Source of the DNA: Stentor roeselii
Lineage: Eukaryota; Ciliophora; Heterotrichea; Heterotrichida; Stentoridae
Direction of reading: 5' to 3'
NCBI GenBank assembly: GCA_006503475.1
Contig: RSEH01000160.1
Span: 1-64,000, forward strand
Length of the DNA stretch: 64,000 bases
Shown here: positions 1-64,000 of the stretch, piece by piece
Layout: the number at the start of each line of letters is the position of its first letter
How positions within the stretch are numbered: position 1 is the first letter of the stretch
Program-made: the position numbers and the translations under genes
Notes under the pieces: generated by a model
Databases searched by the model: none
What the model saw: the letters and a program-made list of their open reading frames with translations, nothing else
Told to the model about the DNA's origin: nothing

Positions 1-1428
1 TATGTGGTCTTTGTGAAAACTGAATTTATGGATTTGAGTTTTTGACTCGATGCTCCATAAGATTATTGTTTCATCTAAAGATCCGGAAATTATAAACTTG
101 TCATCTTCTGTTATTGAAACAGAACAGACTGCCTGAGTATGTCCTAAAAGAGTTGCGTAATGAGACTTAGAGTTTGCTTCCCATATTTTAACTGATTTAT
201 CGCCTGAGCAGGTTATTATAAATTTTTCATTTTTGGTGAGTGCTATTGATCTAACAACATCATCATGGGCATTTATTGAAAAGAGAGTTTGATAAGAAAT
301 TATATCAATGATACTCAAACTCTTTCCAATACCACAATAAACCAAATTGTTTTTTGATATCGATAAACACCACACTATTTTTTCTGTATTTATTTTTTTC
401 AAGCATTCAGTTGACTCAGTTTTCCACACCATAATTTCATTCGAACTGCTTCCTGATACGATAAGACTGTTATCTTCACTTAATGCAACACCATAAACTG
501 CTTCAGAATGTCCACAGTACAAATTTTGAAAGCATTTCTTTTGAATGTCCCATAAAACAAGAGTCTTATCCAAAGATCCAGAAACTGCAATTGCTCCGTC
601 CTTAGAAATTACTATGCACAAAACAGTCGATTTATGGTGGAGAAGGCAAGCTACTTGACTTTTTGTCTGAATGTTCCAGACCCTCACAGAAGTGTCCTCC
701 GAGCCAGAGACAAGAGTCCGTCCATCACTGGAAATCGCAAGACAATTGAATCCTCCGTTGTGAGTTTGAAGGAATTTGTTGTATTTGGATCGCTTCTCCT
801 CTACAGGATCTTTGATGAAATAATAGAGCTTTTGAGAATATTCTTGCAATGCAGTTTGGCTTAAATGATTCAAGTTTAATTGATTAACGACAATATCTGC
901 GGTAAGTATTGATGTAATTTCCTGAATCTGTGATTTTTCATAAGCTGAAATGGTGATAAGGTCGAGGCAATACTTGGTAAGAGTGCTGATTTGTTTGATA
1001 ACTGAGTTACTGCAGGTTTTAATAGTTTTGATTGTCTGTTTAGTTTGAAGATGAACTTGTTTCTTTAAAGATTTGAGAGTTTTGATCCAATAATGAAGTT
1101 CTTCATTGAGCTTTGATTTTTGGATTGAGTCAAGTTCTTGGAACAACGATTCATGCTGATGCTTTGCCCTCTTTGCTAAGTGTACACCAAGGTGGAATTG
1201 ACACAGATAAGCATTGGAGCAGTGACAGATGAAGAAAGCTTGAGTTGAGCAGACTTGACATTTCATTTTATTATCAAAGTAAGATTTAAAATGTACTCCT
1301 TTTTCAAAGACATGAATATGTTTTTCCTTTAAATTTCGAATACCTCTTATAGTACTTATATATCTTCTTTTGAAGCTCAGGTCCTTTACTGTCATCATGA
1401 ACTCCATGAATTTCAAAAATTCCTTCAT
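1..1428 (-). CDS. B-box-like zinc finger + WD40 repeat protein (3' end outside window)
   Basis: The minus strand reads open from ATG at 1428 to the window edge (476 codons seen), with an in-frame TAA two codons upstream of the ATG. Residues 57-92 hold a Cys/His cluster (C57, C60, C68, C70, C76, H79, H83, H90, H92) spaced like a B-box. A helical, probably coiled-coil stretch follows (about 95-210). WD40 repeats start near residue 220; at least six are visible, with typical GH...SGS.D.T...W signatures. Such proteins are usually scaffolds; the partner is unknown. The protein continues beyond the window. The WD40 and coding calls are firm; the B-box call is from spacing only. Confidence 0.88.
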   Translation of the reverse strand, partial: MKEFLKFMEFMMTVKDLSFKRRYISTIRGIRNLKEKHIHVFEKGVHFKSYFDNKMKCQVCSTQAFFICHCSNAYLCQFHLGVHLAKRAKHQHESLFQELDSIQKSKLNEELHYWIKTLKSLKKQVHLQTKQTIKTIKTCSNSVIKQISTLTKYCLDLITISAYEKSQIQEITSILTADIVVNQLNLNHLSQTALQEYSQKLYYFIKDPVEEKRSKYNKFLQTHNGGFNCLAISSDGRTLVSGSEDTSVRVWNIQTKSQVACLLHHKSTVLCIVISKDGAIAVSGSLDKTLVLWDIQKKCFQNLYCGHSEAVYGVALSEDNSLIVSGSSSNEIMVWKTESTECLKKINTEKIVWCLSISKNNLVYCGIGKSLSIIDIISYQTLFSINAHDDVVRSIALTKNEKFIITCSGDKSVKIWEANSKSHYATLLGHTQAVCSVSITEDDKFIISGSLDETIILWSIESKTQIHKFSFHKDHI

Positions 1429-2929
1429 TCCTTACTCTGCGTGTACAAGATTCCACAATTTATAGACTTAGATTTTTAAGCCAAAATATACCTTGAATAG
1501 TTTATACTAAAATCTAATCAAAAATTATAATTATCTATTTTTTGTTGTTAAACTAGTTAATACTCTACTAAATTCAATAAATATAATTCAAGATTGTTCT
1601 AAGGGTAGGCAAACAATTCAAGAGTTTATTAATTAACTCAGTTTTTTTTTAATCGAAATATTGACTTATGAAGTGACTTTAGATTAATCTTCATTCAAAT
1701 TCTCACAACAAACTTTAATGCTGATATTGTCATTTATATAATATTCCTCGATAATTTTTAATAAATTATTCCAGTCTTGTCACTTTGGATCAGAAAAACA
1801 TTCAAGATTATTTCATACTTGAAATTTTGATCCTTTGAAACAATTTCAAATTTTCCAAGTTTCATTGAAAATAAATATTAGGCTATAATGCATGCCAAAG
1901 GAATAGGCTAGTCATATCTTTTAACAAAACTAAATTTAATTTCTGTAGTCGATAAGTAGGGAAATTCTTTAATGAGTAAACCAGGAATCCATTAAGTTGA
2001 ACCGTGATGATATTGAAAAGAAGGACTTGATTTAGAGTGATTTCATTGAAAGAATCTGTATTCAAAATTAAGAAATGATAAAAGGTTGGAGAAAATCCGG
2101 AAAAGTATCTGCGATAAAAAACTTGACCAAGCTAGACCTGGTATCAAATTCTGTGAAAATGCTTGATAGTTCTCTTAAATATAGCCTGAAAATTGTTCTT
2201 GATGAAAAATCGTCTCTTTTCTCCTTAGCAAGCATCGAGATACCCAAAACTCATCCCAATCCAACTAAATTGTTTAAGTAGTAAGTTCAATTCACACTTT
2301 AATTGATACAAGTTCAAACGGCCTTTCAAAGAAACTGATTTATTGGAGCATATTCAACAGTGAGTTATATTCTAAGGGTTTCAAAAAATAGGATTATTTC
2401 AAGAACTCGTAAATTTCATTATCGATCTTTTTTGTATTATCTAACATTTTGCAGTTAGTTCTTGAATACCTTCTGTCAAAAAATCAATTCGAATGAATTT
2501 ATTATATTTTTTGTTTCATTACCTCTAATTTAAGAGAAATTTCGCAGTTTTCTCTGAAAAAAAGAATATTCCTTTTCAATATAAATAAATTAATCGTTAA
2601 TTTCAGGATTTTAGGAACTTGTATTTCAATCCTTCTAAAAAGCAGGATGTTCAGAGTACTAATTTGGCTCTGGATGAAATCTGATTTCGTGACATAAACA
2701 TCAAATGACCCTGATGATTTTACCAATAGATTACTGAAACTTCCGTTTGAATATTTTATTGTTACTTTCAATTCACCCAACTATCCATTAGCTAGGTTTA
2801 AAATGATCATTAAAGTGCAATCGCTCTTTTATTTTCGAATAACAGTTCATAAGTTACTATTCTCATATAAGAACATTTTAACTGAATCAATTATCGATAA
2901 TTATTTCTAAAGAAAATCATTTTAATATT
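1429..2929. other. Gap without a supported gene; possible decayed coding traces
   Basis: About 1.5 kb of AT-rich DNA. The only readable pieces are short: a plus-strand frame at 2075-2281 with an LRR-like phrase (NLTKLDLVSN) and a minus-strand frame at 2502-2780 that lacks an ATG. Both are flanked by stops in every frame. This fits a decayed gene, but no family can be named. Confidence 0.4.
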
Positions 2930-5900
2930 CTATTTTTTTACCTTAACTAAATTTTCATCATTAGTCGAATCAACATTAGCAGCTTTGGTAGGAATAGAAT
3001 CATCTGAGATATTCTGGATTTGAATTTCATTTTTCCTAACTCTCTTCAACAAAATCTGGATACGACTTTCAAACAAGGCCATAAAAAATCCACCAATTCC
3101 AAAAAGTCCAGTAGCACTCCCAAGCAAGTTCCCAACAAAAAAGAAAAAGCTCTGTTTCAATTTTCTCTGAGTTAAAAGCCCAGTTGGACTTTTTTCAATG
3201 TATACTTTAATATTTAGAAAAGACACTGAAGATAATTCTTCACTTTTGAACATGCTTCCAGCTTTAGGACTGCTTCGTTCAGATATATGGTAGCCAGTTT
3301 CTTTCTCTTTCCATTGATTTGACTCTGATAGAAATAATGAAGGAGTTGCAAGAAAGTAAAATTCACTTGGATAAGGTCCAATAAAAACTGAGTTAGTTAC
3401 TGATTTAACATTTGTCAAGACTGAACTAATTTGATCAGGAATTGATGAATTTGATATCAGGCTGACTTCTATTCCAGATGAATAACTAGGATTCTCATTT
3501 AGAGTAAACATAATCAGGGCACCAGAGTTTATTATAGCTTTTTTAAAACTGATTCTAATTTTGCATGAGTTGTTTCCAAGTATCTCATGATCCAAAACTT
3601 TTTGAGTGTAGTTGATGTTTTTAGAAATGATTGATATTGATTCTTTAAGTTTATTTCCACATTCTCCTCCATATGAAAATAGTAAAAATTGAACTAAAAA
3701 ATTATCAGCCTCAAAACTCCCAACATCCGCTTCAAGTACAGAAAGAGTAACAAGGCCTTTAGTCTCATGGACGTTTGCTCTGAAGTACGTTAAAATAGAA
3801 GAGCAGGTCATCAGCAATACTCCTATAATAAATAAAAATGAAAAACAAGCCCCAATTAAAGTTTTTTTTCTTACCATAAACTCACTATCAGGATTATCAT
3901 GTTTATCATCAAAAAAATCAAGCTTTTTTGCCCAAACCCTTAATTTTCTGAAAGAAAAGAGCACAATCATGACTAAAAACAATGGGACACTGACTGAAGT
4001 TTGATAAATAATAATTGATTTTGTTAAATCAGTCTCTTCATATAGTGGTGGCTGAATAGATCTTTTATTCTCGATATTCTGCAGTTCTGAATAGCTAAAA
4101 CTACCTACTGGACAGTTCTTATCACTTGGACAGACCTGGCAAGCGTTCGCTCCATATTTATCATTATAACGGCCTTCAGGGCAGGGAACACACTGCTGTG
4201 AACTGGAGGAGCTTTTATTTTGATTAAAGCTTCCAGGTTTACATTCAATGCATTTCATACTTGCAGGTATTTCGTTAAAACTACCAGCTGGACATTGTTT
4301 GCAGTCTTTTCCATTAGCAATAGTTCCAGCTGAGCAAAAAGCTTCGCAATTAACTTTTTCACAAATCTCCTCAAGTTTGAGGTAAAATAAAAGGTTGTGG
4401 CCAACATTAGACAAAAGGCTTGGACCTAATTTTAGAGATCCACCAAAAACCACCAGATTTTTTTTATAATAAACTGAAGCTGAGCCAAATATCGCAAAAT
4501 CAATATCCAAATCATAGACCTCTAGTTTGCTTCCTGGTTCAAGAACTAATATTTTGAAAATGGGAAAATATCCCCATGAAAATCCTCCAATACTTATCAG
4601 TTTATTATCAACAACAATCTGAAGAGACTGGCTTGAGTCCCATTTATTATGCCCGTGATCATGAAAGCTACTCCAAGTTGATGATGAGAAGTTGAAAGCT
4701 TTGATAGTCCCTGCAGGTCCTCCATTATCAAAATCTCCTAAAGCTGAATAAAATATGTTATTATCAATCCAGCATTTGTGAAAAACCACAGAATAAATAT
4801 CTGAATCAGAAAGTAATTCAAAGCTATTGTTCCCAAGTCGATACTGCCAGAGTTCGTTGGAAATATCTGAATCAGTCCTGCCTCCAAAGAGATAAATTGA
4901 TAAGTTTTTCAAGACAAGGCAAGCCCCTTTCGCTGGCCTTGGATTGGATGATGAGGAAATTAGTTCAGTCCAAGTTTCAGTCAATGCATTGAATATAAAC
5001 ATATCGTTTTTCAAGCCAGACTTATCCTTTCCACCCCAGACGACTAAAGTGTTACCTTCAACAGCATAGGCATGAAGATACCTCGGAGTAGGAATTGAGC
5101 CTTTGGCTGAAATCTGACTCCAAATATAAGCATCAAGATCAAAAGTCCAGAGATCATTGAAAATATTATCATTATGCACTCCTCCGAATAAAAATAGCTT
5201 TTGGTTTATTAAAACTAATGAATGATGAGCTCGTTGTTTAGGAAATATCTGGAAGTTGTGAGTCTGATTCACTTTAAATGTGATCAAATCGATTTTAGAG
5301 AATATATTAGTAGTTTTCCTCAATAAAAAATTATAGCCTCCAAAGTGATAAACATAATTTTTTACTTTTACTAGGGCATAATCACTAGAAGCCAGCTCTT
5401 GGAAAAGATTGGTTTCTTGCCAAGTCTTGCTTTCACTTTTTAGATCGAATATTATAGTATCTTGGGCTACATCATCATCAATATAATTCCATCCGTAAAG
5501 TATAAATAATTGATGGTTATGAATGAATCCTTGACATAAATACCGATAAGTAATCTTGCTATTTTTATCTGATATAATTTCCCATTTTCGGTCACTTAAA
5601 GAATATTTATACACACAAGATAAACAGTAATCTGGATTAGCATAACCAGCAGTTTGAATCAATGAACCTTCATAATACAGGAGCACTGGCAGTGAGCTAG
5701 GAACTGGAGCATCTCCAGCATCCTCCATCAGAGTCCATTCGAAGCTGGTTAAATTCAATCTAAATATCACTTACCTCCACATCTCATTAACACTACCTGC
5801 TATCACCATTCCTCCCTGAATCACCAATAATTCATGATGATCTTCAACCATACTAACAAATCCAAAATCTTCTCGAGGACTGGGACTATTCAGAGTTTGT

Positions 5901-6280
5901 TTAATTTCCCATTTCTGCTTATCAAAGTCGAATTCCCACAAATCATTTTCAGAGCCTCCAATTGTCTGTCCACCAAAGATGTAAAGCTTAGGCTTAAAAG
6001 AACTTGTTAGGCCCGCGAAGTTTTTGCGTGGTTCTAAATAAAACATACTAGGTACTTCACTTGATAGAGGAACAATTTCCTGCCAAATCATTGAATTTAA
6101 AGAAAATTCCCAGATATCATTCCTCAATATTGAATCTTCAAGGCCTCCGAATAAGATTATAGAAGATCTTGATTCCAAGTAGCCTATATATAAGTTTCCT
6201 CTACTGCTAGGAGGAGTTTTTGTACTTGGAATGAAGTTGAGTTTCAATGAATAACAAAAACCTAAGAGAAATGCCAGCAT
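2930..6280 (-). CDS. Kelch-repeat, Cys-rich, multi-TM surface protein (two exons)
   Basis: Two minus-strand frames join across a 15-nt intron (5760-5774), giving a 1,111-aa protein that starts at ATG 6280 and ends with TAG. The N-terminus is a hydrophobic signal-like segment. Kelch motifs follow over roughly residues 25-480 (repeated FGG, NDLW.FD and PR phrases), a beta-propeller pattern. Next comes a cysteine-rich stretch with CP.G.....C..C units like GCC2/GCC3 (ephrin-receptor-like) repeats. Then come at least two membrane segments near the middle and one close to the C-terminus, ending in a charged tail. The order suggests an exported propeller anchored in a membrane. Ligand and function are unknown. 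Confidence 0.85.
5760..5774 (-). other. 15-nt intron in the kelch gene
   Basis: On the minus strand it reads GTAAGTGATATTTAG. Removing it joins ATG TGG AG to A TTG AAT and restores one kelch frame. It is a phase-2 intron with A at position 10. If retained, the GTAA creates an in-frame TAA. Confidence 0.92.
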
Positions 6281-8645
6281 TTATTATAGAATAATAGTTT
6301 ATAGTAAACTTTTGTGTAGCAATTTTCTAAAAAATTCAAGAATTACTTAGAATATTGATTTAGCTTTCGATGTTTCAAATGTTATATTGTTTTTTTGGAT
6401 TTAAAAATTTTTTAACTGAAAAATGCTATAGATATCCTGATCTTAATATGATGAGAAGAGCATTTACGATTTCACTCAAACCATTTAAGTCTCAAATTAA
6501 GATACTTCATGAAAAATTCTCCAATACACAAGGGGTTATTTTTAAATTGAAAAAGTTATCTCAACAGGAAATTGACTATAGTTAAATTCAAACTAAATGT
6601 AAATATATCAATCTTGATTACATGCAGCGATTCATAGACAATAAACCTTGAAAGATATTGAACTAGAAACTTCAAGGTAACTTGCGAAAGGATTAATGCT
6701 CTTATATATAAAATTATGAATTACAATAATCTGAGTACTATATACTTAATTCTGAGATTATTCAGATATCAAAGAAGTTTAGATTTAATGCATCAATAAA
6801 AAATTTTTGAATGATTACAGATAGAAATAAATAAAAGAATAATATACTAGTTCACAAGCAATTAGATTTCAGCAGACTAAGATTTGTATCAAATATTAGC
6901 CAGAGATTAAATGGCAAACCAAAGTATTAGGATTCTAAAATTAAAGATTTTATCGAAAGCATAAAAAAGATATGAATCATTAGAAAAAATAGCATGAAAA
7001 ATTTTGAGATTTGAAAATAATTTAAAGATTGATTGTCTTTGGATTAATTAAATAAAAAGCATATTCCACTAAGATCAAATTTTTTTCTCTTGCTACAATA
7101 CCATGTGAATAAAATAAGTTCAAGACTTAACCAAAAAAATATGAAATAGGACAATATTTATATCATTATTGATAAAAACACTCATGATCAAGTATTGATA
7201 AAGAAACTAGAGAAACGAAAGAAAAACTATAACAATCTGCAGAAACAACTCAAGAGCTACATTACGTGAGAAAGTTTAAATCTAACAAGGTTATAAATGT
7301 TTATTTTATGTGATTTTTTACTGGTATGATTGACTGTTCATTATAATAAGGCCTGCTTATTAATAAAAAACCAGTAAAAAGGTTTTCTTGAGACATGTGG
7401 TCAAACCTATCAGCTTGTTTTTTCAAACTCTTAAATATTGTTTTTGTACCAGAAGAGGCTCTTACTACTATTCAAATAGATTTAATTCTTATTTCGTATT
7501 GATTTATATACCTTAAGTAATACTTAAAGACTTGAATATCTCTTAGTTTGTGATGTTTACTTCTGCCATCTGCAGTGGTCCTTTAGTTTTTTATTAAAAA
7601 AATCCCTCTATGAAATTTGTAAACTATTCAAATGATTTTTCCCCATTTGTTTTCTTAATACGTTGAAAATTAAAAAAATTTAGCAAAAGATTTAAAATTT
7701 TAAGTGTGGTCCAAATTTTGACCCTTATACCTTGCTAATAACCCTTAAAGTACAACCCCTTATTCTAATAATAACTTATTACATTACAATTAAAATAATT
7801 TATATGAATTTTTACCTTGAAAATTCACTACTTAAAATCTGTTTGATGCTTAATTAAACAAATTTTGATTAAGAGTTTTTAATAACTAAAAATATCCTGT
7901 TTTATAAAATAAACTTGATCTACTAATTTCACATCAATAAAGAGAATATGAGTAAGAAATAAATAATTTTTTGCTATGATTACAGTTTAAATTTTTATAA
8001 CAAAGGAGAATTTGAACAGTTTTTTTAAGTAATAATTTTAATTAGGTGAATGAGCTTCTAACATAAAGAGTTATTTCGGTACTACTTGATGTACCATAAT
8101 ACTGAATAACCCTTGCTAGTAATAGAAAGAGGAATGTTTTTAACACTCGAGATTTTTAAAGTCACCAAATAAGATATCCCTGAACATTAAATCTACTCAA
8201 GTCTTTCGACTAGAGCTACATCATCGTTTGCTTACTATTCAAAAGAATCTTATTATCCGAAATATAAATTATGATAAAACATTAAGAATCCGTATATTCT
8301 TAAAAGATATCTCTCCGAATACTTGTTTCTTTAGTTAACCACTTAATCATAATCTAAAATTTAATGAGATTCGTATTCTTCTTGTAAAATAAATTTGTGA
8401 ACAAGCTTAAAGAATTAATTGCCTAATGATTGATCTTAATGTTTTTAGATTCTTTTTTTTTAATACCAAGTGCTAATTTTATAAGTTTTAGTTATGAAAA
8501 TATATTTATTTAGAAACCATTTGGATCCTTGAAACAATCTGAAGAATTGTTTATATTTTAAACAGAGTTCAATAGATATCTAAAATTTTTAATTTTTTAA
8601 AGGGTTAACTCTAATCATATTTTGCTAGAAAATTAAAGTCTATAT
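6281..8645. other. Long divergent gap, no supported gene
   Basis: About 2.4 kb between divergent genes. Short Lys-rich frames broken by many stops occur at 6370-7290 (for example 6370-6585 and around 7195-7270), which could be a decayed gene. From 7300 to 8645 it is AT-rich with no readable frame. Regulatory DNA for the kelch and WD40 genes must lie here, but no motif stands out. Confidence 0.5.
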
Positions 8646-11600
8646 ATGGGAAGTTCGGGATCACGAAAAGTAGTGAAAGTAAAGAAAGTTAAAACTTCTG
8701 AACAGGGAGACGTAAGTGAAGAAGCAATAACTCAAAAAAAGTTATATAAGTACTACTCAAGGTACTCAAACTATAAAAGACAAGAATATTCATGGCCGAT
8801 GAAAATTTTTGAGGGAAAACATTCAGATTCTATAAAAGGTTGTTGCTACTCTCCTGATGGAAATTATCTGGCGACTGTATCAGACGACAAAACGGTTAAA
8901 ATCTGGAATATTAAAAAGCAAAGAGAAGAGTTCACTCTTAATGGACATTCCGATCCGGTAAATTGCTGTTCTTACTCTCCTGATGGAAATTATCTGGCTA
9001 CTGGATCAGGATCTTTTAAATTCGGTGAAATAAAATTCTGGAATATAAAAGAGCGAAGAGAAGAGTTCACTCTCAAAGGACATTTAAGATCAGTAAAATG
9101 CTGTTCTTACTCTCCTGATGGAAACTATATGGCAACTGGATCAAACGACAAAACGATTAAAATCTGGAATATAAAAGAGCGAAGAGAAGACTTTACTCTC
9201 AATGGGTGTTCAAATTTGATAAATTGCTGTTCTTACTCTCCTGATGGAAATTATCTGGCTACTGGATCAAGCACTATTAAAATTTGGAATATTAAAGAAC
9301 AAAGAGAAGAGTTCACTCTTGATGGACACTTAGATTGGGTAAAATGCTGTTCTTACTCTCCTGATGGAAATTATCTGGCTACTGGATCAGACGACAAATT
9401 GGTTAAAATCTGGAATATAAAAGAACAAAGAGAAGAATTCACTTTCAATGGACATTTAGGTTGGGTAAAATGCTGTTCTTACTCTCCTGATGGAAATTAT
9501 CTGGCAATTGGATCAGCAGACATAAAAGTTAAAATCTGGAATATTAGAGAGAAAAGACAAGAGTTCACTCTGAACACACATTCAAATTCGGTAAATTGTT
9601 GTTCTTACTCTCCTGATGGAAATTTTCTGGCTATTGGATTGGGATCTTATAAATCAGGTGAAATTAAAATCTGGAATATTCAAGAACAAAGAGAAGAGCT
9701 CAGTCTAAAAGGATATACAGATTGGGTAGATTCCAGTTCTTACTCCCCTGATGGAAATTATCTGGTTACTGGGTTAAATTATAAAAAGGTTAGAATTTGG
9801 AATATAAAAAATCACAGAAAAGAATCAACTATAAAAGGATATTCAGATAGGATAAATTGCTGTTCTTACTCTCCTGATGGAAATTATCTGGCTATTGGAT
9901 CAGGAAATTATTCTGCTGGTGAAATTAAATTTTGGAATATCAAAGAGAAAAAAGAGGAGTTTTCTTTAAATGGACGTTCAGGTTCGGTATATTGCTGTTC
10001 TTTCTCTCCTGATGGAAATTATCTGGCTACTGGATCATCAGACAATAAGGTTAAAATTTGGAATATTAGAGAGAAAAGACAAGAGTTCATTCTTAATGGA
10101 CATTCAGATTGGGTTAAATGCTGTTCTTACTCTCCTGATGGAAATTATTTGGCAACTGGATCAGTTGACAAAACAGTTATAATCTGGAATCTAAATGAGC
10201 AAAGAGAAGAGTTCACTCTCAATGGACATTCAGATTGGATAAATTTATGTTCTTATACGCATGATGGAAACTATCTTATAACTGGATCAAAAGACAAAAC
10301 TGTTAAAATCTGGAATATTAAAGAGCGAAAAGAAGTTTCAAATTTGAAGAACTATTATGAACCAGAATTTTTTAACTATTTTAGAACCTGGATAAATCTT
10401 TCAAATAATAATATAGCTATGCCTGTATATTCCAAAGATGGATTATTTGAGATTAAAATTAAAGATGGATCTAGGATAATCTGTTGCTTTCGCTCATACG
10501 CTAATGAAGAATTCCATTTATATTATGATACCTCTAACCTTATCGGCTTATTTTTTATAGAAAATGATAAATATTTATTAGCCGTATACGAGTACGGTAT
10601 ATTTAAGATATCCTTTTGGAACAAATTGTTATATATTCTGCATAACTCTCTTTCAAGGTGCATCATTAAAAGAAAAAATCTAAAATTACTATATAAAGAT
10701 GCTAAAGTAGAAAGATTCATCTGTGATTATTATGAAGAATACAATCAAAATCAATTAAAAATTGAGGAGCAACTGTCAATCATAGTTAGTAAATTACTGC
10801 AACAATTTGATAGGAATAAAACAATTGAAGACGCTATGGATTTATCAAATTACATTGTTAAATTTGCAAAATTTAATTATAATCTTTCTCTTGATAATAA
10901 TGCAAGCAGAATCCTTTCAAAGTATTTTTTTAAAGCCCAAGATAAAGGAATTGATGTGGAGGGAAAATACGATATCCAAATTTTAATCTTTTTGAGTGAT
11001 TCGATTATTGAATTTGATAATAAGGAAAAGATAGAATTGTTATTAAAACAACTTATTGAACTGAGAGAATTTCACAATAGAAAAATTGATGCCATTAAAC
11101 CTTTGAATATATTCGATATGAAAAAGTTTATTACTCTGGAAGAACTTTCAGAAAAATATTTATTTAAAACAATCAAGAATGAATACTATAGCATCGAATT
11201 ATTTAAATCACTTTATAAATCCAGAAAAGTACTTGTAAAAAAATATATAATAGATAAAAACCTAAGTAAAGAGCTAATAAAAACTATTGAACTTGAGTTT
11301 GAAAAAGAAGCAATGTGTTTAGAGTTACTAGATAATCATAGAAATAATGATTATTGCTTTGGTGAATACTTAGGTTCAATAAAATTAAAAAAGAGTTTTT
11401 CATTAGTAGTGACTGATAGCAAAATGACTCTTTCAGAGTTTTTGAGTAGAATGGAAGTCCAAAAATCCGAAGGAAAAGATATATATTCAAGTGCCCAAAT
11501 AAAAATTATTATAAAGTCTTTAGTTCGATCTTTTGCATTTCTAGAACAATATAATATTCTCCATCGTTTCATTAATCCACATGCATTTCTGATTGATGAG

Positions 11601-11996
11601 AATTATAATATTGAAATTATTGAATTTATTCATGCAGCAATTAAAATTAATAATATTTGGAAAGAATCTGATAATTTATTTAGTCCAAAAGTAGTAAATG
11701 ACTATAGATCTCCTGAAGAAAATACAAAAAATAAAAAGGAAGATATTGATCTAGAGAAATGTGATATTTACTCATTAGGTTTGGTGATCCTTCAGTTAAT
11801 TCATTTAAAAAATATTGATTATGTCAAGAATAATATTGAATCACTTATAGATGACCTTAATAAGTTCAATTTATTATGGCTGCAGGAAATGCTTCAAAAA
11901 ATGCTATGCATTCAGCCTGAAAATCGTTTGAAATTTAATCAACTTAATGAATATATAGAGAATAATATCACTGAATCAATTTCAAATATTATCTAA
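8646..11996 (+). CDS. N-myristoylated 12x WD40 repeat protein with C-terminal pseudokinase
   Basis: A single 1,116-aa frame. The start MGSSGS fits the N-myristoylation pattern (G2, S6), suggesting membrane attachment. Residues 57-568 hold twelve WD40 repeats of about 43 aa that are almost identical in core positions (CCSYSPDGNYLATGS, KIWNIKE.REEFTL) and vary at a few sites. A helical linker follows. Residues about 845-1110 look like a protein kinase fold: a VLVKKY strand in place of VAIK, an HRF.NP..F.I loop at 973, EFI at 993 in place of DFG, YRSPEE, and DIYSLGLVILQL. The catalytic HRD Asp, the loop Asn and the DFG Asp are all replaced, so it should be inactive. Function is unknown; a membrane-bound sensor or scaffold is an inference. 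Confidence 0.9.
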   Translation: MGSSGSRKVVKVKKVKTSEQGDVSEEAITQKKLYKYYSRYSNYKRQEYSWPMKIFEGKHSDSIKGCCYSPDGNYLATVSDDKTVKIWNIKKQREEFTLNGHSDPVNCCSYSPDGNYLATGSGSFKFGEIKFWNIKERREEFTLKGHLRSVKCCSYSPDGNYMATGSNDKTIKIWNIKERREDFTLNGCSNLINCCSYSPDGNYLATGSSTIKIWNIKEQREEFTLDGHLDWVKCCSYSPDGNYLATGSDDKLVKIWNIKEQREEFTFNGHLGWVKCCSYSPDGNYLAIGSADIKVKIWNIREKRQEFTLNTHSNSVNCCSYSPDGNFLAIGLGSYKSGEIKIWNIQEQREELSLKGYTDWVDSSSYSPDGNYLVTGLNYKKVRIWNIKNHRKESTIKGYSDRINCCSYSPDGNYLAIGSGNYSAGEIKFWNIKEKKEEFSLNGRSGSVYCCSFSPDGNYLATGSSDNKVKIWNIREKRQEFILNGHSDWVKCCSYSPDGNYLATGSVDKTVIIWNLNEQREEFTLNGHSDWINLCSYTHDGNYLITGSKDKTVKIWNIKERKEVSNLKNYYEPEFFNYFRTWINLSNNNIAMPVYSKDGLFEIKIKDGSRIICCFRSYANEEFHLYYDTSNLIGLFFIENDKYLLAVYEYGIFKISFWNKLLYILHNSLSRCIIKRKNLKLLYKDAKVERFICDYYEEYNQNQLKIEEQLSIIVSKLLQQFDRNKTIEDAMDLSNYIVKFAKFNYNLSLDNNASRILSKYFFKAQDKGIDVEGKYDIQILIFLSDSIIEFDNKEKIELLLKQLIELREFHNRKIDAIKPLNIFDMKKFITLEELSEKYLFKTIKNEYYSIELFKSLYKSRKVLVKKYIIDKNLSKELIKTIELEFEKEAMCLELLDNHRNNDYCFGEYLGSIKLKKSFSLVVTDSKMTLSEFLSRMEVQKSEGKDIYSSAQIKIIIKSLVRSFAFLEQYNILHRFINPHAFLIDENYNIEIIEFIHAAIKINNIWKESDNLFSPKVVNDYRSPEENTKNKKEDIDLEKCDIYSLGLVILQLIHLKNIDYVKNNIESLIDDLNKFNLLWLQEMLQKMLCIQPENRLKFNQLNEYIENNITESISNII
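8814..10349 (+). repeat. Tandem array of twelve WD40-coding units (about 126-132 bp each)
   Basis: The DNA itself is repetitive. The block coding CCSYSPDGNYLA recurs nearly unchanged in most units, and synonymous sites also match. Units differ in length by a few codons after the ATGS turn. This points to recent duplication or conversion between units. Confidence 0.92.
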
Positions 11997-12331
11997 AATT
12001 AGATAGATTATGAATTATTAATAGGTAAACTTTTAGTGTTTTTTATATTGATATTAAGATAAATATATTCTTTTCTTTGTTTTAGTTAAAGATTTCTGAA
12101 TTTTCTTGATTCTTATTAGAAAAAATTTGAAACTATAATTTTTCTTATTAATTGTCTCTACACAATTTTCATTGATTACAATCCATTTTAACTAAAGTCA
12201 ATTCTTCATTGATCAAAAAATTTCATCTAAATAACCCAACCTTCAAAATTTAAATTTTCCTAAACCTAAACCTACTCTGCAAATAAAAAATTACCAAGTA
12301 ACTTAAATGCATAAGTAATAATCGTTGCGAA
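11997..12331. other. Intergenic spacer
   Basis: AT-rich and without a gene. It becomes A+C-rich just before the next start, and includes a short (CCTAAA)2-like run at 12259-12275. Confidence 0.6.
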
Positions 12332-13279
12332 ATGGCAGACAGAGGATCAACATCGCCGAACCGCTCTCAAAATCTAGAACGCGGAGTATTTTCTTCAATT
12401 TCAAGCATAAACCTCTACAAAAACGTAATCGAAGAAAGAAAGCAGCTTCACAGCAACTCCGTGATGAACATCAAAGCAACAAAAAGCAAGACTCCGATAA
12501 GGCCTCGACTGATTCCTTCTCCAAGGCTTGTCGACCGTTCGAAGTCGCCTGAAGTGAAGCCTTCATCGAAGGCAGATGAAGAAGTATCAAAACTTCAGGA
12601 AAACATAAAAAAACTCCAACAGCAGCTCTTAAGAGAAAAGAAAACAAACGAAAAGTTAGAAGAACAGGTCAAAGAATTAACGACCAAATGCAAGACTGAC
12701 TCTCAAATAGCAGAAAAAAACATAGAAAGACTGAATAAAACTTGTATCACTCTTAAAAGCACGATTGCAAGTCTTACAAATGAGAGAGATTCCCTCTCAA
12801 AAGTTTCCCTTTCATTCACAGGTCTCCAGGAAGAGTTCAGATACACGATCCTTGCAATAATCAAAGAAATCTCTTACTTCGTCGACGAGGTGCACAAAGA
12901 TTTTCAATCAAAAATTCAAAAACTTCTGAAAAATTCGATGAATAAATTCAAACTTGACTTAAATGACGCTCTGGTGGAAACTGAACATTGGAGAGTCCCT
13001 CGTGGCAGTAAAAACCAAGGCAATGACTCGACTGAGTACTTAGAAAGTGAAAGGGAAAATGACAGTCTTGCTTCAACTAAAGGATTCAAAAATGCCTTTG
13101 CTGATGATGTTCAAAACGCTGTTGCTCTTTACGACTTTGATAAAGAACGAGATGAAGACTTGGAGTTCAATCGAGGCGATATGATTGAAATACTTGAGAA
13201 AAATGACTCAGGGTGGTGGATTGGAAGAATTGGGGATCGAATTGGAACATTTCCTTTTAACTTTGTTAATATTATTTAG
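12332..13279 (+). CDS. Coiled-coil protein with C-terminal SH3 domain
   Basis: A 315-aa frame ending with TAG. Residues 1-70 are basic and Ser/Pro-rich (NRS, PRP, PSPRL phrases). Residues about 78-150 are a heptad-like coiled coil. Residues about 262-315 are a clear SH3 domain: ALYDF, then DLEF.RGD.IEIL, then GWW.GR..DR.GTFPFNFV. SH3 domains bind proline-rich ligands, often at the cortex or cytoskeleton; the partner is unknown here. Its last 8 bp overlap the end of the convergent membrane-protein gene. Confidence 0.9.
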   Translation: MADRGSTSPNRSQNLERGVFSSISSINLYKNVIEERKQLHSNSVMNIKATKSKTPIRPRLIPSPRLVDRSKSPEVKPSSKADEEVSKLQENIKKLQQQLLREKKTNEKLEEQVKELTTKCKTDSQIAEKNIERLNKTCITLKSTIASLTNERDSLSKVSLSFTGLQEEFRYTILAIIKEISYFVDEVHKDFQSKIQKLLKNSMNKFKLDLNDALVETEHWRVPRGSKNQGNDSTEYLESERENDSLASTKGFKNAFADDVQNAVALYDFDKERDEDLEFNRGDMIEILEKNDSGWWIGRIGDRIGTFPFNFVNII

Positions 13280-14045
13280 GGTTTAAATCTTGGAGTTCGA
13301 TTTGCCAGTCATTCAGGTTTGGCTCTGAAAGGCGTTTGCTGGATTTTAACAGTTTTGATAGAATGAAGAGTCCGAAGAATTGAGAAAAAAGGGTGAGTGA
13401 TCCGAGAAGAGCACTTATTTTAATAATTTTTCTGATTTCTTGAAGTCTTTCTTTATAAATTTTTCTTTTGTTATAGTCATATGGGTTCTTCTTGGTATCA
13501 TCGGTGTCATCGGTATCATCAGTGTCATCAGTGTCATCTTTATTATCATCAGAAAGAAACACAGGAATTTGTCTATTTTTACTTAAATTTTCTATTTCTG
13601 TATGGAGTAGATGACTGAAAAATCTTTCATCTGTATTGATTATCAACGGATTCTGTTTTCTGATGTCAATTGATTTCTTTGTACAAAATAGCAGAAAAAA
13701 TATTAGAAGAAAAGTCAAAGCTATCCAGTATTCTATCAAGGTTGAGTAAACACTTGGATCAAACTTAAATGAAGAGATGTATGTCACTACTATGCAAAAT
13801 GTTGAGAAGATTATGGAAGCGACAACTATTGTCAAGAGAACTGAAGATATTGAACCTTGAGAAAAAGTAAAAAGCAAAATTGAGTAGTATGTGATAGTAA
13901 ATAATAAATAGTATATAGTAAAATATCTCAGTATTGATTGCAAAAGGTAGTGTCGGGATCTATAGGATTCAAGTTCAGAAGCTCTGATATTTATCCATGT
14001 TAACCTCGAAATATTTTGCCTTTCTATTTGCTCAGGGTTGGCCAT
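13272..14045 (-). CDS. Multi-pass membrane protein with acidic DDT repeat
   Basis: A 257-aa frame starting at ATG 14045 and ending in TAA. Three hydrophobic segments lie near residues 35-60, 65-92 and 105-125, then a long hydrophilic loop, then a further hydrophobic segment near 210-232. The loop contains five tandem DDT units encoded by a 9-bp repeat, followed by a basic stretch. I do not recognise the family. The stop region overlaps the SH3 gene tail-to-tail by 8 bp, so the two 3' ends must share sequence. Confidence 0.75.
   Translation of the reverse strand: MANPEQIERQNISRLTWINIRASELESYRSRHYLLQSILRYFTIYYLLFTITYYSILLFTFSQGSISSVLLTIVVASIIFSTFCIVVTYISSFKFDPSVYSTLIEYWIALTFLLIFFLLFCTKKSIDIRKQNPLIINTDERFFSHLLHTEIENLSKNRQIPVFLSDDNKDDTDDTDDTDDTDDTKKNPYDYNKRKIYKERLQEIRKIIKISALLGSLTLFSQFFGLFILSKLLKSSKRLSEPNLNDWQIELQDLNPK
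13494..13538 (-). repeat. 9-bp coding minisatellite (DDT x5)
   Basis: Five tandem 9-bp units (GGT/AGT, ATC/GTC, ATC on the + strand) code for Asp-Asp-Thr repeats in the membrane protein. Such runs readily change copy number. Confidence 0.9.
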
Positions 14046-14368
14046 TAATCAATTTATAAGTTCGGCGCTTAATTGGGCTGATCTTTTTACTGGTATTTTA
14101 TATTTAAGAATAGGTTTTCTTAATGAAGAAATGAACTAAGTATTGCTAGTCCAGGTAAATAAATAACAGTTAATCATTTGGACAAAGATTGTAATATAGC
14201 AATTGCTCAAACTGCAAATTCTCTAATATTTCTAAAAACTGATAATAAATCGAGATATATTTTCAATATATTCTAATAGATAAGTTTATATTTCATTGAA
14301 ATAATTCGAAAAAACTAACGAATTTATATCTGAGACCCAAAGTCTTATCCCTTCTTAATAATAAAAAA
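14046..14368. promoter_or_regulatory. Divergent promoter region (membrane protein / SOD)
   Basis: 323 bp of AT-rich DNA between two divergent starts. No coding frame is present. It must hold the start regions of both genes, but I see no recognisable box. Confidence 0.45.
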
Positions 14369-15079
14369 ATGCTAATAAGTCTTCTCCTCTTCTCCCAAGT
14401 ATCAAGCGACTCCTGCCAAAAAGACGAATACGAAGCACTTAACCAAAAAGGCACCTTCACCCTTCCAAAGCTTCCCTACACTTACGATTCATTAAACCCT
14501 CACTACTGGGACCAACTTGTTTACTACCACCACGACAAAGTGCACAAAGATTTAATAGCCTCATTAAACTCCCACATCTCTGCAAACTCCAAATACTCAT
14601 CCTTAACAATAACTGAACTCCTCGAAGAATACGCATCAAGCGACTACACTTTATGGAGATACGCAGGAGGACACTACAGTCACACTCTATTCTGGCAAAG
14701 TCTTTACTCTTACAAATGTGCTGACCCTCTTGGAACAAGCGAGCTTTTATACAAAATCGAAGAAAAGTGGGGAAGTTTCAAAGATTTCCAAAATGAATTC
14801 AACAAAAACGCGAAGGGACTCTTTGGAAGTGGATGGGTCTGGCTTTGCATTGACAAGGAAGGAACGCTGATCATCAAGGCGAAGAGTGAAGAGTACAACC
14901 CTTTGGGACAAGGACTTATTCCGATCATTGGAATTGATGTTTGGGAACACGCTTATGAGTTTTTTTATCGGTGGAATCGCGGGGAATACGTTGATGCTTG
15001 GTGGCAAATCATCGATTGGGGCCTTGTCAGTTATTTATTCGACGAATACTGCAAAAAACAAATTCCGATTCCTATTTAA
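14369..15079 (+). CDS. SOD: Secreted Fe/Mn superoxide dismutase
   Basis: A 236-aa frame. It dismutes superoxide to oxygen and hydrogen peroxide with a bound Fe or Mn. Family landmarks are clear: the N-terminal LP.LPY..D.L.P phrase, HHDKVHK (H54/H55), GGHYSHTLFW (ligand H105), FGSGWVWL, and DVWEHAYEFFY (ligands D190 and H194). The first about 12 residues (MLISLLLFSQVSS) look like a secretory signal rather than a mitochondrial transit peptide, so export or a vesicular location is inferred. Fe versus Mn cannot be decided from sequence alone. The next gene on the same strand starts only 17 bp after the stop. Confidence 0.95.
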   Translation: MLISLLLFSQVSSDSCQKDEYEALNQKGTFTLPKLPYTYDSLNPHYWDQLVYYHHDKVHKDLIASLNSHISANSKYSSLTITELLEEYASSDYTLWRYAGGHYSHTLFWQSLYSYKCADPLGTSELLYKIEEKWGSFKDFQNEFNKNAKGLFGSGWVWLCIDKEGTLIIKAKSEEYNPLGQGLIPIIGIDVWEHAYEFFYRWNRGEYVDAWWQIIDWGLVSYLFDEYCKKQIPIPI

Positions 15080-15096
15080 TATGGATAATATAATTA

Positions 15097-15945
15097 ATGC
15101 AGAAGAAAAATCAGGAAAATGAAGATGAACTCCTTGCTATTGCAATTGCAAATTCTGAAGCTGAGTTATATGATAAAAATTTCAGGTTTATTGATGAAGA
15201 ACCGATTAATTCTCGACATATAAGATCTCCTCCCTTTGTACAAATGAGACATCATCTAGAACATCGAGATATGGATGAAAGATTCAATCAATTTTTTAAT
15301 GATTTCAAAGGTTTTCAAGAAATCGGAGCTGTTGATGATTCAATTCCTGTCTCGGTCTTAGAGCACATGTTCGAAACACCTCATCGGGCAAGACAAGCGG
15401 AAGAAGTCAAGCACCCAAGACCTGCTGAACAAGTAAATCGTGGAAATTTCAATAAAAGAATGAATAATCATCAACTTGCTTCAAGAAGCAACATCATGAA
15501 CGCTGGTAGAAGCATCGCAGCTCCTAATCAAAACATGATCGAAAGGGGCAAAGGGGGATCCAGAGGAAGAAGAATTCGTCGACCTTTGAATAATCGACAA
15601 AATCATGAAGATCTTCAAAGAATTCCAAGTTTATTTAATGATCCTGCTAATTACATGTTTGATGATGAAGGAAATCAAGCAAGTTATGAGGAACTTGCAC
15701 ATTTAGATGATGATCACTTTGATAAAGGAAAGGGTTTCAAAGAAAGTGATTTAAGAAGATTGCAGGTTATTGAATTCAGGAACTTTAAAGTCTCTGAAAA
15801 ATGCTCGATTTGCATAGAGGACTTTAAGAACTATGAAAAAGTGGTTAAACTTAGATGTGAGCATTGGTATCATGAAAGTTGTATAAAAGAATGGCTTTCT
15901 CGGAAGAAAATCTGTGCAGTTTGTAAGAAAGAAGTCAATATTTAA
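15097..15945 (+). CDS. RING-H2 E3 ubiquitin ligase
   Basis: A 282-aa frame; the start is ATG 15097 with an in-frame TAA just upstream. A mostly hydrophilic N-terminal 230 residues precede a complete RING-H2 finger at the extreme C-terminus: C236, C239, C254, H256, H259, C262, C273, C276, with the usual spacing and W-L after the sixth ligand. RING-H2 proteins of this layout transfer ubiquitin from E2 enzymes. No membrane segment is seen. The middle has an Arg/Gly-rich patch (GKGGSRGRRIRRP). Substrates are unknown. It lies 17 bp after the SOD gene and 41 bp before the convergent next gene. Confidence 0.88.
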   Translation: MQKKNQENEDELLAIAIANSEAELYDKNFRFIDEEPINSRHIRSPPFVQMRHHLEHRDMDERFNQFFNDFKGFQEIGAVDDSIPVSVLEHMFETPHRARQAEEVKHPRPAEQVNRGNFNKRMNNHQLASRSNIMNAGRSIAAPNQNMIERGKGGSRGRRIRRPLNNRQNHEDLQRIPSLFNDPANYMFDDEGNQASYEELAHLDDDHFDKGKGFKESDLRRLQVIEFRNFKVSEKCSICIEDFKNYEKVVKLRCEHWYHESCIKEWLSRKKICAVCKKEVNI

Positions 15946-15986
15946 CCTAAGATTTAGTCACATTATTTCACTGGATATTATTCTTA

Positions 15987-16949
15987 TTAATCGAATCTTT
16001 TTTGGTCTTGAATCATTTTTCGCCAGGAACTTGAAAAATTTTCAAAGTTTTGCATGAACTCGTCTTGGAAGCCTTGTGTGTTTAAAGTGCTTTCATTGAA
16101 GGACAACTTCGGAATCCTTTCCTTGCTCGAGTTTTTTTCAATGGTCTTGTTCTCAACAAATGAAAGTTTCGAAGACCTTTCCTTGCTCAAGCTCTTTTCA
16201 CAAAATTTCAATTGTTCAATTCTCGGTTTCTCTTGAATTATTGAAAGTTCATTTTCAGGAATAATTTTTTTCTTTTTCATAGAAAGATGAGAGTTTTTCT
16301 TGATAAAGACAGGAATTCTATTAATTCCTGCTTCAGAATTCACCTTCTTCAAAGACCCTTCATCAGTTTCATTGATACTCTTGTCAAAAGAAGTCCAATC
16401 CTGATTTTTCTTGAGACTTTCCTTGACTTCTTCCAGTTCATTCAGAAGAAGAATGTTTTTCAAGTAAACCTGTTCAAAGAGTCTTTTAAACTTGCTGAGA
16501 AAAAACTTAAACTCCTGGAAATTTTCGATGAATTCATCGAAAATCTCTAAAAACTCACGAATTCTGGAATTTGAAGAAAATCCGAATCTTTTGTCTATTG
16601 TTTCAACTCGTTTTTTCAGGGATTTTATGAAGTCTGACTTTTCTATCTCCAGGCTGCTTTCTTGACTGTTGTTGGAGTCGGGTTGTCGTTTTAAGAAACT
16701 TGCACAAAAAGGTTTGTTTTCTTTGTTGAATGGAGTTTCTTCTTTGCATACTGGAGATAAACTTTTGATTTTTTTAAATGAATTTTGATCGCATGCTCCT
16801 GATTTGCTCTTGAAGAGACGTGAAGAGACTTTTGATTTTAGTGGAACTGCTGGCTTTTTTAATGTGTTTTTGTCGAGGATGTTTAGGATCATTGAATTGT
16901 GTCTTTGGTAGGTGCTGTCTTTGAGACGCGGGTCATTAGTTTTGATCAT
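15987..16949 (-). CDS. Hypothetical Ser/Lys-rich coiled-coil protein
   Basis: A 320-aa frame from ATG 16949. No known domain is recognised. Residues about 1-110 are basic and Ser/Pro-rich, residues about 110-190 are helical with several Phe-rich heptads (REFLEIFDEFIENFQEFKFFL), and residues about 255-290 carry a repeated SKER..KLSF.E phrase. This composition is common in cytoskeletal or cortical proteins, but that is only an inference. The gene is same-strand with the next gene upstream, with 91 bp between them. Confidence 0.65.
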   Translation of the reverse strand: MIKTNDPRLKDSTYQRHNSMILNILDKNTLKKPAVPLKSKVSSRLFKSKSGACDQNSFKKIKSLSPVCKEETPFNKENKPFCASFLKRQPDSNNSQESSLEIEKSDFIKSLKKRVETIDKRFGFSSNSRIREFLEIFDEFIENFQEFKFFLSKFKRLFEQVYLKNILLLNELEEVKESLKKNQDWTSFDKSINETDEGSLKKVNSEAGINRIPVFIKKNSHLSMKKKKIIPENELSIIQEKPRIEQLKFCEKSLSKERSSKLSFVENKTIEKNSSKERIPKLSFNESTLNTQGFQDEFMQNFENFSSSWRKMIQDQKRFD

Positions 16950-17040
16950 TTTTAAATAATTCCAAAAATTGGACTAATGGAAGGGTCATTGCATTAAATT
17001 AATTAGTTACTGAGACTTAAGACTACATTATTCTTCTTAT

Positions 17041-17889
17041 CTAAGCTATATTGCAAGCACAAGTCTTTCTCTGCATATCATCATTCAAAGTAGGAGTCCG
17101 TTTTTCATCAGCCATGGGAAGAACATTTTTAAACATGACAGCATGAGTTAAACTGACCTTCATCAAACACATCTTACAAATCGTTTCCTTGACCATCCGA
17201 ATCGGGACCTTGACCATGGCACTTCTTTCAAGTTCCTCCAAACAATTCCTCTGGTCATGATTTTCGCTTTCAAGAGCCTCGACCTCAATTTTCAAAGCTT
17301 CCAAATTCTGATTAACCCTCTTCAACTTAATCTCCGCTTTGCCCTCAGAAATCTGAGCAACTTCAAACTGCATTTTAACATCTTTAAAGTCATTTTCCAG
17401 CTCTTCAAACTCTTTCCTTGCCTTTTCTAGTTCTTGCCTGAGTTCTTCCTCTTCCACATTGTAGCTGACGAGATTATCTTGATAGTTTTTCGTGACTTTC
17501 CTTATTCTCGAGCCGATTTTGCTGATTTCAGTGGTTTTTTTCTGTCTTTCCTCGTCCAAACCTCGAAGTTCTGAGAAAAGTTTGTCTTTTTGTTCTTGGT
17601 TCCTGCTTTGGTTCTCTTCGAAGATCTTTCGATTTCTGCAGATTTCGCAAATTCGCGTCACTTCTTCGCCGATGTTTTCAAAGGAATGGTCTTTGCACAC
17701 TGGTTGAGAACAAGAGGAACAAGTGTGCTTGTTTGTGCTGATCAGCTTGAAACTGCACCGGCAAACAATGCAGACGTCTTTAGAGTCAAGAATTCCTGTT
17801 AAAAATTTGGTTGAGATTTGGGCGAGTTTGTTTCCTTTTGAGTCTTTTTCTGAGGGACTGGATTTGAAGAAGGTGCTGAATTTACTCAT
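17041..17889 (-). CDS. FYVE-related zinc finger with long coiled coil
   Basis: A 282-aa frame from ATG 17889. Residues about 40-86 contain four CxxC-type elements (CIVC, CSSC, C..H, CEIC) in FYVE/RIM-like order. The RHHC basic motif that lets classical FYVE domains bind PI3P is absent, so lipid binding is doubtful. Residues about 90-225 are a continuous coiled coil. The C-terminus has another Cys cluster (CKMC) and ends CACNIA. A Rab-effector or cytoskeletal adaptor role is plausible but not shown. Confidence 0.72.
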   Translation of the reverse strand: MSKFSTFFKSSPSEKDSKGNKLAQISTKFLTGILDSKDVCIVCRCSFKLISTNKHTCSSCSQPVCKDHSFENIGEEVTRICEICRNRKIFEENQSRNQEQKDKLFSELRGLDEERQKKTTEISKIGSRIRKVTKNYQDNLVSYNVEEEELRQELEKARKEFEELENDFKDVKMQFEVAQISEGKAEIKLKRVNQNLEALKIEVEALESENHDQRNCLEELERSAMVKVPIRMVKETICKMCLMKVSLTHAVMFKNVLPMADEKRTPTLNDDMQRKTCACNIA

Positions 17890-18258
17890 TTTATAGGATT
17901 ATAGAAGGTGGGACTGTTGGATTTAGTTGTTTGTTGAATGGGATTTAGAGGATTCATGGGAAAAGGTATTGGGCTGGTGTTTGGTGAGTTAATTAAAGGA
18001 GGGGAGAAATCGGTTTAGGTGAATTTTAATGGGTTTTGGATTCGAGGTTAAAGATGAATTGAGTGTTCATTCACTGAGGATACTGCAGTTTCGATTATTT
18101 CAGAAGTTAGAAAATTGCTGTTGGAAGGAAGGGTTATTAATTTTATAGTATCGCTACAGCCTGAAGAAACCAAGCCCATTAACCCATCTCTAAATCTTTA
18201 CATAAACATCTAACTTTTTGCGCATACCTCCATAATGTCCTTAGGGCCAAAATCATAA
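17890..18258. promoter_or_regulatory. Divergent promoter region
   Basis: 369 bp between divergent starts. On the + strand the left half is strongly G+T-rich (about 68% by hand over 17941-18000) and the right half A+C-rich, so each gene sees an A+C-rich upstream side on its own coding strand. No box is recognised. Confidence 0.5.
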
Positions 18259-19800
18259 ATGGAATCTATTGTCCATCAAATCAAAGATCGTGAGACAAAA
18301 CTTTACACCTCCAAAGTTGAAATCCACTTATCAAGCACGAAAGAAAACACATCGATTCCCAAGATCGACGCTCTTTCTCGTATGATAGCTGAAGAAGTGA
18401 CAAGGCGTGAAATCAAGCATCTAGGAATAAAAACCAAAGACCCAAATCCAAAGTCATTCCTTCCAACAAGTCCAAAGTTCAAGTCATCCCCAAAGCGAAA
18501 CACTCAAAAGTCCCAATCAAAGCCGGCAGAACTTGCAAAGTCCGAAGAATCTTCTCCGTTAGAAGCGAAGTTCGAAGTCCTTGTTTCCCCAGCTGTCGAC
18601 GAGCCCTGCCCACGAAGGTCGAAAACTGAAATCGTGACCCCGAATGACTTAATCATTGTCCAGGAGCAGATAAACATCAGGCAACTGAAGCGGAAAAAAA
18701 CAATGGAAACGATGGACAACCTGCATAATCTCAATGCTTTCAGAGAAGAACTGCAAAAAGATTACCCTGAACTCGAACTTGATGTCTCTTGTGAAGCATC
18801 AAGTTTTCGAACTGAGGAGTTGTATGAAATCGAATCGCATTCACATGAAGCTCCGCATGAAAGACATGATATCAAAGTTTCTCCTGTTCCTTATTTGAAC
18901 ACTGAAGATTCTCGAATAGATGGAAATGGGTTAAAGAAACTTGAGGAAACTTCTGAGGTTTTTAATCAAGTTGAAAAAAATGAACAGGTTGAGAATTTGA
19001 ATCAGGAAAATAATGAAATAGAAAAACATGATAAAGAAAAAATCTCTCAAAATGAAAAAAAAAACTTTAAAGAAGGAATTTTGAAGAATATAAAACCTTT
19101 AGAAATTAAAGAAAGCATCTCTGCCATTTCAGTAAAAACGAAATTTGAACTCAGTCCAACCCACTCAAAAATCGTGAGTTTGTTATCAGAACAAGGAAAC
19201 TTTACCGGTGTGAATTCTTCTTATTTGAAAGCTTCATATTTGCATACTGCTCAAGAATCAATAAACTCGTCAGTACCTCGATGTCACTTGAATCTATCAA
19301 ACTGCAAGTCTACTCCCGTTTATTACAGTGTAAGACTTTCAGGTGACTCTAAAGTAAAAACTTGCAACGGCATCGGCTCAGTGAACTCTCTTCGACATTT
19401 TTTACTAAACGACGAAGGCCGGCCAAAGGCAAGTACTCCAAAAGACATGTATTCAAAAAACATGGAATGGTCAGCTAAAAAACAAAAGCGAATCAAGAAA
19501 CTAAGAAAAAGCATCGACTTGAAAGAACAGGAAAAATGCACATTTAACCCTTTTTTTCATAACAAAAGGTCAGAAACACAGTTATTTGAATCGAAATCTT
19601 CTTTTTTTTCCCCGAAATCCAGCTTCACACAAGCTTCAATTTTAAAAATCTCATCAAAACCTCCAGAAGCCCTTTTAAACTACCTGCCTTTGTCACCAGC
19701 AAACGCATCGATCCGGTATTCCGAAGGGTGCAACGTGAACAAAATGATAAAAACAGCGAAGCCGATGGTGAACTACAGACAAATTAATTTACTCAAATAA
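18259..19800 (+). CDS. Hypothetical hydrophilic protein
   Basis: A 513-aa frame starting ATG 18259 and ending TAA. It has no membrane segment and no domain I recognise. The N-terminal third is Ser/Pro/Lys-rich. The middle (about 215-285) is a Glu/Asn/Lys-rich, probably coiled region. Near residue 400-430 there is a basic helix followed by EKCTFNPFF, similar in style to CTFNP motifs common in ciliate cytoskeletal proteins. A microtubule or cortex role is only a guess. Confidence 0.65.
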   Translation: MESIVHQIKDRETKLYTSKVEIHLSSTKENTSIPKIDALSRMIAEEVTRREIKHLGIKTKDPNPKSFLPTSPKFKSSPKRNTQKSQSKPAELAKSEESSPLEAKFEVLVSPAVDEPCPRRSKTEIVTPNDLIIVQEQINIRQLKRKKTMETMDNLHNLNAFREELQKDYPELELDVSCEASSFRTEELYEIESHSHEAPHERHDIKVSPVPYLNTEDSRIDGNGLKKLEETSEVFNQVEKNEQVENLNQENNEIEKHDKEKISQNEKKNFKEGILKNIKPLEIKESISAISVKTKFELSPTHSKIVSLLSEQGNFTGVNSSYLKASYLHTAQESINSSVPRCHLNLSNCKSTPVYYSVRLSGDSKVKTCNGIGSVNSLRHFLLNDEGRPKASTPKDMYSKNMEWSAKKQKRIKKLRKSIDLKEQEKCTFNPFFHNKRSETQLFESKSSFFSPKSSFTQASILKISSKPPEALLNYLPLSPANASIRYSEGCNVNKMIKTAKPMVNYRQINLLK

Positions 19801-19837
19801 GTATAAATAAGTTTAAGTGATCCTCTAAATTGGCATC

Positions 19838-20872
19838 TCAGCCTCGATTATTTCTATTATTTCTGACGCTATATAAGACCAGCTTAGGATAAGTAATAAT
19901 AGTGATTATAATGAAAAACACAAGAATCGAGCCCAGTGCCACAGCTGCTTTGGTGACTGACTCACTGCAGCTGTTTTCACCATCATTGCAAAATATCCTC
20001 ACTTGGATACTCACGATTCCGAAGTAAGTAAAGCTGAGAACGAAGGGATAAATAATGTCTTTGTACAGATAAAGACTTAAACAACCTGTCCAAAAGCTCA
20101 GAGTCATCACGAGAATTGTCCATTTTTCATTTTCCCAGTTGAAAAGTTTAGAGTCTTTTTTATCAGTGTCTTCGTAAAAACCGAAAGATAGGAATAAACA
20201 TTCAATCATTTCTACCATCAGACAAGCTAAAAGTCCTGAGAAGTGGACTTGGACTCCGAGGAACTCAAGGTAACCGACTTTGTATCTTCCATCATCTTTA
20301 TACTTGACTTTATAATAAATCAAGAGAACTATGATTAAACTGAAAATGATCATCGTGTCTTGAGTCAGGAGACTGTAAGGGTAAGTTGATAAGGTGCGGT
20401 TGATGAATAAGACGGATGTTAGGTAGTAAACTGGAAGATATAATAATTTTACACTCCGTCCTATCAGGTTCAAACTGCTTATGTTTTTTTTATAGAGGAT
20501 GAATATAAAAGGAAGCCCTAGGAAAAGAACTCCTGCCCAAATAATTATTTTGAAGTAAGGGTCTACTGTGAAGGGAATATTTGCATGTGAAGGGTTTTTG
20601 TAGTTAGTTGTTGCTACCCACACCACGAAGCAAAATCCCTGAAAAATAAAAGAAAGTAGATACAAAGTTTGAGTCCACCTGACTTTAACCCTGGAAAACC
20701 GAGAATAAAGCCATCCCCAATTCTCCTCCAAGACATTATCATCAAGAATAAGTTCGCCACTGCTCGAATTGCTAATAAGGTCCAAATTATTACTCTTAAA
20801 GACCATATACTCAGAGTCCTCAATCAGTACCGGCAGAACTTCTTCAGCTTCAGTTGAGTCCAAGCTCTTCAT
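19838..20872 (-). CDS. Eight-pass membrane protein, unknown family
   Basis: A 344-aa frame from ATG 20872. The first about 65 residues are acidic and soluble. Then come about eight hydrophobic segments separated by short loops, ending with a basic tail (NNRNNRG). Aromatic residues are frequent in the membrane segments. The number of segments could fit a receptor-like or transporter-like protein, but no signature is seen. It lies 13 bp downstream of the CCDC103 stop on the same strand and 37 bp from the convergent neighbour. Confidence 0.7.
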   Translation of the reverse strand: MKSLDSTEAEEVLPVLIEDSEYMVFKSNNLDLISNSSSGELILDDNVLEENWGWLYSRFSRVKVRWTQTLYLLSFIFQGFCFVVWVATTNYKNPSHANIPFTVDPYFKIIIWAGVLFLGLPFIFILYKKNISSLNLIGRSVKLLYLPVYYLTSVLFINRTLSTYPYSLLTQDTMIIFSLIIVLLIYYKVKYKDDGRYKVGYLEFLGVQVHFSGLLACLMVEMIECLFLSFGFYEDTDKKDSKLFNWENEKWTILVMTLSFWTGCLSLYLYKDIIYPFVLSFTYFGIVSIQVRIFCNDGENSCSESVTKAAVALGSILVFFIIITIITYPKLVLYSVRNNRNNRG

Positions 20873-20885
20873 ATTAATTATTTCA

Positions 20886-21452
20886 TCAAATAAAAAATTC
20901 TAAATATTTTGTTTTGTTCACCTTCGCAAGTAACTCGTCAAGTCTTTCCTTTTCTTTCCGACTCAACAATTTTTTACTTCCCTTAAACTCCGAAATCTTA
21001 GTCAACTCTTCTAAAATCTCATCAATTTTTCCTAAATCTTCAAAACTCTCTAAAATTTCAAGAATTTCAGCCAAAACAGTGAAATCAGGGTTTTTTTGAA
21101 GATCTTCGAAGAAAGACCCAGGACTCTGCAAGATGAAAGGTCTTGAAGAACTTGAAGCTCGCCACTGGCTGAGGACTGAAGAAGAGACATTAGGTCTATT
21201 GGAAGAGTTGCTTAAACGACAAGCCGAGTTAAAAACAGACCCTTTTTCTGAAGCTATTGAAAAAACCTCTCCAGCTTTCGTCGGTTTCAAGTTCGCGCCG
21301 AGGACCATCTGGTGAAACCCGGCATAGTCCATTCTTTGAGCGACTGCTCGAAATTTAGAGTCGTTTACGTTTTTTTTAGTGGCTTCTTCGGCCAAGCTTT
21401 TTCTGAGTTTTTCTTCTCTTTCAGCAACGGATCCCGGGATTTTGGCCTGCAT
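20886..21452 (-). CDS. CCDC103: CCDC103-like axonemal dynein arm assembly factor
   Basis: A 188-aa frame from ATG 21452. Residues 30-57 (NDSKFRAVAQRM..., then F...VLGANLKP) match the core phrase of the CCDC103 family, in which N-x-K-RAVxQRV precedes F..IVL..HLKP. The C-terminal helical region (about 113-185: FFEDLQ, ILEELTKI.EF, LSRKEKERLDELL) fits the RPAP3_C-like domain of that family. CCDC103 helps dynein arms attach to ciliary microtubules, which fits a heavily ciliated cell. It forms a head-to-head pair, with 48 bp between the starts, with another coiled-coil gene. Confidence 0.8.
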   Translation of the reverse strand: MQAKIPGSVAEREEKLRKSLAEEATKKNVNDSKFRAVAQRMDYAGFHQMVLGANLKPTKAGEVFSIASEKGSVFNSACRLSNSSNRPNVSSSVLSQWRASSSSRPFILQSPGSFFEDLQKNPDFTVLAEILEILESFEDLGKIDEILEELTKISEFKGSKKLLSRKEKERLDELLAKVNKTKYLEFFI

Positions 21453-21500
21453 AATAAGTTTATTTGTATCATGTAGAATTTCATCGATTTTTAGTTAAAA
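21453..21500. promoter_or_regulatory. 48-bp bidirectional promoter
   Basis: Only 48 bp separate the start codons of the divergent CCDC103-like and coiled-coil genes. Both 5' UTRs and both core promoters must fit here or extend into coding DNA. Confidence 0.55.
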
Positions 21501-22949
21501 ATGCTGTCAATTCAGTCAGGAACTCGTAAAGCGCAAACTGCTCTTAACTTCTCGACGTCTATCTCACAGTCAAGACGTTCGAAAGTCATTCATGAGGCTG
21601 TTCCTTTATTCACTGCGCATATCAAATGTAGAGAAATTTGGCAGGCTTTGCAAATTGCTAATTATAAAAAAGCTGGAGTCTTGAATGATGCTGCTTTAGA
21701 TGTTTTACTTGAAAAACAAGGGAAAAATATTAGGGAATTGCTTCAGGTTAAGACATCTGAAGAGATTCTTGATATGCTTGATGAGGAAGAACTTGGTTTT
21801 TTGAATGAGGATGAACAGATTCTTATTTTTTCAGTGATTAAAGAAAGGATGCAGTTATGTGCTTATGAATTGTGTGAGATTCATGAGTACAATAAGTATA
21901 AAGAGATGATGAAAGCTATTAGGGCACTTGAAGCTGATATTGTTGAATACCAGGCAGTCCTTCGCAAAAGCACCTACGCAAAAGAAATCGAGATGTACCA
22001 AAAGATCGGCGAAGAAAAAATCGATTCCTTCCAAAAGACCTGGGAAGAAACCTTCACAAACTTCGAAAAACACTGCGAGTCAAAAATGGAAGAACTTTTA
22101 AACGATCAAGAAAAAGAACTTCAGCACCTCGACGAAGAAAACCAAAAAAAAAACGACGCTCTTCGGTAAGGTCCATTCAGAATAAAGCCAAAACCAATTC
22201 TAAGAAACCTTCAAATCCAAGAAAAGCTTTTCGCATTCAACGAGCGATGCGCTGAGGCGCATCAAATCAGAAACGAGTTAAAAGTTTTAGAAATCGACGA
22301 ACAAAATCGAGTAGAAAACGAAATTTTAAAAGAACAGGAAAAAAGACGAAAAAAACTCTTGTTGAAACATGCTGCTGAAGTGAAACAGGCAAGGTTAAAG
22401 AACCAGACAAATAAAAATAAACTGATTATTCAATATGAACAGGAAAAAATTCGACTTTATAAAGAAATAAAACTTCACAATCATGATATTAAAAGAAATC
22501 AGAACCTTGCAAGTAAACTCGCTGTGAAAATAGGAAAATCACGAGATGAACTGAGAAGGACCAAGGAAAATGCACGGAATCTTCAGCTTTTTTTGAAGGA
22601 AGTTAAAAGTAATAAGATTACTAGGCTTACTGTTGATACTACTGGACAGGGCACTGTTCAGAAAACTTTAAGAGGGGCTGCTAGTTTGCCAAGCACTAGT
22701 ATTGGTCAAAGAGCGAGTTTTAAAATAAATACTCAAAGTCTCACTAAATTTGGAATCAAGTCGGATGCTGCTACGGACCGGCCTGTGAATGTGATGCCAG
22801 GCTACTTAAATTCAACATCATTTTCCGCAAAAACAGGGAAACTCCTTCAGCAGAGCCGTAAAGAAAAAAACTCTCTGACCTCAATCGCAAGTCTCTACAA
22901 TGAAAAACTGGAGCCTATCCAATTACCGGACCTGAAATTACATGATTAA
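21501..22949 (+). CDS. Long coiled-coil protein, probable ciliary component (two exons)
   Basis: Joining across the 15-nt intron at 22166-22180 gives 477 aa. Residues about 45-120 are compact and helical with an EF-hand-like but non-canonical feel (LNDAALDVLLEKQGKNI). Residues about 125-375 are almost continuous coiled coil, including the phrase PKPILRNLQIQEKLFAFNERCAEAHQIR, a style I associate with conserved coiled-coil proteins of ciliated protists. The tail is Ser/Thr-rich. The shared promoter region with CCDC103 and the adjacent PG-repeat gene support a ciliary role by context. No specific family name is assigned. Confidence 0.8.
22166..22180 (+). other. 15-nt intron in the coiled-coil gene
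   Basis: GTAAGGTCCATTCAG. Splicing joins CTT CG to A ATA AAG and continues the coiled coil. It is phase 2 with A at position 10. Retention gives CGG TAA, an immediate stop. Confidence 0.93.
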
Positions 22950-23332
22950 ATAAGAAGTTAGAATAATTCCTTTTATAATCATTAAAACTTCTGATCCTTC
23001 TTCAAATCCAGACTTTTTACTTATTCAATTAATTTAACAAGTTGCTAGAAAAACTGTGATCAGTTGAAAAACTTTGCTAAAAGTGCTTTCTTCCTTTCTA
23101 AACCTGCAGAAATCTTATCATTTATTCCATTTTAAACCACTTTACACTTTTCACAATTCAAATCATTTAAAAATTCACTGATCCTAGAAAAATATAAAAA
23201 TCCTTCTTTTCCATGTAAAATATTCTAACCCAAATAAATTCCCTGAACTCTGCAACTTAATTCATTTTCAACATCATCAATACCACCTTCAATAACCTTC
23301 ACTCTTTCCATCCACATTCCAAATCTTTAATA
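22950..23332. other. Intergenic spacer, A+C-rich
   Basis: 383 bp without a frame, markedly A+C-rich on the + strand right up to the next plus-strand start. Confidence 0.6.
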
Positions 23333-24175
23333 ATGTCAGACATCCAACGTCTCTTCTCTTACGGTCATCACGAGTGGTCAATGCCCGGGTACCAAGTAAC
23401 AGGGACCAAGCACCACTTCACCAAATCCTATTCCTTCTCACCAAACAAAGACTCTTCCCGCAGTTCCATAAACAAAGACATAAAAATCTTCCCAGACCCT
23501 GCAAAATACGGAGAAACTTTAGAACAAACCGTAAAAAAACATTGGAGAAAAGCCTCAGGACAGTTCCCCAAAGGTAAAAAAAAGACCTACGTGGATGAAC
23601 TAATAAAAACTGCCAGAAACACTCCAGGGCCCGGTTCTTACAACAAACTTCCTAAAAACACTCTGCCGAGGAAAGTAAGCAAACTTGGCAAGTTCGAGTA
23701 AGGACTACTTAGCAAAAGTGAAAGAATGGGTTTCATGAATTCTGTTGAAAGTAACGCTGAAGAGACTCCTTCGTCTTGGAAGTACTTTCCTAAAAAACCT
23801 GATAAACGACTTGGATCCATCTGGCCTAAGCCTAAAGAAAGTAAAAGTGAAAAACCAACGGCGGGCCCTGGGGACTATGAAGGGGTCAATAAGGCGATGG
23901 GAAGGGTTTTGAAGAATTCACCGAATTATAGCTTTTCTAGGTCGAAAACTCCCAGCGTTTATCATGTTAAAGCGCTTAGGGCAAAAGCAATTCCTGGAGT
24001 TGGGGCTTATAAAAACTCGGATACGGCTTTTAATAAGTTTTCATTGAGAAGAGATAGAACTCCTATTATCATGCCTTATAAAATTAAGAGGTTTACTGAG
24101 TTGGTTATTGAAAACTCGAAGAAAGTACCTGGACCTGGAGCGTATGAAAATGTTTTGCCGATGAAAAATAAGTGA
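23333..24175 (+). CDS. Sperm-tail PG-rich repeat (STPGR) protein (two exons)
   Basis: Splicing the 15-nt intron at 23698-23712 gives 275 aa ending in TGA. Four PG-repeat motifs are visible: TPGPGSYNKL, TAGPGDYEG, IPGVGAYKN and VPGPGAYENV. STPGR proteins sit on or inside ciliary and cortical microtubules. Between the motifs are basic segments with RS.TP and FSRSKTPS phrases. The TGA stop here, confirmed by the end of the last repeat, supports the standard genetic code. A second STPGR gene lies 1.1 kb downstream on the other strand. Confidence 0.88.
23698..23712 (+). other. 15-nt intron in the STPGR gene
   Basis: GTAAGGACTACTTAG. Splicing joins TTC GA to C AAA AGT. It is phase 2 with A at position 10. 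Retention gives GAG TAA, a stop. Confidence 0.93.
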
Positions 24176-24416
24176 TGGGATGTGTTATAATAATTTTGAA
24201 GTACTTATACATTTTTATGTGATTATTGTAGGAAAATTAAAGTTGTTCTATATTTTTGTTATTTAATAGATAGATGAATTTGAGCTATAAATAAATGATT
24301 CAAGTTCTATCAGCCTGCTTAAGTTCCAACTAAAATAATCCAATAAAAATAAACCTCAAATCCTAAATATTTCCCTCTTCTCCCAAACAAAAAAACCTAA
24401 ATCAATCTAAATCATT

Positions 24417-24776
24417 CTAAACTATGTAAACGTTATAAGCCATGATCCCCGGTGGCTGACCCTCTAAGACCTCATTATCGAAATTTTCCCTTAACACAAG
24501 CATGAACTCTTGCAAAGGAATACAAATCCTACACTTAATCTCAAAATACTGAAAGTTATCCACAATACTTTCCGTCACAAACAGCAAATTGGGATCACTC
24601 AAGTCAGTAGCGAAAGTATGTCCATTGCGAATGCGTTTCTTAATCCAAGTAGTCGAATCATAAGGAAGTTCAATCCTATCCGTAGTGACATCAAAAGCAT
24701 GCTGAATATCCGAAGCCAAAGCGACAAGTGCGAAGCAAAATGATAAGACTTTAATCATATTTATATTCAGAACCAT
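24417..24776 (-). CDS. Small secreted protein, unknown
   Basis: A 119-aa frame. The seventh codon is also ATG, and MIKVLSFCFALVALAS from there is a textbook signal peptide, so the true start may be 24758. The mature part has only two cysteines (KCRIC), many acidic residues, and ends NVYIV. No family is recognised. It sits 16 bp after the TSR2 stop on the same strand, or 34 bp if the inner ATG is used. Confidence 0.65.
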   Translation of the reverse strand: MVLNINMIKVLSFCFALVALASDIQHAFDVTTDRIELPYDSTTWIKKRIRNGHTFATDLSDPNLLFVTESIVDNFQYFEIKCRICIPLQEFMLVLRENFDNEVLEGQPPGIMAYNVYIV

Positions 24777-24792
24777 TTCTAAAGGTCGATTA

Positions 24793-25251
24793 TTACTTAT
24801 TTTTCTTTTTCTTGCTCACAACCAACTCGAACCCGTCCTCATCAACTAAGACAGGAGGATCGACCTGCAAGTCTTGAACGGCTTGGACGAGGTCAGGAGG
24901 AGGTTTGACTTTTGTGCAGGTTTCAGTGTCGGCTGATTGAAGTCTTCGAAGTTTGCTGATTTCCTCGTTCTGGCCTTTCATGTGTTCCTGATAAACTTTT
25001 AATAAGATGTTTGCTATGTCTTCTGCGCTGTTGTCTTCTAAAACTACTGAAAATTTGGACTCCATTGCATCTTCTAAGAAATTTGACACGTCGGATGAGT
25101 TTACTTCGAACTGAAGGATGTAGTCGGTTAGGGATTGAATTAGGTTTGACTTGTCTTCTTCTTCTCCCCAGCCCATGTCTACTGCGAGTTTCAAGGCTGT
25201 CCAGTTTTCTAGGCAGAGATTTACTGCTTCTGAGATCACTGAATCGACCAT
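24793..25251 (-). CDS. TSR2: Pre-rRNA-processing protein TSR2
   Basis: A 152-aa frame from ATG 25251. It matches the TSR2 family: W17 in ENWTALKLAV, the MGWGEE element (26-31) in the place of the WGG motif, helices with LEDAMESKF and VLEDNSAEDIANILL, then the conserved acidic DEDGFELV near 138-145 and a Lys tail. TSR2 escorts ribosomal protein eS26 (RPS26) into the nucleus and is needed for late 20S pre-rRNA processing. Length is close to the usual size. It is 17 bp downstream of the next gene on the same strand. Confidence 0.87.
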   Translation of the reverse strand: MVDSVISEAVNLCLENWTALKLAVDMGWGEEEDKSNLIQSLTDYILQFEVNSSDVSNFLEDAMESKFSVVLEDNSAEDIANILLKVYQEHMKGQNEEISKLRRLQSADTETCTKVKPPPDLVQAVQDLQVDPPVLVDEDGFELVVSKKKKNK

Positions 25252-25268
25252 TTAACAGTATTAGTTGA

Positions 25269-25880
25269 TTAGAGACGTCGACCTTGTGATAGTGAGATTG
25301 CTTCGAAGACTCCTAGCTTGGATAAGTCTACTTCTTTTACTCTGGCCTCTGTACTAAACTTCCATTTCGGCGAATGATCTCTTTGCTGCACGTTATATCT
25401 CCAAGGTTCAGGGTTTCTACTAAGTTCCGGGTTCAAAAAGTTATCCTTCCTAACTTCACTTCCAAAAACAACAGCTTTAGCTCTAAATTTCCTGAAATCA
25501 AGTCGATACTCTCCAGGTCCAGGAACATTGTTATTTTTTTCCTGAAACTTCTGAGCGAAACTAAAGCTTTTCCCATTGATTTTAGGCAAATTATAACATC
25601 CAGGTCCTGGAGACTCACAAGTTCCACCTAAAGTCTGATGAAGTCCAAGAGAGAGTTCTCGAGGATTCCTGCCAAATTTCGTAATTTTCGCGTTATTTAG
25701 ACTAGATAAGCCGTTGGGGTCATACCTTCCAGGTCCAGGTGAATTCAAATCATTGAACTGTTCAAATCTCCTTGCTCTTCCAATAGATCCAAACCTTTTA
25801 CTCAAATGATTTTCAAACTTTTCCATGCGATACTTATCAAGATAAGCAGCTTGCGAGTAAATTTCATGTAAAGTCTTCAT
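25269..25880 (-). CDS. Second STPGR (PG-rich repeat) protein
   Basis: A 203-aa frame from ATG 25880. Three strong repeats are present: SPGPGRYDP, SPGPGCYNL and VPGPGEYRL, plus a degenerate one (NPEPWRYNV). Intervening segments carry FG and KFGR phrases typical of the family. It is probably a ciliary or cortical microtubule-associated protein. It is on the opposite strand from the first STPGR gene and differs in sequence, so it is not a recent tandem copy. It sits 20 bp after the LSM14 stop. Confidence 0.85.
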   Translation of the reverse strand: MKTLHEIYSQAAYLDKYRMEKFENHLSKRFGSIGRARRFEQFNDLNSPGPGRYDPNGLSSLNNAKITKFGRNPRELSLGLHQTLGGTCESPGPGCYNLPKINGKSFSFAQKFQEKNNNVPGPGEYRLDFRKFRAKAVVFGSEVRKDNFLNPELSRNPEPWRYNVQQRDHSPKWKFSTEARVKEVDLSKLGVFEAISLSQGRRL

Positions 25881-25900
25881 TTTTACCTAATCATAAATTA

Positions 25901-26554
25901 TTAGGCCCTGGGCCTTCTGCCCCTTCCCCTTCGAAAGCCTCTACCCCGGCGATTGTTGTACTTTTTCAATTCCCTTTCAGCAAAATAAACACTTTCCTCG
26001 CCGAAGGTTTCTTTATCAGTTGCTTTCTGTTTGTGTCTATCGAACTCTTCACGGTCACCAACAGTGAGATTATCAAAAAATCCCTTATTTTTATCATATC
26101 TTTTTGACCCGTCTTCTTTAGTCTCACTTCTCGAAAGCGTCGCAGAGCCGAAGTCGAAGTCTTCCTTTAAAGACTCTTTAAGAGCAGCGTCAGTGGCTTG
26201 ATGAAGCTCGCCATGTGAATGTGAGTTGAAAGAACGAGCTGCTCGTCGCTGAGGCCTGCGTCTTTCGACTGGTTCTGGCTTTGCTTCTGGAATGGAAGAA
26301 GTAGTGGAAGTTGATTGGATCACTGTCAGGTCTTTGATGTCTGCACCTCGGAAGATGATGATTTCGTAGATGTCGTTTGATGCTGGAATTTCTCGACCGT
26401 CTCCTCGGCGACCTTCTGTTCCGAAGCTTCGCACGTTGCTTAAAGAAACAGTGTGTTGGGATGTATCGATGCTACTCAGAGTGCCTTCGTACCTTATATC
26501 ACTTTTTGATATCAAACTTATCTGGCTGCCTATATAGGGAAGTGTGGCACTCAT
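25901..26554 (-). CDS. LSM14: LSM14/Scd6-family RNA-binding protein
   Basis: A 217-aa frame from ATG 26554. Residues 1-80 are an LSm14 domain (YIGS.ISL.SKSDIRYEGTL, then VRSFGTEGR, then IIFRGADIKDL). Residues about 133-190 hold FDF, the FFD box (YDKNKGFFDNL) and the TFG box (DKETFGEESVY). The C-terminus is an Arg/Gly tract. This is the full layout of Scd6/RAP55, a translational repressor and P-body component that binds decapping factors and eIF4G/eIF4E. The linker is shorter than in animals. Assignment is firm. Confidence 0.93.
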   Translation of the reverse strand: MSATLPYIGSQISLISKSDIRYEGTLSSIDTSQHTVSLSNVRSFGTEGRRGDGREIPASNDIYEIIIFRGADIKDLTVIQSTSTTSSIPEAKPEPVERRRPQRRAARSFNSHSHGELHQATDAALKESLKEDFDFGSATLSRSETKEDGSKRYDKNKGFFDNLTVGDREEFDRHKQKATDKETFGEESVYFAERELKKYNNRRGRGFRRGRGRRPRA

Positions 26555-27254
26555 GAATTTTTATTAGCATCCGGGTTCTGTCATATTCACAGATATGGAG
26601 ATTGCAGGCATTTTAAGGTTTTTGGTGAATGGAATTTTTTTAGGTGTGGAAATTTTTTGTTGAGAAATTTTAGGGTGTTGTTCGGGTTTAAGAGGAGAGG
26701 GTTTTTTAGAGTGATGATTATGTTTGAGCTTGGAATTTTTATGATGTACAGATTGTTTATTTGAAAAAGTTTAGAGGATTTTTAGATGTTCAGGAAAGTT
26801 ATCAAGTTTTAAATTTGGAATTGGATTAATTTACTGCTTTGAAATTTTTTTAGATTTTGATAGATTATAGATATCTTAACCAAAATAATGTAATAATTAA
26901 AGTGAGACAAAGGTATCAGCATAAAGGTAAAAATAATTTTGTAAATTTTATTAATATAATAAAACTTTCACTAATTATTATTGCTTATGTTTTTTCAATC
27001 TTTATCATCAAATACGTTAATAAAAAAAATTAATCAGTAATTATATAATTCTAAACATCTGCTTTGAGTCTCAACCTATAACAAGTACCACTGCTATACT
27101 TTTATTTATTAAGGTAATTTTATATTAAATCTTCTCGTATCTTAATAATTTATTTATTTTATAGACTTCTTTAATATCATTTTAATAACTGGTTGTGCTC
27201 TTTAGATATATCTTTAAATTATGCTATTTATTTATAATACCTTCAGATAATAAT
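26555..27254. promoter_or_regulatory. Divergent gap between LSM14 and PLAC8-1
   Basis: About 700 bp. The first 250 bp are strongly G+T-rich on the + strand (75% over 26641-26700 by hand count), so A+C-rich on the LSM14 coding strand. The rest is plain AT-rich DNA. No gene is seen. Confidence 0.5.
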
Positions 27255-27815
27255 ATGAGTAAAAACTGGGAGGCAAGTATATTTGGATGTATGTGTGGGT
27301 TTATTCCTTGTTACTGCACTTTCTGTGTACCATGTGGTTCCTGCTATCTTCATCTTTACGCAGCTGGAGAAGCATCAAATGGTTGTTGCGTTCCATTCTG
27401 TAGAGTCTGGTACCTTTGGTGTCTTGGTTGTGCGATCAACAGAAGTCGTATCAGATTTGAATTAGACATTAAAGGCTCCTTTGTTGAAGACTATTACACC
27501 TGGGTTTATTGTTACGCATGTGCAGGCGCTCAGGAATATAGAGAACTTGGCTTCTCAATGAGACCAAAAATTATTGAATACTATGAAAACAACAATTCTA
27601 ATAATGTAAGACCTGCTCCGATTGTTAATCCTTACAGAAATGAAAATCCGAGTAGTCAACTAGCACCTTATAATCGAAACAGTGCGTACGTAGCAGCTGG
27701 AATGGTTTATGCTGATCAAGATGAAGTTGCTTTTGTAAGTACTGAAGCTGCTTTTTTAAACAATGGTCAAACTGCTGTTGTTAGAACTCAAGCAATTCTT
27801 ATGAGTAATTATTGA
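27255..27815 (+). CDS. PLAC8-type Cys-rich protein 1
   Basis: The best start is ATG 27255 (MSKNWEASIFGC), matching the paralogue at 29151; the upstream in-frame reading has only a GTG. The protein is 186 aa and ends in TGA. It has the PLAC8 pattern: W..S.FGC, a Cys-rich hydrophobic core (CCVPFCR, CLGCAINRSRIRFELDIKGS) and CYACAGAQEYREL. Members are small membrane-associated proteins linked to metal or Ca2+ handling or cell size in plants and animals; the role here is unknown. Unlike the other two copies it has an Asn-rich C-terminal extension of about 80 aa. Confidence 0.85.
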   Translation: MSKNWEASIFGCMCGFIPCYCTFCVPCGSCYLHLYAAGEASNGCCVPFCRVWYLWCLGCAINRSRIRFELDIKGSFVEDYYTWVYCYACAGAQEYRELGFSMRPKIIEYYENNNSNNVRPAPIVNPYRNENPSSQLAPYNRNSAYVAAGMVYADQDEVAFVSTEAAFLNNGQTAVVRTQAILMSNY

Positions 27816-28424
27816 ATGAATTAATTTTCAATTTGCTTGTGTGAGTTGATGTTATTTATTTTTAATTAGTTTGATTTTGAATTTCTGTAAAATTAGCATT
27901 TTTGCAGATATGATATTAATACTCACATAAGTATTTATCATTGAATGCTAGAAGTTCAATAGTGATTGATGATAATGAGGTTAGACATATTGAATAATTA
28001 GAGTATATATAATATGCATAAAACTTATCAAATTGAAGATAGATTCATGATTAAAAGTAACTTTTTTTAACATAAATTTCATTTTCAACACAATAATTAT
28101 CAAAGCAAATAAATGACATAGATTATGTCAGGATAGATTTAGTGCAATACGAGCACCTAGTGGCCCCTACCAACCAGCTTGTCTTTAATTTCACTGTTTA
28201 GCACCTAAATATCCATAAAGACTTTTATCAGGGAAATAGTAAATCCAAGATAAGATTCCATTTGATTATCTAAACTTATGTAAATAAACTTAGCTTTCAC
28301 CTAGATAATCATTTGATTTTCTTAAGCCTTTTCATTAATTCTGAGAAAAACTATGCTAAACACCCTAAAAAGTCTGATAATATTAATTTCAATTATATCC
28401 AGAAGTTTATAATTTGTTTAAACT
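27816..28424. other. Intergenic spacer
   Basis: About 600 bp of AT-rich DNA with no gene. Confidence 0.55.
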
Positions 28425-28787
28425 ATGGATTTAATTAATCATCCAATCCACCCAATACATAAAAAAATGTCTCATCACTGGGAATCCTCCCTCTGCGGTT
28501 GTTTAGATAACTGTGGAGTTTGTCTCTGCGTTTTTTGTTGTCCCTTGGGATTTTGTTGCATACATCTCAAAGTTGCAGGGAAGGCATCTGGCGGTTGCTG
28601 CGGTCCATATTGCAGAGTTTTACTCTGCCACTACTTCGGATTCGCAATGAACAGAAAGCGGATAAGACATGAGGTTGATGTTAAAGGATCATTCTGGGGA
28701 GACTGCTGTACTTGGCTGTATTGCGCTCCATGTGCAGCTTCCCAAGAGTTTAGAGAATGGAAGGTGCGTGGGAAACATAACCCATAA
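28425..28787 (+). CDS. PLAC8-type Cys-rich protein 2
   Basis: A frame of 120 aa; an inner ATG at 28467 (MSHHWESSLCGC) aligns with the starts of the other copies and is the likely true start, giving 106 aa. It keeps the family core: CCGPYCRV, AMNRKRIRHEVDVKGSFWGDCCTW and CAPCAASQEFRE. It is shorter than copy 1 and closest in its core to copy 3, so copies 2 and 3 are probably the more recent duplicates. Confidence 0.82.
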   Translation: MDLINHPIHPIHKKMSHHWESSLCGCLDNCGVCLCVFCCPLGFCCIHLKVAGKASGGCCGPYCRVLLCHYFGFAMNRKRIRHEVDVKGSFWGDCCTWLYCAPCAASQEFREWKVRGKHNP

Positions 28788-29150
28788 TCATTCATAGTTA
28801 AGTATAGCTAAGAACTAAGAAAGTTTCAGGAGATTGACTTCTGAGAACAGGGAGGTTTCTTTTGAAGTTTTTGATGAATTGGAATTAGGAGTAGAAAAAA
28901 TCATTTTAATGATTTTGGGAGAAATATTGGAAGGAATGTGGAGGTTATTTGGTGAATTTATATGAATCTTTGCCAGTTTTTTAAATTTTGTGTTTACCTT
29001 TTTTCATATAGAACAAAAATAGCTTGGCTAAGAAGGAAAGCACAGGGTAATGAAGTGGTACTCTCAGTCTTTATAAGGGTTATTTTTTTTTTAGCAGAAT
29101 GCTACCCGCGAAAGAATTTAATTGAATATTTCCGAATCATTTGATAATAA
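28788..29150. other. Intergenic spacer
   Basis: 363 bp, G+T-rich in its first half, with no convincing gene. A short frame at 28962-29144 shows no family resemblance. Confidence 0.5.
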
Positions 29151-29489
29151 ATGTCAAAAGACTGGACTTCAGGACTATTTGGTTGTATGGGTGACTGTAA
29201 AACCTGCTACTTCTCATTTTTTTTCCCTTGCGGCTTCTTCTGCATTCACGTAGCAGCCACAGCGAAGGCAACTGGAGGAGGATGCTGTGGCCCCTGTTTT
29301 CGGGCCTTCATATGTCTATGCATCGGATGCGCTATAAACAGAAAAAGAATTCGTCATGAATGCGATGTGGAAGGCAGCTTCTGGGGTGACTGTTGCGCTT
29401 GGCTATTTTGCTCTCCTTGCGCAGCCACCCAGGAGCATCGAGAACTGAAGCATCATAAAAAGCAAAAAAATCACGGAAATTCAACTTAA
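29151..29489 (+). CDS. PLAC8-type Cys-rich protein 3
   Basis: 112 aa from ATG 29151 (MSKDWTSGLFGCMGDC). The core GGGCCGPCFRAF, CAINRKRIRHECDVEGSFWGDCCAW, CSPCAATQEHREL is a clear PLAC8 match. The Cys positions agree with copies 1 and 2. It ends with a basic tail. Third member of the tandem group. Confidence 0.85.
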   Translation: MSKDWTSGLFGCMGDCKTCYFSFFFPCGFFCIHVAATAKATGGGCCGPCFRAFICLCIGCAINRKRIRHECDVEGSFWGDCCAWLFCSPCAATQEHRELKHHKKQKNHGNST

Positions 29490-29679
29490 ATTTAGATATT
29501 CTTGAAATTAAGGTATTTACTGTAAAATCTTTAAATTTCAAAGAAAAAGATTGAAAAAAATCTAAAAAATTCAGAAACTGCCATTTTAGGTGGAATGAAA
29601 AGAGGTAATTCTAAAAAAAACTTAAAATTTTATTGGGAAAGATTATTAAGTGCAGTAATCATAATCAAAAGAATCATAA

Positions 29680-30009
29680 ATGTCTGAAATTTTATTTGCA
29701 CTTGGGTGTATCAGCATGTGCAGCTCATTAGGGGCAATGACTTATGGGTACCATGGAGGGCTTACTTATGAACAAAAGAAACACTGGAAGAAAGCTGTTA
29801 ATTTTCAACAACTTGGAGCACTTCCGCTGCTTCTTTCGAAGTCATGCAGGTCGACTCTTCCTGGATACTTGGCTATCATCGGGACTGCTACTTTTTCAAT
29901 TCCTTTGTACTACAGCTCGATCACTGATGATAAAACTTATAATAAGGTCATGCCTTATGGAGGAGTCTTGATGATGGCTTCGTGGGTCACTTTGGCCCTA
30001 CTTCAGTAA
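29680..30009 (+). CDS. TMEM256: TMEM256/DUF423-type small membrane protein
   Basis: 109 aa. It matches the TMEM256/DUF423 layout: an N-terminal hydrophobic segment with GA...YG.HGG, a W..AV.FQQLGALPLLL segment, a G.....ATFSIPLYYSS segment, then MPYGGVLMMASWVTLALL. Four short membrane helices are expected. The family is widespread in bacteria and eukaryotes, and its function is not established. Confidence 0.82.
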   Translation: MSEILFALGCISMCSSLGAMTYGYHGGLTYEQKKHWKKAVNFQQLGALPLLLSKSCRSTLPGYLAIIGTATFSIPLYYSSITDDKTYNKVMPYGGVLMMASWVTLALLQ

Positions 30010-30556
30010 TTAGCTAGAGTTTTAAGATTCACGGCTTTTGGAATATTAGGAATAGGGATAGATTAAAGACTTTAGTTATAAATTATGGATGTTGAATGCT
30101 CTCGAGTTTAAAAGATGTGCGTTTTATTAGTGATTTCAAGATTTTAAGTATTAACTTCAGAGACACTTATGCTCTCAAATTACTCATTTTCAATCCAATA
30201 TTAATCCCTTTCAGAAAAAATCAACAAACCTGCAGAACTAGTTCAAAACTTGATAATGATTTGTTAACTTAAACAATCACTAAAAACCACTAACTGCTTT
30301 CCTTAAGTTGATACTTCGTAATAATTAAACTGCATCAACTTTAATAAAAAACCATCTTCCTAAAATCTAAACCAGCCTGACTATTCAATCAAGAAACACA
30401 AAGAATTTAATAGTAAAAAAACTTTAAAACCTTCCAAAAAAAACCCAAAAAAAAACTCAGTCAAAATCTCATTTTTCTAAAATTAATCCAAATAATTCCC
30501 ATCATCTCCTCGAACCCTCTCTACCAAATGAAAAATTCTTCTATTAAAATTAACAA
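30010..30556. other. Intergenic spacer, A+C-rich
   Basis: 547 bp without a gene. 30421-30480 has only about 27% G+T by hand count, the most A+C-biased stretch I counted. It leads directly into the next plus-strand start. Confidence 0.6.
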
Positions 30557-30880
30557 ATGGGCTGCTGTTCATCCTCAAACGAGATCGACAATCAAGAATA
30601 CATCGAATCTTCCAGAAACGACTCTCTTAATGTGTCTTTCGGAGAGAGCATGATCGAGACTTTATATGAAAAATCTCAGTCTCGAAGGCCTGCCCTTGAC
30701 TTGCCCCTCAGCAGTTCAAGGCTGAGGTCTACAAGTTTTAGTGGAGGTTTTCTAGTCACTCAAGGAGAAGGGACCTTAAACTTTAATATTTCAACACAAA
30801 GCAACTCGTATACAAAGAGGAGTAAAAATTACGATGGCAGCTACGGAGAATTAATGCAGTATTCTGAAACTTATAATTAG
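30557..30880 (+). CDS. Small dually acylated hydrophilic protein
   Basis: 107 aa starting MGCCSSSNE. G2 with S6 fits N-myristoylation, and C3/C4 fit adjacent palmitoylation, so plasma-membrane or ciliary-membrane anchoring is likely. The rest is Ser-rich and probably disordered, with no domain I recognise. Coding status rests on the acylation start, codon pattern and tidy length; there is no homologue I can name. Confidence 0.62.
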   Translation: MGCCSSSNEIDNQEYIESSRNDSLNVSFGESMIETLYEKSQSRRPALDLPLSSSRLRSTSFSGGFLVTQGEGTLNFNISTQSNSYTKRSKNYDGSYGELMQYSETYN

Positions 30881-31229
30881 ATGTGAATATTTAAATTAGA
30901 CATGATTCAAGTTTATTGATTTCGAAGTTTGAATCGAACAAAGAAAAATTTATCTTCCCTGTTAAAAAACTCTATTTTCCTGATAAAAAACTCAATTGTT
31001 AAACCTTCATAACTTGCATAGTCCAAAAATTCCTATCTTAAATTAAACCTTATCAGAAAAGTTCTTTTCAAATACCCAAAAATCATTAACCATAAATTCA
31101 CCATCTCCAAAACCAAAAATTTTTCAGTCTTTTCAACACCTTTTTTCATCGTAAATCCATTAAATTCAATAAATCCTTAAAAATTCTCATTCAAAACTTT
31201 TCCAATTCTCAAATTACAAATAATAAAAA
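30881..31229. other. Intergenic spacer, A+C-rich
   Basis: 349 bp, no gene, A+C-rich toward the PLK start. Confidence 0.55.
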
Positions 31230-32909
31230 ATGCTCGGTCCCAGCATCATTGAACATGCAGACACATCAATCGCTTCAAGCCCTCTCACTCAATACCTAAA
31301 AGGAAAACTTTTAGGAAAAGGTGGTTTCGCCCAAGTCTTCGAAGTAACAAACATTCACACAAGCCAGTCCTTCGCCTGCAAGATAATCGAAAAGCAATCA
31401 CTTATCAAAGGCCGTGCAAAGCAAAAATTAACAAACGAGATAAAAATTCACAAGTCTCTAAACCACGAAAACATTGTAAAATTTTTCTCATCATTCGAAG
31501 ATGAAAACTTTGTTTACGTCTTACTCGAGCTCTGCACTTGTGAGTCCCTCAGTGCAGTCCTCCGAAGAAGAAAACGTTTGACAGAACTTGAAGTCCAAAG
31601 CTACCTGAAGCAAGTTTTAGAAGGTGTCAAGTATTTGCACAGCCATAAAATAATCCATCGAGATATCAAGTTAGGAAATATTCTTCTCAATCAGAAGATG
31701 GAAATAAAAATCGCTGATTTTGGACTGTCTGCGAAACTTGAATATGAAGGTGAAAGAAAAAGAACGATTTGTGGAACTCCTAATTACATGGCTCCGGAAA
31801 TACTTGAGTCTAACTTGGGACATTCTTTTGAAGTTGATGTTTGGAGCTTGGGGATCATGATTTTCACGATGCTTGTCGGGAAGCCTCCTTTTCAGTCAAA
31901 TGAACCTCGAGTTACTTATAATAAAATCAGGGCAGGGCTTTTTTCTTTCCCTCCTGCTTTGAATTTATCAGAGGCTGTGAAGGACCTGGTGAATAAAATT
32001 TTAGTCTTGAACCCGAAAGAAAGACTTTCACTTGACCAGATCTCTGCTCATGATTTTTTGAATAAGAATAAAATTCCAAGGTTTTTGCCTTATTCGACTC
32101 TGACTATTCCTTTATCCGAGTCGTATTTGAAAGCTTTTGATAGAAAGCCGAATACTCCTCGAGAAGTAATAAAAAACCAAGAAAGACTTTCACAGTCACT
32201 TCGATCAAGTTCACAAGTCTTGTCAGCGAAACGGCTGGATTTTCAAGATGACAGAAAAAATCTAATTGATTTGAAAGATATCAGCGAAAGTCTTCAAACA
32301 GCGACTTGCACAGGGTCAAATTCTTGTCTTCAAATGAAGAAGATTAAAGTGAGTTCAAATTACGACTTTCGCTTGAATGGTCCTCCTGTCTGGGTCATGT
32401 CTTGGGTGGACTATTCAAATAAATACGGCCTTGCTTATAAATTATCAAACGGTTGTATTGGAGTCCTTTTCAACGATTCCAGTAAACTTATCAGCAACTC
32501 TGAGACTAGCGCTTTTCGTTTTTTTTCTGCAAAAAATGAGAAAATCGAGTTTCTTGCAAGTGAAATCCCTTCAGAACTAATAAAACAAGTACAACTTGCA
32601 CTTTACTTTAAAAAATACTTCGCTTCTAAGTCTTTTTCTTGTGAAGAAGGCATCAGTCAAGTGGTAGTCACCAGTTGGATCCCTACTCAAGATGCCCTTC
32701 TTTTTCGACTTAGTAATAAAGTCGTTCAAGTTTACTTCAGGGACCAAACTGAAGTTTTTTTTAACGGTAACAGATATGCTGCCTTTTTAGACAAAAACAA
32801 AGAAATCCACGTTGACAGCATTTGGGACGTTTTAGGCTCTGACAACAAAGACTTCATAAAACGAATGAAAATCACGAAGGAAATCTTATTAGAAAAAAAA
32901 GAAAAATAA
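31230..32909 (+). CDS. PLK: Polo-like kinase
   Basis: 559 aa. The kinase domain spans about 23-275: glycine loop GKGGFAQV, K51, HRDIKLGN with D145, DFG D163, and an activation loop KRTICGTPNYMAPE, where T179 sits in the PLK activating position. Two polo boxes follow: PB1 near 385-450 (VWVMSWVDYSNKYGLAYKLS, GVLFNDSS) and PB2 near 475-545 (VTSWIPTQDALLFRLSN, VQVYFRDQTE). PLKs control mitosis, cytokinesis and basal-body or cilia events by docking to primed phosphosites. All catalytic residues are present, so it should be active. Confidence 0.95.
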   Translation: MLGPSIIEHADTSIASSPLTQYLKGKLLGKGGFAQVFEVTNIHTSQSFACKIIEKQSLIKGRAKQKLTNEIKIHKSLNHENIVKFFSSFEDENFVYVLLELCTCESLSAVLRRRKRLTELEVQSYLKQVLEGVKYLHSHKIIHRDIKLGNILLNQKMEIKIADFGLSAKLEYEGERKRTICGTPNYMAPEILESNLGHSFEVDVWSLGIMIFTMLVGKPPFQSNEPRVTYNKIRAGLFSFPPALNLSEAVKDLVNKILVLNPKERLSLDQISAHDFLNKNKIPRFLPYSTLTIPLSESYLKAFDRKPNTPREVIKNQERLSQSLRSSSQVLSAKRLDFQDDRKNLIDLKDISESLQTATCTGSNSCLQMKKIKVSSNYDFRLNGPPVWVMSWVDYSNKYGLAYKLSNGCIGVLFNDSSKLISNSETSAFRFFSAKNEKIEFLASEIPSELIKQVQLALYFKKYFASKSFSCEEGISQVVVTSWIPTQDALLFRLSNKVVQVYFRDQTEVFFNGNRYAAFLDKNKEIHVDSIWDVLGSDNKDFIKRMKITKEILLEKKEK

Positions 32910-32927
32910 TGCGACTTTAAAAATTAA

Positions 32928-34106
32928 CTAGTTCTTCGTTTCAGCGACTTTAGAATATTTACTGTATTGTTCCGCATCTCTCTTTAAGATTTCTTCGACA
33001 GGGCCGAGAAGTCTTTTAAATGACATTCGGTCAAGAGTGACACATTTCAGATGACTTGTCGCGATGATGTTAGCGGCGCGTGGTTCTCCTTTGATAAGTG
33101 CGAGTTCTCCGAAGTAATCCCCGGGCAGGTAACTTTTGACGTCTTCAGGGGGGCATCCAGGGTTTAACACCTTAGTCGCTTTGGCCGTGCCTTGTTCAAT
33201 GATATAAAAACATTCTCCCCATTCACCTTCTCGAATGACAGTTTCATTTGGTTGATACTCGATAGGGTTTAAACAATCTGACAACTGCGACCTTTCATAA
33301 GGCTCCATCGATTTCAGCAATCCGACTTTTGATAAGAACTGATCATATCTTTCTCTTTTCTTTATCGCAGCTTCTTTTACTATGTTGTTGAAACATTCAC
33401 GGTCTAACACCCAACAAACTGAAGGACTTAAAGCTTTTATTGATGCTGCTCTTGGAGTGTTGTAAAGTAAAGCTAGTTCTCCAAATGCTTCTCCGGATTC
33501 GTAAATTTTTAGAACTTTTGGAGTAGATTCGCCTGGAAAGACTTTAAAACATTCGAGTTTTCCACTTTCTACGAAATATAACTCGTTGCCGTCGTCGCCT
33601 TGGGTTATTACCATGTCGCCTGAAGAGAACTTTTTTTCTTCCATTGCGTTTAGAACTATTAGACGCTCTTGTTCTTCGAGATTTGCGAACATGAAGGATT
33701 TCTTTAGACGATCTTGAAGTTGAGATTTTACTTCTGAGGACTTGGGAATGATTTTTGGGATGTAGGCTTGCTTTTGGTTCCAGTTACCAAATGCTTCTGC
33801 ACTTACTGAGGTTCTTCCTTGTTGCTTTTTTGGAAGGGATATCGGCAGGTCTTCGATTTCGTCGTCTTCTTCGCTTTCGTCTGAGTTGGAATTGCTTTGA
33901 TGTCCTTTGTTTGCCCTGTCAATCTGATTACGTAGGTTAACCAATTCTTGTTTCTCAGCGCCAGTCAGCAAGTCCCCGTTTTTAACCTTAAAGAAGTTCA
34001 GAAGAAACATTTCAACATTTTTCGGTTTTTCCAGTAGACAAGACGTGACAACTTCTTCAAACAAGTTCCTAAGTTTCGAGTCAAGATAGGACTGGATATC
34101 AGACAT
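32928..34106 (-). CDS. cAMP-dependent protein kinase regulatory subunit
   Basis: 392 aa from ATG 34106. Residues about 4-40 resemble the RIIa docking/dimerisation helix pair, then an acidic linker. The inhibitor sequence GRTSVSAEAF carries Ser100 at the P site (RII-like, phosphorylatable) but only one Arg before it. Two cyclic-nucleotide domains follow with intact phosphate-binding cassettes: FGELALLYNTPRAA (R219) and FGELALIKGEPRAA (R343). It should hold the PKA catalytic subunit inactive until cAMP binds, a pathway known to regulate ciliary beating. It is head-to-head with the next gene, only 21 bp apart. Confidence 0.93.
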   Translation of the reverse strand: MSDIQSYLDSKLRNLFEEVVTSCLLEKPKNVEMFLLNFFKVKNGDLLTGAEKQELVNLRNQIDRANKGHQSNSNSDESEEDDEIEDLPISLPKKQQGRTSVSAEAFGNWNQKQAYIPKIIPKSSEVKSQLQDRLKKSFMFANLEEQERLIVLNAMEEKKFSSGDMVITQGDDGNELYFVESGKLECFKVFPGESTPKVLKIYESGEAFGELALLYNTPRAASIKALSPSVCWVLDRECFNNIVKEAAIKKRERYDQFLSKVGLLKSMEPYERSQLSDCLNPIEYQPNETVIREGEWGECFYIIEQGTAKATKVLNPGCPPEDVKSYLPGDYFGELALIKGEPRAANIIATSHLKCVTLDRMSFKRLLGPVEEILKRDAEQYSKYSKVAETKN

Positions 34107-34127
34107 TTATAAACAAAACTGCCAAAA
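34107..34127. promoter_or_regulatory. 21-bp divergent start-to-start gap
   Basis: Only 21 bp (TTATAAAC...CCAAAA) separate two divergent ATGs. It contains one TATAAA-like string. Promoter elements for both genes must lie at least partly within coding DNA. Confidence 0.55.
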
Positions 34128-34850
34128 ATGCTTGAAATCAAAGAAAACAGCCAAGCAATCGAATTCTGTCAATATTACATCGGGACTGACAAGACTGAAA
34201 TAAAGTTCAACCTCCAGATGCTTGACATATACGAAGACGAAGGCGACTTTCTGATAAACTACAACACAGACACTCGCAAACTCTTGGTCGATGAAGACTC
34301 GAACTTCGTAGTTGTCAACATAAACCAACTGGTTTCTCTGAGTTTATTTCAACAGAAGACTGTTTTTGAGAAGAAGTATAACTTAGCTGAAATTTTAAGG
34401 TACCTGGATACCAAACAAATCGTTTCTAATGACTCGCTGGTTTATTTTATTAGGGAAAAAAACGAGTACCTTGAATTTGTCATGAAAATTTCAGTTGTTT
34501 TGTCGGATTTTAATAAAAAACAACTTTTGGATATCAAACTTAAGACTTTACTTGCTATTCATAATCGCATTGAACAGATTGAAATTGAAAAATTTGATAG
34601 TAACTCGAAAAAAAATACGAAACAAGCTGAGGAAAGGAAGAAATCTGCGAATACGGTTTATACTTTGTTGGTTTTAGATCCTAGTACGATTTCGCCTTTG
34701 CAGAAACCTATTGTTGAGGAGAAGAAAAAAGAAATTCCTAAACCTAAAGTCACTTTTCCTTCTGCTGAAAAAGCTGCTGAAGAGGCTGCTATGCAAAAAC
34801 CACCTCCTGAATTTGAGTTTAAAGCTAAAGTTGACTGTATTATTAGTTAA
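34128..34850 (+). CDS. Hypothetical soluble protein
   Basis: 240 aa from ATG 34128. Residues 1-150 look like a folded alpha/beta domain with alternating hydrophobics. Residues about 155-215 are Lys/Glu/Pro-rich, and the end is PPPEFEFKAKVDCIIS. No motif is recognised. It shares its upstream region with the PKA regulatory subunit, so co-expression is possible. Confidence 0.65.
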   Translation: MLEIKENSQAIEFCQYYIGTDKTEIKFNLQMLDIYEDEGDFLINYNTDTRKLLVDEDSNFVVVNINQLVSLSLFQQKTVFEKKYNLAEILRYLDTKQIVSNDSLVYFIREKNEYLEFVMKISVVLSDFNKKQLLDIKLKTLLAIHNRIEQIEIEKFDSNSKKNTKQAEERKKSANTVYTLLVLDPSTISPLQKPIVEEKKKEIPKPKVTFPSAEKAAEEAAMQKPPPEFEFKAKVDCIIS

Positions 34851-35219
34851 GATAATAGTTAGAGACGGTGGAGTTTAATGGGATGGATTAATTTTCATTT
34901 TTTTTTGAATATTGAATGATTTTATTTTCTGATATGATTGGCTTTATCATGTATTGAAAGATTAATCAAATATTTTTCAAAGGAATTATGGGAAAATCAA
35001 AAAATCCTCTAGATTTCAGGAAAATCAAGTAAAATTCTAACCTAATCCAAACTCACAATCGATTCTAATCCTAAAAAATCTCTTAAAACCTCAAAGCCTT
35101 CTTGATTCTGCAATTTCAAGAAATATATGAATTAAGCATTATTTCGATTAAGGCCTTTCTTAGCACTTTTCAAAACATGTTTCAATGAAAAATCCATGAC
35201 AACCCATTCATTATAAATT
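34851..35219. other. Intergenic spacer
   Basis: 369 bp, no gene. G+T-rich just after the upstream stop and A+C-rich before the CDPK start. Confidence 0.55.
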
Positions 35220-36662
35220 ATGGGTATAAACGCATCAAAGTCGCGCAGTCAAATACGAACTGGCCGACGTCTCAGCAAATATTTATCGGTTCCTGCAAAC
35301 ATCTTCATACAGCAATCCAGCGGTTACATAGCTGAAAAATATGATATAATAGAAAATATTGGATCAGGCGCATTTTCAGAAGTGAAACTTTGCACCCACA
35401 AGCAAACAAACGAGAAACGAGCAGTAAAAATAATCCACAAAGGCAGTCTATATCTAGACCAGCTAGACGAAAACAACCAACTTCAAGAGCTAAAAATTTT
35501 AACAAGCCTGGTTCATCCAAACATCCTTCGATGTTATGAAGTCTTCGAAGACCATTTCAAATTTTACATCGTGACAGAGTTCTGCGAAGGCGGAACATTA
35601 TTCGAAATGATTAAAGACTTCTCAAGTCTAACCGAAGGGCAAGTCTCGAAGTTAATTTTTCAAGTTCTCTCCGCGATTTCATATTGCCACGAAGAAAAAC
35701 ACGTCATTCATCGAGACTTAAAGCCAGAAAACATATTAATTGAAGGAAATTCAATTAATATAAAATTAGCTGATTTTGGATCTGCTTGTTATTTAGACCC
35801 TGGGCAGAAATTGCAGAAAGCTTTAGGGACTCCATATTATATTGCCCCTGAAGTACTTTCTGGAGATTATAATGAAAAATGTGATGTCTGGTCTTGTGGA
35901 ATCATCTTGTTCATGCTACTCACTGGAAAACCGCCGTATCAGGGAAGGAATCAAAAGGAGATCTTGAAAAATATCAAAGAATCGCCTTTTTTGTTTAGAG
36001 AAAATGAATTTCCTGGAATTTCTTTGTTGGCTGTGGATTTGATTAAGAGGATGGTTTGTGTTAATCCTGAGGAAAGGATATCGGCTAGTGAGGCTTTGAA
36101 TCATTTTTGGTTTCAAGGAAAAGAACAGGGGGGAAAGAGAGATTTGACTGAAACTTTGAAACAGTTGGCTCGGTTTAGTTCGACTTCTAAGTTGAAGGAT
36201 GCGGTTTATACTTACCTGGCAACACAAATCATTTCTAAAGATGAAATGCAGAGACTTACTAGTGAATTCCAGTTGTTAGATAAAAACGGTGATGGAAAAA
36301 TCAGCAAATTAGAACTTATGGATCAGTATACTTCAATCATGGGCGAAAAAAACGCAGTTAAAGTAGTTGATTCAATTATGGCGCAGGTAGACTCTAATCA
36401 AAGTGGCGATATTGATTATATTGAGTTTGTAAAAGCTTGCATGGATTACAAACAAACTCTTTCGAAAGAAAACCTTAAGTTTGTTTTTAGGCTTTTTGAT
36501 CAGGATGATAGTGGAGAAATCACTTTAGATGAAATTAAAAGTCTTTTAGGAAAACATTTGCATCTTAGTGATAAGACTTGGGTTGAAATGATACAGGAGG
36601 TTGACAAAAATGGAGATGGAAAGATCGACTTGCGTGAGTTTATACTTTGTTTAACTGCTTGA
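35220..36662 (+). CDS. CDPK: Calcium-dependent protein kinase (CDPK)
   Basis: 480 aa ending in TGA. N-terminal MGINAS fits N-myristoylation (G2, S6). The kinase domain spans about 41-300: GSGAFSEV, K70, HRDLKPEN with D166, DFG D185, GTPYYIAPEV. A junction helix (about 305-335) precedes four EF-hands with complete Ca2+ loops: DKNGDGKIS, DSNQSGDID, DQDDSGEIT and DKNGDGKID. This is the standard plant/alveolate CDPK layout; calcium relieves autoinhibition by the junction. All key residues are present. Confidence 0.96.
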   Translation: MGINASKSRSQIRTGRRLSKYLSVPANIFIQQSSGYIAEKYDIIENIGSGAFSEVKLCTHKQTNEKRAVKIIHKGSLYLDQLDENNQLQELKILTSLVHPNILRCYEVFEDHFKFYIVTEFCEGGTLFEMIKDFSSLTEGQVSKLIFQVLSAISYCHEEKHVIHRDLKPENILIEGNSINIKLADFGSACYLDPGQKLQKALGTPYYIAPEVLSGDYNEKCDVWSCGIILFMLLTGKPPYQGRNQKEILKNIKESPFLFRENEFPGISLLAVDLIKRMVCVNPEERISASEALNHFWFQGKEQGGKRDLTETLKQLARFSSTSKLKDAVYTYLATQIISKDEMQRLTSEFQLLDKNGDGKISKLELMDQYTSIMGEKNAVKVVDSIMAQVDSNQSGDIDYIEFVKACMDYKQTLSKENLKFVFRLFDQDDSGEITLDEIKSLLGKHLHLSDKTWVEMIQEVDKNGDGKIDLREFILCLTA

Positions 36663-36748
36663 TCTCCATAATTAATCCTTAATCCAAGTAAATATCTTTC
36701 CAAATTCATCTCCTCTATTCAAAAAACCAACATATGAAATCACTATAA

Positions 36749-37042
36749 ATGGACTACGAAAAACTCGATTTCAAAGACGTAACAGTCACTCAGGTTTTCA
36801 ACAAGCGAAAAAGATCCAAGTCAAACTTAAAATACGACCAGATGCAAAAAGACCTAATCGTAACGAAATGGCAAAAATCAGCAGTCCGGGCAGCAATCAA
36901 AGGAGCTCTAATCGAGAAAAAAATCATGAAACTTCTAAGCGACCCAAAGCTAACAAACAAGAACCTATCAAAGATCTTACTAGACTGCGTGAATTCAGAG
37001 CAGGTAAAGACTTACCTTTCAAGTAAGGACTCTAAAGACTAA
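36749..37042 (+). CDS. Small basic hypothetical protein
   Basis: 97 aa, Lys-rich, probably helical, with no domain recognised. It ends in TAA, followed by one more TAA triplet and then the ATG of the flippase gene, so only 3 bp separate the two frames. They are in different frames (294 nt plus 3 nt keeps the same phase, but two stops intervene), so readthrough fusion would need two stop suppressions. It could be a real small gene or an upstream frame of the flippase mRNA. Confidence 0.6.
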   Translation: MDYEKLDFKDVTVTQVFNKRKRSKSNLKYDQMQKDLIVTKWQKSAVRAAIKGALIEKKIMKLLSDPKLTNKNLSKILLDCVNSEQVKTYLSSKDSKD

Positions 37043-37045
37043 TAA

Positions 37046-40000
37046 ATGGAAACTCGTGTTGTTTACATGAATGACCCGACTTCGAACCTTCCTTTTAAGT
37101 ACCCAAGTAACTATCAAAGCACTACGAAGTATAACTTGTTGACTTTCTTTCCTGTGTCACTTTTAAGTCAGTTTAAAAAAGTGGCGAATATCTACTTTTT
37201 ATGCACTGCTGTTTTACAGTCTTGGCCAGAAGTATCACCTTTGGATCCTTTCAGTGCTATTGCTCCTTTGGTATTTGTTTTAACTATTAGCATGACTCGA
37301 GAAGGGGTGGAGGATTATTTGAGGTTTAAAGCTGATAGAGAAACTAATTCAACTCCAGTCCTGATTTTCAACCAGCACTTCCAAGAAAAGACTTTAAAAG
37401 ATGTAAAAGTTGGCGACGTTCTCCTAATAAAAAAAGACGAAGCCTTCCCAGCAGACATGATTCTTCTTTCCTGCCCCTCCGAAAACGGGGTAGCCTTCAT
37501 CGAGACGTCAACTCTCGACGGTGAAAAAAACCTAAAGCCACGAAACAGTTTATCCCAAACCCTTCACTTTTCAGAGTCAAGCGAATTCAAAGAAAATCTA
37601 AAAGTCGAATGCGAGTCTCCAAATCCAAAAATTTACAATTTTTCAGGAAAAGTAGATTTCCAAGGTGAAATATCCTCTTTAGACAAAAGCAACCTTCTTC
37701 TCTCAGGTTCCTTCCTACGCAACACATCAAAAGCAATAGGAATGGTGATATACACCGGAAAAGATACAAAACTTCGTCAAAACTTGATGGCGAAGACCTT
37801 CAAAGCAAGTAAAATCGAGAAGCGAGTAAACAAATTCATCCTTCTGATAATTTTTCTTCAATTTCTTCTTTGTCTCTCAGCAGCTGTAGGGTGTTATTTT
37901 TTCATGAGTCGATCATTAGACCATCATAAATACATCCGAGGAATGAACAATCCAAGTGGAATTCAAGCAATTTTAACTTATTTCACTTATTTCCTCTTAT
38001 TAAACACCATGCTGCCCATTTCTCTCGTCATCACTCTTGAGATGTTAAAAGTAGTTCAAGGCTTTTTCATGCAAAACGACTTAGAAATGTACTCAGAACT
38101 CAAAGATCGCCCTTGCAAGGTCTCAGCTTATAACATCACTGAAGAACTTGGAATGGTTCAGCATATTTTCTCGGATAAGACTGGAACTCTTACTTGCAAT
38201 CGAATGGAATTCAAGTTTTGCACTGTTGGGAATAAAGTTTATGGAGATCGAAGGTTTTTACATGATTTGGATTTTGTTTCAGTCACGACTTACTCGACTA
38301 GAGAAATTATTTTTACCTTTGAGGTAAGGGATATGGTTAATGATGCATTTGGAAGGCAGGGGAAGGACTTGATCTTGCCTTTTAAGTTTAATGTTGGAAG
38401 GTTTTTTATTCAAAGGCAAGATGAACTGCTTTTTTGGTTTATTCGGTGCATGGCTCTTTGTCATGAATGCATGGTTGACTATGATGAGGCAGGAGGGTTT
38501 AGATATGTGGGGCAAAGTCCTGATGAAATCACTCTTGTTGATGCCGCTAGACATTTTGGAGTGGAATATCAGGGAGTTGTCAAAGGAATTGCAGGGATTA
38601 AGGTCACTCCTATGGGAGGGAAAAGCTTGGTTGAGAGGTTTGAACGGTTTTGTGTTAATGAATTTGATAGTGACCGCAAAAGAAACTCAGTCCTCGTGAA
38701 AGACTTAAAAACCGGTCAAATAATTCTATTCATAAAAGGAGCAGACAACATAATCCGGAGCCGTCTTCATCCTCACAACTCAAAAGAATACCTTCAGAAA
38801 GTAGACAACGACCTTCAAGACTACTCAAATCGCGGACTTAGAACCTTGATGCTCGGAATGAAAATCATTGATCCAGGGGACTTCGAAGTCTGGAAAGCGA
38901 AATACCAGGTGGCAAGCACTGCCATTGAAAACCGTTCAAAGCTTCTTAACGATTTAGCTGAAACTATAGAAAAAGACCTGATTTTACTTGGCTGCACTGC
39001 TGTTGAAGACGCTTTACAAGCTGAAGTCCCTGCAACGATTAGAGCTATTTTAAAGGCTGGGATTAAATTGTGGATGTTAACTGGAGATAAATTGGAAACT
39101 GCTATTAATATTGGAAAGACTTGTGGACTTATTAGTAATATCACGGAAGTATTACCTTGCTCAGATGGTACTTTGCATGGATGTCTTAAAGTACTTTCAG
39201 AATTCGCTAAGAAGAAAGGGAAAAAAATGAAAGAACAGGCACTTGTTATTGAAGGGGGCTCACTTGAAATTATATTGTTTGACCCGAAAGACCGGGAAAA
39301 AGTCTCAAAATACCCAGAGTTTTCCGACCCAGCATCAAGTGCCTTAGCTCAATCATGTCGAAGTTTATTCCTAGATCTAAGTTCCAAATGTTCCGCAGTA
39401 ATCTGTTGCCGAGTGACTCCAGGTCAAAAGCGAGAAGTAGTAAAAATGATGAAAAAAGAGCAAAACTGCGTAAGTCTTGCAGTAGGCGACGGTGCAAACG
39501 ACGTATCAATGATCTTAGAAGCCGACGTAGGAATCGGTATATACGGAGAAGAAGGTATGCAAGCAGTGCAAGCTTCTGACTACTCAATCGGCGAATTTCG
39601 CTTTCTTTGGGAGTTGCTTTTAGTGCACGGTCGTTTTAACTACCTGCGAGTATCAGAGATGATTCTTTATTTCTTCTACAAAAACATAGTCTTTACCCTT
39701 CCTCAGTTCTTTTTCGCTTTTTTCTGCGGGTTTAGTGGGAAAAGTGTATATGATGACTGGTATATTTCTTTATACAACACGATTTTTACAGCAGCTCCTC
39801 TTATGTCAAGAGCGCTTTTTGAGAAAGATATCATGGTGCCTAAGAGACTGGTCGTTGAAACAGAGGAGGACTCAATGGTAAGAACGTTGTTGCCTTGTGT
39901 TTATTCTCTTGGAAGGGAAAATGAAATTTTTACTGGGGGAAACTTTAGTATTTGGTTCTTGACAGGAGTACTTCATTCGGTACTTGTGTTTTTTATACCG

Positions 40001-40444
40001 CTTTATGCGGTACAGGCAGGGATTATTGATGTGAGTGGGCATAATGCGGACTTCTGGGTCTTTTCGATCACGTCGTTCACTTGTATTGTGTTTTTAGTCA
40101 ATTTAAGGATTGCTTTGTATAGCAGGGTTTGGACTGGACTTCATGTGGTTTCTATTGTTGTGCTGAGTATTGTGCTTTATCTGATGTTTATGATTGTTTA
40201 TGACTTCTCCTCGCCTACCCCTTCCAGAGGTTCAGTCTTTCAAATATTTTCAACTCCTTACTTTTACGTAATTCTTCTGGCCATCCTAATGATTTCCTTA
40301 GTTTTCGACGCTGGACTACTAGTCGCTCGCAAGGTTTTAAAACCGACGAAATCGGAAGTCCTGATGGAATATTCCATCACCAGCTACACAAAAAAGCGTC
40401 TAAATCGAGAAGCGATGAAAAACACAGAAGTAACTATAAACTAG
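37046..40444 (+). CDS. P4-type ATPase (phospholipid flippase)
   Basis: 1,132 aa ending in TAG. It moves phospholipids from the outer to the inner leaflet. N-terminal N..PFKYPSN..STTKYNLLTF is the P4 signature. Others are PADMILLS, the actuator motif LDGEKNLKP (DGE kept, but the usual T after it is K), the phosphorylation site DKTGTLT with D377, KGADN, LTGDKLETA, and the hinge GDGANDVSM near 814-822. Ten membrane segments fit: two, two, then six after the hinge. The first residue of the protein lies 3 bp after the stop of the small upstream frame, and its stop is 7 bp from that of the convergent next gene. Confidence 0.95.
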   Translation: METRVVYMNDPTSNLPFKYPSNYQSTTKYNLLTFFPVSLLSQFKKVANIYFLCTAVLQSWPEVSPLDPFSAIAPLVFVLTISMTREGVEDYLRFKADRETNSTPVLIFNQHFQEKTLKDVKVGDVLLIKKDEAFPADMILLSCPSENGVAFIETSTLDGEKNLKPRNSLSQTLHFSESSEFKENLKVECESPNPKIYNFSGKVDFQGEISSLDKSNLLLSGSFLRNTSKAIGMVIYTGKDTKLRQNLMAKTFKASKIEKRVNKFILLIIFLQFLLCLSAAVGCYFFMSRSLDHHKYIRGMNNPSGIQAILTYFTYFLLLNTMLPISLVITLEMLKVVQGFFMQNDLEMYSELKDRPCKVSAYNITEELGMVQHIFSDKTGTLTCNRMEFKFCTVGNKVYGDRRFLHDLDFVSVTTYSTREIIFTFEVRDMVNDAFGRQGKDLILPFKFNVGRFFIQRQDELLFWFIRCMALCHECMVDYDEAGGFRYVGQSPDEITLVDAARHFGVEYQGVVKGIAGIKVTPMGGKSLVERFERFCVNEFDSDRKRNSVLVKDLKTGQIILFIKGADNIIRSRLHPHNSKEYLQKVDNDLQDYSNRGLRTLMLGMKIIDPGDFEVWKAKYQVASTAIENRSKLLNDLAETIEKDLILLGCTAVEDALQAEVPATIRAILKAGIKLWMLTGDKLETAINIGKTCGLISNITEVLPCSDGTLHGCLKVLSEFAKKKGKKMKEQALVIEGGSLEIILFDPKDREKVSKYPEFSDPASSALAQSCRSLFLDLSSKCSAVICCRVTPGQKREVVKMMKKEQNCVSLAVGDGANDVSMILEADVGIGIYGEEGMQAVQASDYSIGEFRFLWELLLVHGRFNYLRVSEMILYFFYKNIVFTLPQFFFAFFCGFSGKSVYDDWYISLYNTIFTAAPLMSRALFEKDIMVPKRLVVETEEDSMVRTLLPCVYSLGRENEIFTGGNFSIWFLTGVLHSVLVFFIPLYAVQAGIIDVSGHNADFWVFSITSFTCIVFLVNLRIALYSRVWTGLHVVSIVVLSIVLYLMFMIVYDFSSPTPSRGSVFQIFSTPYFYVILLAILMISLVFDAGLLVARKVLKPTKSEVLMEYSITSYTKKRLNREAMKNTEVTIN

Positions 40445-40451
40445 TATTTTA

Positions 40452-40796
40452 CTATTTTTTCTTATTCTTCGGTTTACGGTCGCAAGGTCTGAGTTCTTTC
40501 GTCTTTCTGATGTTGTTGTCATGAATCGGGTACATCTCCAGGTTCGTTCCTTTTCCGTAGATTGAAGAAGTCGTTTTGAAGGTTGACTCTTGGTTTTGCT
40601 TTAGTTTCTAAGTGGAAGTTACTTCTTCGAGTTTTCGGATTTTGTCCTCGATGCTGTCGTTTATCAGCGCGTTGCCTGATGTTAAAAAGCCCCAGTCGTC
40701 TTCCCATTGTTTTGCACCGTTTAACTCGTTTGAGATCAGGGATCTCCAGTCTCGGTCTGCCGAGACGTAGTCGCCTTCTTTCACTTTCATCGACAT
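40452..40796 (-). CDS. CIMIP1 (C20orf85)-like ciliary protein (two exons)
   Basis: Found by joining two short frames across a 15-nt intron (40608-40622); 109 aa, ATG 40796 to TAG 40452. Residues about 12-45 (DWRSLISNELNGAKQWEDDWGFLTSGNALI) resemble the core of C20orf85/CIMIP1, where W...L..E..A...W...WGFLT...EL. is conserved. That family consists of small microtubule inner proteins of ciliary doublets. The C-terminal half is basic (KTKELRPCDRKPKNKKK). The similarity is short, so the family call is moderate. It is convergent with the flippase gene with 7 bp between stops. Confidence 0.65.
40608..40622 (-). other. 15-nt intron in the CIMIP1-like gene
   Basis: On the minus strand: GTAACTTCCACTTAG. 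It is phase 0, between GAA and AAA, with A at position 10. If retained, its last codon is an in-frame TAG. Without it the gene would end after 62 codons. Confidence 0.88.
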
Positions 40797-41702
40797 TTTT
40801 ACTATAACGTTGGGGTTGTTAGGATTTGGATTAGAGGTCTTTATGGAGAGGTTTTTAAGGATTTATGGAAATTGGAAGAGGGTTTTAGGATAATTATTTT
40901 TTTGGGTTGAAAAGGTGGATTTTTTATTGGTTTAAGAGGATTTTTAGGTGTATTGGATTTTAACATTTTTTAGATGTTTTGAGAGATTGGCTAGATAAGA
41001 TCAGAGTTATTTTCATGTTTTTATTTGTTTTTAAAGGATTGGTATCAGAATAATTGATTTTTATGATGAGATGACTGAAGAATATCATAATTATGGCTTC
41101 ATTGAAGTTCAGTATTTAACTTTTATTATATAAATATAATAGATTTAGGTGTTAACAGTTAGAGAAACCACTTATGAAATTTTTGATGGAGTTTTTTTAG
41201 ACTTGAAAAAAAAATTTTATAGATTTGATTGATCTTGAATTTAACTATGATATTAGGTCGAAATTCCTAGTTTAAATCAGATCGGTTATAATAATAATTG
41301 TATAAAATCTGCCATCTGACCAGGAAAAGACATTTCAAAGCCTTCTCAAAAAATGAACTCAAAGTGAAAAGAAATTCTATTCCCAAGCCTCTTCTATTCA
41401 ACAAATAAAATGCAAATCCTCGTATATGGCATACCAAAAATATAGAATTTTTAAAAGAAATTTCAAAATTATGTCAAAAGCTTCTCACTAATGATAAATT
41501 TCCTATCAAAAACACCAAAATCATCAAAATCGTCTTCAAAAATTACTCAATAATCATCAAATTATCATAATCAAGTGAAAACCAGGTAATCACAACCCAC
41601 TGAACTCATAATCAATAAAACAATAAAACTCTCAATCCCCAAATCAAGCATCACCTGAAACTTAATTTCCAGAGCCATTAAGTGCACAATCTTAATAATT
41701 TC
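40797..41702. promoter_or_regulatory. Divergent gap before the giant membrane genes
   Basis: About 900 bp. G+T-rich on the left (upstream of the minus gene) and A+C-rich on the right (upstream of the plus gene), with plain AT DNA between. No gene. Confidence 0.5.
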
Positions 41703-41707
41703 ATGGA
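41691..41707 (+). repeat. 17-bp leader shared by copies 1 and 2
   Basis: CTTAATAATTTCATGGA around the start codon is identical at 41691-41707 and 47961-47977. It supports the start codon choice and may mark a conserved translation or transcription start context. Confidence 0.6.
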
Positions 41708-44700
41708 TGATATCAACAACAGCCACTTCAACCCTCGCCCAAGAAGGTTTCAGAAGTTCATGCAAGATTATTTTAACTGGCCATTTAGTAAACTAGAGAT
41801 TTTTTCAATGGTCTTGTTTTTGATCTTAGGACTGATTCACTGTCTCATCTTCAACAGTTACCTCGACAACTACATCGTAAAAAATGACACAAAGCGAAAG
41901 CCTATCTTTGAAACATTGTCAATCGTTTCTCCTTTACTCGGTCTTTACGCCGCAGTCACTATGAAGCTCAAGCAGCGCCTAAAATTTAAACTCGCCATAT
42001 TTTTCTTCATTATCTTTATTCCTCTCCTCATTCTTTCAGTTTTACTCGGCTTAGGCTTCTTCAGTATAAGTCTAAAGCCATTCGTTGCATTTATTTATAT
42101 TTCAAGCTCTATCGTTGGACTTGCCTTGTTGAAGACACTTCGAAGAAGAATGAGAAAAAGATTTAGAGGAAAAATCGGAGAATTTTTAACGATTTTTCTG
42201 ATTATTGATTGCAATTTGATGTTTAATTTAACTGTTTCTGTGCTTTTTTTAAAGGAAGGTATTTTCAGTATGCCGCATATTGTGATTAAGTATATTGGAG
42301 GCACCTGGATTGCTTTACTTGTGATTATCTGGCTTGATATTCATCCTTTTGTATTTAAAAGGTACCCGAGTGAAATTCAACTGCTTCGTTCAGAAATTTT
42401 ATATATGAGGAACCCTTCGATGAAGGTGCAGGTGATTTTAAGTGAAAACCCTGATATTTTGAAAGTGAAAGAAGAAGGGTGTATTGTTAAAAATAGTCAT
42501 TTACTGGCTTCAATTGGGATTTTAGTGTCTTTGGTATGTGTGGAAATAGGACTTATTGTGGTTATATCAGAATATGAGGATAGATCTGTGAATGATGAGG
42601 ATAGATTTAATAAAGAGACTTATTATCTTGCTTTGTTTTACTCTGTTGTCGCTCCGATGTTTATGTTTGGAGGAATGGTTTTTAGTTCGTATAAGCTTGT
42701 TGCTCGTGATAAATACTTTTTTACTATTATGATTGGAGCTTTGGTACCTGTATTGTTGATTGAGTGGCTTTGCTATTATCTTTATTCTTTAGAGTCGAGT
42801 TTTTATTTAGCACTGGTTATTGGAATCGGGTTTCCTACTTCTTTGGTTTATTGGCTGTCTATGGCCATGATTTTTAAACATAATAAAAGAGCTTATCAGT
42901 ATTTTTCATTTATTTTGTGCTTGGTAATTTTGATTCCTATTGGACTGATTTTACCTTTATATGCTTCTGGAGGGATGAAAACTCAAAATTTCCAGATAAC
43001 TGAAGCTATCCTAATAAGTGCAGGATTAATTTTGCTAATACTCTGGAGTGCCCAATCATTTTCAAGACTATCCAAATCCCTCTGTCTCCTAATAAAAGAA
43101 TTAAAAACCTTCAACATCGACGACTTATCCCTATTCCTATTCTCATTATCTTTTTTATTAAGCTATTCATTAATAAACTGGATAACCTTTCATCAAATCG
43201 ATAAAACCAAAAACATCTGGAAAACTGGTTTAATCACAGGTTGCAACATAATCCTCGCCTTGACCATCTTCAACTCTTTACTAGTCCAAAGAATCACTCT
43301 TTACCACAACGACCCTGAAATCCCAGAACAAAATTTCATAGAAATAATTCGAGGAGGGTCTCAAGTGTTAACTCAAGCTCAAGCCGAAAAAAAGATCTTA
43401 AAAAAAAAAAGTTTGTTAACCTTGGCAATATTTGGTCTATTTATAACTTTTTCAATAAGCATTCCTATTTTCGCTTCAAGTAGATCAGATGTTTCTAGAT
43501 ATTTAGGAATCACAGTAGTTGTTGGAGGAGTTACTTCTACTGTGATTTTTTTGATTATTTTAGAACTTAAACATTATTTGAAGAGATTTGGACAAAAAGT
43601 GATTTCTTTTCTTTTAGGGTATTGTTGGATGTTTTGTTTTATTCCTTTTGTTGTCATGATTCCGGTTAGTGTTTCTAGTATTGTAAATTTGGATTCGAAA
43701 ATAGTGACGACTTGGAGTACAAGGATTGTTCTGTTAATTGTTATTATAAGTGTTAGCATTATTAGCATCATGTTTAACTACTTGTTTAAAATGCTGGAAT
43801 ATGAAAAAATTTCTAGGTTTTGTTGCTTGCATGTACAAAATATGCTTAATGAAACTGGAGTCAAGGTTAGTCAAGAGAACCTTAGAGGGATTTATGATAA
43901 TCTTTTTAACTCTTCACCGGAAGTGGTTGAAAAAGTTCTTCTTGCACAGACTGTTTATACGTTTAGGGAACTTGGTGATAATGATGGTGACTGGGAGTAC
44001 AGCAAAGAACTATTAACAGTAAAAAGCTTAACTATCCTAAAACACAAAGAAGAAAAATCCAAGCGAAAAAAAGATCAAGATTCCCAAAGTTTCCAAAAGA
44101 TTTGCACAAAATTCTGTAAAAAGCAATTAAATCACGAATCAACTGAAAATTCCGATCCAGACTTTCAAGACGATCATGAAGAGTCTAAAGTAGAAAACAT
44201 CGACGAAGAAAATCAAGAAGAAAACAAAACCATAAACAACGAAATCCAAGATTCAGAAAACAATTGGCTCGAAATCTTCAAAGCAGAGTTACTCAAAGAA
44301 AAAGAAGAATTAAAAAAACAAGAAGAACTCAAAGAACAAGCTCGTCAACAAGAACTCGAAAAAGTTATCAACTCCAGACAAGAAGACTTTTTGTTGAAAA
44401 TCGCTGAATTCAAGGAAAATAATGGATTAAAAACGTTTAGTGAGACAAGTTTCTCTGATTTACCAGTCTTAAAACTTAGGTTCACCGAAAGAGCACTTCT
44501 TATGGAATCTGAAGAGCTTCGAGTGATTCTAGATGATTTTGATGTACGGAAAATGTGGATAAAAACAGTTTTTGAGATGTTTAGCATCGAGTTTAATGAT
44601 ACAAGATGTATGAATTTTAATAATTTCAACAATTTTATCAAATTTTCTGGACTTGAACAAGTTCTTGACACATTTTCAACTGAGAGTCTTTTTTATAAAA

Positions 44701-46295
44701 TCATTAAAAAATACTCAGATCAAGTCACTTTTGAAGAATTTTACTCTAAAATTCTTCCAAGACTTTTAAAACTTGTGCAGAAAATCAAGAAAAACTTAAA
44801 AACTGAAGAAGATTTTATAAAAGAACAACTTTTTCCTCATCTAGTAAAAAACATGCCAGCTTTAAAAACAGTTATTTCAGACTTTCAAGTAATTTTCAAT
44901 CGATATCAAGAAGACATCACGAAACTTTCTCAAAAGAATGAAAATATTGAGAGCAACATTGAAATAATTGATACTGAAAATGCTCAAATACTTGAAATTT
45001 TAATAACAAAAGAAAAAAACATCAAATGTTCAAAGTTTTTAGATTGTTTCTCAAAATGCACTTCAAGTTGTTTTCATGCAATTATCAATTGTTTCGGAAA
45101 AATTATTGAGAAATGGCTTACCCTCAACAATGACCCGATACCAAAACCACAAATAAAGCCAAAAAAAGAATTTTTTAATGAAAGACCTCATTCACCTATT
45201 TGGGAAGACATCTGTAAAATGATCATTTCTCAGTTCGCAATATCTGACCATGAAGCAAGACATTTTAATAAGCGACAAAAAATTTCTTTAAGTTTCAACA
45301 CAGCAAATATAATGGGAATTTTTTATCATATTCTAGATATATTCAGCTTTTCATCAATAGGACTTGATAAAGCTGTTGGATGGGATTTTCGAGATTGGTT
45401 CAATTATGTGAACGACTTTAACTTAGTTGGTAATGAATATTGGATTATAAAATTTTGGATTTGTTTTTCAAGCAGCATGATTTTTATTGTTTTGGTCATC
45501 CCAGCTTTGAATTTAATGAAAAAAGGAAGACTTGGACTTGATGAAAACTTTACAGTTGCTAAATTTCCTTCTTTGAATTTTTTTTTATGTAAGTTGATTT
45601 TGTTTTTTGGGGAAATCTTGTATTTGCCGATAATGTGCTCGATGCTTAGTGTTTTTTCTTGTGAGGGTAGTTTAGGTGAGATAAAATGTTTATCAGCAAC
45701 TCATTTAGGTTATATATTTGTGTCGATTCTGACCATGATTCTGTATTATCCGACAGCGACTCTGCTATTTCCCAGCATTTCTTATCAAGACCGAGCACTA
45801 GACCTAAAATTTGATACATCTTATCTAGTCCTTGAGTCTCAGGGTAAGGTGATAATCGCAGCCTTTGCTGTTTTATTCAATAAAAACATTCTAGTCCTAC
45901 TCATAGTTGCAATTATTGTAACAACTCTCCTCTTTTTTACTTGTTTAAAGTTAAAGCCGTGTCTTGTCCATTCTTATAACTTTTGGAAGGCTGGAGGCTT
46001 TTTAGTTCCTATTTGGATCTGCACTTGTGCTTTGATTAAAGTGGTCTCGAGTATGAAAAATGTTTTTGAGTTCATTTTGTTACCTGGACTTGCATTGATA
46101 GCTACTGCTTTGGTCTTTATTTACTGGAAAAAATATGGGTTTTGTAAATGCAGGAATAGAACAATAATTAGAAGGCAAATTGAGAATAATGTTACAGTTA
46201 TTGATGCTCCTCCTGCATCTGAAAGAGATGAATGTATCTCTGATTCTGGAAGAGATGTGATAAGTCATAAGAATTCTACCAATTCTTTTAATTAA
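41703..46295 (+). CDS. Giant multi-pass membrane protein, tandem family copy 1
   Basis: 1,530 aa. ATG 41703 (MDDINNSHF) is chosen because it aligns with MDNG starts of copies 2 and 3; the in-frame GTG at 41682 is rejected. About 18 hydrophobic segments fill residues about 30-700, then a charged cytosolic block with coiled coil (about 780-920). Residues about 949-1023 have a TPPP/p25-alpha-like pattern (KMWIKTVFEMF, MNFNNFNNFIKFSGL, VTFEEFYSKILPRL). A Cys-rich helix follows, then six or seven more membrane segments with the conserved QDRALDLKFDTSYLVLESQGK. No known channel or transporter motif is seen. The function is unknown; the tubulin-binding idea is inference. Confidence 0.88.
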   Translation: MDDINNSHFNPRPRRFQKFMQDYFNWPFSKLEIFSMVLFLILGLIHCLIFNSYLDNYIVKNDTKRKPIFETLSIVSPLLGLYAAVTMKLKQRLKFKLAIFFFIIFIPLLILSVLLGLGFFSISLKPFVAFIYISSSIVGLALLKTLRRRMRKRFRGKIGEFLTIFLIIDCNLMFNLTVSVLFLKEGIFSMPHIVIKYIGGTWIALLVIIWLDIHPFVFKRYPSEIQLLRSEILYMRNPSMKVQVILSENPDILKVKEEGCIVKNSHLLASIGILVSLVCVEIGLIVVISEYEDRSVNDEDRFNKETYYLALFYSVVAPMFMFGGMVFSSYKLVARDKYFFTIMIGALVPVLLIEWLCYYLYSLESSFYLALVIGIGFPTSLVYWLSMAMIFKHNKRAYQYFSFILCLVILIPIGLILPLYASGGMKTQNFQITEAILISAGLILLILWSAQSFSRLSKSLCLLIKELKTFNIDDLSLFLFSLSFLLSYSLINWITFHQIDKTKNIWKTGLITGCNIILALTIFNSLLVQRITLYHNDPEIPEQNFIEIIRGGSQVLTQAQAEKKILKKKSLLTLAIFGLFITFSISIPIFASSRSDVSRYLGITVVVGGVTSTVIFLIILELKHYLKRFGQKVISFLLGYCWMFCFIPFVVMIPVSVSSIVNLDSKIVTTWSTRIVLLIVIISVSIISIMFNYLFKMLEYEKISRFCCLHVQNMLNETGVKVSQENLRGIYDNLFNSSPEVVEKVLLAQTVYTFRELGDNDGDWEYSKELLTVKSLTILKHKEEKSKRKKDQDSQSFQKICTKFCKKQLNHESTENSDPDFQDDHEESKVENIDEENQEENKTINNEIQDSENNWLEIFKAELLKEKEELKKQEELKEQARQQELEKVINSRQEDFLLKIAEFKENNGLKTFSETSFSDLPVLKLRFTERALLMESEELRVILDDFDVRKMWIKTVFEMFSIEFNDTRCMNFNNFNNFIKFSGLEQVLDTFSTESLFYKIIKKYSDQVTFEEFYSKILPRLLKLVQKIKKNLKTEEDFIKEQLFPHLVKNMPALKTVISDFQVIFNRYQEDITKLSQKNENIESNIEIIDTENAQILEILITKEKNIKCSKFLDCFSKCTSSCFHAIINCFGKIIEKWLTLNNDPIPKPQIKPKKEFFNERPHSPIWEDICKMIISQFAISDHEARHFNKRQKISLSFNTANIMGIFYHILDIFSFSSIGLDKAVGWDFRDWFNYVNDFNLVGNEYWIIKFWICFSSSMIFIVLVIPALNLMKKGRLGLDENFTVAKFPSLNFFLCKLILFFGEILYLPIMCSMLSVFSCEGSLGEIKCLSATHLGYIFVSILTMILYYPTATLLFPSISYQDRALDLKFDTSYLVLESQGKVIIAAFAVLFNKNILVLLIVAIIVTTLLFFTCLKLKPCLVHSYNFWKAGGFLVPIWICTCALIKVVSSMKNVFEFILLPGLALIATALVFIYWKKYGFCKCRNRTIIRRQIENNVTVIDAPPASERDECISDSGRDVISHKNSTNSFN

Positions 46296-47972
46296 GGTTT
46301 AGGTGTTTTCTGATTTTTAATGTTTTAGGATGAAGAATGGTAAGATTAGTAAATTTCAAGGTTTTGAGATTTATGAGCAGTTATTACAGAAGAGTAGATT
46401 TAAGTTTATTCGATTAAAGTTATCAGTTAATAGTTTGTTTAGAGAAATTCTTCAATGGTTTTAAAATATGTTTACTTTTAAGATTTGATTATAGAATATA
46501 TATTTTATTCAGGATTTTCAGTTGATGATTGCATTTGAGGTTTGCAAGCTGAATTATTTAAGATGAGAGATTTTGGAAGTTAATTTAAGCAGATTGTATA
46601 ATTTATATTTATATAATATGATAAGGTTACTTAGAAATTACTATTTTCTCCACAGGATGAAATATCAAGATGAAAGTAAAGAAAAGCCAAGAAAAGAGAC
46701 TCTGAGAAATAATATATTAAAAGAATCATTTTTCCTTAGAAATGAGATAAAGAAATATTAGCTTTTAAGAAATTAAGAGACTCGATTTTAGGATCTTTTC
46801 AAACTCTAGATGGGATTAATCTCTTAAAGAGTTCAAAATAACTTGGCATTATACTCAGCTGATTAAGATCAAAACCTCTTTGAAATAATCACTGAATTTA
46901 CAAATAACAATTATAAATTGTTTATGGTTAAAAATTACAAAGAATTCATAAACTTTTAATATAAAACTGATTTATTCTATCTCTTGGCAAACCTTATATT
47001 AAGAGACAGCAAGTTTCACCTCATTCTATTGGGCTTTATGTAAAGTTAGTGTAGGTTATTAGCTGTAAGTTATATGATAGTGTTTTCAACAGATTAATAT
47101 TGAAAATTCTGAATTATGATTACTTAGATAAGCAAACAGCTAAGGATTAAAATGGTAAAATTAACTTATATATTTATAATATTTTCTGATAGGTTCATTC
47201 CCTCGAACTGCAAAAAGTTTATATTTTATTCGCTATATCTGTATTTAATCAAAATAAAAAAAATCATTTTTCCCACCGAAATATCTAATATAATTCAATT
47301 CTTAAGAATATCGAATATTGTGACTTCTTTGAAAAACAAAAACGATTGATTCAAACTTTCATCCACACATCAAGAAATATTTTTAAATGAGTTCAATTAT
47401 TAAACCTTTTCAGTTAAAATTTTCTTTCCAAATAACTATAAAAACGTCACATAAACTTATATTTGCTTATGTTTATCCTACAATTAAATCATTGATTAAA
47501 AACAATCCAAACTTAATGTATTCTAAAGCCAGTCAGAAAGAAATAAATTAAAACTATTGATATTTAAAGTATTCTATTTCATATATTCAACCTTATAGTT
47601 ATTTAAAGTTGCTAGATTGTTCAACCCTTATGTTTGAAAAAACAGTCAGAAAGAAACCTTATCGAAAATTGAAATTGGGCATTTTCCTTTTAGGTTGAGA
47701 TATGTTGAGTTGAAAATGGCTGACTAAAATATAGAACCTTATATCAAGTTGAGGTTTAGATCTAGATTTATTATAGATTCTCTCAGAAATGCGAAATTTT
47801 TACTATTTATCAGGATCATAAGTAAAACTTAAGGTTCCTGAGAGTAAATCAGTAATATATAGAAATTTATTAATCATAGACTGTGATAGTCAATATTCTA
47901 ACCAAGCTCGTTAAAAACTTGAATACTTTAGCCGGCTGGATAATTTAGTTTCCACTATTTCTTAATAATTTC
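46296..47972. other. Spacer between copies 1 and 2
   Basis: 1.7 kb of AT-rich DNA. Short frames (46573-46761, 47152-47349) show no resemblance to the flanking genes. No gene is supported. Confidence 0.5.
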
Positions 47973-50900
47973 ATGGACAACGGTTATGGGCAACAGTTGA
48001 ACCCTTGCATCAGGGTTCTCAAGAAGTACATTCTTCTCAGCTTTGACCTGCCCTTCAGCAAGCTCGAGATATTTTCAATAATCTTGTTCAACATCTTAGG
48101 CTTAGGACTTTGCATCATCTTCAACAGATTCCTTGAAATTGATGAAATGAATCAAAACTCCTATAATTATCAGATCTTCAACACCTTATCAATAATTTCT
48201 CCTTTTCTGGGCCTTTACGGTTCAGTGACCTTCAAGCTCAAACAAAACTTCAAAATAAACATTTTCTTGACCTTCTTCTTCATTTTGATCCCTTTAATAG
48301 TATTTTTTGCTTTAATTGGTGAAAAGCTCTACGATAAAGAAATTCCTCATCTAGTCGCTTCAATTTACATTTCAAGTTCAAGCCTTGGGTTCTTTTTGCT
48401 CAAGTTACTTCGAAGAAGAATGCAAAAAAGTTTTGGAAATATAATAGCAGATATTTTGACTATTGTTCTGATCATTAATTGTAATTTGATGTTTATTATG
48501 GCAATTTCTGTACTTTTTCTAAAAAAAGACTTCTTTTCTAACCCGGCTTTGATGATTGGGTATATTGGAGGAACCTGGCTTGTACTTCTTGGAATTATTT
48601 GGCTTGTAATAGACTCCTTTGTATTTAAAAGCTACCCAAATGAAATCCAGACATTAAGATCAGAAATCTTATCAATGAGAAACCCTTCAATGCAGGTCCA
48701 GGTTCTTTTAAGTGCAAATCCAGATCTGTTAAAAGTGACAAATGATAATATTATTTTGAAATATGGGCATAGGTTAGCTTCTTTAGGTATTTTAGTGTCG
48801 ATGATGTGTGTGGAAATAGGATTTATTGTTATTATTGCAGAGTATAATGTAGGGAAATACTCTGAAGAAGTTTATTCTCTTGCTTTGTTTTATTCTATTG
48901 TTGTTCCGATATTCATGTTTGGAGGAATGGTTTTTAGTTCATCTAAACTAGTAACTCGTGATAAGTTCCTTTTAATTATCACGATTGGAGCCTTGGTCCC
49001 TGTTTTGCTGATGGAATGGCTCAGCTACACCCTTTATTCTTCTTTATCTTTTTTTTATTTAGCACTCGTCATTGGAATCGGGTTTCCTGCCTCTTTGATT
49101 TACTGGATGTCAATGGCTATGATTTTTCAGCATAATAAAAGGACTTATCAGTACTTTTCATCGATTTTATGCATGGGCATTTTTATTCCAGTGGGAATTA
49201 TTTTGCCTCTTTATTCTTCAGAGGGAATGAAGACTCAAACATTTGAGATTACTGAAGCAATCTTGCTTAGTGCAGGACTCCTTCTCTTAACAATCTGGTG
49301 CACCCAATTATTTTTACGACTATCCAAAGCCCTCTGCCTACTTTTAATAGAAATCAGAAGTTTCAGTATAGAAGACTTCTCTCTTTACCTTTACTCATTA
49401 TCCTTTATCCTGGGTTACTCCATATTAGGCTGGATGATATTCAAGCAAAAATCATTAAAAGAAAACTGGTCAGCCGGTTTAATCTCTGGTTGTTTCGTGA
49501 TCCTAGCCTTATCAATATCAAGTTCATTATTCGTGCACAGAGTTAATTTCGAAAGCAACGACCCAGGATCAACTGATTTAAAATTCCAAGAAATAATAAA
49601 AAACAAATCAAAAGACTTAACCCAAGCCCAAGCCCAGAAAAAAATCATAAAAAAAAAAAGTTTAATCTTGTTGGGTATAATCGGATCATGTATAAGTCTT
49701 TTTATTGGTATTCCAATTCTCGCTTCTAGTACTTCTGAAGTTTCGACTTACTCAGGAGTGACTGTGATTGTTGGAGGAGTCATTTCCACTGCGATTTTTT
49801 TGATAATGGTTGAATTGAAACATTACTTGAGACATTTCGGGCAAAAAGTGATTTCTCATTTGTTAAGCTTTTGTTGGCTTTTCTGTGTTATTCCTTTTCT
49901 GGTGCTTATCCCTGTATTTAAAAGCTCTGATCAAAAGTCTGTAACGACTTGGAGTCTTCGATTGATCCTTTTGCTTATCATGGTCGGTGTCAGTGTCATA
50001 AGCATTGTGTTTAATTATCTCTTCAACTTGAAAGAATATGAAAAAGTTGCAAAGTTTTGTTGTGTTCAAGTTCAAGAAAAACTGGATGAAGTCGCTGTTA
50101 AAGCAAGTCTTTTAAACCTTCGAGAAATTTATGATAATCTTTACAACTCCTCTGCTGAAGCTGTTGAAAAAGTCCTTCTTGCACAAACTATCTACTCTTT
50201 TAGAGAATTTGGCGAAAATGATGGAGATTGGGAATATAGCAAAGAAATCCTCACTGTTGATATTTTAAATAAAATCAAACATAAAGGAGTGGAAATCAAA
50301 AAAATTGAAGAAGAAAAAAAAGATTTCAGTATTCGAGAGGTTTGCAATAAGTTGTTTAAAAGAAAGGATAAGGAAGAATTACAGAATAATGATGAAGGAC
50401 TTCAGAAAATTCCTGAAGATGATGATAATGATGAGGAAATTCAAGAGGTAAGTGATGAGGTTGTTGATTTTAATGAAAATAATGATTGGCTCGAAATTTT
50501 TAAAGCTGATGCTATCCGGGAACAGGAAGAATTGGAAAAACTTGAGGAGAAGAAAGAACTTGAAAGGCAGAGAGAAAGAGAAAGGGTTATTAAAATGAGG
50601 GAAGATGAATTTGTTGAAAAGATTTTTGAATTTAGAGCTAGACTTGGATTTGAAAAAGTTAAACAGATCTGTCTTGATAATGTACCTGTTCTTAAACTTA
50701 GAAAAAAAGAGAAAGTTTATCTTGAGAATTCAAAGGAATTGCATTTGATTTTAAGTGATATTGATGCACGGAAAATGTGGATTAAAACTGTTTTTGAGAT
50801 TTTCTGTACTGATATTGTTGATGATGATGAGCAATTAATGAATCTAGCCAATTTTAAGAATTTCATAAAATTTTCTGGCCTGGAGCAACTTATCGATTCA

Positions 50901-52592
50901 ATCTCAACCCGAGCACTCTTCGAAAGAATAACCAAAAGACAATCAACTGTCACTTTTGACATGTTTTACTTTAAAGTTCTGCCAAGACTTCGAAGACTAG
51001 CAAAGAAAACTGAGAAAACCCTAAAAACTGAAGAAGACTTCATAAAACAACAGCTATTTCCATATCTAGTTAACAATATCCCTGCATTAAAATCGATTAT
51101 TTCTGAATTCGAGGTGATTTTAAACGAATATGAATCAGAAATCACGAAATTTTCTCCTAAAACCCTTGAAAACATAGATATGACAGCATCAGAATCCATA
51201 AAAAACGATAATCCTCAAATATTCGAACAACTGATGACAGAAGACAAAAAGCTCGCATGTTCAAAATGCCTCGACTACTTCTCCAGATCAATTTCTCTTT
51301 GCATTCGTTCAATAATCATATGTCTAGGAAAAATAATCGAAATGAGTTTTCAAGTTACTTCAAACGACCAGAATCTTTCATTAAAATCCGAAAAAAGCCC
51401 TAAAATCCCAAAAAAACCTAAAAAAACTTCTTCAAATGAACGACCCGATTCGCCCTCCTGGGAAGAAATCTGCAAAATGATAGCCTATCAATTTGCAACT
51501 TTAAACCAAGAAGCTAAAGAAGATGGAAAAGAGAAAAATATTTCTCTTTCTTACAACGTATCAAATGTAATGGGAATTATTGGTCATGTTTTAGAAGTTT
51601 ATAGTTTTTCATCGATTGGGTTTAACAGAGCAGTGGGATGGAATTTCAATTATTGGTTTCATGAGTCGAATGACTCGGTCTTGGCTGATACGAGTTATTG
51701 GAATTTTATATTTTGGGCTTGTTTTGTATGCAGCATGGTTTTTATTGTCTTGCTTTTTCCTGCTCTTAAATTGGTTAAAAAGGGAAGGTTTGGATTGAAT
51801 GAAGATTTCACTAAAGCAAAGTTTCCTTCAACGAACTTCTTTTTAACTAAGTTTACTTTGTTGTTTGGGAAAATTTTGTATTTGACTATTATGTGTGCTA
51901 TGTTGGCTTCGTTTTCTTGTAGGTATGATTCTAAGGAAGATATTTGGATATTGGTTAGTGGATCGAATATTGAGTGCTTTGGTGAGACTCATATGCCTTA
52001 CCTGATTGTTTCTATTTTTACTATTCTTGTTTACTATCCAACCGCAACTCTGCTCTTCCCAAGCATCGCTTATCAAAACCGTGCTCTTGACCTGAAATTC
52101 GATACATCTTATTTAGTCCTTGAATCACAAGGCAAGATGTTAATAGCAGCCTTTGCAGTTCTATTTGAAAAAGAATCCTACATAATCCTTCAGCTGTCTG
52201 TGACAATAATAGTGACAGGCTTTCTTCTTTTAACCTGTTTGAAGTTAAGGCCCTGTCTTGTGAAGTCATATAACTTCTGGAAAACTTCAGGTTTTTTATT
52301 TCCGATCTGGATTTGCACTTGTGCTTTGATTAATGTTTGCTCTGGCATGAAATACGTTTTTGAAATTATTTTCATTCCAGGACTTGCAGTGATTTTAAGT
52401 GCTTTGGTTATTGTTTACTGGAAACTTTATGGATGGTGTCAGTGCAAAAAGAAGGAAAATTTGAAGAGGAAGAAAAATAATAAGGAGGACTTTGTTAAGG
52501 ATTTAGGTAATATCACTGAACGAGCTCATAATCTCTCTTCTATAGATAATGCGGGGTCTGATGATAGGCTTGAGAATAGTGATAATAGATAA
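47973..52592 (+). CDS. Giant multi-pass membrane protein, tandem family copy 2
   Basis: 1,539 aa from ATG 47973. Same order as copy 1: FDLPFSKLEIFS start, about 18 membrane segments, an acidic/charged linker and Arg/Glu-rich coiled coil (residues about 760-890), the TPPP/p25-like segment at about 932-1011, a Cys-rich amphipathic helix (CSKCLDYFSRSISLC), and a C-terminal membrane block of six or seven segments with QNRALDLKFDTSYLVLESQGK. The tail is Lys/Asp-rich. The membrane parts are better conserved among copies than the linkers, which suggests constraint on the transmembrane core. Confidence 0.88.
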   Translation: MDNGYGQQLNPCIRVLKKYILLSFDLPFSKLEIFSIILFNILGLGLCIIFNRFLEIDEMNQNSYNYQIFNTLSIISPFLGLYGSVTFKLKQNFKINIFLTFFFILIPLIVFFALIGEKLYDKEIPHLVASIYISSSSLGFFLLKLLRRRMQKSFGNIIADILTIVLIINCNLMFIMAISVLFLKKDFFSNPALMIGYIGGTWLVLLGIIWLVIDSFVFKSYPNEIQTLRSEILSMRNPSMQVQVLLSANPDLLKVTNDNIILKYGHRLASLGILVSMMCVEIGFIVIIAEYNVGKYSEEVYSLALFYSIVVPIFMFGGMVFSSSKLVTRDKFLLIITIGALVPVLLMEWLSYTLYSSLSFFYLALVIGIGFPASLIYWMSMAMIFQHNKRTYQYFSSILCMGIFIPVGIILPLYSSEGMKTQTFEITEAILLSAGLLLLTIWCTQLFLRLSKALCLLLIEIRSFSIEDFSLYLYSLSFILGYSILGWMIFKQKSLKENWSAGLISGCFVILALSISSSLFVHRVNFESNDPGSTDLKFQEIIKNKSKDLTQAQAQKKIIKKKSLILLGIIGSCISLFIGIPILASSTSEVSTYSGVTVIVGGVISTAIFLIMVELKHYLRHFGQKVISHLLSFCWLFCVIPFLVLIPVFKSSDQKSVTTWSLRLILLLIMVGVSVISIVFNYLFNLKEYEKVAKFCCVQVQEKLDEVAVKASLLNLREIYDNLYNSSAEAVEKVLLAQTIYSFREFGENDGDWEYSKEILTVDILNKIKHKGVEIKKIEEEKKDFSIREVCNKLFKRKDKEELQNNDEGLQKIPEDDDNDEEIQEVSDEVVDFNENNDWLEIFKADAIREQEELEKLEEKKELERQRERERVIKMREDEFVEKIFEFRARLGFEKVKQICLDNVPVLKLRKKEKVYLENSKELHLILSDIDARKMWIKTVFEIFCTDIVDDDEQLMNLANFKNFIKFSGLEQLIDSISTRALFERITKRQSTVTFDMFYFKVLPRLRRLAKKTEKTLKTEEDFIKQQLFPYLVNNIPALKSIISEFEVILNEYESEITKFSPKTLENIDMTASESIKNDNPQIFEQLMTEDKKLACSKCLDYFSRSISLCIRSIIICLGKIIEMSFQVTSNDQNLSLKSEKSPKIPKKPKKTSSNERPDSPSWEEICKMIAYQFATLNQEAKEDGKEKNISLSYNVSNVMGIIGHVLEVYSFSSIGFNRAVGWNFNYWFHESNDSVLADTSYWNFIFWACFVCSMVFIVLLFPALKLVKKGRFGLNEDFTKAKFPSTNFFLTKFTLLFGKILYLTIMCAMLASFSCRYDSKEDIWILVSGSNIECFGETHMPYLIVSIFTILVYYPTATLLFPSIAYQNRALDLKFDTSYLVLESQGKMLIAAFAVLFEKESYIILQLSVTIIVTGFLLLTCLKLRPCLVKSYNFWKTSGFLFPIWICTCALINVCSGMKYVFEIIFIPGLAVILSALVIVYWKLYGWCQCKKKENLKRKKNNKEDFVKDLGNITERAHNLSSIDNAGSDDRLENSDNR

Positions 52593-54650
52593 GGAGACTT
52601 ATTCAATTCTCTATATTAGGTAAATAAGATTAGTAATATAAGAATAAAATGATTCACCTGCTTCATAGTTTTATGTAAAAAAGTTTATTTAATATCTTGA
52701 GAATTGATTTTTTAAACAATCTTTCGAAATTTTAGATGGTTTTGAGTTATAAAAAGATATCGCATGTGGGAAGTACTTGGAAGTCGAGAGACTCATGAAA
52801 CCATAAAGCGAAAGAGCATATCTGGTGAGAAAGAGAGTTTCTAGTAAAATAGATGAAGAAAGATATGGTTGCATTCGGAAGATAAACAGATTTTTACGAC
52901 CATAAACTCTACTTTCAACAGAGAAAAAATATATCTACAGTTTTTGAGAAAAACATGCACTAGGAATTCTAGAATAATCAAGGTGCACAGGCCGAGAAAT
53001 TATAAAAGTTAATGACGCTAACTAATTATCTTCAAACAATTATAAACTTATTTTTCAAAATTTTTATTATATAAATTGCTAAATCCAGAATTTTATTAAT
53101 ATATATTACTTTAATATTTGACATAGATAAGTGAAATAATCAAGAATCATTCTTGACACATTCTCAGATTCTTGGAATCAAATTGTTTAAACAATACAAA
53201 ATTGAAGAAAATTTTTCATTTGAAAAAACAAGATTTTGCCGATCCCAATCTAATCAGAAATTAAGAATTTCTTATATTTTTAGTATATACTTGAAGTAAG
53301 GGGTATATTGATAAACGAATCTATGCATCAATAATACAATATATGCAAAGTAATCAATAAATCATCGAATTAAGTTTTTTACTGAGTGAATCAAGACAGC
53401 CTCAGAAAAATTCTTTTAGGCCCTGATCAAGAAGAATTAAAGCCTTTGATCTCTGTTAAATTTTTTATTTTGAAACATTTTGGTTATTTGTTTTGATGTT
53501 AATAATTATTCTTCTGCAATCGCTTTAAGATAATCATATAAACAGGATTTTAAAGAAGAACAAGAAGAAAATAGCTCAAGATATCAATATGATAAAGTTG
53601 ATTATATAATTTCAAATTTGTAAAGATTCTATAATCTTGTACTTATTTCATGATAAAAAGACTTTTAAAAGCTGTTTCAAATATTTTTCCTCTTGAGATA
53701 GATCAAAAAAGTAATCAATTTTTTCATAATCAATACCGAAAAATAAGATAGAAAAAGCCTTTATGTCAATCTCGGATATACTTTTATCATCCACAGAAAG
53801 TTAACTGCTTGTAATAGCGATTAATAATTCTTCAGTTTACTCTTGAAGCTGCATCGAAATTTGCAAAGATATATCATTCAATTTAGAAGCCACCTTACAT
53901 TTAATCTTGTATTTTACCCTAAATTCCTATGAATATATTTACAAAGTGAAGATGATAAAGAAAATCTAAGTTTTTTTTAATATTTCAGTTTATCTACTAA
54001 CTAAACAGCTGCAAATATTTCAAAGACTTTGGAAACCAAACTCTCAGTATAAATTCTCGATAAGCACTGTTTTTTTATATTTAATAAAGAGAACTTTAGA
54101 ATATGATAGGAAAGTAGTTTATCGAATTATGAAAATGCGAATAAAATTTAAGGCCACCTCTAGGATTAATGACTCAAATTGAAATATTTCCTTATTCTGT
54201 GGATCTCTCCCTCTTTAAATTCAATTACAAATGAAACAAAAAGTCGCATTCAATCATAATTTATCATTCTTTTCAAAATCAGTAGAAATTAAGAATACCT
54301 GCTGAGGTCGACTTGGACTTGTGTTTAATTTTAGAAAATGATCAAGTAAAATATAGGATTTTTTTCAAAAGGTTGAGTTTGATGAAAATTTAAAAGATGG
54401 TAGAGTAAAAATATAGGATTTTTTCATAAAGTTGAGTATTTGATGAAATCTTCCTTTAGAATTCTCTCAAAAAGCTAAATTTTGAAATATTTAAAAGTTT
54501 TATATCCGTAAAATTAAGATTCATTCAAATGAAAATAATATTTCTCAAAAGAATTGAAATATCTTATCTTAATATACTATACTAGTAGATATCTTGAAAA
54601 ATCCTCTTATTTAAAGATAGTATCTAGTATCCATGGTGGCCTAATATTTT
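52593..54650. other. Spacer between copies 2 and 3
   Basis: 2.1 kb without a supported gene. It contains the 59-bp-period direct repeat at 54344-54451. Other short frames are broken by stops. No similarity to the family is visible by eye. Confidence 0.5.
54344..54451 (+). repeat. Imperfect tandem duplication (about 49 bp, period about 59)
   Basis: The units at 54344-54390 and 54403-54451 share AGTAAAAATATAGGATTTTT followed by GTTGAGT...TTTGATGAAA, differing by a few bases and small indels. It lies about 200 bp upstream of copy 3 and could be regulatory or just a local duplication. Confidence 0.75.
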
Positions 54651-57600
54651 ATGGACAACGGTAATGGCCGAAATCTTCGCCCTTGCTTAAGGGTTCTCAA
54701 AAAGCTGATCCATGATCACTTTGACTGGCCATTCAGCAAACTCGAGATATTTTCAATGGTCTTATTCATGATCTTAGGTCTCTCTCACTGCATCATCTTC
54801 AATAGTTTCCTAGATGACGACATAGTAAAAAGAGACACAAAACGTAATCCAATCTTCAACACCTTGTCAATCCTTTCACCATTCCTCGGCCTTTACGGTT
54901 CATTGACATTCAAGCTAAAGCAAGGCTTCAAAATAAACCTCGCCATATTAATCTTCCTCATCTCAACACCTTTGATAGTTCTTTCATCTTTAATAGGCGC
55001 GAAACTTTACTACGAAGAAATCGGTCAAATAGTTGCATGTATTTATATTCTAAGTTCAACCATCGGATTTTTTCTTTTAAAGCTAATTCGAATAAGAATG
55101 CAAAAAAGCTTCGGAATTAAAGCCGGAGATTTTTTGATGATTTTTCTCGTGATTGACTGTAACTTGATGTTTATCTTAACAGTTTCAGTACTTTTTTTAA
55201 AAGAAGGAATATTTTCTAAACCACATATTGTGATTAAGTATATTGGAGGCACTTGGCTTGTACTTCTTGGGATTATCTGGCTTGTTGTTCATTCTTTTGT
55301 GTTTAAAAGATACCCGAATGAAATCCAGGCGCTTCGATCAGAGATTTTGTTGATGAGAAGTCCTTCAATGCAGGTGCAGGTGATTTTAAGTGAAAATCCT
55401 GGAGTTTTAAATGTGAATAATGAGAGTTTTTTATTGAGGAATGGACATTGGCTAGCTTCTATTGGGATTTTAGTGTCTTTGATCTGTGTGGAAATTGGAC
55501 TTATTGTTATTATCGCGGAGTATAATGTTGGGGAATATGAAAAAGAAGCTTTTTATCTTGCTTTGTTTTACTCTGTTGTCGCTCCGATGTTTATGTTTGG
55601 AGGAATGGTCTTTAGCTCAGCGAAACTTGTTACTCGTGATAAATACCTTTTTATTATTATGATTGGAGCTTTGGTACCTACCTTGTTGATTGAGTGGCTT
55701 AGTTACTATCTTTATTTTTTAGATTCGACTTTTTATTTAGCTTTGGTTATTGGAATCGGATTTCCTACGTCTTTGGTTTACTGGTTGTCTATGGCGATGA
55801 TTTTTCAGCATAATAAAAGGGCGTATCAGTACTTTTCATCGATTTTGTGCTTGGCGATTTTGATACCTATTGGAATGATTTTGCCTTTGTATGCTGCTGG
55901 TGGAATGGAAGGTCAAACTTTTCAGATTACTGAAGGTATTCTACTTAGTGCAGGTCTAATCCTTTTAATAATCTGGTGCATTCAGCTATTCATAAGACTA
56001 TCCAAAGCCCTCTGCCTTCTTTTTAAAGAGCTAAGATCCTTCAGCAGTGAAGACCTATCCCTCTACATCTACTCCCTAACCTTTTTACTCGGTTATTCCT
56101 TAATCGGCTGGATGATATTCCAACAAATCTATTCCCCCGACGATTGGAAACAAGGTTTAATAGCCGGTTGTTTTGTGATCCTTGCCTTAACAATTTCAAA
56201 CTCTTTATTCCTGCACCGAATAAACCTTTTTTCCTCCGACCCAGACTCTCCAGACCAAAACTTCATCGATTTAATTCGAGGCGACTCTCAAGAGTTGACT
56301 CACGGCCAAGCCCAAAAAAAAATCTTAAAAAAAAGTCCCTAATGGGCCTGGGGTTGTTAGGTATAAGTGTGACTTTGTTAATAAGTATTCCTGTCCTAGC
56401 TTCAAGTAAATCAGGAGCCTTGTTATCTTCAGGAGTGACAGTCATGATTGGAGGGGTGACTTCCACTGTGATCTTTCTGACCATGGTTGAACTTAAACAT
56501 TTCTTGAAGCGTTTCGGGCAAAAAGTCATTTCTTATATGCTTGGGTACTGCTGGCTCTTTTGCTTTGTACCTCTTGTCGTGCTTATCCCAGTAAGTCTTT
56601 CAAGTAATGATAGAGGAAGAATGGTAACCACTTGGAGTGTCAGACTTATTCTGTTACTTCTCATGGTTGGTGTTTGTATTATCAGCATCACCTGTAATTA
56701 CCTATTCAACATGCTGGAATATGAAAAAATCGCAAAGTTTTGTTGTTTGCAAGTTCAAGAAATGCTTGATGAACTTGGAGTCAAAGCAAGTCTTGAGGAC
56801 CTCAGAGGAATTTATGATAATCTTCATAACTCCTCAGCTGAAGCAGTTGAAAAAGTCCTTCTTGCACAGACTGTTTACTCCTTCAGAGAACTCAGTGATA
56901 ATGATGGGGACTGGGAATTCAGTAAGGAACTGTTGACTGTAAAGAAACTCAACAAAATCAGACATAAAGGACTGGAAATCAAGAAAAATGAAGAAAAAAA
57001 AAACTTTAGTCTTAAAGACTTTTGCAAGAAAATATGTAAAAAAGAGGAAAATGATGAAAGTCAACCTGATATTCAAGAAGTTCCTCAAAATGATGATAAA
57101 GACTTGGACCTTGAAGACCCTGAAGAGGTAAAAGTTGAGGAAGTGGCTCTTCAAGATCCTGAAAATGATGACTGGCTCCAGGTCTTCAAAGCAGAAGTCG
57201 CCCGGGAACAGGAAGAACTTGAAAGGCAAGAAGAACTCAAAGAACAACAAAGGCAAAGAGAACGTGAAAGAATCATTAAATTAAGAGAAGATGACTTTCT
57301 CTTGAAAATCGCTGAGTTCAAAGCAAGACTTGGATTTGAAAAAGTTGATAAAATTTGTCTTGATCATGCACCCGTACTTCGCCTTGACAGGCAAAAAAAG
57401 GCTTTTTTGAAGAACTCTGAAGAACTTGATGTGATTTTAAATGATATTGACGCTAGAAAGATGTGGATCAAAACTGTCTTTGAGATATTCAGCACTCAAA
57501 TCGATGATGATGATCAAAGATGCATGGATTTGACGAATTTTAAGAATTTTATCAAATTTTCTGGACTTGAGCAACTTTTAGATTCATTTTCAAGTGATAA

Positions 57601-59251
57601 CCTTTTTAAAAGATTAACAAAAAGGAAAATTTTTGTTAATTTTGATGATTTTTACTTTCGTCTTCTGCCAAGGATACGAAAAATGGCGAAACAGAATAAA
57701 AAAGAATTGAAAACTGAAGATGATTTGTTTATTGAACAGCTTTTTCCTCATCTTGTGAATAATATTCCTGCTTTGAAAACTATTATTTCTGAATTTAAGG
57801 TCATATTAGATGAGTACCAAGAAGAAATCGTTAAATTTTCACCTCAACAGGTTGAAAGAGATTTAATGGCAACGGCGGAAGTTGTAAGAAATGATAATTT
57901 GATGAAACTTGAAACTTTGATGATTGAAGATAAAAATGTTGCTTGTTCTAAGTTTCTTGAAAATTTCTCGAAATGCACTTCTGGATGTTTTAAGGCTGTT
58001 TTTAATTGTTTTGGAAGAATGGTTGAAAAATGCCTGGCTTCTCTTAAAACGGTGCCGAAACCTAAAAGAATACCTAAACCTAAACGTGAAGATAAACCGA
58101 AAATTTCTTCTATTTATGAACGTCCTGAATCACCTCCTTGGGAAGATGTCTGCAAAATGATCATCTCTCAACTCGCAACAACACAAGAAGAAGCTCAGGA
58201 TGGAGGAAAGGAAAAAAAGGTTTACCTCACTTTTAACTCAGCAAATATTATGGCAATATTTGGACACATTTTAGAAATATTCAGTTTTTCATCAATAGGT
58301 TTCAATGAAGCAGTAGGATGGAATTTCGAAGATTGGTTCTTTGAACTAAACGACTTTATCTTAGTTGGCAATACTTACTGGTATGAAAAGTTCTGGATTT
58401 GTTTTGGATGCAGCATTATTTTTATTGCCTTGCTAATCCCTGCTCTGAATTTGATTAAAAAAGGACGTCTTGGGCTGAATGAAGACTTTACAGTTTCAAA
58501 GTTTCCTTCTCTGAATTTCTTTTTAAGTAAATTTATTTTGCTCTTAGGGTCGACCATGTATTTAACAATAATGTGTGCGATGTTGAGTGTATATTCTTGT
58601 GGATATAATAAAGGTAATTGGATGCTAGCCAGTAGCAGTGAAGAGATTGAGTGCTTTAGTAATCTTCACATACCTTGCCTGGTAATGTCTATTTTTACGT
58701 TAATTCTTTACTATCCTGCTGCAACTCTACTCTATCCAAGCATCGCCTATCAAGATCGAGCCCTAGACCTCAAGTATGATACTTCTTACCTAGTCCTTGA
58801 GTCACAGGGCAAGGTGTTAGTTGCTGCTTTTGCAGTGCTATTCGAAAAAAAAATCTATATTGTGCTTCAACTGATTGTTACAATTATTGTCTGTGTTTTC
58901 CTGTTTTTTACTTGCTTGAAATTAAAACCTTGTCTTGTGAAATCTTATAACTTTTGGAAAGCTGGAGGATTCTTGTTTCCTATTTGGGTCTGCACTTGTG
59001 CTTTGATTAATGTTTGTACTAGCATGATTTATGTTTTTGAAAAGATTTTTATTCCTGGAGTTGTGATTATTTTTGTTGTTTTGGTTGTTGTTTATTGGAA
59101 AATTTATGGATGCTGTCAGTTTAAAAAGAAGAGAAATAAACTGAAAAAAAAAGGTAGTCAGGATGTTTTAGCTAAAGATATTTCTGAAATTAGTGATAGA
59201 GCTAAAAATGTGTCTGATATTGATAATGATGAGATGAATGGAAAGGATTAG
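54651..59251 (+). CDS. Giant multi-pass membrane protein, tandem family copy 3 (one-base frameshift)
   Basis: ATG 54651 opens a frame that ends at 56342. The family sequence resumes in the +1-shifted frame at 56335 (KSLMGLGLLG) and runs to TAG 59251. The break is in a run of eight A at 56327-56334; nine would keep the frame, and copies 1 and 2 have eleven A there in frame. Both sides are otherwise uninterrupted and well conserved, including the TPPP/p25-like segment (about 57450-57690) and QDRALDLKYDTSYLVLESQGK. A homopolymer sequencing or assembly error is the simplest explanation; a very young pseudogene or slippage on the A run are alternatives. Confidence 0.85.
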
Positions 59252-59828
59252 AATAGTTATTTTAATTTAGGAGGTTAGAACTTTTTTTTATATGGGTTGA
59301 TATGTTGAAGTTAAAAGCAAAGTTTTTCAATAAGATCTTGAAAGAATTTTATGATAAACTCCAATGAGAATAGAAATGATCAAAGTAATTTTGCGAAATA
59401 TTAGACTAAAGTTCGGCTAAATATTTAAAATATAGAAGAGATTTCAATAACGTAATAAACTTTATACTCAAATGGCTTTCATTAGCAAAATGAAATCGCT
59501 AAGATTTCTTAAAAAATTCTATTGATTATTAATTTCTGTTTCACACACTCAATTCATCTGTGTAAATTTGAGTTAATATGAATTCTTTTCAATCTAATTT
59601 AAATAAATACCAATTTTCACACTTAAATATTTCTTATTATGAAATAATTTCACCTTCTAAACCAAAACCCATGAAAAATAAATATTTTTCCGAAACCCAA
59701 AATATTTAAAAAAACCCAAATTCCAATAAAATTTCTAATAAAAATAACTTCTGCAATCTAAACTTACCTCCAATAATTTTCTGAAAAATCTATCAATTTT
59801 CCAAACTTTTCTAATAATTTAAAGACTT
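59252..59828. other. Spacer between copies 3 and 4
   Basis: 577 bp, the shortest gap in the array, A+C-rich in its last 200 bp. No gene. Confidence 0.55.
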
Positions 59829-62800
59829 ATGGAGAGCAAAGTCTCAGATCAAGGTTTAATTTCAATAAACCAAGAAAAAAAATCCTTCCAGAAATTCTTG
59901 AAAGACTACTTCGACTACCCCTTCACCAAGCTAGAGATCTTTTCAATGATTCTCTTCCTCCTTCTCGGCGCGGGTCACTGCATAATCTTCCAGAGTTACC
60001 TTGACAACGAGATAGTAAAAGACGATACAAAACGTTATCCAATCTTTCAAACACTTTCAATCATTTCACCTATCCTTGGTTTTTACAGTTCAATAACAAT
60101 GAAGCTTTCACAAGGTCTTGTGTTTAACTTAATCATTTTGACAGTTCTGATCATTAGTCCGATAATAATTCTGCTGGTCTTGATAGGTGAGAATCTTTTC
60201 ATCGAGTACCTGGAGCTGTCAGTTGCGTGCATCTTTGTCTCAGTTTCCATCATCGGTCTGAATATTTTGAAGTTGATTCGAAAGCAAGTCATAGAAAGTA
60301 TCGGAAAAAAAACTGGGGAAGTTTTAGTGATTGTCTTAATTGTTGCTTTCAATATTTTGTTTAGCATGGTCGTGTCAGTCCTTCTGTTGAATGAAGACTC
60401 GTTTTCTGATCCTGCTGTTATAATCAACTATTCTGCTGTTATTTGGTTGATTATGCTGACGATTGTTTGGATTATTATTCATTTTGTGGTCTTTAAAAGA
60501 CAACCCAATGAGATTCAAGTTCTAAGAAATGATATTCTTTCAACCAGAGATCACTCGATGAAGGTCCAGGTTGTTTTAAGTGAAAATCCAGATATTCTGG
60601 CGATTGGAAATGAAGGATTTCTTTTAAAAAATGGACATTTATTCGCATCTTTAGGTATTTTAGTCCCTTTTTTATGTGTGGAAGTCGGGTTAATCAGTGT
60701 GATCTCTGAGTTTACCACCGGGAAGTACCCATCAAAAGCTTTGTATCTTTCTTTTTTTTACGTTATTGCTGTTCCTTTGTTCTTGTATGGAGGAATCGTT
60801 TTTAGTTCTTCGAAAATAATCACTAAAGACAAGTATCTTATTATTTTGTTGATTGCTTTGATTCCAACGTTTTTCATTGAGTGGCTGAGTTTTTATCTCT
60901 ACTCACTTGAATCGACTTATCATCTTGGATTAGTCGTTGGAATCGGATTTCCTGCTGCTTTGGTTTATTGGATGTCTATGGCAATGATTTTTCAGTACAA
61001 TAAAAGGACATTTCAGTACTTTTCAGCTATTTTTTGCTTGACGTTTCTTATACCTATTGGCTTGATCTTGCCGCTTTATTCTTCTGGAGGTATGAAAGAT
61101 TTGACTTTCTGGGTTACTGAAGGAATTCTGCTTTTTGCTGGAGTATTGATATTATGTTTCTGGATGGTACAGCTTTTGTTTAGAATTACTAAAGCTCTTT
61201 GCATCCTGATTCAAGAAATGAGTAGCTTCCACAGTGAAGACTTCTCACTCTTCATCTATTCATTCAGTTTTTTGCTAGGTTACTCCCTCTTAGCCTGGAT
61301 GGTATTCAAGCGTCTAGACTTCAAAAGCGACTGGACCTCAGGTTTATTATCAGGTTGTTTCGTAGTCCTAGCTCTAATCCTTCTAAATTCCTTATTCCTC
61401 CAAAGACTGAGCCTATACCAGCGAGACCCTTCAATTCCAGAAGAAGAAATAAACCAGATCCTAACAACTGACTCAAAAGACCAGTCATTAATTTACTCCC
61501 AAAAGCGAAAACTAAAAAAGCAAAGTCAACTTCTATCCTTATCCTTAGGTTTACTTCTGACCCTTTCAATAAGCATTCCAATTCTAGTATCAACCGATTC
61601 AGAAACATCAGAATCATCAGGAATAACAATAATAATCGGTGGATTCTTATCCACCCTAATGTTCTTAACCTTAATCGAGTTAAAACACTACTTAAAACGA
61701 TTCGGGCAAGGAGTGACTTCCTTTCTCTTAAGTTACTGCTGGTTATTTTGCTTTATTCCTTTAGTAGTTCTAATCCCAGTGAGTCTTTCAAGCACCACAA
61801 ACGACTCAGACCAGCGAAGTGTGACATCCTGGAGCATTGGGTCAGTTTTACTGCTGTTCATGATAGGAGTCAGCATTTTAAGCATTACTATCAACTTGCT
61901 TCTCAACAGGCTGGAATATGAAAAAATTGCTAAGTTCTGCTGTCTTCAAGTCCAAGAAATGCTTGATGAAAAAGGGGTCAAGTCAAGTTTAGTCAACCTT
62001 CGAGGCATCTATGATAATTTTTTTAACTCCTCTGCTGAAGCCGTTGAAAAAGTTTTGCTTGGAAAAACTGTTTACTCGTTTAGAGAACTTGATGATAAAG
62101 ACCCTGACCTTGAACATAGCAAAGAACTACTCACTGTCAAAGAACTTAATAAAATCAAACATGGACCTCTTGAAATCGAACAAGCTAAAGAAAAAAAAGG
62201 AGTCACTCTTGCACAGTGCTGTAAAAAACTCTGTAAAAGAAAAGAAAAAGAAAATTCTATCTTCATTAAAGCTAACTTTTCCCCTGAAGAACTAGGAGAT
62301 GTAAAAAATGACCTGGAAAATGATGAACTTCAAGAAGATCTAGAAAATCAAGTTTCTGACCAAATGGCTGAAAATTGGCAGGAAAAATTTCAACGTGATA
62401 TAATAAAAGCAGAGGAAGAACTTGAAATTCAAACAAAATCCGCTAAAATCAAAGAAGACTTCGGAATAAGTCCAGTTGAACGAATCAGTCTTGATGAAGT
62501 CCCAGCCTTGAAGTTAAACAAAAAAAGAAAAACAGTTCTTCAGAAGTCTAAAGAACTGGAAATAATTTTGAATAACTTGGAAGCCAGGAAGATGTGGTTA
62601 ATGGCTATTTTTGCGAGGTTTAGCAATGGAATGATTGGACATGATGGAGAACCTTGGATGAACTTGAGTGACTTGAGGAACTTTATAAGACTCACAGGGT
62701 TGGAAAAAGTGATCAATAATGTCACTTGTGATATTTTATATATCAGCATCACTCGAAGGTATAACGTTGGAAACTCCTCAATCACGAACGTAAAAATCAC

Positions 62801-64000
62801 TTTTGATGAATTCTCCAATCGACTTCTTCCAGAACTTAGAAAACTCGTCAGAAGCAAATTAAAAGAAGTCAAAACTGATGAAGATTTAATAAAAGAGAAA
62901 ATTTTTCCTCATCTTGTTACGAATATCCCTTATCTTCGTCTTTTCATTCAGGAATTCCAGGAATCACAGGAAGATGAAAGTGATCGAGGGGCTCAGGAGA
63001 GTAAAAAGGAGGAAAATCATGAGGAAATAGTCTCTGATGTGAAAATTGTAGAAAGTGAAAACCCGGAACGATTTAATCGAGCAAGTTTTCGTGGATTGAA
63101 TACGAATTTCTTGAAGAGACTTGAAACTATGCAAATTGAAGAAAAAGTGATGTGCTCTAAGTGCCTTGATAAATTTTCAAAATGTTCTTCAGCATTTTTC
63201 AAAGTAATCATCACCTGTTGTGGAAAACTATTTGATTTAGGACTTACGAATTTAAAAGCAAATCCTCAGTCATCAATCCCAAAAGTAGAGAAAAAACCAG
63301 TTCTTTCAATACATGAAAAACGTGCATCACCACCTTGGGAAGAAGTCTGCAAACTAATCACCTTAAAATTTGAAGAGTCGAATAAAGAAGCTAGAAAAAA
63401 CGAATCTTCAAAAACGATTTTCATGACTTTAAACCTCGCAAATATCATCGGAATTTTTGGACATATCATGGAAATTTACAGTTTTTCATCAATTGCTTTT
63501 TATAAAGAAGTCGGCTGGACTTATGGAAGTTCTTTTACAAGGACTAGTGAAGTAGTCATGGCTGACAACGAGTACTGGGTCGAGACTTATTGGACCTGCT
63601 TCGCTAGCAGCATGATTTTTGTCGCTTTGATGATACCTGCATTGAAACTTATCAAAAAAGGACGACTTGGACTAGAAGCTGACTTTACAGTTGCTAAATT
63701 TCCTTCACTTAATTTTTTTTTAAGCAAGTTCATTGGACTGTTTGGGAAAAGCATGTACATGACAATCATGTGTGCGATGTTAAGTTCTTTTTCTTGTATT
63801 TATGATGGAAATTCTTGGCATTTGATGAGATTTTCAAGTATTGAGTGCTTTTCAAATGAACATATGGTTTACTTTGTGATATCGATTTTTACTATTATTC
63901 TTTATTACCCTACTGCTACTCTGCTCTTCCCAAGTATCGCTTATCAAGACAAAGCTTTAGACATAAAATTTGATACTTCTTATTTAGTTCTAGAGTCTCA
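59829..64000 (+). CDS. Giant multi-pass membrane protein, tandem family copy 4 (3' end outside window)
   Basis: ATG 59829 (MESKVSDQGL) opens a frame that stays in phase to the window edge (1,390 codons), where it reads KFDTSYLVLES, so about 140 residues are missing by comparison with copies 1-3. It begins FDYPFTKLEIFSM and keeps the membrane core, the LEYEKIAKFCCLQVQEML segment and a TPPP/p25-like block near 62583-62850. The cytosolic linker is shorter and lacks the Glu/Arg-rich coiled coil found in the others, and overall divergence is greater, so this is probably the oldest duplicate of the four. Confidence 0.87.
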   Translation, partial: MESKVSDQGLISINQEKKSFQKFLKDYFDYPFTKLEIFSMILFLLLGAGHCIIFQSYLDNEIVKDDTKRYPIFQTLSIISPILGFYSSITMKLSQGLVFNLIILTVLIISPIIILLVLIGENLFIEYLELSVACIFVSVSIIGLNILKLIRKQVIESIGKKTGEVLVIVLIVAFNILFSMVVSVLLLNEDSFSDPAVIINYSAVIWLIMLTIVWIIIHFVVFKRQPNEIQVLRNDILSTRDHSMKVQVVLSENPDILAIGNEGFLLKNGHLFASLGILVPFLCVEVGLISVISEFTTGKYPSKALYLSFFYVIAVPLFLYGGIVFSSSKIITKDKYLIILLIALIPTFFIEWLSFYLYSLESTYHLGLVVGIGFPAALVYWMSMAMIFQYNKRTFQYFSAIFCLTFLIPIGLILPLYSSGGMKDLTFWVTEGILLFAGVLILCFWMVQLLFRITKALCILIQEMSSFHSEDFSLFIYSFSFLLGYSLLAWMVFKRLDFKSDWTSGLLSGCFVVLALILLNSLFLQRLSLYQRDPSIPEEEINQILTTDSKDQSLIYSQKRKLKKQSQLLSLSLGLLLTLSISIPILVSTDSETSESSGITIIIGGFLSTLMFLTLIELKHYLKRFGQGVTSFLLSYCWLFCFIPLVVLIPVSLSSTTNDSDQRSVTSWSIGSVLLLFMIGVSILSITINLLLNRLEYEKIAKFCCLQVQEMLDEKGVKSSLVNLRGIYDNFFNSSAEAVEKVLLGKTVYSFRELDDKDPDLEHSKELLTVKELNKIKHGPLEIEQAKEKKGVTLAQCCKKLCKRKEKENSIFIKANFSPEELGDVKNDLENDELQEDLENQVSDQMAENWQEKFQRDIIKAEEELEIQTKSAKIKEDFGISPVERISLDEVPALKLNKKRKTVLQKSKELEIILNNLEARKMWLMAIFARFSNGMIGHDGEPWMNLSDLRNFIRLTGLEKVINNVTCDILYISITRRYNVGNSSITNVKITFDEFSNRLLPELRKLVRSKLKEVKTDEDLIKEKIFPHLVTNIPYLRLFIQEFQESQEDESDRGAQESKKEENHEEIVSDVKIVESENPERFNRASFRGLNTNFLKRLETMQIEEKVMCSKCLDKFSKCSSAFFKVIITCCGKLFDLGLTNLKANPQSSIPKVEKKPVLSIHEKRASPPWEEVCKLITLKFEESNKEARKNESSKTIFMTLNLANIIGIFGHIMEIYSFSSIAFYKEVGWTYGSSFTRTSEVVMADNEYWVETYWTCFASSMIFVALMIPALKLIKKGRLGLEADFTVAKFPSLNFFLSKFIGLFGKSMYMTIMCAMLSSFSCIYDGNSWHLMRFSSIECFSNEHMVYFVISIFTIILYYPTATLLFPSIAYQDKALDIKFDTSYLVLES

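Follow-up and report, generated by a model that had tools for sequence, protein, structure and literature searches.

Four adjacent paralogues on the plus strand, coding for giant polytopic membrane proteins, extend from position 41703 to the end of the window (the whole 64-kb stretch of DNA analysed here), and they raise the question of what such proteins do and whether the cytosolic loop between their membrane domains joins membrane to microtubules, as a first-pass annotation had suggested. The same-strand array of four genes was indeed present where that annotation had placed it, at 41703-64000, and the lengths of the two intact products agree with the approximately 1,530 residues that had been proposed (Table 1). 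The genes are not four uninterrupted ones, as copy 3 is divided between two overlapping open reading frames. The array had also been said to continue beyond the window; because the window end truncates copy 4 after 1390 aa, this is shown for the tail of copy 4, not for a fifth gene. A tblastn search (E ≤ 0.01) with the four copies found no further matches in the 64-kb window outside the four genes.

Pairwise identity among the copies was 50-64% over 1340-1518 aligned residues. We observed that in all six copy pairs pN (0.21-0.32) was far below pS (0.56-0.69), as calculated by the NG86 method with a custom script over the part corresponding to residues 1-1385 of copy 2. The four copies are thus not chance open frames, and this substitution pattern indicates that they are under purifying selection.

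Table 1. Coordinates of the four gene copies and of features within them.
Feature	Position	Strand	Description and basis
Copy 1 (c1)	41703..46295	+	1530 aa from ATG, intact; open frame, paralogue alignment
Copy 2 (c2)	47973..52592	+	1539 aa, intact; open frame, alignment
Copy 3 (c3)	54651..59251	+	one-base frame break between membrane segments 14 and 15; alignment to other copies
Copy 3 as two overlapping ORFs	54651-56342 and 56144-59251	+	ORF listing
A-run where the copy 3 frame shifts, by alignment	56327..56334	+	sequence, frame comparison
Copy 4 (c4)	59829..64000	+	first 1390 aa, cut by window end; open-ended ORF
c2 N-terminal membrane domain	47973..50027	+	residues 1-685, 17-18 predicted segments; hydropathy, loop charge
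c2 post-TM18 segment	50028..50297	+	residues 686-775; 46/90 columns invariant
c2 cytosolic block around the EF-hand-like/p25-core-like module	50604..51176	+	residues 878-1068; alignment, AF2
c2 EF-hand-like core	50775..51017	+	residues 935-1015
EF-hand-like core, c1 equivalent	44553-44792	+	
EF-hand-like core, c3 equivalent	57461-57703	+	
EF-hand-like core, c4 equivalent	62592-62864	+	
c2 linker	51153..51437	+	residues 1061-1155; Cys-rich hydrophobic stretch, Lys/Pro-rich end
c2 C-terminal membrane domain	51540..52490	+	residues 1190-1506, 7-8 predicted segments

In the predicted layout, a cytosolic loop of 509-516 residues is flanked by about 18 membrane segments on its N-terminal side and by 7-8 on its C-terminal side. 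When hydropathy was calculated according to Kyte-Doolittle (19-residue window, mean ≥ 1.5), 18 N-terminal segments were counted in copy 1 and 17 in each of the copies 2, 3 and 4, and 8, 6 and 8 C-terminal segments in copies 1, 2 and 3, respectively, copy 4 being cut by the window end. In addition, Lys and Arg were more frequent per residue in the predicted inside loops than in the outside loops of all four copies. In loops shorter than 80 aa, Lys+Arg accounted for 66/348 residues inside vs 22/179 outside in copy 1, 63/351 vs 17/178 in copy 2, 60/345 vs 16/179 in copy 3 and 42/286 vs 13/171 in copy 4. The proposed order of an N-terminal membrane block, a cytosolic block and a C-terminal membrane block is therefore backed by both hydropathy and loop charge, from which the topology of the four proteins is predicted.

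The comparison of TM9-12 with TM15-18 gave a score of 24.82, narrowly above all 200 class-preserving shuffles (maximum 24.41), and the reversed controls scored 20.45 and 19.2. The presence of three six-segment repeats in the N-terminal domain is not claimed, since no regular spacing was detected. The AF2 model of the N-terminal membrane domain of copy 2 (mean pLDDT 38.6) was unusable for a fold search; in the two AF2 models 514/670 and 767/830 residues fell below pLDDT 50. An invariant Cys pair and a His are located in or adjoining a predicted exoplasmic loop of the C-terminal membrane domain. The TmcB / PAS S-box multi-pass proteins of protists, which carry a 7-8-segment domain with C...IxC...H in an exoplasmic loop, may be a lead for this domain.

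According to the alignment of the four copies, conservation is highest in the post-TM18 segment, which was the most conserved among the ten regions compared, and in the membrane domains rather than in the EF-hand-like/p25-like module. Invariant columns made up 82/185 in the C-terminal membrane domain (only the part covered by the cut copy 4), 252/683 in the N-terminal membrane domain and 18/79 in the EF-hand-like core. We give about even credence to the likeliest interpretation, that this is a tandemly duplicated polytopic family of a Stentor-like heterotrich, in which the membrane is the working part and the cytosolic loop carries a calcium-independent EF-hand-like docking module. The N-terminal (about 18 segments) and C-terminal (7-8) membrane domains together would form a channel, transporter or receptor, and the conserved post-TM18 segment could couple them to the cytosol. 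The module, having no calcium ligands, might act as a calcium-independent docking or self-association domain, whose variation among the paralogues would provide each copy with a partner or regulation of its own. Since homologues of known function were not found, a role in conduction, transport or reception is guessed from the shape of the proteins. The proteins could instead be a structural scaffold of cortical membranes with no role in transport or signalling, expanded for dosage. The tandem array, the many predicted membrane segments and the absence of a recognised transporter signature would suit such a scaffold; however, the membrane segments contain many invariant positions, including E, W, P, G and C, which are better explained by a specific function than by bulk structure, and we consider this explanation unlikely.

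Searches of Pfam, NCBIfam and PDB sequences gave no above-threshold match to a known transporter or channel family; this supports the first-pass annotation on that point, and assignment to such a family was rejected at these cut-offs. The best Pfam matches of the membrane domains fell on short C-terminal stretches and were sub-threshold (Vpu, E 0.0038, 17.4 bits with a cut-off of 24; DUF3098, E 0.0047, 16.9 bits with a cut-off of 25). The best E value in NCBIfam for c1, c2, the second ORF of c3 and c4 was 0.071, and among PDB sequences the C-terminal domain had no match and the best match to the N-terminal alignment had an E value of 2.2. No relatives were confirmed in viral and prokaryotic contig collections, which has no bearing on other ciliates, since these collections cover only viruses and prokaryotes. 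Published work on this membrane-protein family was not found in the literature searched, in which most subscription journals are missing. If the predicted layout is right, the genes represent a heterotrich multi-gene family whose products are 1,500-residue membrane proteins unmatched above threshold in Pfam, NCBIfam and PDB sequences. The family is at present uncharacterised, and its domain resemblance is suggestive but unproven.

In the cytosolic loop, the AF2 model was confident only at about residues 900-1050 of copy 2, where block means were 61-87; the mean over the 15 ten-residue blocks at 31-180 (model numbering) was about 77. In the same numbering, helices were modelled at 61-75, 89-98, 110-118, 126-144, 151-166 and 169-190; the first loop contains short strands (78-80 and 84-87) and the second a single bridge residue (124). 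The structure prediction suggested earlier as a check on a p25 module is divided in its outcome: the modelled helix order fits an EF-hand pair or a p25 core, but Foldseek retrieved no p25 chain (0/32 matches) and nothing from PDB at E ≤ 0.001, with a query whose low-confidence part diluted the search. The loop also contains a conserved Cys-rich hydrophobic stretch that exceeds the hydropathy threshold in copy 2 only and could be an extra membrane contact.

The predicted order of two helix-loop-helix units resembles that of EF-hand pair proteins and raises the possibility of a calcium-regulated channel or transporter whose membrane domain is gated by the module in response to calcium. In the Foldseek search an S100P/annexin entry ranked third and FCaBP, an EF-hand protein, fourth, with non-significant E values of 2.8 and 3.2 and over an unspecified part of the model, and a calcyphosin-like PDB chain aligned over the module at E 1.3, behind unrelated chains (0.052-0.54). 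However, a simplified pattern of the canonical calcium loop was absent from all four copies, whereas it occurred four times in the CDPK encoded in the window, and no Pfam EF-hand family was listed at E up to 10, in a search in which most matches with E greater than about 0.1 are removed by the filters of HMMER. A calcium-binding EF-hand was rejected because of the missing ligand loops, and calcium gating appears improbable to us.

Another candidate for the module is the p25-alpha domain of TPPP (PF05517), for which a significant match had been named as a supporting check; in every test the score remained below the curated Pfam cut-off of 22.6 bits. Copy 1 scored 10.4-12.4 bits (E 0.19-0.74) in 4/5 constructs, and there were no matches for the five constructs each of copies 2, 3 and 4 or for six chimeras. 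Two consensus sequences reached 17.4 and 14.4 bits (E 0.0053 and 0.046) with p25-alpha as the top Pfam family, and the sub-threshold matches were in register and spanned from 2-66 to 2-88 of the profile. We took the consensus match at E 0.0053 as weak because another family, Bac_small_YrzI, was matched at 0.0047 by a shuffled control; moreover, RepB_C matched 3/6 chimeras (best E 0.0018), and TetR_C_8 outscored p25-alpha in 3/4 matching copy 1 constructs (E 0.011-0.045). On single copies nSTAND_NTPase4 (c3, E 0.023-0.37), PAP_fibrillin (c2, E 0.12) and DHFR_1 (c4, E 0.073-0.094) likewise did at least as well as p25-alpha; these three and TetR_C_8 were rejected as the identity of the module, being below cut-off and mutually unrelated. 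The hhalign score against three TPPP sequences (19.78) was narrowly above all 300 column shuffles (maximum 19.61), with a probability of 5.7%. The motif quoted in the first-pass annotation is present in copy 1, but two of its spacings are one residue longer (M....F..F.KFSGL and VTFEEF....LPRL); copy 2 has it in nearly identical form and copy 3 in a looser one, whereas in copy 4 it has diverged. The L(V)xxxF(Y)xxF motif, given for the p25 domain start in the accessible part of PMC10304595, reads LMAIFARF in copy 4, and copies 1-3 have I in place of L/V. Judging from sequence and model, the module resembles the p25 core only weakly.

If the p25-like module bound tubulin, the proteins would join the membrane to cortical microtubules, and the Lys/Pro-rich stretch that follows the module in the linker, the in-register p25-alpha match and the hhalign score point in this direction. 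Against it stand the chance-level matches at similar E values, the copies and chimeras without a match, the low hhalign probability and the lower conservation of the module compared to the membrane domains. In addition, the motifs GGP, which marks short-type p25, and GxGxGxxGR, which marks the long type and the partial domain (available portions of PMC3498115 and PMC10304595), are absent from the four copies, the final part of copy 4 lying beyond the window; a truncated-type p25 core would also be without the C-terminal part. As described in the accessible part of PMC4542545, the TPPP/p25 core alone does not bind microtubules, binding maps outside the core, and the TPPP/p20 core consists of five helices. 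The helix order of our model is compatible with this five-helix core and the F..F start motif is present, whereas the protein to which the module studied here belongs is predicted to have about 26 membrane segments; in the main text of the p25 surveys PMC3498115 and PMC10304595 the word "transmembrane" is absent. Microtubule tethering is thus possible but unsupported, and we regard it as distinctly unlikely.

Precedents for p25 parts inside larger protist proteins are apicortin, which combines a partial p25-alpha domain with DCX (PMC8293464, in part), and p25 proteins 900-1500 aa in length that also contain B-box and IQ domains, for which the available part of PMC3498115 mentions no membrane segments. 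However, apicortin carries the partial domain, marked by GxGxGxxGR according to the same portion of PMC3498115, and not the core that is resembled here. A more specific proposal, that a divergent truncated-type p25 core and the Lys/Pro-rich linker of a lineage-specific protein of about 26 segments dock the membrane of a giant contractile ciliate to its cortical microtubule ribbons, with different membranes or cortical zones served by the individual copies, seems to us highly improbable. The partner of the cytosolic module, be it microtubules, another protein or none, bears on whether these cells possess a dedicated membrane-cytoskeleton coupler.

The frame of copy 3 changes in an A-rich stretch, and the break at 56327-56334 is either a sequencing error or a true break. 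An intron of 15-16 nt was ruled out as its cause, as there are no surplus residues at this position in comparison to the other copies. A ciliate code with TAA/TAG read as Gln is unnecessary, because the frames are already open under table 11, and TAA, TAG and TGA each terminate ORFs among the 22 inspected. The introns of 15 nt and the genetic code of this DNA follow a Stentor-like ciliate pattern.

From position 41703 to the end of the window, reading of the open frames revealed a row of four plus-strand genes (copies 1 to 4) encoding paralogous giant many-pass membrane proteins, with pairwise identities of 50-64%. In 6 out of 6 copy pairs the non-synonymous differences were far fewer than the synonymous ones. 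The alignment places a frame change in copy 3 at an A-run; this copy was constrained on both sides of the break (copy 3 versus copy 2: pN 0.18 and pS 0.53 before it, pN 0.22 and pS 0.63 after it), and thus we infer that the break is a sequencing error or else recent. A search of the window with the four copies detected no further family members at E ≤ 0.01. The family had no matches above threshold in Pfam, NCBIfam or PDB sequences, and the collections of viruses and prokaryotes yielded no confirmed relatives; a Stentor genome may already list the genes as hypothetical proteins.

Features of the gene array and of the rest of the window
Feature	Position	Strand	Remarks
Kelch-repeat protein	2930-6280	-	ephrin-receptor-like stretch; membrane segments near the end by eye; interrupted by a candidate 15-nt intron
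Candidate intron	5760-5774	-	15 nt
WD40 protein	8637-11996	+	12 WD40 stretches; C-terminal part resembles a protein kinase domain by eye
Candidate intron	22166-22180	+	15 nt
Candidate intron	23698-23712	+	15 nt
Polo-like kinase	31227-32909	+	two polo-box matches
Cyclic-nucleotide-binding protein	32928-34106	-	two binding stretches
CDPK	35217-36662	+	four EF loops
Phospholipid-translocating P-type ATPase	37046-40444		closest recognised gene upstream of the array
Copy 1		+	one uninterrupted open frame, 1530 aa
Copy 2		+	one uninterrupted open frame, 1539 aa
Copy 3	54651-56342 and 56144-59251	+	two overlapping frames, which together align with the other copies over the whole length
Copy 4		+	1390 aa, open at the window end
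A-run in copy 3	56327-56334		site of the frame change
Cys-rich stretch in copy 2	51252-51344		residues ~1094-1124

At a hydropathy threshold of 1.5, copy 1 had 18 predicted N-terminal membrane segments and each of copies 2-4 had 17, the C-terminal segments numbering 8, 6 and 8 in copies 1, 2 and 3; copy 2 had one additional match within the central loop. When the copy-1 segments were mapped onto the remaining copies, Lys + Arg per residue was higher in the predicted inside loops than in the predicted outside loops in all four copies, and because of this the N-terminus and the central loop of 509-516 residues are predicted to be cytosolic, as is the C-terminus in the three copies reaching that far. 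In the C-terminal domain, a Cys pair and a His after it are invariant and lie in or adjoining a predicted exoplasmic loop. The cytosolic linker has a conserved stretch, rich in Cys and hydrophobic or amphipathic in character, that exceeds the hydropathy threshold in copy 2 only and may form a palmitoylated or membrane-associated helix. Within copy 2, segments TM9-12 and TM15-18 of the N-terminal membrane domain form a weak internal repeat, which 0 of 200 class-preserving shuffles reached, narrowly; no regular periodicity was found in this domain.

Invariant columns were counted over the four copies, leaving out columns with gaps or X. They made up 252 of 683 columns in the N-terminal membrane domain, 46 of 90 in the segment after its last predicted helix (TM18), 6 of 57 in the acidic linker, 5 of 20 in the coil, 13 of 52 in the pre-EF part, 18 of 79 in the EF-like core, 12 of 45 in the helices after it, 17 of 79 in the linker, 10 of 35 before TM19 (the first C-terminal segment) and 82 of 185 in the C-terminal membrane domain as far as copy 4 extends. 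A family centred on the cytosolic EF-hand-like module would be expected to show the opposite pattern. Since the constraint is the reverse of that expectation, the sequences are read as those of putative membrane machines carrying a paralogue-variable docking module; conduction, transport or reception would be candidate activities.

The first-pass annotation had likened a cytosolic segment to the TPPP/p25 domain (p25-alpha, PF05517, curated cut-off 22.6 bits). No p25-alpha match at E ≤ 1 was found in Pfam with the full-length copies. Among isolated blocks, only those of copy 1 matched it (E 0.74, 0.19, 0.37 and 0.23), TetR_C_8 scoring higher in three of these four, and none of five constructs each from copies 2, 3 and 4 did so. 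Among consensus sequences, p25-alpha was the top family both for a majority consensus with X (E 0.0053, 17.4 bits) and for a second one with undecided columns filled (E 0.046, 14.4 bits). None of 6 random chimeras of the copies matched p25-alpha. One of three controls, a shuffled consensus, matched Bac_small_YrzI at E 0.0047, and RepB_C matched three of the six chimeras (best E 0.0018); thus E-values like those of the consensus sequences arise by chance. Profile-profile comparison of the family alignment with three TPPP sequences gave E 0.0067 at a probability of 5.7%. A scripted profile-profile score of 19.78 narrowly exceeded all 300 column-shuffled versions (best 19.61), and among 15 sliding windows of the alignment the top two (17.92 and 16.91) overlapped the block, the other 13 scoring at most 16.0. 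The p25 marks GGP and GxGxGxxGR were not found in the copies.

Both AF2 models, built on alignments of only 4-5 rows, were mostly below pLDDT 50. The model of copy 2 residues 870-1539 was confident only over residues ~900-1050 (ten-residue means 61-87), with two short helices followed by a helix, two short strands, a helix, a helix, one bridge residue, a helix and two more helices. This modelled order fits an EF-hand pair as well as a five-helix core, such as PMC4542545 describes for TPPP/p20. Among the 32 Foldseek matches listed for the whole model against PDB, none reached E ≤ 0.001 and none was a p25 chain; the best was pannexin 1 (E 0.91), and ranks 3 and 4 were EF-hand protein entries, S100P with annexin A2 (E 2.8) and FCaBP (E 3.2), the matched part not being given. 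Low-confidence residues, 514 of the 670 in the model (77%), probably diluted the search. A simplified pattern for calcium-ligand loops found none in any of the four copies and four in the CDPK of the window.

That the module ties the membrane to cortical microtubules, as had been proposed, is improbable. According to PMC4542545, microtubule binding in TPPP/p25 maps to residues 1-49 and 158-219 and the core lacks it; PMC8180608 likewise describes a core without binding, and an insect truncated type close to the core alone, of function not known. Thus, even a true p25 core alone would not imply such binding. A tether retains some low probability because, ahead of their C-terminal membrane domain, the copies have a Lys/Pro-rich stretch (per 30 residues, 5-10 Lys/Arg and 2-3 Asp/Glu) to which tubulin or acidic lipid could bind.

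Elsewhere in the window, the Polo-like kinase, cyclic-nucleotide-binding protein and CDPK genes lie consecutively (31227-36662). No kinase family appeared for the WD40 protein among the 25 of 54 families listed. Judged by its stop codons and introns, the window most likely comes from Stentor or a closely related heterotrich. The ends of the 22 ORFs examined include TAA, TAG and TGA. Candidate introns, predicted from DNA where a single stop breaks an otherwise continuous frame, each read GTAAG...AG with A at position 10 (counted by hand). According to PMC9505925, Stentor coeruleus uses the standard code; its introns are 15-16 nt long (92.81% of them 15 nt), and 90.90% have a branchpoint A at position 10. 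In length and in this A the candidate introns resemble the Stentor type.
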